The notes under the pieces were generated by a model. The model saw only the letters and a list, made by a program, of their open reading frames with translations. It was not told the origin of the DNA and ran no database searches. Shown here one piece after another: positions 1 to 60,534 of a DNA stretch of 60,534 nt. The DNA comes from Phoronis ovalis (lineage: Eukaryota > Phoronida > Phoronidae), in contig JAOXYB010080275.1 in assembly GCA_028565635.1 (NCBI GenBank), positions 3,529 to 64,062 on the forward strand, in the 5' to 3' direction. Position numbers and translations under genes: made by a program. Every line of letters starts with the position of its first letter. The first letter of the stretch is position 1.

Positions 1-208
1 TTTGCAGTCATAGCACTAGCTGGTATTGCAGTGGTAGCCTTGTTCTTTAGCATGCTGTTAAACTGGTTGTTTTATTTGCAGTCATAGCACTAGCTGGTAT
101 TGCAGTGGTAGCCTTGTTCTTTAGCATGCTGTTAAACTGGTTGTTTTATTTACAGTCATAGCACTAGCTGGTATTGCAGTGGTAGCCTTGTTCTTTAGCA
201 TGCTGTTA
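1..208 (+). repeat. 74-bp tandem triplication carrying a splice acceptor and exon start
   Basis: A 74-bp unit starts at 1, 75 and 149, and the 60 bp from the acceptor to the end of the shared exon part are present three times. Each unit contains a short pyrimidine-rich stretch, a 3' splice acceptor (TTTGCAG twice, then TTTACAG) and the start of an exon encoding a hydrophobic segment. Reading on from copy 1 or copy 2 soon meets an in-frame TAG in the next copy. Only the third acceptor leads to an open exon with a donor, so the first two look like non-productive duplicates. The copies are almost identical, which suggests a recent event or a collapsed assembly region. Confidence 0.9.
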
Positions 209-585
209 TCAGTGTTCCGTGCTAAATATTCCGGATATCCTTATAGGTGAGATATACTAACTTTTAGTCAGTCTACTTACTAGCTGAACCAGCGACGCCT
301 GTCGTAGGGCACATTGTACTTTTTTTTCTTTGTCACTTCTCTGCATCAGTGTCTCACAGGTTTTCACAATTTTTTTTTGTCATTTATTTCAAAATGACAC
401 TTTTTAAGAATAAAAAATAAAATTCGTAATATTTCAGAATTTTTTTTAAAATTTGCATCGGAACTACTGTCTTCGACCTAGTATTTTAACCTTCAGGTAC
501 ATTTAAGGTTAATTAATTACAAGGAGACAACTGCACAATAATTAAATTATAACTGTTTTTTTTTTGCAGTTTCCTCATTAAGTAA
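156..585 (+). CDS. 3' end of an unrecognised gene: C-terminal membrane-spanning segment (partial)
   Basis: Two exons are proposed. Exon 156-246 follows TTTACAG and ends at an AG|GTGAGA donor. Exon 570-585 follows a T-rich tract and TTTGCAG. Joined in phase, they encode about 35 residues ending at a TAA at 583-585: a strongly hydrophobic stretch beginning VIALAGIAVVALFFS, then a short basic/aromatic tail ending FLIK. This fits the C-terminal anchor of a single-pass membrane protein, but I do not recognise the family. The rest of the gene lies left of the window. The second exon adds only five codons, so the stop assignment is the weaker part. Confidence 0.4.
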
Positions 586-2753
586 AAAGAAGTTTAAATA
601 TATGAAGACACAATTTTATTATTGCCATAAACTTTTAACAATCTCTTTTCAATGTAACTTCCATCTAAATTCTATATTTTATGACCAAGTTTAGAAAGGA
701 AATGTGTGTTACAAGTAAAAAATCTATGTAGAATCCAGAGATGGCAAACAGAGCAGAGCAACTTTCCAAGTTTTGTAGGTGTGACTAAGTGAAATCAGGA
801 AAGATGTAACCACAGGTTGATCTCACAGTCATGTTCAGTTCATAAAAATGTTGTTTCTGTAGAGTAGGCCTACTGCAAATATGATAGCAGACAGCAACAC
901 TTTCTTAGATTACACTAATTGCTGGGTCGTAATCTTGTATAGTTGTTGCTCTTATAACTGGTTGCTAGGATCGGATTTAACTTCTGCTGTTTTTGTACGC
1001 AGTTACTGGTGCTCAATATTTTTTAAAGTTCCATCATATTTGTTGTGATTGTACATTTAGCTTCAATATACTTTCCCTACTTTTTCTAAATTTCTTGTAT
1101 TCTTAACCTGCTAGTTCAAGTAACTTCATCTGATATTTATTACGAAATGTTAGTTGTGCTTTGATGTCTCCATATTATAATTGTAACTATTGGATATTTT
1201 AATTCAGTAAATTTTCAGTTTAAAAATTAATTAGTACAGTGTTATTCAATTTTCACTTAGTCCCTGTCTTGTTACAATAAAACAAATTGATATTTGTTTT
1301 GTTGCCTCGCTATTGGTTTTAGTTAAATATTAGTGATATTCATAGTATTTAAAGGGCAACAGTAACTGGCTTATGGTATGCAGCAAGGTCACTCCTCCCA
1401 AAGTATTCATAGTCACAAGAGTGAAATGACTGGAGAATTGAGCGATACTTGTTCGAGAGCAGCTCTAGAAGAAATTTCTTCCCGGGGAGACACTTGTCAT
1501 TTTGTTTTACTTACTTACAGATGCACGCGAGATAACAATATTTGAGCCTGTGTTAAATAGTAACTTGATTGACAGTATCCCTGGGGACAATAATCTCTTA
1601 CTATAATTATCACACCTTTTCTAGAGGATTCGCTCATGGATTTTTAGCAATGTAGAAGCACTAGACATTAGCAATAAAAGAATCTTATGTTGCTTGGCAA
1701 CAATTTTTTTTCGCTTTATGAGTATATTAATATTCTTTTATAACTAATGTCTTCTGCTGCTGTATTTGGTTGCTTAAAATCGGTGAAGATATTCAGAAAA
1801 ATCGTTTGAAATATTTCATAACCTTCACCGATAATCGTGGGGAAGATTAGTGGAAACAAACAAAATCGTGAATAGTCATTGTTATTATCAAATGCTTGCT
1901 ATTCAGAGCATTTTAATATTAATTTTCTTTTTTGAATCTGGAGCTCATTTTACGTACGCCGAAACATGCCCTCTCTGAAGAGGTTTTGTTGATTAAAAGG
2001 TTGATGCGTGGTCTAGGAGTCTGTTTAAGAATGGAACAAATTGGTGTAATTCTACATTAAATGTTATTTATTATTCATAAAAAGAATAAAAGTCCAGTCA
2101 AACCACACGCTAACATAGAGTAGCAATATCAATATTATTACCATAATAGACAAACGGGTTAATTAAACAAAGCAAATATTTATATAATTAAACCATCACA
2201 TAGTAAAATAAATTTATAAAAACATATAATTGCAGCCATCTGCAAAAGGGCATAAACAAATTAAACAGTATCATACAGCATTTTACCATAAACATCTAAA
2301 CTATGTTCCATTGCATTTTCTACTGATTGATAAGAATTTACTGTTGGTACTGTCAGACAAAACAGAAAAGGGACAAGTATTGACACTGATTCAGAATTTT
2401 AATGTTAACATTGTTTTCAATATACTAGAAAGTTTTCATTTTAGTTTCTTATATAATTGTTTTCTTAAATATGTTTCCTGTGGGTATCAGATCTATTGCT
2501 TTCAACTAATAACGTTCCTCTAAAAATCTGCTGACTATATTTATGATTGATAACTGTCAACAAGTAGCAATGAAAAAAAGATCTTAAGAATATACAATGC
2601 AAACAACAAAAAATATTTCAAATTTAGCAAACTAATTCGCAGTACAAAAATATGAACAAATGGAAAACCGGGATTGATATACATGTATAACTACTGGGAT
2701 AATACACACACTTTAGAATGTTTCACATTTTACTAGAAAGTATAGACACGCAT
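586..2753. other. Intergenic, no gene seen
   Basis: AT-rich sequence between the 3' end of the upstream gene and the 3' end of PKS1. It should contain both 3' UTRs. The short open frames here, for example 2230-2523 (+), have low-complexity composition, no recognisable motif and no flanking splice context. No repeat was noticed. Confidence 0.6.
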
Positions 2754-5700
2754 TTAGAAGGAAATTACAACTTTGCCATCCAGAGCTTTCTCCAAAAGAC
2801 TTCCAGTTGTCATGCCTCCCAGTATATCCAACTGAGATAAGTTTAGTCCAAACTCTTTGTGAACCCAGTTCACCATATCCACGGCCATCAGTGAGTCCAC
2901 CCCATAATCCATCATAGGTTTGTTTAAATCAATTTCTTCGGCTGAGATATACAGCATTTCGCTGAGCTTTGACACTACTTTATCTTCGACATGCTTTTGT
3001 TCAAGTCCTTCAATGCCTAATAAAAAAAGGAATTAAGAAATAGTAAATTGTTCACTTCAATTCGTGAATTTCAACTTGCTTCATTCAAACTTTATTTTGC
3101 CTCCTGTATGAATTCTTTTTGATATATTTTAAAATATAATAAATATTAGCCAAAAAATAGTTTGTACCTGTGATATTTTGGGTTTCTAAACTTTTATACA
3201 TCATTGTTTATATAGAACAGAACACTTAATCAGAAAATATTGTATTTGTTGTATATACTATATACTCACTTGCTTTGTTATCACTTGAACCCAATAAATG
3301 TCGGAACTTCATCATATTCTTATGACAGAAGGAAATTGTGCTTTCCCATTCCTTGAAAAAAAAGTAAAAGTATGTATCATTTATATTGAAAGTTTCATTT
3401 TGTACTTCATGTAAATTGTTTGCTGTTTTTAATAATTTTATAATGAAAATTATATAACAGTAGCGGATATTACTGGTCTTTACGCATTTCCAACAATTAG
3501 TGAATATTCTTAAAATCCCGCGCGATATGTTTCAAATGTTTAGTTGTTTTTTTATTTTTCTAAAAAACACTTCATAAGTTGTTTGAAATTTTTAGATGAA
3601 TTTTAATTGATGAATAATCACTTACCATATTCGCCAGTGCAACAACTGGTGGTAGATCTTTTTGTCTCAATATTTTTTCCATCGCTTCCAAATACTCATT
3701 AATGTATAACGGTTTTAGGCCTTTGGCTAGCATAATTTTGGCAGTAGTTTGTTTATCTTCCAAGAATCCAGCTCCTTTAACGTAGCCAAGTTGCAGTGAC
3801 AACCCACATAAGCCTTGTTTTCGTCTCTTGCTGATCAGGGCATCTAAGAATGCGTTGGCAGCCGAATACCCCGCTTGTTCTGGATTGCCCCATACGGTAA
3901 TAATGGAAGACGAACATATGAAATAATCAAGATCCATATCTTTAGTAAACTGATGGAGGTTCCAGGCGCCATATGCCTTTGCTCTTAATGCTTTAGCAAG
4001 CTGTTCATCTGTCATGTTAATGATGGCCGCATCATCAATTACACCAGCAAGATGAAAAATGCCCTTCAAAGGTGGCGCTGACTTTAACAGCAATGACAGA
4101 GTGTTTTCTACATCTTTTTGCGATGAAACATCAGCTTTAAATTCTTGTTCATAAACTTTAACGCCCATTCTTCTGAGATAGGCAACGGTACATTTCTGTA
4201 AATTTGTCTTGCAGCCGGACCTTGAGACAATAGCGATATGTCTTGCTCCCTTTTCTGCCATCCATCTTACCAAAGCTTGGCCAATGCCACCTAAACCACC
4301 CGTTATAACGTATGTTGAATCTTGCTTGAAAAGTTGAAGAGAAGGATGAACGTGCGGTGGTTTAAAAGTATCTGGAATGTCTAAGACCATCTTTCCTTGG
4401 TGTTTCCCTGTCATCATCCATTGAAAGATCTCTTTATAGTTTTGAATCGGATTCGGTGTTACTGAAGTCACTTGTATGTGGCCTGAATTTATACGTTCAC
4501 AAACATTTTGCAGAATTTTCTGTACCTTAGTGGGTTGCTGTTTTGCTAGAATGTCAAGCTGCACGGAGATGAAGGATTTATTTTCAAGCAAGACTCTCAT
4601 ATGTAAAGCACTGTTATCAAGAATATCTCTTTTGCCGAGCTCACAGAAGCGTCCACTAGGACTGAGAACTTCAAGACCTTTGGCAATGTATTCACCAGAC
4701 AGACTGTTTAATATGACATCAACACCATTACCTTTTGTCCATTTCTTGATGTCATCAGCAAATGTCAAGGAATGTGAATCACTCACGTATTCTACACCAC
4801 ATACATCACGAAGGTAATTTCGTTTCTGCTCGTTTCCAGCGGTACATAGAATTCTAGCTCCGACCATCTTTGCAACCTGAATTGCAGCTTGACCAACACC
4901 TCCACAAGCTGAGTGAATTAATACCGTTTCACCAGGTTTTAAACCGGCACGGTCAATTAAAGCATGGTAGGCTGTAGAGTAAACAATTGGTATACCAGCA
5001 GCTTCGTTCCAGGATATGCTTTCTGGTTTCTTCACGACCAGACGAGAGTCACATATGACATGAGAAGCAAAGCAGGCATCACCAAGGGCTATTACGTGAT
5101 CACCAACATAAATTCCACCAGTATCATCACACGTTTTTTCAACAACACCGGAACACTCCAGTCCAAATTGTGGAGTTATGTTTAACTTGTCCAGCAAACC
5201 AGTTGTCAACAAAACATCTTTGAAATTAATGCCAGCTGCTTTGACCTTAATCAAAACTTCACCTGAACGTAATACAGGGTTATCCATTTCGTAAAAATTA
5301 ATAGCGTCAACACTTTTTATTCCTGTTTCAAATTCGAGTCGCCACATTTCTCCTGCAGATTTAGTCAGTTGCGATGTATTATTGAGTCTCAGTACACGTG
5401 GAACAAGAATGCCGTCACTGCTTATCACAATTTCTTTATCTGGGATTGAATCTTTCTTTAAAAATATTTTTCTTAGCCAGTGAACAACGTTTTGAGGGTC
5501 ACACATGGATGAAGCATCAATATTGACAGAAAATATTGGGAAATCCTTGATTTCATTACAAGCCACACGCATAAAACCGATAGGTAGACTGGAATAAACA
5601 TCGGAATCAGCAGAATTACGCGTTAAAATCCATAAGCTGCAAACATGTTGGTTATGCTTGTATACTTGTTTCATCAACTTGAGAGTTGTTTGCATGTCCA

Positions 5701-8700
5701 AATCTTCACGATCCCAAATATATACCACATTTATACTTCTGTCATTTGTGCCTTTGTTCTTGAGCATACTGGTTAAAGGGTCACCATTCAGCAAACTGGC
5801 ATTGCGAAATTCCACCTGATCATCAGGAAGGGCAGCTTTAAGTGCTTCCGTTAAATCATTATTGTTGTGATTGTATACTAACCAACCGGTAGATCTGTAT
5901 TTTTCTTGTCTCGATTGCGACAGGTAATTTTCATTTTTCTGACCAATAATTACAGAATGAAAGAATTCGTTTGGTGTAGACAAGCCAACAACATTAGAAA
6001 AACCATTCTTACCAACAACCTCACACCATTTATCTTGTGGTAACCAACAAGTATCAACCCTCTCGTCGTCGAAAATCCAACAAAGCTCCAAAGAACCGAA
6101 AATAATTTCAGAAATGTTGAAGGTGTTTGTACCTTCATACATCATTAGCCAACCATCTTCAGAAATAAGATCCCGCATATTCTTTAACCCTTCATCTAGT
6201 TTGATGACAGAATGTAAGGTGTCCATACAGATAACCATATCAAAAGTTCCTGGAACAAATCCTTGATCTGCAACATCTTTTTCAATATCCAGCTGCTGAT
6301 ACTTTACTTCGGAATATGCTTCTAAAGTTTGGCGAGCGTGTACAAAGAATGTTGTGTTTAAATCTGTAAAGGTGTATTCGACTCTGCCTTCTTTCACCAG
6401 AGAATGGCATGCTTGCAGTACATACTTAGCAAGACCTCCCATGCGTCCTCCAACCTCCAGAATTCGAATAACTTCTTTCCTGCTTGAAATTTCCTGCAAA
6501 TTTTTTGCTATTACTTCAGCACCTACTTTGTAAAATAACCTCGTAGTAAGCGAATCGATGAAATACAAGGCTAAAGCATCAGCAGCAAAGAGAACAGAAA
6601 GGGCAACACTTGGATCTTTCAAAGTTTCTGGTAACAATGACCCCAGACGTTGAAGCAGTCTCAATTCAACTGATATTTCTGGCAATGTTGTCTGCAAAGT
6701 GTGCACGATGTCGTTTATTTCGTCGATCTTGTTGATGTTTGTGTTTTGCGTATTAATCATTTGTTGAAGCCTTTGAACGTACTTTGCATTTCGAGGATGG
6801 ATCTGATCTGTTGAAACAAGTTGCAGAGCATTCTTAGCGTATGCAATTCCAACTTCTTGAATGGTGTTTAAATGAGTCTCCACTCTTGCGATAGCTTCCA
6901 TTTCAACGGGATATTTTTCTGTTAAACGTTCAAAAGTGAAAAAGGTTTCTGTAGTCTCAGGATTTGGAAGACAAGCAGTGGACGCCTGCCATTTTGTTTC
7001 GTATAAGCAGGAAGCAATATCTACTTCACTTTTGACTCCGGACATATTAGTAGCCTCAAACCCAAGGATTTCCATTAGAACTTTACCATTCTCATTCAAA
7101 AGACAAATATCAGCAGTTATGCGGGAGTAAGAATGATCTGTAATTTTAGCATAAGCAACGAGCTGTTCATCAACAGGCATTTTGGGAAGGAACATATTAA
7201 AGTTAGCAATTCTAACAGGTAAATACATCGTTGTTCTTAAACCAAGAGCTGCAAGGGCAACTTGAAAGCAACCATCAAGCATGGAAACATGCACGCGTTC
7301 TTGACCGTTTTGTGGATTTGTCAAGTATGCCAGAGCTTCTCCATCACCAGCGTGGATAGTCTTGATGACTTGGAATGATGGACCATACTCTAAACCCAAA
7401 TGCCTGAAAGAGTCATATAGTTGTTCTGACTTTATTTCTGTGTCTATTGATTGGATAAGATCTTGTAGGTGAAGGTTGCCATATTTTCCTTTAGTCGATT
7501 GCATGATATCGGCATTACAATGCTTACCATCTGCTGTTGAAAGCTCGACTGTTGATCCAGATTTAGAAGACTGCATTTTAACCCCGCTTTTATCACTTAT
7601 TACCAATACATGAGTGAAATCGATGTTTTTCAAGCTGGGCTTGTCACTGTCATTAAAATACGCCTGGACAATAAACTCTATGTATCCTGCACCAGGAAAA
7701 ACTTGGCTACCGTTTACAACATGATCTACCAAGTAAGGAAAAACGTCGTTTGAAATGACACCATTTTGGCCTTTAAATGTACGGTCTATTAATCCAAGTC
7801 GTCTTTTTTTGCACTGTTCAGCCTCTTCCCAATGTACTTTATGGTCCCAAGCATATCTCGGAATAGGAGTCCATTGGCCAGAGTAGTTTGTAACATTTAC
7901 CCAGTTTATGTTACAACCTTTGACGTACAAAGTGCCAAGAGCTTGAAGCATAGTAGCACGATCATCTTTTAGTCGAAGATTGGATGCAATCATAAGCGGC
8001 ATATCTTGCGTGTTCTTTTTTGCTGTTTGGGTGATACATGACAGTAAAGTAGCTGACGCTCCACATTCTAAGAAAATGTTAATATTTTCATCTTCAAGAA
8101 TAGCTTTTGTAGCTGCCAGAAAATCGACAGGATTCCGAATATTATCCCACCAATATTGCGCATTAAGCCTACTGTCAGTCTTTCTGCCTAGAACTGTAGA
8201 GTAGAAAGGAACGTTTGTTTCCACATTAGGCTTTATTATTGTTGCTTTGAGAAATTCTTCTTTCATTGTTTCCATATGCGGTGTGTGAAATGCACATTTC
8301 ACACGAAGACGCTTCGCTTTTGACGGATTATTTTCTGCAATTTCTTGAACTATATTTTCATCACCTGCTAATGTTACAGACCCTGGGGCGTTAATGCATG
8401 CTACATACAAGTCATCATATAAATCGCACAATTTCTGTGAATCTTCATAATTGCCTCTATATGCTGCCATTCCTCCCTTACCAATAAGTTTAGCTTGCAG
8501 ACGACTTCTATGGTAAATAACTGCTACAGCATCTTCCAGCTTCAATGCACCACATGCATAGGCGGCAGCAACTTCACCAAGACTATGTCCAATAACAACA
8601 TCTGGCATAATACCCCAGTGTTTCCATAAGGCAAAAAGACCAATTTGGAAAAACAAGATAGATGGCTGCGATATTTCCACTTGGTTGATCAAATCTTCAG

Positions 8701-11700
8701 TTACGTGTAAACCATTGTTGTCCAGTCCTGCAAAGACTCCATATTTCTGGACTAGTGAGTAACCACTAAATGTTTCATATATTTTATCACACTTTATGAT
8801 GATCTTTCGAAATTCAGGCTCCGACTTGTAAAGCTGTTGTCCCATATCAGCCCACTGCTGACCTTGACCTGGAAAAACCATGCAGATTTTTGGTTTCTCC
8901 TTTTGCGCTTGGCCCTCTATAACATTGGAACATTGTGTGTTATCCGCAAAAGAAAGGACTGATTTTCTAAAATTGAAGCCGGAATCAGAAATTACGGCCA
9001 ATCTGTTTGCATAATGTTCATGCTTAGTGGCCAGAAATCCAACAACACCACTGGCATCGGTTTGGGATTCGAAAGCAGCCCATTTAGCTGCAGTTTTAGT
9101 TAAAGATGTGGCTGATTTAGCAGATAAGGGTACCAGTAAAGGCATGCCAATTTCAATATCAGCACCAAATTTCCATCCGCATTTTGTTGTAGGATCATTA
9201 GTCACAGAAATACTGGCGTCAGGTGACTCTTCAAAAATCATATGCGCCAATGCACCTCCAAAGCCGTAATTGTTCACACCAACTATGCATCGTTTCTTCT
9301 CTGGTAACGGCTCAAGCTTCTGCTGAATTTCCAAGTTTAATTCTTCAAGGTTTATACTAGGGTTTGGTTTGCTGTAGTTAATTGATGGACAAAATGTTCG
9401 TTTTTGCAGCATTAATGAAGTTTTAATTATACTGACAGCTCCCGACGCACACTCCATGTGCCCAAAGTTACTTTTACCAGAACCTATTTTCAGTGGTGTT
9501 TCCCGACTCGGACCAAATGTTTTACCAATTGCCTCTGCTTCAATTGGGTCACCAACGGGTGTGCCGGTACCATGAGCTTCAACGTAATCAACGTCTGATA
9601 GTGGAATTGCAAATCTGGAATAGGCGGTTCTCATTAGGCTCATTTGAGCGCTTGTGGATGGCATTGTGATACTTTGACTGTAACCATTATCACCTATAGC
9701 GCTGCCTCTGATGACACAGTAAATGTGGTCACGATCTTTTAGTGCTGTATTCAACGGTTTGAGAAGAACTGCACTAAATCCTTCACTTCTAACGTAACCC
9801 TTAGCAGACTCGTCAAATGGACAAGAACGTCCTTCTGGAGATAGCACATTAAGTTTACTGAAGCCTACTGTGATTTCAGGTAGAAGAAGAGCATTACTTC
9901 CACATGTCATAGCTAAATCGCATTCCCCATTCCATAAGGCTTGACAAGCAAGATGTGCTGATGTCATAGATGATGCGCAAGCTGTATCTACAGCAAGGCT
10001 TGGACCTTGAAGGTTAAAGACATACGAAATGCGATTAGCAGCAACACTGTGCGCCACACCGGTATGAGCGTATGAATTCATCAAATTTCTGTCACCAATC
10101 ATCATAAGTGGATAATCTAACATGCCAATACCAACATAAACGCCACATCGTGATTTCAGAGCGTCAGGAATTATACCAGCATCTTCAAACGCTTCATAAG
10201 ATACTTCCAGAAGATGGCGTTGTTGGGGATCCATCATGGCAGCTTCACGGGGAGAAATTTTAAAGAATGAGTGATCAAAACAGTCGACATTAGAAATAAA
10301 GCCCGCTCGTGTGCTAACATGAGTACCTGGTTTTGTATTATCTTGGCTGTGATATGTGTCAAGAGACCAACGATGCTTTGGAATTTCCGTGATGACGTCA
10401 CGCCCGTTAGAGATAACTTCCCAAAAATCTTCGGGACAGTTAACATCACCAGGCATTCTGCAACCTACAAAGTCAGTGGTACATGCATACATGTTAGCAG
10501 TACATTAAAAGATATCCGCCGTAGATGTAATTAAAAATAATTGCCATATTTAAGTCCATTCAAGAGGAAAAATACGTTTCAATGAAATAGCTTACTAGAA
10601 TATCAAAGAGTATACACTTAAATGTTTCCACATCTACGTTTCATCTTTAAATCTAATGTGTCTTGTAGACTGAAGTTAAAATATAGTTTCAAATAAAATT
10701 GCATCTTAGATAAAACCGGTAACCATCATTATAGACAGAGAACTGGTCTTGCCGTAAAAACATGAGCTAGTAAATAGAATTTTAATATAATATTTAAAAA
10801 ACAAATGAAAATCAATTTTTTTATACATTTTTGAATGGTGGTCTTTTATGTAACATGATATAAGTTTTTTTAAATTAGAGTAAAAAGGGAAGAAAGAGTA
10901 TTTATTATAAAATAGTCATATACTTTGTGTTTCACAAAATACTTCTTTTTATTTTTGTTTGATAAACTTAAGATTTACTTTCTTAATTTTTTGTAGACAC
11001 TTTTAACATTGTTTAAAGCAATTTATTATGAAATCTAGCACGCGCCTTTTGTGTGAACGTAAACTAATATATATGATTGTGTTTAAGCAATTATCATGCC
11101 AAAATAATTACATTAAAACTTGATGTGATACTTACCAATGCCAATTACAGCAATGGGACAGGGTTGATCTTTCTTAAGGCATTCTTCACTGTATGTACTG
11201 GCAACACGGCAAGAACTTGTATCCGAATTAACTCGTACTTTAAATGGAGCATTCTTCAAAATAAAAATGATAAAACCATGTTACATGTATAATCATAGTA
11301 GCTTATCTCCTGCTCTCCATGAAATGAACAGCGGATCTGTGTAAAGAAAGAGCTCTTCGATGAATCTAGAAAATTACCTTATATACTTTTGAGATGAAGT
11401 CGAATTTTTGATTTTCAAAGAGTGTGGAGAAACCCTATCCACTTGTTTATAAACGCTATTCATACTATACCCCCGTGTTCCCGCGTTATTTTTAACGTTT
11501 TTGTGGACAAAATGTACATTTTTTATCATCATGATCCCTAAGAGGATTTAAAATTTCAGAAGTTTTGAATGCGTATTTTTTTATAGCAAAATTTCTGATA
11601 TTGAAATTCCCAATAGCCAATTGTAGCTCATTTTTTATCCACGTAACTTCCCAACGGGCATCAGCCGCCAGTACGAAAACCTAGTATCCTCACATATTGT

Positions 11701-14700
11701 ATTGAGTCACACAATGAACGCCTTTGTTCCAATTCGATATTTATGGACAACTTAAATACCCGAATGTATGTGTTCAAAGGCTACAAGACTACCACTCTTT
11801 TTACCACATGTACCTAGTGGTACATGTACCATTTCGAATGCTTTTTGCCGACAATGAGAATTACAGCATTAAACAAGAATTTTACTAAAAACGGCACTTT
11901 GATAACAATTGTTTGAGCATCATTAGCGTGATGTCTCTGGACCTTGCTAATTAAAGAGTAGAAGTAGAAGCGTTTTTCTCAATGAAACGTTAAAATACGA
12001 TTTACAGGGTGAAACTTGACCGTGGGATATCCTTTTACAGAACCCCATCCACTCTAGATATAGCATTTTAAAAAACGCAAATGTCAGCGCCACCTGGAGC
12101 AAAAACCTATGGAGAATAATTTTTAATCAGCTCGGCAGCGTTAAAGTTTTGGCTCTTCACACCTTCTATCTATAATGCTTCTGTCTATATCTATAATTAT
12201 ATCCAATGACCACTTTGGCGCACACAGATAAAGGTCATGTAAAGAGGTTTTCAATTTTTGAGCTAATATAATCAGCCTGTGATATCAAGAATTCAGTCAA
12301 AATTTGGATTTTTTTCTTCAAGATTTAAAGCTAAGCTAGGTCCTCGTCACTGTTTAAATAAAAATTAGTGAAAAATCATCATTACATTTTTTTCACACAA
12401 AATAAATGTTTTCTGAAACTTTAACATTTAAGCTGTGTCATATTGGTATTGTCAAACTATTGTATGAAATGTATGAAGTTTAATGACACCCTATAAAAAT
12501 CATAAGGTACATCAAGCGGCAAAACCCAGTAGATCAAAACCCGTGCTAATTATATTTTTAGCAAGAAACGACACTCCCATAATTTGTTATAGACCATTTT
12601 TAAATTGCACCAGGGATTTTGTTATACAATTAATTTAGTTTTCTTAGCAAATGCAAAAAGCCCTTTTTAAACATTAATTAATAATTCAAAGATTATTCAC
12701 GGTATTTACCATTTGGTCATAAAAAATAATGAGAGTATCCGCTGGATTTTCCAATAGGATGTTACGAAGGTCTACATGTAGCTCAGTCTTAATTGGTATT
12801 AGCGAACTTCCAGAATAACAATAAACAGGCATGACATTTGCAGCCACTAACTCTCGTGTTTCTTTATCTGCGATTCGTGATGAGTATTGCTTATAAAGCA
12901 ATATGAAGATGAAAAACACACAATGAAAAAAAAACCCGCAATGTTTGAGTGTCGTCCATGTTGAAAATAGATAAGATTATTTAGATTATTTTAGGAATTT
13001 TCGAGCTTATGATTTCCGAAAGTACCACCAGGTGGTCCGAATGTTCTTGTTGATATCATGGCCGTCAGATGGGGGGGGGGGGGGGGTGCGTTGGGTGCGA
13101 ACGCACCCCCCTTTTGCAATGGGGGTAACCCGTGTAATGTTAACGCACCCCCCCTTTGAAATGGGAGGACCATTAACGTAATGTTAACTCACCCCCCTTT
13201 TGAAATAGTAAACGCACCCCCCTTTGAAATAATAACGCGCTCCGTTTTTTGTTTTTTTTTGCTTGTCAATTTAATTTGGGAGCACGGAGATTTTTTTTTT
13301 TTTTGCTTGTTTATTTCAAATCGGTAATACTCAAAACAACAAAAACACATCCCCTTTTTGAAAAAGTGTCTGACGGCCCTGGATATGACGTCATACCAAC
13401 AAGAACATACGGCGAAAGGACATGAGTCATAATAAGGATGGGATGAGCCATTGTTGACGTGGAGGTCAATGGTATAGGTATTTTGAGCTCCAAAAGTTCA
13501 ATGTTATAGCTAGCCCACTCTAATAATTAGATATACAATCTGATAAGTTTTAAAAATTTAACCTATGAGTTCAAAATACATTTTGATATCTACGTCAACA
13601 ATGACCCATCACAGGGATGTCCCTTATTATGCCCTATGTCCTTTTGCCGAATTTTCTTGTGGGCATGACGAGCGTTAGAATTAATTTGCATTGGCCTACT
13701 CGGGACCACCTGGCGGTAATTTCGGAAATCACAATCTAATTTTTGTCCAAGAGAAAATAATCTTATATATTTTCAACACAGACAACACTCAAATATTGCG
13801 TTCTTTCATTTTCATGAGTTTTTAATAGCCATAATCACGAATCACAGATAATGATATAGGAGAATAAAGAAAAACGTGTAAATTTCCTAATGGAACTAGA
13901 TAATTATTGCATAAAATGTCACTGAGCGTCCAGCAAAGGAGTTTTCTTATGTCTGATTGCCCTAATGGTATATTGAGAAACTTTAAATTTGAATTTGTTA
14001 ATTTATGGTATCCATTCTATTTTGTTATACAAAATGTTTTTGAAAAGTAATTATGGTGTTCAACAGTTTTAACACAATTCTCAAGAATCTAAGAAAGAAA
14101 CCATGCTTGAAAATCGTGTTATTACTAATTTCTAGCGAAACCCTAAAACACGTATGTTATAACATGATTATAATCGCTATACAAATGCGAGTGGAAGGGA
14201 CTCGTAGGTATATTTTTTAGTTTAATTCTAATCACAGAATACAATTCCACGACTGACCTTTTCAGTTGAAATTCCATCATCAGCGATTTTGTTAGTTTCT
14301 TGAAGTGTACTGTCCACCATATCATCAATTTTTGATTTGCATGACTTTTTGTAACATGTCGAACTTCCTAGAAATTTTAAATCACAGTGTCATTGTTGTA
14401 ATATTTTACCGTGCGCTTTGATAAAATGCATAGAGTATAACTTCAGGGTAGTGTTTCAGAATTGACACTTCAGCATAATTAGTTTCCACAGACCCGTAAG
14501 CACACTGAACACCACCTGGTGGAAAATTCTATAATCACAAGAAGGATGTCACAATTTTCGCATAATAACCTGATTAATCCCACCAAATTTCAATACACAA
14601 TGGCATTTATAATTTCAAATTTCACATATTTCCAAGCAACAATAAATACTATGGCATACCCGGAAAGAGAAGAGAACAAAAAGGACAAATTTCTAGAGAT

Positions 14701-14957
14701 ACCCGATTTCCAAACAAAATATAGTATAAATTCGGAAAAGTTAAGTTCACATTCTATATATAGTAAGAAACGCGTATCATTAGATTGTAAAAAAAAACAC
14801 TTCACAGTATATAATTTGTTTTGTTTTCGTGTGCATTTTGTCTTAAGAATAATCGCTATCTATAGTTTCTGAAATTAAGTTTTAATGGCTTACCGTTTTC
14901 GCCAGAATCTGTCTCCTGAGACTCATAATCATTTGAAGCGCCTGTCAGAATCGTCAT
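2754..14957 (-). CDS. PKS1: highly reducing type I polyketide synthase, KS-MAT-DH-MT-ER-KR-ACP
   Basis: Six coding exons on the minus strand: 14894-14957, 14258-14367, 11136-11253, 3626-10464, 3270-3351 and 2754-3016. They join in frame to 2491 aa. The start ATG (14955-14957) is chosen by exact agreement with PKS2 in exon lengths and phases and by the shared start MTILTG. KS: Cys260 in DTACASS, His395 in EAHGTG, His433 in KSNFGH. MAT: Ser725 in GHSLGE, His824 in CAFHTPHM (an AFH motif, as in malonyl-type ATs). DH: His1012 in HVVNGSQVFP, Asp1161 in DGCFQ. MT: motif I at about 1432-1441 reads EVGGRMGG, with Arg where a glycine is usual. ER: NADPH motif at about 1948-1958. KR: TGGLGGIG at 2152, Tyr2297 in YSAAN. 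ACP: phosphopantetheine Ser2446 in GVDSL. No release domain follows. The KS opening (IGIGCRMPG) resembles bacterial/protist-type PKS more than animal FASN. The predicted role is iterative assembly of a reduced polyketide in the cytosol; the product is unknown. Confidence 0.93.
12710..12959 (-). pseudogene. Exon-like segment with secretory-type leader inside PKS1 intron 2, frameshifted
   Basis: On the minus strand an ATG at 12957-12959 opens MDDTQTLR, then a nine-T run (nine A on +, 12926-12934). After the run, a different frame gives a hydrophobic leader and about 60 further residues up to a donor-like ATG|GTAAAT at 12710/12709. One base more or less in the run decides whether the leader stays open, so as given the exon is broken. 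The donor is in phase 0, which would be compatible with PKS1 exon 3 at 11253. It may be an alternative PKS1 first exon, a stray gene fragment, or a homopolymer error. I cannot identify the family; a faint likeness to the N-terminus of V-ATPase accessory subunit S1 is too weak to use. A decayed inverted copy lies at about 13765-13850. Confidence 0.3.
12850..13850. repeat. Nested inverted duplication in PKS1 intron 2
   Basis: Several pairs of segments are inverted copies of each other about a centre near 13530. Segment 12850-12975 pairs with about 13750-13850 (the exon-like leader region). Segment 13001-13036 pairs with 13700-13740, both containing TTTCCGAAA and a CACCTGG core. Segment 13383-13500 pairs with 13562-13690, both containing GACGT and GACATxxGxCATAATAAG. 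A further inner pair at 13038-13067 and 13366-13409, with TCTGACGGCC ends, flanks a G/C-tract insertion. The structure looks like a foldback or MITE-type element with a second element inserted in its left arm. It explains why PKS1 intron 2 is about 3.0 kb while the same intron in PKS2 is 96 bp. Confidence 0.7.
13068..13330. repeat. G-tract and degenerate C-rich repeats inside the intron element
   Basis: A run of about 19 G at 13069-13087 is followed by at least four imperfect units of the form AACGCACCCCCCTTTTGAAAT, spaced irregularly to about 13230, and then T-rich tracts. GGTGCG and CGCACC on either side of the G/C runs could pair. The segment lies between the inverted TCTGACGGCC ends, so it is probably the body of an inserted non-coding element. 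Run lengths here are likely to be unreliable. Confidence 0.75.
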
Positions 14958-15960
14958 GTTAATGGTACTCGTTCTATGGCTGAAAGCATGACAGAAAAGT
15001 TTTGTAAAAAATAATATTTTTTTTATTCTGTACTAGTCTAGACAACGTTTAAATTGTTTTGCATTTACACATACTATCTTCACGACTTACAGTAACGAAT
15101 TTTTGTTCGCACTCACAAAAATAAAAAAACGCTAGAAAAAATCGAAACGCGAGTAATGAAATACATTACTGGATAAAAGAAAACGTGAAGTGAATAATGC
15201 ATGTAATCAAAATGACCACCAAAATGTCCCGAAATGAAACAGTCAAAATGCTATACACTAAAGCTGTCTAATTTAAAACACGGTAAGTTAATTTCTAATT
15301 TGCTTAAATTCAAGTTTATGTTATTTCACTTTTTCTTTGTTTTGCATCAAAGATGAAGCTAATGCAAATTTTTCCTAGATTAATATAATTTGAATGCTTT
15401 AAGGGAAATAGAAATAATGTTTAATTTAGAAAGACGTCGTTCAAAATACGTTATTAACCAGTTAATTAAAAAAATATTTCTGACATGAATGCACTAAATT
15501 GCAGTGTATAAGCTATATAAATTTAAATTTGGCAATAAAACAAAATACACCTACCTTGCATCAGATTCCCCTGAACTGCTTTTATCAAAAATTCTAACTG
15601 GGTTAATTGCTTATATATTCAAATCTAAGTTGTTCAAACTTTAATGTGCAGTGGAACTATTGGGCGCATTGGGTCTTTTATAGCTTGAGAGAAATGGTGC
15701 AAGGGGCGGAGCAAGCAGGAAAGGAGGAGCTAAGTAAGTTAGTACGATATTAGATATCTGTTTACGATCCTTTAACAAGGGTAAATACATTTCATAATTA
15801 TTTCCTTGTATTTCGTTAACGCGAGATAACATATTTCTGGTGACGTATTTGATTATACAAATATTGATTTGAAAATTGTAAGGAGCGGACTTGACTAATC
15901 TAAATAAGTTTGCTCTTGATTGTACATACCCATACTACAGTAATTTTACCAAGATCAGAT

Positions 15961-16082
15961 CAGGCCCAATTTTTACAAAGCTTTGTACGAAGATTTTTCA
16001 AATATGATCCGTTCCACAAAGCATTCGTAAAATCTTAGTACAAAACACGTGTGAAAAAAACCTTTATGGAATTGGACCCTGG
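15961..16082. mobile_element. Small MITE-like palindromic element
   Basis: The left end CAGGCCCAATTTTTACAAAG and the reverse complement of the right end (CCAGGGTCCAATTCCATAAAG) share AGG, CCAATT and AAAG in the same spacing. Inner segments also pair: TACGAAGATTTT on the left and AAAATCTTAGTAC on the right. The element is about 122 bp with no coding capacity. No target-site duplication was established. A loosely similar TACGAAG-rich stretch occurs at about 49155-49305. Confidence 0.5.
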
Positions 16083-18351
16083 ACATATACTATAATTTTG
16101 TGATTTTTCTGTTGCATTAATTTAATAAATGTTTTGTTGGTAACTCTTTGGTAACCAAGCTTGGACTTTAAGAACATTTTATCAGGTTTTTTCGTTACTA
16201 ATAACAGGAAAGATCCGGCGAATCGGGTATTGCTTGCATATAGAGAGCACTGTTCACTATTGCGTCTTTTGATATTAGAATATTTAAAGCGCTAAGATTT
16301 TCGAACTAATAGCATTATAATAAAATGCAAGGATGCCAGCATGCAAGTCCCTATCCAAGAAGGGTAAACCAAGTATATCCCACGCTCTCCTATCACCCCT
16401 GAAAATCATTTATTATTTTTGTTAAACATTTTAATTCAGCGTGAGTAATATAATACCTAACATGATTCAAAATTTCATAATTTTTGAATGTGCTGTTTTT
16501 AAGAAAGTTCTTGTTTCGCCGACTACCGTTACAATTCTCTAGCGCCAACAATAAGCATACGGAATCGTTCAACATTGACGAGTACTTATTGGCTCAAACT
16601 GCTCATCTGAATATGACCTTTAATTCTATCTTTATGTATGGACTAAAAATTGCAATAATTATATTTATGATGTGCATTAATTTCGAAGTGGAACCCGTAC
16701 ACATTCATCGTGTATGCTGCGGATAATTGTTTTTCACTTACGGCGGCTATGGAGGATTTGTAACGTGGATTTTCTAAAAACGGCACGTTAAAAATATCAA
16801 TGGAGTATTGGATATACTGTTAGGTAATAATATTACTCAAGTTGATAAATTATGTTCCACAACAACCTTATTAACAGGATATACTTTAGCGATTACCGGT
16901 GAAATCCCATTGGAGGATCTTATAGTATTGACCTCACATTCCGCTGCACCGATAAACACTTGTTACAAAGTCTACAGGTAGTAAATATAAATACCATACA
17001 GTCCAAACACTGTTGAGTTCCCACGTTCAAGGTAAATGTTGACAGATACGATAGAGAGAGATAAATATCAGAATTCCGCGAAATTGACCAGGAAATCGTA
17101 ATCAATTTTCTATTGGATAAAAGACTAAAGATTCACTATCACTATGCATATTTTTAATATTTGCGATATGCTAACCAAATATTTAATTGCACCTTTAAAT
17201 TATAATGAATCTAACCATTCAAACAAATATGAAGTCCACGAAATAAACAAAAACAGTTTTTTCCCAAATGAAACTGTAGACACTCTACCATTCGCAGTAT
17301 TACTGCTAACGCTGGAATACCGTTACGTTTATCGTGTGTATTAGGTCAATTATACATAGAGCAATTAAGTTAATATATTTTACGAGTAGTAAAGGGGTGA
17401 TATTTTAATTTTATAGCTCAACAATACACTGTAGCTAGACGATATTGCAATGGTATGTTTTTATAAATTTATAGTTACATCAGGTAACAAAATATCGAGC
17501 AATACTGTCATCAAATAAGTTGCAGAAATCACCGTAACCGCATCGTACCCGGGCTTCGTGCATGAGTGGGCTGACATTTAAGTTATTGGATTGCAAGTCG
17601 GACAATGGAAAAACACGTTAAAACACTCAATAATGAAGATTTTGACATTTATTACAAAAACATACAGGTGTGGAAGGAAATCCTACGCTGTCCATCTAAA
17701 CAGAATACATCAAAGTATTTATAACACAACATTTCTTTGATAAACATGTTGACATAATCTGAATTGTGACATACAAACAAGAAAGTGTTTTTGCTTTACT
17801 CTGTTATATTTTAAATTACAATACACCTTTGTCATCAGTACTTTTATTCGTATAGTAACCGATAAAACTGTGCAAAAAGGTCATTTCAAGTTCAAGTTCA
17901 TTACTGAAAGTAAGAATACAGAACTATAAAAAATTGTCCAGTAATAAATTAGATGAAAAACGATGTTCAAAGAGTCAAACCATGTGTCGTTTAGATACAT
18001 CACACATTCTCTAAATAATTTCAATCTTATTTAAGAGTTAATGAGCGTACTGAACAAAGATTTCCGAGATCCATGGTCGTTTTGAATGTCAGTTAAAAGC
18101 CTAAGCTTGGCCTGTGTCTTTTACAGCGTTCCTCTTACATAAAAGACTTCAAAAGTCATAATTGGCACCTGAATAGTCTATTTTTGACAAGGGTTGATAA
18201 AAGGATCTCAATTCACAAAGTGGGTTCTTATACACATCGATAATCAAAAACGTATTCAAAAATGCGTATACGCTTAAACACACACGACGGTATCAAATAT
18301 ACAGAGCCAGGCTAGATTTGCGTATTGAAGCAATATTATAAGAGCGATATA

Positions 18352-18808
18352 AAATTTATTATATAAATATCAGGCATACAACCAGGCGAGGCATATCAGC
18401 CAGGCAGTGAACACACTGCTAGACTCACTCGTAATTATATACAAATTTATTATATAAATATCAGGAATACAATCAGGCGAGGCATATCAGCCAGGCAGTA
18501 AACACACTGCTAGACTCACTCGTAATTATATACAAATTTATTATATAAATATCAGGCATACAACCAGGCGAGGCATATCAGCCAGGCAGTAAACACACTG
18601 CTAGACTCACTCGTAATTATATACAAATTTATTATATAAATATCAGGCATACAACCAGGCGAGGCATATCAGCCAGGCAGTGAACACATTGCTAGACTCA
18701 CTCGTAATTATATACAAATTTATTATATAAATATCAGGAATACAATCAGGCGAGGCATATCAGCCAGGCAGTGGGCACACTGCTAGACTCACTCGTAATT
18801 ATATACAA
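18352..18808. repeat. Minisatellite, 5 copies of a 91-bp unit
   Basis: The anchor TTTATTATATAAATATCAGG occurs at 18355, 18446, 18537, 18628 and 18719, giving an exact 91-bp spacing. Units differ by a few substitutions (GGCATACAACC or GGAATACAATC; GTGAACACACTG, GTAAACACACTG or GTGGGCACACTG). The two variants alternate in part, which suggests expansion by unequal exchange of multi-unit blocks. There is no open frame across the units and no unique spacer between them. Confidence 0.95.
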
Positions 18809-21800
18809 GTAATTTGTCGTTTTACACGCAATTATATCCTTGAGATATTTATATGACATTCAAATAACAATTTATGTTATATATATAAAGATTTATAAAA
18901 CAAAAAATTCATTTCAAGCATCTAATATTATTAATTCAAAGCTAGCATTTACTAAATCAAAACAGTATCAAACCAAATAAGAAAGCTAAGTGTTGTCGGT
19001 TGCGTACAGAATATTCTCCACCTCGGAACTCTTTAACAGTATATAGTAACAGCTCATAGTGTCTTTTTATTTTAACTTAAAAGTTTTGGGAAAAACGACT
19101 GGAATAATTTTCGAGAAACCAGCCATTTAAACATGAGTTTAAGTATTCTTATGACAAGTAATTAAACTGACACGTAATAATGTAATTGGCGACTAATTAA
19201 ATTGAGCTGGATATAGATGCTTAAACCTGCGTCCAGATATTATCCATACAGATTACCTGATATTCATGATCAATTCATTTTTTATATATTTTAAAATAAT
19301 AATATACCATCTGTGTTACATAATCTGAAGTCTAAGAAAATAATGTAAATTTTTTTTAAAAGTTGGAATTATGCTTTCAAGCTTTCTGGGTCCGCTTTTC
19401 TTTGCACTCCACTGATGGTCAAAACAAATTATACTATTCCATTGTAGAATTATTTTAAAACCGTCTTAATATTTTAATTATAAAAATATAGAAAACAAAG
19501 GATATCTTATTATTATTTTTATACTATAAAGCTTAACTGTATTTATAAGCTTTTATTTTATTATATTTAAAACTTGTTTAAACCAGAAAATCAAAATACT
19601 TGCTGGAATGAAATCATTATAAATATAGGACAAAAGCCGTGAAATAAACAACTATTTTTAATTTGCTTGTTTGTTATCGCAGAAGAGCTTGGGGTCATCT
19701 TATCGAACCAGTGGTCATTCGATGTCACCGGAAGCAGGAATCACTTGTTTACTTGCACTTTTATTCCAAACCTGTACACCGGTCAAACATGTCAAAATAT
19801 TGTCACGTATATTCATATTACAAGAGTGAATAGGTATTGCGGCTGCACCCGATTGTGTTCCGGTAGGTCAAATATCCGTAGCACGGTCTGGTAGGAATCT
19901 AAAGAACGTCCATAAACAGAAATTGTAGTACGTAATTAATAAAAAATCTGTTACTTATTCTATCCCTTCGAATCACAAAAAATACGTTTTGAATACCTAT
20001 GTTCGAACAATTAATTTGTTTCCTTTAAGTGCAGGTGCTAGGTGCGCTTCGCCTATTTTACAGCACGTATTTGTCTCAAGTCACAGAAAGTAGACGGTGC
20101 ATATATTTTGAAATTGAATGACTGAAATTGCTGTGTTCAATGCAATAGACTATTTGCATGCACTTGGCGGAGCCACCAGTCTCAGACCCAAAAGATCCCA
20201 GCATGTCGAATTTTCTGAATGAACAATGACGTATTCTGCGTGCGCTCACGTGATTCATTCATAAAACGCACCATCCTTCGGATGTTGAGCCAAAATCAAA
20301 ACAAATCTGATTTTCTTTGATCTAAGAAAAATTCTCCTTTTTATGAGCATATCAATACATAAACAACTATTCGTTACTGAATATTTTTTTATTTTGTTAA
20401 ATTTCAGCGGTTAAATCTTTCCTAAAGTCAGATTTAAAAAAAACACAAGTTTTGTATATAACTAAAGGATCACGGTATTGAAAGGGTCTGACTGTACTGT
20501 GACTGTAGCGCCCTCAAGTGCATGCAAACAGTCTATTTTAATACTTCGTACTTTTTGGCGAAAAACAGGTTTGATTGATTCATTATTAGGAAATACGAAA
20601 GCGACAGTGTTCGAAAAAAGGGAAAAATAATATGTTCAGCAGTTAAAGCTCGGACTGTTACAGTGTTTAATCTATAATGGAATGAAACAAGTGCTTTTAT
20701 AATTTCTTTAAAAGAAATAAATAACATCTTTTAAAATTGAGTTGAGATTGGTTTAATTACATAATTTACATCGCGTTTTTGGCAAGCAAAAAAAATCGTA
20801 CGATTGACTAATTGAAGGAGATAAAAAGCGAGTCATCGAACAATAAAACGGAAAAAATAATATTTCCACCAGATAAACCTTACTCAAACTGTATTTGTTT
20901 GATCTACAATGTACTAGAATGACTCGAACGGTATAGTATAGCACTTACCTGTTTCGTGACGCACCTGTGAACAATAAAGATATAATTATGTAGACCTAAA
21001 TAAAACAAGATAAATAAATCCTAATTACACGTTTTGATTTTTTTTTCACTGTATAACACGGTATACAACGAATAGCTTATAAAAGTTTATCACTTTTATC
21101 GTTTAAAAAAATAGAACTAGTGCAAAATTAGTCAATGTCTTATATCAGAACTGAGTTATGCAATCATCATGTGACTATACACTAAATGTAGGTGGTTACT
21201 TGACGAGTTGGTGCCCCAAATCTGGGGATATTAATCAATTTACCGCGTACAACATTCATAACAAGTTATTGCATCTCACGGGAGAACTAAAACACGTGAA
21301 TCGAATCAACGAATACAAATATAGATGGTAACACCTATAGATATGGCGAGCGTACTAATTAGCTTTTTTAATTTCTCTTTTTCTTTTCATTTGGCCCCTG
21401 GGCAGCCATGGGGACATCTCTCTTTGGAAGAGGATATAATTTCGCACAAAATGATAAAACTCACAATTTAAAAATCTCATTTTTTGTCAAAAATTGGTGG
21501 GATTATATCCCAGCTTAGAATTAAGGTCACCCAGTTTTCTGTGTATTTCTCACTAATTCCACCAGGTGGTATGTTGTTAGCGTTCACACAAAAGTTAATT
21601 GGTTAATACTGCACGAAAAATCGAGAGTAGGCATGAGACACGAGTATCTTTATTTTTGACTGAACTAAATTTTCGGCGAAGAGTTAGTCTATTTACTAGA
21701 AGACAATACGTTACTACTGCGGTGGAACGGAACACCAATTGCATCTTTATGCCTGCTGCGAAACCAAAGTCTTATTTTATTATAATCTTAATATAGTATA

Positions 21801-21883
21801 TAAGACTTTGAATTTTCCAGCGAAAAGTTTTAGTATCATGCAGCTGCTTGCTGCTCGTTTGCTTGATTGAGAGCAAGTAATAT

Positions 21884-21935
21884 TTTTAGTATTTAGTATT
21901 TTAGTAGTTTAGTAGTTTAGTATTTTAGTATTTCG
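21884..21935. repeat. TTTAGTA-type simple repeat
   Basis: Runs of TTTAGTA and TTAGTAG words follow one another for about 50 bp with irregular phase. No coding or structural role is visible. Confidence 0.6.
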
Positions 21936-23551
21936 GACCTAGTTTGTCACTTGCTAGTCTTTTACAATTTTCTTACTGAACTGTATACTGAAATGTGAAC
22001 TTTATAAATAAATAAATAGTCTTTTGACACCTGTTTCCTTTTTGAATTCTTTAATCAACACAAACAAATATAAAGAAGCACAGACATTGACATTCAGCTG
22101 AAAGGAAAAATAAAAAAAATAAAAAAAATAAATTTCAATTACTGTTTTTAGTTTAAATTTTGAATATAAAATAAAAAATGCTTTCCAATAAAGAAATATT
22201 GAAGTTACTTTATGAGAAGAAATATGATACTGATCGTCAGGATATTTACTATTTGCAAATTTAACATTAGCAAAATTAGATTAATAATTGCAATTTTTTT
22301 ATTAACTGGAAATTACTTGTTATTTTTGACCAAACACATACGGAGACATTTGTTATAGTAAGCAAATAAAATATTGTGTACAAGGCATGATCAATTTGTC
22401 ATTGTGTTAGCAAATAACTGTAGTTTGCAAGACCAACATGCTTTCGTCAGTTGTGTCTGATATATAAATCGGAGATACCTGGTTATAATTCTTACTCTGT
22501 ACGGAAGATTCTTTGTGGTAGCTTGCTATACATCAAGTCTTAAGATCGCGTGTACGATCCTCAGCGGTGTCCCTATTTAGATTTTAGTAAGCCACATAAT
22601 ATTAATATTAGTGTCTGGGTTAAACGCTAGGATTGGAATTATTGTCAATTTCAAATGCTGGGAACCGCCACTGAGAAGGCGTTTGGCGTTTAACGTACAA
22701 ATACGCGGCGGGCACGGAACGCCCGACGTCGACAGTACAACTATATCTATTCCACAACGTAAGTAATCTACCGGTCACGGTTACAGCCCGATATATAGAG
22801 GTGCGGGTTTAGACGAAGTAGTGGTGGGAAAAGCCACTCCATTCTTCTGGTTGTATAGATGATTCGTGACCCCTACGAATATATGGAAAAGACTGTTTAC
22901 TTGACTTGTAGTAACGTTTGCGGTGTTAAGATTAATTACATTTTGTTTAGTTGTATAAAATATTTTTTTGTCCTGCACAAACAGTTTTTTTATTAAACAT
23001 TTATTGTCGAAAATGAATTACTTAATTGTAATTAATATTGTATTCAGAATATAAAGTGTTATTTTGTGAAAAGTTCGCGTTGAACTCGTTGAAAAGCAAA
23101 ACAATAATAATTAAAAATTCTATTTCTAATGAAACTCCACTCAGTTAAAAATACAAAAAAATAAATTTGATATGTGCCTGGCAGGTTTCATTTGCACAAA
23201 AATTATGTAACAATGATTCTACATGGATTTATGCAACTTGAGTTAAAATATTGATATTACGTATATAACAGTACTCAAACAAACTAAATAGTAAATTATC
23301 TCCACCTTACAAATATAAAAGGACGGTAATTATCTGACTACAAGAGAGTCGAAAGCTCTGATGAAAGTTGTTATGCTTAGAACACGTAATATAATAAAAT
23401 TATATAAAGCTGGACAATATACAATGCATATACACATTTATATCTGTTGGAAAAAGAAATAAAGTCCCGAAAAGTCTCAGTACTCATGCTCGTTAATATA
23501 CAGTCATAAACATTTTTATCATATAAAATTCGACCTTACACCTATATTTAA

Positions 23552-23557
23552 TTTATT
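23552..23557 (-). terminator. Candidate polyadenylation signal of the FMO gene
   Basis: AATAAA on the minus strand (TTTATT on +), about 240 bp beyond the FMO stop codon. This is a common hexamer in AT-rich DNA, so position is the only support. Confidence 0.3.
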
Positions 23558-23794
23558 TCATCTTACACATCGCTCGATTTTGAAAAATCTTGAACGAGTT
23601 CTCTTTGAAAACACAAGTTATGGATTGCATGGATTACTAATTCTAGCGTAGCGTCGTGCACAAATGCAAGTAAATATTTATATCCCGTTTTCTACATGCT
23701 GCTTACATGTAACAGATCATCAGTCAGTGATCAGTACTATAAAAACATATCTTTGCTATCTTCATAATTAAAGTCTTGCTTTTAGAACAAACTT

Positions 23795-26700
23795 TTAAAA
23801 GTTGAATCTCACTAAAACAGACACGAGTAATGTTAGAAAAAGAAGAAATTTCAATGCAACTGTTATAAAAGAGCTGTCTGCTTTTCTTTCTATCTTTGTT
23901 GTCTTCGCGAAATAATTATCATATGCCATACTGTTTGCAAGCTTAGCATCTTTCCAAGGATGAGGCCCTTTTAATCTATATTGATAAGGAAAGGCGGTGC
24001 CGAAGAAACACCTGAAGGCTAGTTTCGGGTCAATAAACAGTTGTTCCCAGAATTTTGGCTTGACGCCGACTTCTTCAGCTAGTTCATCTCGGTATGGCAA
24101 GTTCTGCACCTGAAATAGATAAATAAATAAATAAATATATGTATATATACTTTAATTTTTTTATTGGCACTTTTTACGTTTTACTTTTCAGCACCATTTA
24201 TATATAATAACTAGTCATAGTTAATGCACATCATTGATCTTTAGTTAATTGTTTCTATTTAAATATTTAATTAAATGTAAGTAAAGATTGTATTTACCTT
24301 TAACTTAAACATTCCGTAACTATTTTTGATATCTGTTTTCATCCTTTTGACATCGCGACTCATGAGCGCTTCATCTGGTAGATAGCTCTGCCCAGTAAAC
24401 ACCCGTGTTGCCCAACGAGCTTGTAATTCATAGACTGGTGGATGGGCCCCCACCGTGGCCACGCATCCGATCATGGCTAGAGTATGGTGCTGGCTATGCA
24501 CAGGCCACACGAACTTATAGAGCTCTACATCTTTCTCTTCCTCTGTAATGTAGAGGAAAACATTATTTCTCTCAAGTATCTATAGAATTATAAGTTGAAA
24601 CTAAAAATGTTGTACGATTTCAAATGTGTGCAAACTGTTACCTTTGCAAATTAAAAATTTTGATGGGAACAGACTCTTAATTTTACTGCCACTCTAATAT
24701 ATATCTTTTGAATGTGAAGATCATCAAATTTGTTTATTAATCGACATACGTAGTTCACTGATATGTATATCATTTGAAAGACATATAAATTAAAATTTAT
24801 AATACATATTATACAGTCATGTGTGTATATATACCATGTCACTTTATACAACCAGGTCCAAGTTCGATGTGTACCCGTATTTATGAACACAAATGTATAT
24901 CAAACACACATATATATAACCAAATACATATTTTAAATGTTTCAAAGGGAAAAACATTTTCTATTTTGGCCATGGAAAAAAATCATATAGAATTTTTACT
25001 AGCAATTTTCAACTTTTGTCTTGAAATTACCTTCAACAATACCCTTTTCCATAAAAGTGTAATCTAGTTTGTATCCTGTAGCAAAGATGATAGCATCCAG
25101 GTTGTCGAGCTGTGTTCCATCCTCAAATTCTGCGCCCCGTGCAGTGTACTTGACAACATATGGTTTCGGCTGTACCTTCCCTGCAAGAAAAATCTTGCTA
25201 GTTGCTGTATGACAAAAATCCCGTAAAATTCAATAACCATAACGGAATAATAACAGAAAATAGGTGGATAATAAACCCTCAAAGATGCAAATTTATCTGC
25301 TAGTTTGATGACTGATAAAAAAAACACTATATCAATATATAGGACGATTACTTGATAAAGTGTGTCCTCTCCATAGTACCTATAATATTATTAGTCGAAA
25401 AGGTTCTTCTATTTGATTTCATGGTGATTATATATGCTGTTCTTTGAAAAAGCTGCCAATATTTACAACATAGAAAAAGATAATTTTGGGAAGCACATTA
25501 TAAATAGGAAATTAACATGAATACTTTCGTTTAGGGAAGCTACGATTTGCAAACCATCATCCAGAGGTCCCCTTAGTCTTAGCAAGTAAATTATGTAATG
25601 TTTACATATTGCATATATATTACATATATATTTTTAATAGACAGCTTATGTCACGTTGCTGCCTTATTATTGATTTCAGTGTGTTAACAATCAGCACTAC
25701 ATTTTACCAGAATATAAATTTAGCTTACCGCCCATAATGCGCCATCCTATTTCATCGTTAACCATAACAGCGGAACACGTTGGGTCTCTCGGTGACAAAA
25801 GACCATATTTTTCATGGTCCATGCGTTCCGTGAGCTTTTTCTTTATGATTTTGTTCATCAACCATTCAGGGACAAGTTGATAAAGTGACCTTTTTATGAG
25901 CAAATCACGTGGCTCTCCATTACCTGCCATCCGTGGTACTACCCAAGTTCCATGACCAACGCTCATATATACCTTAATTAAAAGTTAGAGTTAAAAGCAT
26001 GCAGGTTTTACATGCAATAAAATTGAACTTGAAAATTTGTCTACTAGTACCATTACTATTCGTTTGATAATGGATTAAGAACTGAATTTTTGCGATAACT
26101 TGGAAAAAACAAAATAACCTTCAGAACAGCTATACGGCACAGATACCTAATGTGAATAAGTGCACTTAAAATTTTCCAAGTACACAGTTTCTCGCATATA
26201 TAAAAATGTTGAAGAGCTTGGATAGAAATTTAACATGGCAAAACAGCAATGTAATTCATGCATTCTCAACGTGTGAATTTAGTAATTCACCTGTGGCTTT
26301 GATCTACCTGGTGAGAAACTGTTTATAGCATAATTTTTTTTATCCATTATGAAATGCATAATAGCACTCAGCACAAGTCATTTTAGAAATCAAACGAATG
26401 CTGATGATATCGTAAAAGTATATAGCACGTAAGAAACTAAACGTCAAAAGACAGATTTAAAAATTAAAACGACGGAGAATCTTACTATAGACGCATGGTG
26501 ACTAACTTCTGCTGCAGCATCGCCAGCTGAATTAGAATTTCCTAAAGGAAAGATATTTTTTTATTAAAAAACTATTGAAATGACAGTTTACTTGTGAGTA
26601 CAGTAGAACAAAAATAAACTTTCTGTTAAAATTATGTTTACATGCTTTTTATACAATTCCTCATTTGTTAATTCTCTATCACGGAAGTCTCCTGTAAACG

Positions 26701-28951
26701 ATTTAAAATGTTCTTTATTGCCTGGATATAGAAACTTTTTGAATGTTCACCCCACTACAAAAATTATCTCATGAGCGATCTTTCAGTGCCAGAAAGTACT
26801 GACTAAAACGCCATTTTTCGAAAAATAGCCAAGGGCACCTTGTTTTCAGAAAACTCCTGTTTAAAATTAAGCGTTAAAAGTTATTTATTTCATCACATTT
26901 ATTTTTCTGAACAGACGTTCATAGCTCCACGAAATTCTCTCTCAAATAAATGCTTAATTAGAATATCAAGCAGAGGACTTAATTGTTAAGCGCCTACCTT
27001 GGAAACGAAAGAACTTGCACGAACTTTGCTGACGTGTATTCGCAAAAAATAAAGAATCAGACATTAGTTATTCTTACCAATGACAAGTACCCTCTGGTTT
27101 TTGAACTCATCAGAGTACCTAAACTCTTGGCTGTGAATCTTCCTTCCCTGAAAGTTATCCAGGCCTGGTGTATCAGGTATGTATCCCTTTCTGAAAACTC
27201 CAGTTGCCACCATGACGAACGGAAACGTAAATGTCTCAATAATGCCATCCTGATGTCGCTTTACATGTATTACCCAATTACCTGTGGCGTCGTGGTCGTC
27301 GGCCTTTTCTAATCTGACAATTTCGGAATTAAACTTTATGTATTTCATTAAGTCGAAGTGCTCGACGTAGTCATGGATGTATTTGTTGAATAAAGTATGT
27401 GGCAAATATGGAGGATATTCTTTTGGAAATGGAAAATCACTGAACGCCAATAATTCTTTGCTGGAATTGGTGATCAATGATGGATATATGGTTGCACCCT
27501 GATTCGGACGTGTCTTGTCTGTGTAGTACCAAGAACCACCTACCAGTATGCAAACAATGAATTACTAAAAGTAATTTTTGTGTGTAAATTAAAACGTATC
27601 CCACTCTCCTGTTCCACCCTGATAATCGTGTGGTATTTTAACGATTTAGCGGAAAAAATGTTGAACTCTTTTTATTGGCATAATTGAGTGACCACTAACA
27701 GCATTCCAGATTTCAAAATGTTATGTGTTTTTTGAAAAAAAAAACACGTTATAAATCATAGTTTGACGTACTCCAGGGGCTATCACCCGAAACCCAATCC
27801 GAATGTTCACTAAAATTTAATCAGTTTGTTGTTATGACACACCCGATTTATCCATCAAGTTTCGTCCAAATCTGCACATAACTTTTTAAAATATCCTTTC
27901 ATTACAATCTAACAAACAAACAAACACAATCTTCGCACCACAACCTGGTGGCGGAGGCAATACTTAAAGAGTCGTAATAAGATGAGCATTGTAAGTCAAG
28001 AATTAAATATACATGGAGCTTGTAGCAAGTTCGAATGCTACTATTATCGGCAGGGAGAATTACAATGGTGATTTGCAAGCAAGAAGTTTCCTGAACAATG
28101 GTATATTCAAACATTCTGAAATTTGGAGTCCTCTTAAGGTTTATAAATATCACTCTAGTTGATAAAAAGTTAACATTTTCCCCACTTATTACGCAAAATA
28201 GCATAAAATTACCATTTTCAGGGTGGCACCAGGGATGGCATAGGAATTTTAATAGGTTAATGAAAACAGGTTTTATTAATGACTAAATACTCATGCTGTT
28301 ATACAAAATAGGCCAGTACAGAAACATAAATAAATTTCGTAAAATGTGAATACAGTTCATTAACTTTCTATTTATACTTTCAGCTTTTAGCGCATTGGTG
28401 TTATGATATAAAAGCATATTTACTTTGCTGAAAGAAGCAAATGAAAAGAACACAAAATAAGTGTATCTGAACTTTGTTAATAGTGCGTAATACTCTATAG
28501 GTACCACAGAAGATTTGTAAAAGAAATATTTTAGAATACAAATTAAGACATAATTTCTAATACTTAGAGAATGGGTTGCATGGATTGATACTGTAACTAT
28601 ATAATTATATTTTTATACTTTCCCAATATTATATACAAGTCATAAACCGAGGATATATAAAAATATGCTGTAGTAACTGTATCCCGGATCTGTATGGTAA
28701 TGTTCATATCCCGGACTTGGAAAATACAGTATCCTTATTTTAGTAGTTCTACAACAAAACAATTTTGTTAATGCGGCGCTAGGATATATAAAACTGACAA
28801 TAAGCAAAATAGTTAATGGCGTCATACCTATTTGATCATGTTGTTCGAAGCAAACAGGTTCAAGCCCCTCCTCCAAACACTGTTTGATTGACACAATGCC
28901 GCTTATACCTGCACCCAGAATAGCCACCTGTTTCTTGTTCATTACTGTCAT
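23795..28951 (-). CDS. Flavin-containing monooxygenase (FMO family), complete
   Basis: Seven coding exons: 28828-28951, 27078-27539, 26486-26541, 25729-25972, 25031-25180, 24298-24542 and 23795-24109. They join in frame to 531 aa, the usual animal FMO length. FAD-binding GAGISG is at residues 13-18. The FMO signature [11 protein letters not shown] is at 171-181. NADPH-binding GNSNSA (GxSxxA) is at 196-201. An ATG motif (VATGVF) lies before the signature and FATGY is in the fifth exon. ELQARW in the sixth exon and a hydrophobic C-terminal tail ([13 protein letters not shown]) fit an enzyme anchored to the endoplasmic reticulum. The family adds oxygen from O2, using NADPH, to soft nucleophiles (N, S), and some members do Baeyer-Villiger oxidation of ketones. 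The start at 28949-28951 follows an acceptor-like TTGTAG|G, so a 5' UTR exon lies upstream; the second Met, three codons on, is also possible. Head-to-head with the ABC transporter gene. Confidence 0.93.
24117..24149. repeat. TAAA/TATA microsatellite in an FMO intron
   Basis: (TAAA)n followed by (TATA/TGTATA)n in the last FMO intron, just upstream of the last exon's acceptor on the minus strand. Confidence 0.7.
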
Positions 28952-29170
28952 CCTACAAGCCAAATAAAGGCAAAAATTTGTTCCATACTTGAACACCGCG
29001 CTGTATATATTAGAAGGTGAGTACCTAATTCTATTCTTAAAAAGTAAACTTTTATTTAAAAAAATAGAACAATAACCAGTTCAGCTTACTCTCACTGGGA
29101 CTTCACTCCGGTATCACTCGGATATATACAACTCTTAGAGTTTTATATATCATTAACTCTTTCCTGTTCA

Positions 29171-29332
29171 GCGTCTTTCGAAGGAACAAAACCATGAAAC
29201 TTCTCATACAGCAATGCCTGATGGTCTTAGTTGTTATTACAAGTGAAGAATGTATAAATATTTCTCAACTGTAGTTGTTCTTGTGGCACATTTGTTGAAT
29301 TTTAACGAATATGAACTTATTAAATACTAAGC
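29171..29332 (+). repeat. Direct repeat, copy A (near FMO 5' end)
   Basis: Shares with copy B the ordered blocks GTCTTT, ATGAAA, CATACAGCA, TGATGGTC, TTGTTATTA, AAATATTTCT, TTGAATTTTAAC and AAATACTAAGC over about 150 bp. Small indels and substitutions separate the two. It lies just upstream of the FMO coding start. It has no open frame; it may be a dispersed element or a duplicated regulatory segment. Confidence 0.7.
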
Positions 29333-31132
29333 TACCGTGTCGACATTAATTTTTAATCACCTGACTTCGGTGACTTGTTTTCACGTGTGAATTTGTACTT
29401 TATTCACTTGATAATAGTAACAAACTAAGAACATTAGATCGTAATATTGCTGTATGAAAAATTTCATCGTACGAATGAATTTTTTTTAATTTCGAAAGAC
29501 GATAGTGGTACTTGTATTTCCTCTACGATCGAAATCATAAATCGGTAAATGTTTTTGAGTGTACATAGCATCCCAGTTAAATCACGCGTTTTTGGGGTTT
29601 ATCAAATGTTGTAAGTTAGATCTTCGTAACAACTTCGATATTTACTACGTTTCCTATGCACAAAATATCGATAACACATCGCTAGGATATCCAGGTAGGA
29701 TATATACATTGATAATGGTAATTTTCTGAAGCCTGTATAGGCACATAACTTTAATTTCTCCTTGTCATTTAATATGGTGCGCGAAGGCTACTTACATGTA
29801 TCAGCTCGAGAAATAATCACAGCCAGTAGAACACGCATAACATGGACGAATGCACTTAAAATAAAATGCTAAAACACCTCAAAAACTGTCAATCACACTG
29901 GAAGGGCGGTCCCTTAAACCTATCAGCTACGTATTTGTATGATGTTACATGCACCTTTCTGATTGACATTAATATAGGATGCATAACATTGACCAGCGAA
30001 TTTTGCACTACGCCTGCGCATTTGCATTGGCTGCAACAAAGGAACAGTTTACCTGTTTACAATTACAAAACTGCACCAGTATACGACTACCCTTAATTCG
30101 GTCACTTGTTTATAACAAAAGCTTAAGAAATTTCAAAGAAAACCAGTTTATATGTAGTATTATGTTTTATTTATTTATATTATTATTATAACCTGGACAC
30201 TCCCGCCGCGACCAATCATATCGTTAGTTGTATTCTTCTTCATGTACATACCAATTTTAAAAATGATAATAAAATAATACTTGTCGCTCTCTTTGTAAAC
30301 TTACGGGTATGTTGCATAGGTACACTGAGACTTCGTTTGCATATAACATATATTATTAGTATTTTTTATATATAGAAGGCTTCATACAAACTAGAAGATA
30401 CGATGCAATTAGGCCATGGCCACTTACTGGTGAATTTGCAATTATCATGCTCCTCAGCTATGACGCAGTTTAATCACAGGGCTCCATCCCGGAATCTATG
30501 TAGATCTATTAGGATAGTTCCGTTGAAAGGATATTATGCAACATGCTTGGTATCTTACAAAAGCAAACAAATACATGTAGTACAATCATGTAGTTTAATA
30601 CCTGTATATTGCCTACTGGACGCGCCACTCGGAACCTTCCCATTTCAGTTCAGCATTCCAGGTCGGGAATATATGGGACACAATTTTCTCCTTCCCGGTA
30701 TAATTATGGGTATAGCAGTTGTTTTCATGTTTCGGATGTAAATTTGGGTTATGATTTATTGGCCAGTCCATAAAATCGAATAGTAAAGCAAACCTTCGAT
30801 TTCAGTTAATATAATTTTCTGCGATCACTCGTCAACAATTGACCTCAATTCACATCGAATTTACTCCAGGTATAAATATGGTATATTATTTTTTGGTTTT
30901 AGCATAAATATGGATCTATTTTTTAATATTATTTAGGTATAAACATAGTAAGGGTTTTAGGGGTTGGTGGCCCCCACCAAAGTCATAACCAAGTATATAC
31001 CCCCCTGGGCACGATGAGCTAAGTCAGTTAGAAATATATAACATATTACGTATGGTTAAATTTAGTTCTAATAATAGGCCCAACTATCTGAAGTATTGAG
31101 CCTAACGTACTGATTATCCTATTAAAAAACTA

Positions 31133-31280
31133 TCGTCTTTAGAAATTAACAAAAAAACACGATGAAAATGTTCATACAGCAGTGTTCTGATGGTCGTAGT
31201 TTGTTATTATCAAGTGGAAAATATGTAAATATTTCTTGTGACACAATTTTTATTGAATTTTAACTCAATAAATACTAAGC
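31133..31280 (+). repeat. Direct repeat, copy B (near ABC transporter 5' end)
   Basis: The second copy, about 1.96 kb from copy A and in the same orientation, ends about 95 bp before the ABC transporter ATG. Its position next to one of the two divergent promoters is the only hint of function. Confidence 0.7.
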
Positions 31281-31375
31281 GACAGTAATGGCGTCTCCCG
31301 AGCGTTACGATTGATTAAATCGTTTGAACGGTTTGTACGCTTTGTCTTTGTGTAGTTCATTCTGGGTCTTCGACT

Positions 31376-44091
<12,716 letters not shown>

Positions 44092-46295
44092 AAATAATTA
44101 GTGCTGATAAAATATGAATTCAATACTCAATGAAAGTGCAAAGAAAACATAAGAATTGTTCCTGATTTGTAAAAATATATTCTTCAAGTTATAAAACCAT
44201 CTTTATGTCTTTTAATGTAAATCAAAATTTATTTCCAGTATTTTTCAAAAATGTTATTATCTTTTTATAAATTGCTTCTTTAAATATAAATTGCTTCATT
44301 ATTTCTTCCTAACATGATAAAGATATTTATGTCTGTAATCGAACATTTTCGGGCTGCAAACTCTTTTATCGTACCCAAATGGCTGTTTTTCGGTTAACTC
44401 AGGAACGTATGTCAGCTTTCCAACATTTCCATTCTTATATGCAGAAAGTAGGAATTACAGGTGGTAAATTCTGGTGACGAGCCACACCATAGATTGTTGC
44501 ATATTAAAATATCAAATTTCTCAGACGTACCCAAAAGTGAGCTGTTATATAAGGTCGTTCTTTTGAAAACTTAGTAAAATTTAAAAAAATGGTTCGTGAC
44601 CGCTACGATTATGAAATAAAATTACTAATACGTAAACTACACAATATGACAAATACATATATGTGCGCTTAATAATTATAGACTGTATTGTAAACAGATT
44701 TGTTTTATATCCAGTCATTCAGTCTACTGAAAGTTTTGTTACACAGCTGGCTACATTTTTTGGGTACAGCATAAAAATTGCTACCAATTAATAATTTGAT
44801 AATTACCAATGTGACATTGTTATCGAAAACAATGTTACTAATCAGTTTTTATCAGCAAAAATGTAGAGATAAGTTAAATTTTGATACAGGATAAAAACGT
44901 TTGGTCAATCATTTTAGCTGTGTATATATTTCTGTTTCTGCAATGCTTATATTCATAAAGATTATTGATAAGTATCTATTTGTTATTATACACATGTTAT
45001 TCTCATGGGATTATTCTTCGCTAGATCTTTGCTTATAACGATTTTACACTACAGGAGTAGTCCCTGTGTCAGTGGTAAAGTTGGCTCTGGATTATTCAAA
45101 TGCAGAAAGAAGTATAAGCCTGTAATAATGAAACAGCTGAGGTGCATTATACATGTATGTGTATGTTACACCTAGGAAACCACGCTTGCTCAGTCTATTT
45201 AAACACATCAGCTAATCTATAACATGCGTTATACACATTATACATACAGCTTTGTTTATACTTATTAGTTGTGCAAAACCATAATAAATCAATAAAACAG
45301 CTGACATTGAAACTTTACGTGTCTTCTTCAATTTATTATCTCTAAATGTTACTTCGAGACAAAATTCATGGTCAAAATTCATGTTGACCCACTCCGGAAA
45401 ATGGTTGTGTGCAAATGGCACAAACCATATTGAAACATCATATCTATAAAAATAATTATAGTGCTGATATAATATGAATTCAATACTCAATGAAAGTGAA
45501 GAAACCCAACACATGTGGGCGGGTGGTAGTATAATTTCTTCTAGTACAATGTATCAAAACTTTAATTTTAGCACTTCTTGTAGAAGTTTACAAATAACTG
45601 TAGGTAAAGTATATAAAATGCATAAACTTACATTTCAAATTGTCTGTCTGTGATAAAAAGTATTCGTTGTCTTACTACGTAAAATACGAAAACAACACAC
45701 AAATAAAATACAGAGTTGTTGTTTAGTTGTTGGGTATAGTGCGGGCAAATAAACGAACTAGATCAAATTGCACTTTATTAGTGCATTTGTATGTTCCATC
45801 CGGGTAACTTCGGTGAAATAGTTGTATACTTCGGTGTTTGTTTCGACTACGGAATGTAGTTATCGCACTGTGAGCCAAGGTGTTTAAGCACAATTCCTAG
45901 CTCTTCTTTTTCAAATTACATTTTGATACACCTATAGGTATCAATGTAGCAAGAATTAATAAAAAATACGTGATCGTGAATGAATAAGTAAAGCAAACAC
46001 AGTTACAAGGTAAATTGCTGTATTACATGGAAAAATATGCAAAAATATATCTAAACTGCAAATAACTGAATTGTGCTGTTATTTAGTTGTGATGTGTAAT
46101 ACTGAATATTTCAGAACTAAATGATATCCAAAAAAAATATGTACAAACCAAAAGATGTCCAAAAATATTCCAAACCTTCACAAATTATATACCGTGCAAA
46201 AAGAATAAAGTGCCATAATTATACTAAGTACACAATTAAGTTTCCCATCCTCTTCAATGGTGTGTTGCTATATATTTGCTCATTGAAATCGTGTG
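44092..46295. other. Intergenic region between convergent ABC transporter and glucuronyltransferase genes
   Basis: Convergent 3' ends, AT-rich. It should hold the 3' UTRs of both genes; AATAAA at 44615-44620 is one candidate signal for the ABC transporter but lies 525 bp past its stop. A partial copy of the ABC transporter 3' end lies at 45420-45498. No other gene seen. Confidence 0.55.
45420..45498 (+). pseudogene. Copy of the ABC transporter stop-codon/3' UTR segment
   Basis: Matches 44062-44138 with only a 2-bp insertion and one substitution. It contains the last coding codons (TNHIETSYL and the TAA) and about 47 bp of 3' UTR. The match stops sharply on both sides. It is a recent short duplication 1.36 kb downstream of the original. 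Confidence 0.9.
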
Positions 46296-48739
46296 CTAAA
46301 CTTCCAAACTGAGATCTACCTTGAGATCTATCAGCTGCTTTAATTTTACCAGATCTTCCTCACTGATTATTTCGTGTTTCTCAGTCTTTGTATGCCATAC
46401 CAATATCTGCAAAATTGATTTGGACAATACATAGTTTATCACAAAATAGTCAGCACCCATGTGTGCATGCGTGTGCGTGTGTGTGATTTGTTTGAGAATG
46501 TCACGCTGGGCAACTTCCATTATTCAGCATGGGAATAGCAATACCCATTTTTTTCTATTTCATTATACAGTTTTGTAAAAAAGTATGCGCCAGTCGATTT
46601 AGATATTCTAACTAGCTTTCACATTGTTCTACATTTATATCGCAAAGAAGAAAAAAACAAAATATATATATTATCCTTAGAAATAGGACCGAACTGCAGA
46701 TTGCAGAATTAAAAATGTAAATAAGCATGTGTTAGAAATACTTCAATTAAATATGAATTTTTAGGCAGCCGGATAGTTTTTAAATAATGATACGTGAGTC
46801 GCCATAAACGTTAACAGTAACACATATTTCGGTTTTATACACGAGTCTGAGAATTAATCCAACAATAATCGCTTACAATTGGTAGGAACGTTTAGTTAAC
46901 ACAATTCAAGCTGAACAAATTAAATTGTTTTTGAAACACAGTTTAATTTTCTAACAGTTTTTTAATTGTGCCAAATATAGAGATTGTACGTGTATATCAT
47001 GCAATTCTAGACACACATATAGAGCGATAATGTAATGAAGGAGAATTTCAGATTAACTGCGTTTTAGTTTTGCGGTTTCTGTGTCTCACCTTGTCACAAG
47101 CCTTTGGTTCCAGTTCGCCCATGGTAACAAGTTGACTCAAGAATGAAGATTCTAAATAACCGTTTTGAATATCAATGTCAAACTGAACTTCGGGATTTTC
47201 TAGAATTAGTTTTACATTTACCGCAAAACCTGCCATGTCCAGTGCAAATTGTCTCTGACGTGCCCAGAGAATAAACCAACCTGTTACCTGGAAAATATCA
47301 CATTGTTATAATTATATAGTGATGATATATTATTACAAAAGGCATCAACATGGAAGTGCATGATTGTAGTTTTATTCATCCCAACTCCTTTGTATTTCGT
47401 AACGGATCAAGAATGATATCCTTAGAATAACTTCAGTGGACATATACTAACGTGACAACACAATTTATCGCAGTGCTGAAAATCTGGAGACGATATATAC
47501 ACGGAGTAGATTTAGTACTTATTCTGGTTAAAATATTAAATCTAACTGATGAGAAAACAGTTTCGCCGTGTGAAATTCCCACAAAGCCTTTGACGGTTTA
47601 TTTTGGAGACATGTTTTAATACATATTTACCTTTCCACTTTGACATATTGGACTTCCATATTTAAGCCCATAAACAAAGCCGACAGGCCATACTGATACC
47701 TTCTGAGTATACCGCATCTGAAATGATGCAGTAAACAGTAACTTAGTAAGAAATTTAAATTGTAACACAGCATTCTACTTTAAATTTAATAGCTACAGTT
47801 TAATATACAAATACTGATCGAGTACTTATTTAACTGAACTATATGGAGAAATAGTGCGATATTTGGTTATAATTCGCTGTAGTGTACAGTTATCCGAATA
47901 CTAACTGTACATTTAATATCATGTTAAATTATCTCGAAAATCAAAAGCCATAAAGAAATACGTTATCATTTTAAAATCAATAAATCTCGTCAGTAAAACT
48001 TTTGTTTAAAATCCATAATCAATTGGAGATTTTGAAAGTACAAAAAGAAATACCTCCTGAAATAATTGTAGATCATAAGTATTATCATCATCTGCAAAAT
48101 AGAGGACTCCTTGATCTCTTCGATAATTAAAATTATTTCTTATCCAATTTAAAGCTAAATTTCTTTGCAATCTTCCTCTGTGATGTGATATTTCAATATC
48201 ATGTATCGGGGTAGTAATGTTTAAATGAGTATAATGTAAATTTGATTTCTTTAAAAAATGCGTCACTAGTTCAGTTTTATAATTAGAATCTTCAACAACA
48301 ATCCAGCGTAATTTTGGCACATGTAGCAATGTTTGAGACAGTCTCGTCAGTTCGGCTTTTTGTTCTAATCTTGCATAAGTGGGAGTTATGCAATAGATAG
48401 TTGGTAAATTTAGCAATGTTTGAGTCAATGTGGTGAGTTCATTTTTTCCCTTTGTGCTTGCGTACCTTGAAGCTGGAAGTTTAACATTTGAGCTGCAATC
48501 TGAAAAAATGTAACCGGAATTATCAACCCAACAGCAGGATGTAAGAAACGATATTTCTACACATTTTAAAATTTAAATTTGGTCTGACACCAGAATAATT
48601 TATATCAATTGCAATAAGAAAGAGCGCAAGCTAACCCAACGCAGAACTTACTTTGCATCAGAATGATTCCAACTACAGTCAGACTGAATAATAATCCATA
48701 TATCACAATACTATTCCGAAGCCGCTGAAAAGATAACAT
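46296..48739 (-). CDS. Beta-1,3-glucuronyltransferase (GT43), type II membrane protein, complete
   Basis: Five exons: 48652-48739, 48054-48499, 47631-47717, 47090-47287 and 46296-46406. They join in frame to 309 aa, slightly shorter than the roughly 330 aa of animal B3GAT enzymes. The ATG at 48737-48739 has an in-frame TAA three codons upstream. A short cytosolic basic stretch (QRLRN) and a membrane segment at about 11-28 give a type II Golgi topology. The GT43 landmarks are all present: PTYARLEQ, HRGRLQRNLAL (136-146), the metal/UDP-binding DDD (166-168, in FADDDN), DMAGFAVN, and GYLESS with Glu252 aligned to the catalytic base. The C-terminal VWHTKTEK is also present. The family moves glucuronic acid from UDP-GlcA to galactose in the proteoglycan linker or in HNK-1-type glycans. 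I cannot say which acceptor. The stem contains a short internal duplication. Confidence 0.93.
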
Positions 48740-50026
48740 TTCTGTTTAGTGTTAAGGAATTAACATCATCTTGCAGATAAGTTTCCTTGCTGAGCCAACA
48801 AGTTAAATAATTGACAATAAAATTTATTTTATGATATAAACTACCATTTATGGATGTCATTTTAAAAATTAATTTCGCTAGCTGTAATACTGTTTCCTTG
48901 TCCCCATCATCTAACAAAACTGATTGTACTGTAAATGAAGATATTAATACTACAAAATATGTGTGAAACAGGTCGGACAGAGCTATTATAATATTAATGT
49001 ACAATAAGAGATAAAGTATCACAATGGTCAAGTTTTCAAGCATCTAACAAAAGCCAATTGAAAAGCAATGACCTGAAACTTATCTGGTTATAACTGCACT
49101 AGGTAATTATTAGTTGAAACATTTTATGGTATAGGCTTTACTGTTAATATTATTTTTACAAAGCTTTCGCAGATTTATGAATTCTTACCATTTACGAAGT
49201 TCGTACACAAGAAATAAAAATCTTCTTCGTACTACAATTTCACAAAGTCGTTCATAAATTGTCTTGTGTACATGTATGACCTTTCGTACGAAGATCCGTA
49301 CCCTGCAAGCATGTAACTCTTCTTTCTTTGAAGATCAAAACATATTTATTGAGCACGTGGGGGCCAGTAATTCAAAGTACTCTTTTAAAATTTTATAAGA
49401 TAACGTAAGAACAGTTATCGATGGCACAAGGAAGACGCTGTTCCAGTAAACAATCCCATAATGCGTTACGTTTTTGTTACTTACATTTATTGCTCCATAC
49501 ATAGTTGAGGCTATTATTAATAACAAATCGGAAAAACATCCCCGAGCTAGTCTGTTCCTTATACTAGTCTGGCTGGTAAACCGTAAATGTGTCATTACCT
49601 GGCAAGGGGAACAGAGCTGACTTTTTAAAGCAACACCGTAAAATGATTCATTAACCGCAGGAAAAGCCTCTTTTGAAATTTCAGCTGGCAGCTGAAACTA
49701 TTATCACGCGGCCTGGTTTCGAGTGACTTGCAGAGTTTCTAGTTGTGGGGAATTAGCTTAATCATTATGTGTTATAGCTAGCTGTAATTTTGCAGCAAAA
49801 TAAAATCGAAAGTGTTGCAATTTCTATTGTGAATAGTTTCGCAGCATTTTTCCGTTATCGCCATAGGTCCTTGATTTCCTCATTTTACTGCCCTAGCGGT
49901 GCCACCATGTGGTAGTCCAAAAAAGAGTACCAGCTGAGGTGCCCAGACTAGGTAACTACGCCCGAATGTGTTCATAAATACGCATGAATATATAAAACAA
50001 GGTGATGATGTATGAATCTAAATATT

Positions 50027-50240
50027 TCGTTTTTGTAGATTATGCGCCTCTGTTATAAGTGAGGACTTCACATGTTTAAGCCGGAATAGAACAATCAGAT
50101 TGTGACACAAGCCACATTTAAAATATCATATGTATAATAACAATTAGTGCTGATAAAATATTATTTTAATACACAGTTAAACTGCAAGAAAAAAAGACTT
50201 TTATGTAATTTTGAAATATAATTTTCAAGTTATAAAACAA
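50027..50240 (+). pseudogene. Decayed copy of the last ABC transporter exon and 3' UTR
   Basis: Aligns with 43938-44225: the acceptor TTTTTGTAG|ATTAT, then (after loss of about 50 bp) GAGGAC, ACxTGTTTAAG, CAGATTGTGA, ATATCATATxTATAA, AATTAGTGCTGATAAAATAT and, in the UTR, TTCAAGTTATAAAAC. The reading frame is destroyed by the deletion and several substitutions. It is much older than the copy at 45420. It suggests that a second ABC transporter gene once stood next to PKS2 and was lost. Confidence 0.8.
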
Positions 50241-51276
50241 TTTTACATTGTAAATTGTTCATTAACTTTCCTTAATAGAATACTCCCGTCACCTAAATAT
50301 TGTACTTTAATTAAAAATATAAAGAAACTTAAAAATATGCCCAGCGTTATTTCTTGTACAACAATTCATTATCAAAATATAAACATAATATTGAACGTTC
50401 TTTTTTAAGAAAGGATACAATTATTAAAAAAATTCAACATGTTCAGTTATATAGAATATCGTATTTAGGTATTTGCTGAACATACATTAAGCAAACAGTC
50501 CACGTGCATTACAAATGAATATTTGTAACTTTGTCAATGTTTAGATGTACAAAATCAAAAAGTAGTATGTAGTAGGCACGGTGAATATTTCAGCCGGCGA
50601 TATTAAGCAAAAGTAGACAGAAAGAATAACATGAGTTAACAGGAAGCTGTAACAAGATGTCCAGATCTTCCTTATATAATGCCACTGCTGGCAAACAAAA
50701 TACACAGTAAAGGAATATGTTACTATGCAAACTCAAAAGCTTACACTCGACAAAGAGTGGTATTAAAAAGCAAAATGTTATATATAGATGTTTCTTCATA
50801 AATTGTAATACGTCATCGTGCATTGGCAGCTCATTCATAAACGCTTCTCAAAAAAAGAGCTCAAACAATTATACAAAACTACTAGAAAGCACGAATATAA
50901 AAAATCCTCAAGGTTTTAACTGCCTTCACAACGAAAAATAGAAACCCTTTAATATAAATTCTAAAACATGAATAGCTGTATATTTCAATTACATTTTCAA
51001 AAATAATAGCTCTATGCAGTCAGTCCTGATATCAACCAGCGATATCAGGCAGATACAAAAGCCATACACTCGAAGTCACTTAGGTTGTGTCCTCTAGGAT
51101 TGTACTATACCAAGATTCTATAAGTTAAACATAAGTTCACTATGTATACTTTATTATGTAACTACATAATTTTTTAAGTTCATAATATCTGTGTGCTATT
51201 GTTTCAGCTTTACAGAAAGGACATTTTGAGTGGAATTATAAAGCAGAAAAGCTGACAATTGGTATACGTTCTACTT

Positions 51277-51282
51277 TTTATT
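51277..51282 (-). terminator. Candidate polyadenylation signal of PKS2
   Basis: AATAAA on the minus strand (TTTATT on +), about 60 bp beyond the PKS2 stop codon. Confidence 0.4.
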
Positions 51283-51342
51283 CAATTGCAGGCTTCGAGA
51301 ATCACAATAATCAATAAACTTCCGCTTACAGTGTGTTAACAT

Positions 51343-54300
51343 TTAGAATGAAATAACAACTTTACCATCGAGAGCTTTTTCCAAAAGATTTTGGGTAGTC
51401 ATGCCGCCTAATATATCTAACTGTGATATGTTTAATCCGAACTCTTTGTGAACCCAGTTCACCATGTCAACGGCCATTAATGAGTCCACTCCATAATCCA
51501 TCATAGGCCTGTTCATATCAATGTCGTCTGCCGACAGGTACAACATTTCACTGAGCTTCGAAACGACTTTCTCTTCTACCTGCCTTAGTTCAAGTCCTTC
51601 AGCACCTGTGTGAATAATAGAGGTATCATACATTGTAATTGATGTCGTCATTTGTTTGTTCGTTTTGTTCTTCGGATCACTACTGTTTTCTAAAACATTA
51701 CATTTTCTCCTAACTAGGAAGATAAGGTGTTTACATATTTATAACAAAAGACTATTTCCGAGCAGCAGTATTTTATAAAGTATAACAATATTTCTGGAAC
51801 TCACCACTTTTGTTATCACTTGACCCCAATAAGTGTCGGAACTTCATCATGTTCTTATGACAAAACAATATTGTTCTTTCCCATTCCTTGAAAGATATAA
51901 GTATTAGCAGTTATTAATCTATTAAAAAGAGTTAAAACATACCAATTATTGCAAATAAAAATTTTCAAATCATGCATATGGTCGGTCTGTTATAGATTTA
52001 TCGTTTTCCTGAAAAAAAATTCGTTCTGTTAAATGTTTATCTGAGTAAAAAAGTATTGCGTCACAGAAAGATAACTCACCATATTTGCCAGAGCAACAAC
52101 TGGTGGTAGATCCCTTTGTCTCAATAATTTTCCCATCTCCTCCAAACACTCACTAATGTATAACGACTTCACACCTTTGGCGAGCATAATTTTGGCAGTA
52201 GTTTGTTTGTCTTCCATAAAACCAGCTCCTTTCACATAACCTAACTGCAGAGACAATCCACACAAGCCTTGTTTTCGTCTCTTGCTGATTAGGGCGTCTA
52301 AGAATGCGTTGGCAGCCGAATACCCCGCTTGTTCTGGATTACCCCACACAGTGCTAATAGAAGATGTACATACAAAATAATCAAGATTCATATCTTTAGT
52401 GAACTGATGAAGATTCCAAGCGCCGTGAGCTTTTGCTCTTAGAGCTTTACCAAGTTGTCCTTCTGTCAGGTTAACTAAGGTCGCATCATCAATTACTCCA
52501 GCTAGGTGAAAAATGCCCTTCAAAGGTGGAGCTGATTTCAGCAATAAGGTCAAGCTGTTCTCTACATCTTTTTGTGACGAAACGTTAGCCTTAAATTCTT
52601 GCTCATAAACGTTAACACTCATGCTTATAAGATAGTCAACCGTACATTTCTGTAAATGTGTCTTGCAGCCCGATCTTGAGACAATAGCGATATGTCTTGC
52701 CCCGTTCTCTGCCATCCATCTTATCAAAGCTTGACCAATGCCACCTAAACCACCTGTTATTACGTATGTTGCATCTTGTTTAAACAGCAGGAGGGAAGGA
52801 TAAATACTGCTTGGTTCAAAGGTGTGAGGAACATTAAAGACCAATTTGCCTTGGTGTTGTCCTCTCATCATCAACTGAAAAACATCTTTAAAGTTTTCAA
52901 TCGGATGTGGTGTTATTGAAGTCATTCGTATATGACCTGATTCTATTTGTTTGCAAACGTTCCGCATAATTTTCTGTACTTTGTCTGTGTGATGTTTTGT
53001 TAGAATATCAAGCTGCACGGAGATGAAGGATTTATTTTCAAGCAAGACTCTCATATGTAAAGCACTGTTATCAAGAATATCTCTTTTGCCGAGCTCACAG
53101 AAGCGTCCACCAGAACTAAGAACTTCAAGACCCTTTGCAATGTAATCGCCAGACAGGCTGTTCAATACAACATCAACACCATTTCCTTTCGTCCATTTTT
53201 TGATGTCATCCGCAAATTTTAAGGAATGGGAATCAGCCACGTACTCTACACCACAGATGTCGCGTAAGTAGTTCCGCTTCTGCTCGTTGCCAGCGGTACA
53301 TAGAATTCTAGCTCCGACCATCTTTGCTACTTGAATTGCAGCTTGACCTACACCTCCACATGCAGAATGAATTAACACAGTTTCACCAGGCTTTAAACCG
53401 GCACGGTCAATTAAAGCATGGTAGGCTGTAGAGTAAACAATGGGAATACCAGCAGCTTCATTCCAGGTTAATCTTTCCGGTTTCTTCACAACGAGACGAG
53501 AATCGCAGATTACATGAGAAGCAAAGCAAGCATCACCAAGTGCTACTACGTGATCGCCAACATGAAGTTCGCCAGTATCATCTGATATTTTTTCAACGAT
53601 ACCGGAACATTCCAAGCCAAATTGATTAGTTATGTTTAATTTGTCTAGCAAGCCAGTTGTTAACAAAACATCTTTAAAATTAATACCTGACGCTTTGACT
53701 TTAATCAATACTTCACCTGGACGTAGGATAGGGTTAGTCATTTCGTAAAAATTAATTGCGTCAACACCTTTTACGCCTTTTTCAAATTGAAGTTGCCACT
53801 TCGTCCCTGTTGATTTAGTCAAATGTTGTGTATTGTTTAGTCTCAACAGGCGGGGAACGCGTATGGCGTCACTGCTAATCACAATCTCTCTGTCTGAAAT
53901 GGAATCTTTCTTTAAAAATGTTTCTCTCAACTGGTCGTCAAGGTTACGAATGAAGAGAGAATCAATATGTATGGAAAATATTGGAACATCTTGGATTTCG
54001 TTGCTAGCTACACGCGTAAAACCAATTGGTAGACTAGAGAAAACATCGTTATCCTCAGATTTAAGGTTGCACGTTACAATCCAAAAACTACAGACATTTC
54101 TTATGTGCTTGTACACTTGCTTTATCAAATTCAGGGTTGTTTCCATTGCCATATCTTGATGGTCCCAGACATACACCATGTTAATACTACTGTCATCAGC
54201 GCCTTTATTTTTCAACATACTGGACAAAGAGACGCTATTCAATGAACTAGCATTTAAAAACACCGCTTGATCGTCAGGAATGGCCATTTTAAGTGTTTCA

Positions 54301-57300
54301 GTCAGACTATTATTGGTGTGACTGAACACAAACCAGCTAGACTTGCACATTTCTTGCTCGAAGCCGGTCTGAAAATCTTCACTTTTCTGACCTACTATTA
54401 TAGAATGAAAGAATTCATTTGGTGTAGACATACCCACAACATTATGAAAACCATTCTTGCTGAATACTTTGCACCATTTATCTTGTGGTAACCAGCAAGT
54501 ATCAACCCTCTCGTCGTCGAAAATCCAACAAAGCTCCAATGAACCGAAAACAATCTCAGAAAGGTTGAACGTGTTTGTACATTCACACATAATTAGCCAA
54601 CCATCTTCAGAAATAAGATCCCGCATATTCTTCAGTCCTTCTTCTACTTTAATGACCGAATGCAAGGTATCCATACAGATAACCATATCAAAAGTTCCTG
54701 GAACAAATCCTTGATCTTCAACATCTTTTTCAATATCAAGCTGCTGATACTTTACATCAGGAAAGGAGTCTAAAGTTTGACGAGCGTGTTCAAAAAATGT
54801 TGTGTTTAAATCTGTTAAGGTATACTCAATCTCACCTTCTAAACATTGGCACGCTTGTAGTACATACTTTGCAAGACCTCCCATGCGGCCACCAACTTCC
54901 AGAATCCGAACAACTTCTTTTCTCTCGAACGCTTTCTTTAAAGCCTTAAAGACAATCTCAGCACCTGCTTTGTAGAATAATCTGGTTGTCAAAGAATCAT
55001 TAAAATACACAGCCAAAGCATCAGCGGCAAAAAGAACAGAAAGAGCAACACTCGGTTCCTTCAAAGTGTCTGGTAGCAATGTTCCCAAACGTTGAAGCAT
55101 GTTTAACTCAATGGCTAACTCAGGCAACTTTACATATAAGTCATGCACGATATTGTCGATAAGATCTAGCTCGCCAAAATTTGAAGTTTGCAATTCAGCC
55201 ATTTGACGAAGTCGACGAACGTACTTAGTGTTACGAGGATGGATCTGATCGTTTGAAACCAAGTGTAAAGCCCGTGTAGCGTATGCAACTCCAAGTTCCC
55301 GAAGGGTGCTTAGGTGTGTTTCCACTTTTGTAATAGCTTCCATTTCGTCAGGATAATTGTCTGTTAAATGTTCAAAGCTGAAAACTGTTTCTATAACTTT
55401 CGGATTAGGAAGACAAGCTGTGACAGGCTGCCATTTTGTTTCGTACAAACAAGAAGCAATATCAACTTCACTTTTGTTTCCAGACATATTTTTAGCCTCA
55501 AAACCAAGAATTTCAAGTAGAACTTTGTTATTTTCATTCAGAAGAAAGATATCTGCAATTACATGCGCGTGCGAATGATCAACAATTTTAGCAGAAGCAA
55601 TGAGTTGTTCATCAGCTGGAACTGTTGGGACGAACATACTAAACTCGGCAATTTTTACTGGTAAATACATTGTTGTTCCTAAGCCAAGAGCTGCAAGGGC
55701 AACTTGAAAGCATCCATCAAGAATAGAAACATGCACGCGTTCCTGGCCGATTTCTGGATTGGTCAAGTAGGCCATAGCTTTTCCATCATGAGCATAGATT
55801 TTTTTTATGACTTGGAATGATGGACCGTACTCTAAACCCAAGTGTCTGAAAGATGTATATAATTGCTCTGTATTAACTTCTGAATCATTTGACTGAAGAA
55901 TGTCTGGGATGTGAAAGTCAGAATTACTTCCGTTAGATGACATCACAATATCGGCATTACAGTGTTGACCATCAGTTGTTGTGAGCTGGACTGTAGACCC
56001 ATTCTTAGAAGACTGCATTTTTATTCCAGTTTTATCACCTAAGACCAATACATGGGTAAAATCGACGTTTTTTAAACATGGCTTATCCATGTCATTAAAA
56101 TACATCTGGGCAATAAACTCTATGTACCCTGCACCAGGAAATACTTGGCTACCGTTAACAACATGATCTGCCAAGTATGAAAAAACATCACTTGAAATGA
56201 CACCATTTTGGCCTTTGAAGGTACGATCTATTAACCCAAGGCGTCTCTTCTTACATTGTTCTGCTTCTTCCCAATGCACTTTATGCTCCCATGCGTATCT
56301 GGGAATAGGAGCCCACTGGCCAGAGTAGCTTGTAACATTTACCCAGTTTATGTCACAACCGTTGACATACAAACTGCCAAGAGCTTGAAGCAGAGTTACA
56401 CGATCATCATTTAGTCGGAGATTTGAAGCAACCATGAGCGGCATATCCTGCTTGTGTTTTTTTACTGTTTGTGTGACACATGGTAGCAGAGTGGCCGACG
56501 CTCCACATTCTAAGAAAATGTTGATATTTTCATCTTCAAGAATAGCTTTTGTGGCTGATAGAAAATTGACAGGATTTCGAATATTGTCCCACCAATATTG
56601 CGTATCAAGAGAACGGTCAATCTTCTTTCCTAGAACAGTAGAATAGAAGGGCACTGTGGTTTCTACGTTGGTTTCTATGATTTTTACAGCCTTTAAAAAT
56701 TCTTCTTTCATCGATTCCATATGTGGTGTATGAAAAGCACACTTTACCCGAAGACGCTTGGCTTTTGACGGGTTATTTTCTACGATTTGTTGAAGTGTAC
56801 TATCTGCACCTGCTAGTGTTACAGATCCCGGGGCATTGATACATGCCACGTACAAGTCATCGTACGAGTTGCACATTTTCTGTGATTCTTCATATGTACC
56901 CCTGTATGCTGCCATACCTCCTTCACCCACAAGATTAGCTTGTAGACGACTTCTGTGGTAAATAACAGCCACAGCATCTTCCAATTTCAACATACCACAT
57001 GCGTAGGATGCAGCTACTTCACCTAGACTGTGTCCAATAACAACATCTGGCACAATACCCCAGTGTTTCCATAAGGCAAAAAGACCAATTTGGAAAAACA
57101 AAATGGAAGGTTGGGAAATTTCCACCTGATTGATTACATCTTCAGTTACGTGTATACCATTGATGTCTATTCCAACAAAGACACCACATTTGTGAATAAT
57201 AGAGAAGCCACTATATGATTCAAATATTTTATCACATTTCTTGATCGTGCTTTGAAATACAGGTTCGGTCTTGTAAAGCTGTCTTCCCATATCCGCCCAC

Positions 57301-60222
57301 TGTTGACCTTGACCAGGGAAAACCATACAGACTTTTGGTTTCTTCTTTTGTACTTGACCCACTATTGTACTTGAAGGCAGTGTGTTATCACCGAATGAAA
57401 GGGCAGATTTTCTAAAATTAAAGCCAGAATCAGCAATTATAGCCAATCGATTTGAATAGTGAACATGCTTGGCCGCCAGAAATCCAACAATGCCGCTGGC
57501 ATCTGTTGTAGACTCATAAGTTGTCCACTTAAAAGCAGCCTTAGTTAAAGACACTGTAGATTTGGCTGACAAGGGTACCAATATGGGCATACCAATTTTT
57601 TCTTCAACACCAAACGTCCATCCGCACTTTGTAAACTTGCCATGAGAATCAGACACCCGACTATCATGGAACTCTTCAAAAATCATATGTGCCAATGCGC
57701 CTCCAAAACCGTAATTGTTCACTCCAATAATGCATTTTTTGCCCTCTGGTAATGGTTCCACTTTCTGCTGAATTTCCAAGTTTAAATCTTCAAGATTAAT
57801 ATTAGGATGTGGTTTGCTGTAATTTATTGATGGACAAAGGGTTCTTTTTTCCAACATCAATGACGTTTTAATTATACTGACAGCACCAGATGCGCACTCC
57901 ATATGACCAAAGTTGCTTTTACCAGAACCTATTTTCAGTGGTCTTTTCCGATCTGGACCAAAGATTTTACCAATTGCCTCTGCTTCAATTGGGTCACCAA
58001 CGGGTGTACCTGTACCATGAGCTTCTACGTAATCTACATCAGAGGGAGAAATCGCAAATGTCGAATATGCGGTTCTCATCAGACTCATCTGTGCACTTGC
58101 GGATGGCATTGTAATACTCTGACTATGACCATTGTCACCGATACTACTGCCTCTAATGACACAGTAAATGTGATCACTATCTGCTAATGCTGCATTCAAA
58201 GGCTTAAGCAGAACTGCACCCACTCCCTCACTTCTCACATAGCCATTTGCAGAGGCATCAAATGGACAAGAACGACCTTCGGGAGACAAGACATTAAGTT
58301 TACTGAAACCTACAGTAACGTCAGGTATAAGGAGACAGTTAGTGCCACATGTAATAGCTACATCGCATTCCCCATTCCACAATGCTTGACAGGCAAGGTG
58401 AGTTGATGTCATGGATGATGCGCAAGCTGTATCAACTGCAAGGCTTGGGCCTTTGAGGTTAAATGCATACGAAATGCGATTAGCAGCAACACTGTGCGCC
58501 ATACCAGTATGTGCGTATGAATTCATCAAATGTTTGTCACCAATCATCATAAGTGGATAATCCATCATACCTATACCCACATACACACCACATCGGGATT
58601 TCATCGTGTCAGGAATTATACCAGCATCTTCAAAAGCTTCATAGGATACTTCTAGAAGATGGCGTTGTTGAGGATCCATCATGGCCGCTTCACGGGGGGA
58701 AATTTTAAAGAATGAATGATCAAAACAGTCAACATCAGAGATAAAACCTGATCGTGTGTTGACATGTGTACCTGGCTTTGTATTATCTGGATTGTGAAAT
58801 GCATCAAGAGACCAACGGTTCTTTGGAATTTCCGTGATGACGTCTCGTCCATTGCAAATTACTTCCCAGAAGTCTTCTGGGCAGTTAACGTCACCAGGCA
58901 TTCTGCAACCTATTAAGTGAGGAGTTACATGTCTACTTGTTTGCAATATATTAAATTCTAAAACAATCAGTAATTCTTTTAATTTATTGACAAAACTGGG
59001 CCAAGTGAATTATTCTCCTTTAGGTACATTTACAATACCAAAAAGGTTTTTTTTGAAAAATAACAATACATTTAACCAAATATTAACCTTAAAAACATGA
59101 AGCATATACTGGTAAACGATATTAGAATCAATCTAACTGTTTTGTAGCGACTAATTAGAAGAAAACAAGATTCTTTTAAAAAATCTGTAGTCTTATTACT
59201 AGCAATCAAATAACACAACATCAAGAGAATGTAATCAAAATCAGAAAGTTTCAATCCGGCTTCACACCCTACCCAAAAGATGACACTGAATTGTCTTGTG
59301 TCGCCGACACCAAGCATATGGCTTCCAACACAAAGTTTAAAGATTTTGATCCAGCCTCATTGAAATCGGTCCAGTACTTTCCAAGTTTGGTGTAAATTAT
59401 CTCGTCAAGCAGTGCACTTAATAATATCCGGGGCTATGCTATTTACTTTCTAAATCCGTTACTCAGCTTTTTTAGGATCAATGTATTACAAGAGTGTCAT
59501 AACTACAAACTTGTTACATTTACTGTAAACTTACCAATACCAATAACAGCAATTGGACAGGGTTGACCTTTTTGGTGCCATTTTTCAGTGCACGTACTTG
59601 GTTCGTGGCTTAAGTTTGAATTCAGCTTGTCGAACAGTCTAAATTGAACATTCTGCAAAGATAAGAACAATATACAGCCTCTGTATAAAGTACCACCGAT
59701 CCAGTGCATGTAAATGAACTATTATATTTAATTACTATAAAAACCTACCTCTTCAGCAGAGAATTCGTCATCAGCAGTTTTATTTGTTTCATCAGATGAA
59801 GGGTATGTTTTCATATCAACATTAGACTTGCAAGATTCTTCGTGGTATGTCGTGTTTCCTACAAATTTGAAAACTACAGTATTTACTGTCAGACCCAGTA
59901 GTTGGTATTAAAACACAGTTGCAAAAGCAAGACTGCAATCTAGTAGTATTATCGTATTGGAATTAATTAAAATAAGTTTCGAAACTAGATTCGTGTCCAT
60001 TAATAACAGGCAAGTTACTTTATGTTGCAGCAAAACGAAATGCAGAGTTTAACGGCACACCATTTTAAATTATTTTTAAATACCACTTAGCCACATTTTT
60101 TGTTAAATCAAAATATAAAACATTGCCGTTTTTATTTCCTTTGATTTTAATAGCTTACCATTTTTAGCGGTTGGTGGTTCCGGCTCCTCTTGCTCTTTCC
60201 CCTTCCCCGTCAGAATTGTCAT
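51343..60222 (-). CDS. PKS2: highly reducing type I polyketide synthase, KS-MAT-DH-MT-ER-KR-ACP
   Basis: Six exons: 60159-60222, 59749-59858, 59535-59652, 52080-58909, 51805-51886 and 51343-51605. They join in frame to 2488 aa. Exons 1, 2, 3, 5 and 6 have exactly the same lengths and phases as in PKS1 (64, 110, 118, 82 and 263 bp). The ATG at 60220-60222 has an in-frame TAA upstream. KS: Cys260, His395, His433. MAT: Ser725 in GHSLGE, CAFHTPHM. DH: His1013 in HVVNGSQVFP, Asp1162. MT: motif I EVGGRMGG, same Arg as PKS1. ER: HSACGGVGQAA at about 1945. KR: TGGLGGIG at about 2149, Tyr2294. ACP: Ser2443 in GVDSL. All catalytic landmarks are kept, so both copies look functional. There is no thioesterase. 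Overall identity to PKS1 is roughly three quarters to four fifths by eye, with some identical DNA patches. The likely role is the same class of reduced polyketide with a possibly different chain length or substrate. Confidence 0.93.
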
Positions 60223-60534
60223 ATTGTTGTGAACCAAAGTTTACTGCTGGAAATGCAACATGTGAACATTTATTCTTTTTGATAACAAATGATGCGAATT
60301 CAGTTTTAGGATAACATTGCACCAAACAATGTTTTTAATGTAGTTGGTACCATTAATGAATGATAGTCCCAGGGAGAAGAAGGAAGGAGGGAGGAAAGCA
60401 GGGAGGGTAGAAAGGAGGGAGGGAGATAGAGAGGAAGGAAAGAAGGGATGGAAGGAGGGAGAGAGAGAGGAAAGAAGGGATGGAGGGAGAGATGAAGGGA
60501 GGGAGGGAGGGAGAGATGAAGGGAGGGAGGGAGA
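60223..60534. repeat. PKS2 5' flank ending in a purine-rich GGGA/GGAAGG tract
   Basis: From about 60370 to the window end the + strand is almost purely purine, built of imperfect GGGAGGGA, GGAAGG and GAGAGA words. Such tracts can form triplexes and are hard to assemble. The tract lies within 350 bp upstream of the PKS2 start codon, so it may sit in or near its promoter or 5' UTR. No other promoter element is clear. Confidence 0.8.

Follow-up and report, generated by a model that had tools for sequence, protein, structure and literature searches.

A 60,534-nucleotide stretch of the Phoronis ovalis contig JAOXYB010080275.1 (hereafter the window) carries five genes in the order PKS1(-), FMO(-), ABCC5(+), GT43(-), PKS2(-), with the order and strands that the initial annotation had claimed. 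We lean towards reading this as a real phoronid block, in which a reducing polyketide synthase (PKS) of the SpPks1 family, present in two copies, has been kept beside a flavin monooxygenase (FMO) and an ABCC5 exporter. In this arrangement a core synthase shares one stretch of DNA with genes for tailoring and transport, as in a biosynthetic cluster. The proposed gene identities were borne out by Pfam domains and by matches to human ABCC5 and B3GAT proteins. The description of the genes as all intact holds for PKS1, PKS2 and FMO, which splice into open models, whereas the evidence for ABCC5 and GT43 consists of exon pieces in colinear order.

PKS1 (2754..11253, minus strand; exons 11136-11253, 3626-10464, 3270-3351 and 2754-3016) and PKS2 (51343..59652, minus strand; exons 59535-59652, 52080-58909, 51805-51886 and 51343-51605) are four-exon models with the N-terminal exon unplaced, and each has GT-AG borders and a single terminal stop. 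Their exon lengths are 118, 6839, 82 and 263 nucleotides in PKS1 and 118, 6830, 82 and 263 in PKS2, and the two proteins are 78.5% identical. Both long frames (from stop to stop, 2310 and 2326 codons) give the Pfam order KS, AT, DH, MT, ER, KR, and the ACP is encoded in a separate last exon; the resulting order, KS-AT-DH-MT-ER-KR-ACP without a thioesterase, is that of the SpPks1 type. The KS, AT, DH, ER and KR motifs are conserved in both synthases, including the KR tyrosine, which is kept in all four phoronid synthases (PKS1-4) and in the Anneissia sequence P0019 and is lost in the Lytechinus sequence. PKS1-4 therefore fall outside the aromatic-product subtype, which is marked by loss of this tyrosine. 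In the available text of PMC11414698, the pigment makers SpPks1 and CrPKS are described as lacking it, and because PKS1 and PKS2 retain it, their products should be reduced. The MT domain is probably an inactive pseudo-MT, since its GGRMGG motif is common to the family and a published note on the cMT points the same way (PMC11414698, available in part). By sequence, both synthases are members of the echinoderm/hemichordate/amphioxus PKS family: in a FastTree phylogeny of 43 of the 120 matches listed plus the four phoronid PKSs, with long branches flagged and an outgroup that was bacterial only (FAS, AFPK and fungal sequences being absent), the phoronid proteins group with PKSs of those animals and apart from bacterial PKSs. 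PKS1 scored 807 bits against mycocerosic acid synthase, 595 against FAS and 453 against EcPKS1, so that by bit score it appears nearer to bacterial-type PKSs than to FAS or the animal FAS-like PKSs (AFPK).

The FMO gene (23795..28951, minus strand) splices from 7 exons into a 531-residue model with no internal stop. It encodes a full-length animal FMO (PF00743), as the initial annotation had it, with what we take to be the FAD motif, GAGISG, and the FMO motif. Its NADPH motif, GNSNSAGD, has Ser in place of the second glycine, and its C-terminal end appears hydrophobic by eye. The analogy drawn earlier with fungal and bacterial clusters is thus a loose one, this FMO being of the animal family and unlike the oxygenases of fungal or bacterial clusters. 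A tree places it separately from vertebrate FMO1-5. The PKS-linked FMOs are scattered over more than one clade (5 changes, equalled in 94 of 500 label shuffles), which we count against our reading.

FMO and ABCC5 are arranged head-to-head, with 2.9 kb from the FMO start codon to the first assigned ABCC5 exon. The transporter gene (31805..43412, plus strand) consists of 21 colinear, unspliced pieces matching human ABCC5 at 32457-43412, a few of them below 10 bits and some with ends trimmed by hand, and of an N-terminal exon at 31805-31946 that was recognised by eye; this last segment had been considered as a conserved promoter, a reading rejected once it was seen to be the exon. The pieces come from both membrane and both nucleotide-binding halves, as in ABCC5/MRP5, and human ABCC5 outscored the best other ABCC in bits per frame (96/51, 348/257 and 302/171). 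Human positions 375-484 and 691-734 had no match among the window pieces. GT43 (46299..48409, minus strand) has an exon at 48409-48042 with a DDD motif and further exons assigned by eye, and is closest to human B3GAT1 and B3GAT2 (248 and 247 bits; B3GAT3, 228). This B3GAT1/B3GAT2-like glycan enzyme justifies the doubt already voiced over GT43 as an unrelated neighbour; we considered a role in conjugating the polyketide unlikely, and regard membership of the PKS pathway as very doubtful. GT43 is probably a hitchhiker in the block.

It had also been claimed that no other gene lies between the five. This stands for Pfam-level genes in the part scanned, 18 of the 53 spacer ORFs. Counting ORFs of 60 residues or more, there are 53 in the four spacers, and the longest in each spacer (the 18), scanned singly, included none at the Pfam cut-off and four sub-threshold matches of 13-18 bits; two control exons passed. 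One of the 18 contains the presumed last GT43 exon, yet it gave no Pfam match, so short exons can escape such a scan. Whole-frame Pfam scans (10.5-25.4 kb, stops as X) missed known FMO exons and their negatives were discarded, and a hexamer coding scan trained on PKS exons was too biased for finding other exons. The segment 21376-21753, common to the window and to a second contig, C1119, was set aside as a dispersed repeat (41 matches, with 40 of 304 candidates scored). Upstream of PKS2, the segment 59020-60380 matched itself and short repeats elsewhere in the assembly and reached no next contig. The 12.5 kb between PKS1 and FMO we count against a cluster.

C1119 carries a second pair, FMO2(-)/ABCC5-2(+), in the same head-to-head arrangement. 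The dS values of the duplicate pairs are 0.74 for PKS1/2, 0.74 for ABCC5 (102 codons, from two of four exons tried), 0.74 for GT43 (one exon, 122 codons) and 0.59 for FMO, and this similarity suggests that PKS, FMO, ABCC5 and GT43 would have been copied together in one block duplication. Equal dS is no proof of a shared pathway, because GT43 has the same pattern. An AMP-binding (acyl-CoA ligase-like) gene adjoins FMO2 on C1119, and a search for its remnant in the window gave none, with a single match of E 0.049 over 33 residues. No KS match was found on C1119 or C3892, so that a second block joined to PKS2 is hypothetical, and the PKS3/PKS4 dS of 0.88, not far from the block-pair values, is a further point against our reading. 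Whole-genome duplication was rejected as the source of the pairs. Among 15 contig pieces with ABC, NRPS or FMO matches, compared at ≥60% identity over ≥50 residues within those families and with PKS, the FMO/ABCC5 pair and single ABC exon pairs set aside, the only further inter-contig pair was C918/C3612 (62-74% amino acid identity), which is more diverged than the block pairs.

Outside phoronids, the PKS C3Y0X7 and FMO C3Y0X6 of the amphioxus B. floridae have consecutive UniProt accessions. The best FMO match lay on a contig sized as a PKS contig in four taxa (Owenia, Ptychodera, Glandiceps and Patiria), so that PKS-FMO linkage in other animals is hinted at, by equal contig size, in 4 of 14 taxa; the lack of a shared contig in the other 10 we count against a cluster. 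In sea urchin, the available text of PMC7455242 reports that Pks1 and Fmo3 are required for larval echinochrome, that in adults Fmo3 is dispensable for it in some tissues, and that the ABC gene found in pigment cells is Abcg11; its authors consider that FMOs may act independently of pks1. In favour of our reading, the mesoderm from which sea urchin pigment cells arise has Abcc5D listed as one of its effector genes (PMC10131483, in part). The proposed partnership of FMO with the PKS thus gains support from the duplicated FMO/ABCC5 pair and the similar dS of the four pairs, from the amphioxus and four-taxon linkage clues and from this published genetics (PMC7455242, in part), and we think it rather likely that PKS and FMO share one pathway. 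That ABCC5 belongs to it is a tentative suggestion that we hold with less than even confidence.

From these gene identities we infer a putative shared pathway, with its chemistry and export. The AT of PKS1/PKS2 would load malonyl units and the KS condense them; KR, DH and ER would reduce the chain to a programmed degree, and a further releasing step would free it from the ACP. FMO would then oxidise the polyketide product, probably at the ER membrane, and ABCC5 may export the acidic product or its conjugate, GT43 taking no part as a presumed hitchhiker. A wider proposal, possible but somewhat doubtful, is that the bilaterian ancestor had a PKS-FMO cluster, perhaps with ABCC5, which phoronids and amphioxus kept, phoronids block-duplicated and echinoderms dispersed; the dispersed echinoderm enzymes would still serve one pigment pathway.

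The block could instead be a set of chance neighbours, in which a duplicated PKS flanks a detoxifying FMO, a housekeeping ABCC5 and a glycan GT43, the segment being duplicated later. PKS3 fits such a picture, lying among housekeeping genes (those that could be recognised beside it encode ribonucleotide reductase and amnionless) on a 44.8-kb contig, ~31 kb of it upstream of the gene, where FMO, ABC-membrane and GT43 matches are all absent, a point against a cluster. A search of the assembly with two ABCC5 exons gave matches in the window and nowhere else, the C1119 copy ending before them, and the window ABCC5 may thus be the animal's housekeeping copy. Other roles are reported for ABCC5 (PMC12470876, in part). 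GT43 also suits this explanation, being a glycan enzyme that was nonetheless duplicated with the same dS. However, the probability of at least one FMO locus falling by chance on the three PKS contigs is 0.010 (7 FMO loci in 77.4 Mb), and that for ABC loci is 0.018 (12 in the assembly), both locus counts being lower bounds grouped by hand from matches. The amphioxus accessions and the four taxa with equal-sized contigs also argue against chance, as does dN/dS, which is 0.16 for PKS1/2, 0.09 for ABCC5, 0.22 for GT43 and 0.13 for FMO. We consider chance neighbours unlikely, while giving them real weight.

PKS and FMO might also have shared an ancestral bilaterian linkage group and simply stayed unseparated in slow-evolving genomes, without any functional tie. 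The four-taxon evidence is at contig level only, and 4 of 14 would arise by chance with a probability of 0.004-0.044 at an assumed per-taxon probability of 0.05-0.10, two of the four taxa being hemichordates and not independent. Against this, the phoronid spacing and the amphioxus accessions are tighter than linkage groups need, and in sea urchin both Pks1 and an FMO have been linked with a single pigment pathway (PMC7455242, in part); old linkage alone seems to us improbable. An artefact, whether a contaminant, a chimeric scaffold or two phoronid species giving the second copies, is the least credible explanation and would surprise us greatly. The contig has 3528 bases before the window start and the assembly is fragmented, but the window is without any N, the genes are spliced animal genes, PKS1 and PKS2 share one contig, and the gene beside FMO on C1119 differs from that in the window; a two-species mixture was rejected on a single COX1 match in the assembly.

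Animal polyketide pathways have been hard to work out, their genes being thought scattered, and echinoderm authors put the gaps in what is known of tailoring steps down partly to a lack of clustering (PMC11414698, in part). A PKS/FMO/exporter block that was seemingly duplicated as a unit suggests, on our favoured reading, that the genes of a polyketide pathway stay side by side in some animals. The phoronid block would supply pathway candidates in a lophophorate, namely two reducing PKSs together with an FMO and an exporter, and would allow tests across Bilateria of how old the PKS-FMO partnership is.

Fungal highly reducing PKS clusters have the same domain order and likewise pair a PKS with an oxygenase and an exporter, whereas the phoronid FMO and ABCC5 are animal-type with many introns, and the genes are few and widely spaced. 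In animals, the oro gene bundle of oroidin sponges similarly places metabolic genes in one chromosomal region; it serves an alkaloid pathway whose proteins were validated biochemically (PMC12833800, in part), whereas the phoronid block is known from sequence alone. The sacoglossan EcPKS1 and EcPKS2, animal FAS-like PKSs, are also type I iterative enzymes, and EcPKS1 lies outside any gene cluster according to its authors (PMC7280274, in part). The sea urchin pigment pathway, in which SpPks1 works with Fmo3 and further clade 1 FMOs, uses a synthase of this family that likewise has the same order of domains and no thioesterase (PMC7455242 and PMC11414698, both in part), and its pigment reportedly needs a class B animal FMO, the window likewise holding an animal-type FMO (PMC7455242, in part). 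SpPks1 and CrPKS make aromatic products, in contrast to the phoronid synthases with their intact KR, DH and ER motifs, and the echinoderm pathway genes are described as unclustered in the available text of PMC11414698, whereas those of the phoronid are clustered.

The five-gene block described in the initial annotation is real; the enzyme families in it are ordinary and their arrangement is unusual. The window takes up bases 3529–64062 of contig C4495, in an assembly of 77.4 Mb and 4805 contigs; contig bases 1–3528 read N, and the window ends where the contig ends. A 74-base tandem repeat (2.8 copies, 99% matches) occupies window positions 1–208, bordering the unread stretch. The spacers between the five genes, four in number, hold 53 ORFs of 60 aa or longer. 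We ran the longest from each spacer, 18 in all, singly against Pfam; none reached the cut-off, which both control exons passed. Among these 18 is an ORF over the presumed final exon of GT43, and because this exon went unrecognised, a short-exon gene in the spacers could escape as well. The PKS1–FMO spacer also contains a tandem array at 18347–18808 (91-base unit, ~5 copies, 96% matches) and a dispersed repeat at 21376–21753 (41 matches, mostly of 78–84% identity, with 40 of 304 candidates scored).

The models of PKS1 (11253–2754) and PKS2 (59652–51343) each comprise four exons with GT-AG borders, one of 6.8 kb and three small, of concordant lengths (118, 6839 or 6830, 82 and 263); an N-terminal exon lies outside the models. 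Pfam domains are KS, AT, DH, MT, ER and KR, with the ACP on its own exon followed by a single stop, and no thioesterase is encoded in either model. A protein search gave 3400 matches among 7989 candidates scored; among the 120 listed, the top named relatives are from amphioxus, hemichordates, echinoderms, Owenia and Gigantopelta, at 39–51% identity. A KS search of the assembly revealed four SpPks1-family genes, and in a 47-row FastTree phylogeny (these four together with 43 taken from the 120 listed matches; long branches flagged) the phoronid synthases form one clade (99 SH-like) nested within the animal group. PKS1 and PKS2 are 78.5% identical, PKS3 and PKS4 84.4%, and the pairs 51–52% to each other. 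PKS3 and PKS4 lie on contigs C2725 (pieces L005 and L006) and C4321 (piece L003). The recognisable neighbours of PKS3 are ribonucleotide reductase and amnionless (20 of 148 contig ORFs of at least 60 aa scanned singly), and there was no FMO, ABC-membrane or GT43 match in ~31 kb upstream and 6.5 kb downstream.

Second copies of the remaining genes are found elsewhere. The window FMO (28951–23795) has seven exons encoding 531 aa; its NADPH motif, at 26486–26541, reads GNSNSAGD, with serine replacing the usual second glycine. An FMO exon search identified an 86% identical copy, FMO2, on contig C1119, and alignment of this contig to the window places FMO2 head-to-head with the first exons of ABCC5-2, which is cut by the contig end. 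In the window ABCC, 21 pieces line up in order along human ABCC5, some of them weak and trimmed manually; human positions 375–484 and 691–734 have no counterpart among them. Two ABCC5 exons searched in the assembly matched in the window alone; the C1119 copy ends before those exons. A second copy of the B3GAT-like GT43 lies at the end of contig C3892. By the Nei-Gojobori method, dS is 0.74 for PKS1/PKS2 (dN/dS 0.16, 2281 codons), for the ABCC5 pair (dN/dS 0.09; 102 codons, two of four exons tried) and for the GT43 pair (dN/dS 0.22; 122 codons, one exon), and 0.59 for the FMO pair (dN/dS 0.13, 527 codons). The simplest reading, which falls short of proof, would be a single segmental duplication spanning the entire block, with constraint on each of the two copies. 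The PKS3/PKS4 dS of 0.88 counts against a clean one-event proof, and no KS match was found on the FMO2/ABCC5-2 contig or on the separate GT43-2 contig. Because the GT43 pair has the same pattern, equal dS would show no more than that the genes were linked when they were duplicated, and would not show a common pathway. Adjoining FMO2 are ORFs with AMP-binding N- and C-terminal domains (PF00501, PF13193; 337–3189 of piece L015), possibly an acyl-CoA ligase for PKS starter units; the window has no clear remnant of this gene.

PKS–FMO linkage may also occur in other animals. A shared contig was called where FMO and PKS rows sit on contigs of exactly equal size, a criterion that takes in size and not position along the contig. 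The best-listed FMO and a SpPks1-family PKS match in this way in Owenia (39,792,004), Ptychodera (40,999,305), Glandiceps (25,083,287) and Patiria (48,504,769), that is, in 4 of 14 taxa with both genes listed and for 5 of the 29 FMO rows from those taxa. The chance probability of 4 in 14 is 0.004–0.044 at an assumed per-taxon rate of 0.05–0.10, and the four include two hemichordates, which do not count as independent. Among the rows listed, there was no match in Asterias amurensis, A. rubens, Acanthaster, Gigantopelta, Anneissia, Lytechinus variegatus, Branchiostoma belcheri, B. lanceolatum or two Branchiostoma hybrid assemblies, a mismatch that carries little weight because each cluster names one contig only. 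In B. floridae, the accessions of one FMO (C3Y0X6) and one PKS (C3Y0X7) directly follow one another, as those of neighbouring genes often do in UniProt entries from genome projects. C3Y0X7 is probably the same gene as P0002, the highest-ranked PKS row for B. floridae, because the two are 96% identical; C3Y0X6 is the sole FMO row under B. floridae alone among the matches listed, with hybrid-assembly and B. belcheri rows scoring higher. In a midpoint-rooted FMO tree of 54 rows (53 of 120 listed matches plus the window FMO), all six linked FMOs belong to a 42-row group that is separate from the 12 rows with vertebrate FMO1–5. They do not form one clade (5 changes, equalled by 94 of 500 label shuffles).

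There is functional precedent for the pairing. Echinochrome in sea urchin pigment cells is reported to need Pks1 and Fmo3, and clade 1 FMOs to be enriched in these cells (PMC7455242); Abcc5D, Fmo3 and Pks1 are named in a passage of another study as effector genes of the mesoderm giving rise to pigment cells (PMC10131483). We consider it rather likely that PKS and FMO act together. A place for ABCC5 in their pathway is possible but less likely: a housekeeping role is a real rival, because excerpts of PMC12470876 report other roles for ABCC5, in export of cyclic nucleotides and possibly haem and in sea urchin hindgut formation. Participation of GT43 is unlikely. The open-access literature, to which our survey was confined, yielded no PKS–FMO cluster for phoronids, amphioxus or annelids. 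One survey places PKSs in every animal phylum investigated except sponges and ctenophores, and the words phoronid and Phoronis are absent from its main text (PMC10764717).

Elsewhere in the genome, the mitochondrial contig C1114 (pieces L011 and L012) has ATP6 between COX3 and ND3, unlike chitons, where ATP6 comes after ATP8. It contains in-frame TGA, and its gene order resembles that of molluscs and brachiopods. Its COX1 is closest, among the 120 matches listed, to that of Phoronopsis harmeri (90% identity), and the source animal is a phoronid. NRPS-like long open frames of 1282 and 2915 aa, with two carrier-protein domains each, occur in L031 (contig C1599) and L032 (contig C3609); an extract of PMC10531068 lists NRPS in Phoronida.

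Finally, PKS1 and PKS2 retain the catalytic motifs of KS, AT, DH, ER and KR, including the KR tyrosine, which is absent from the Lytechinus row in the same comparison. PMC11414698 reports that this tyrosine is missing from SpPks1 and CrPKS, and rates the KR as likely inactive and the cMT as catalytically inactive. Because PKS1 and PKS2 keep it, their products, as predicted from these motifs, would most likely be reduced chains, in contrast to SpPks1 and CrPKS.
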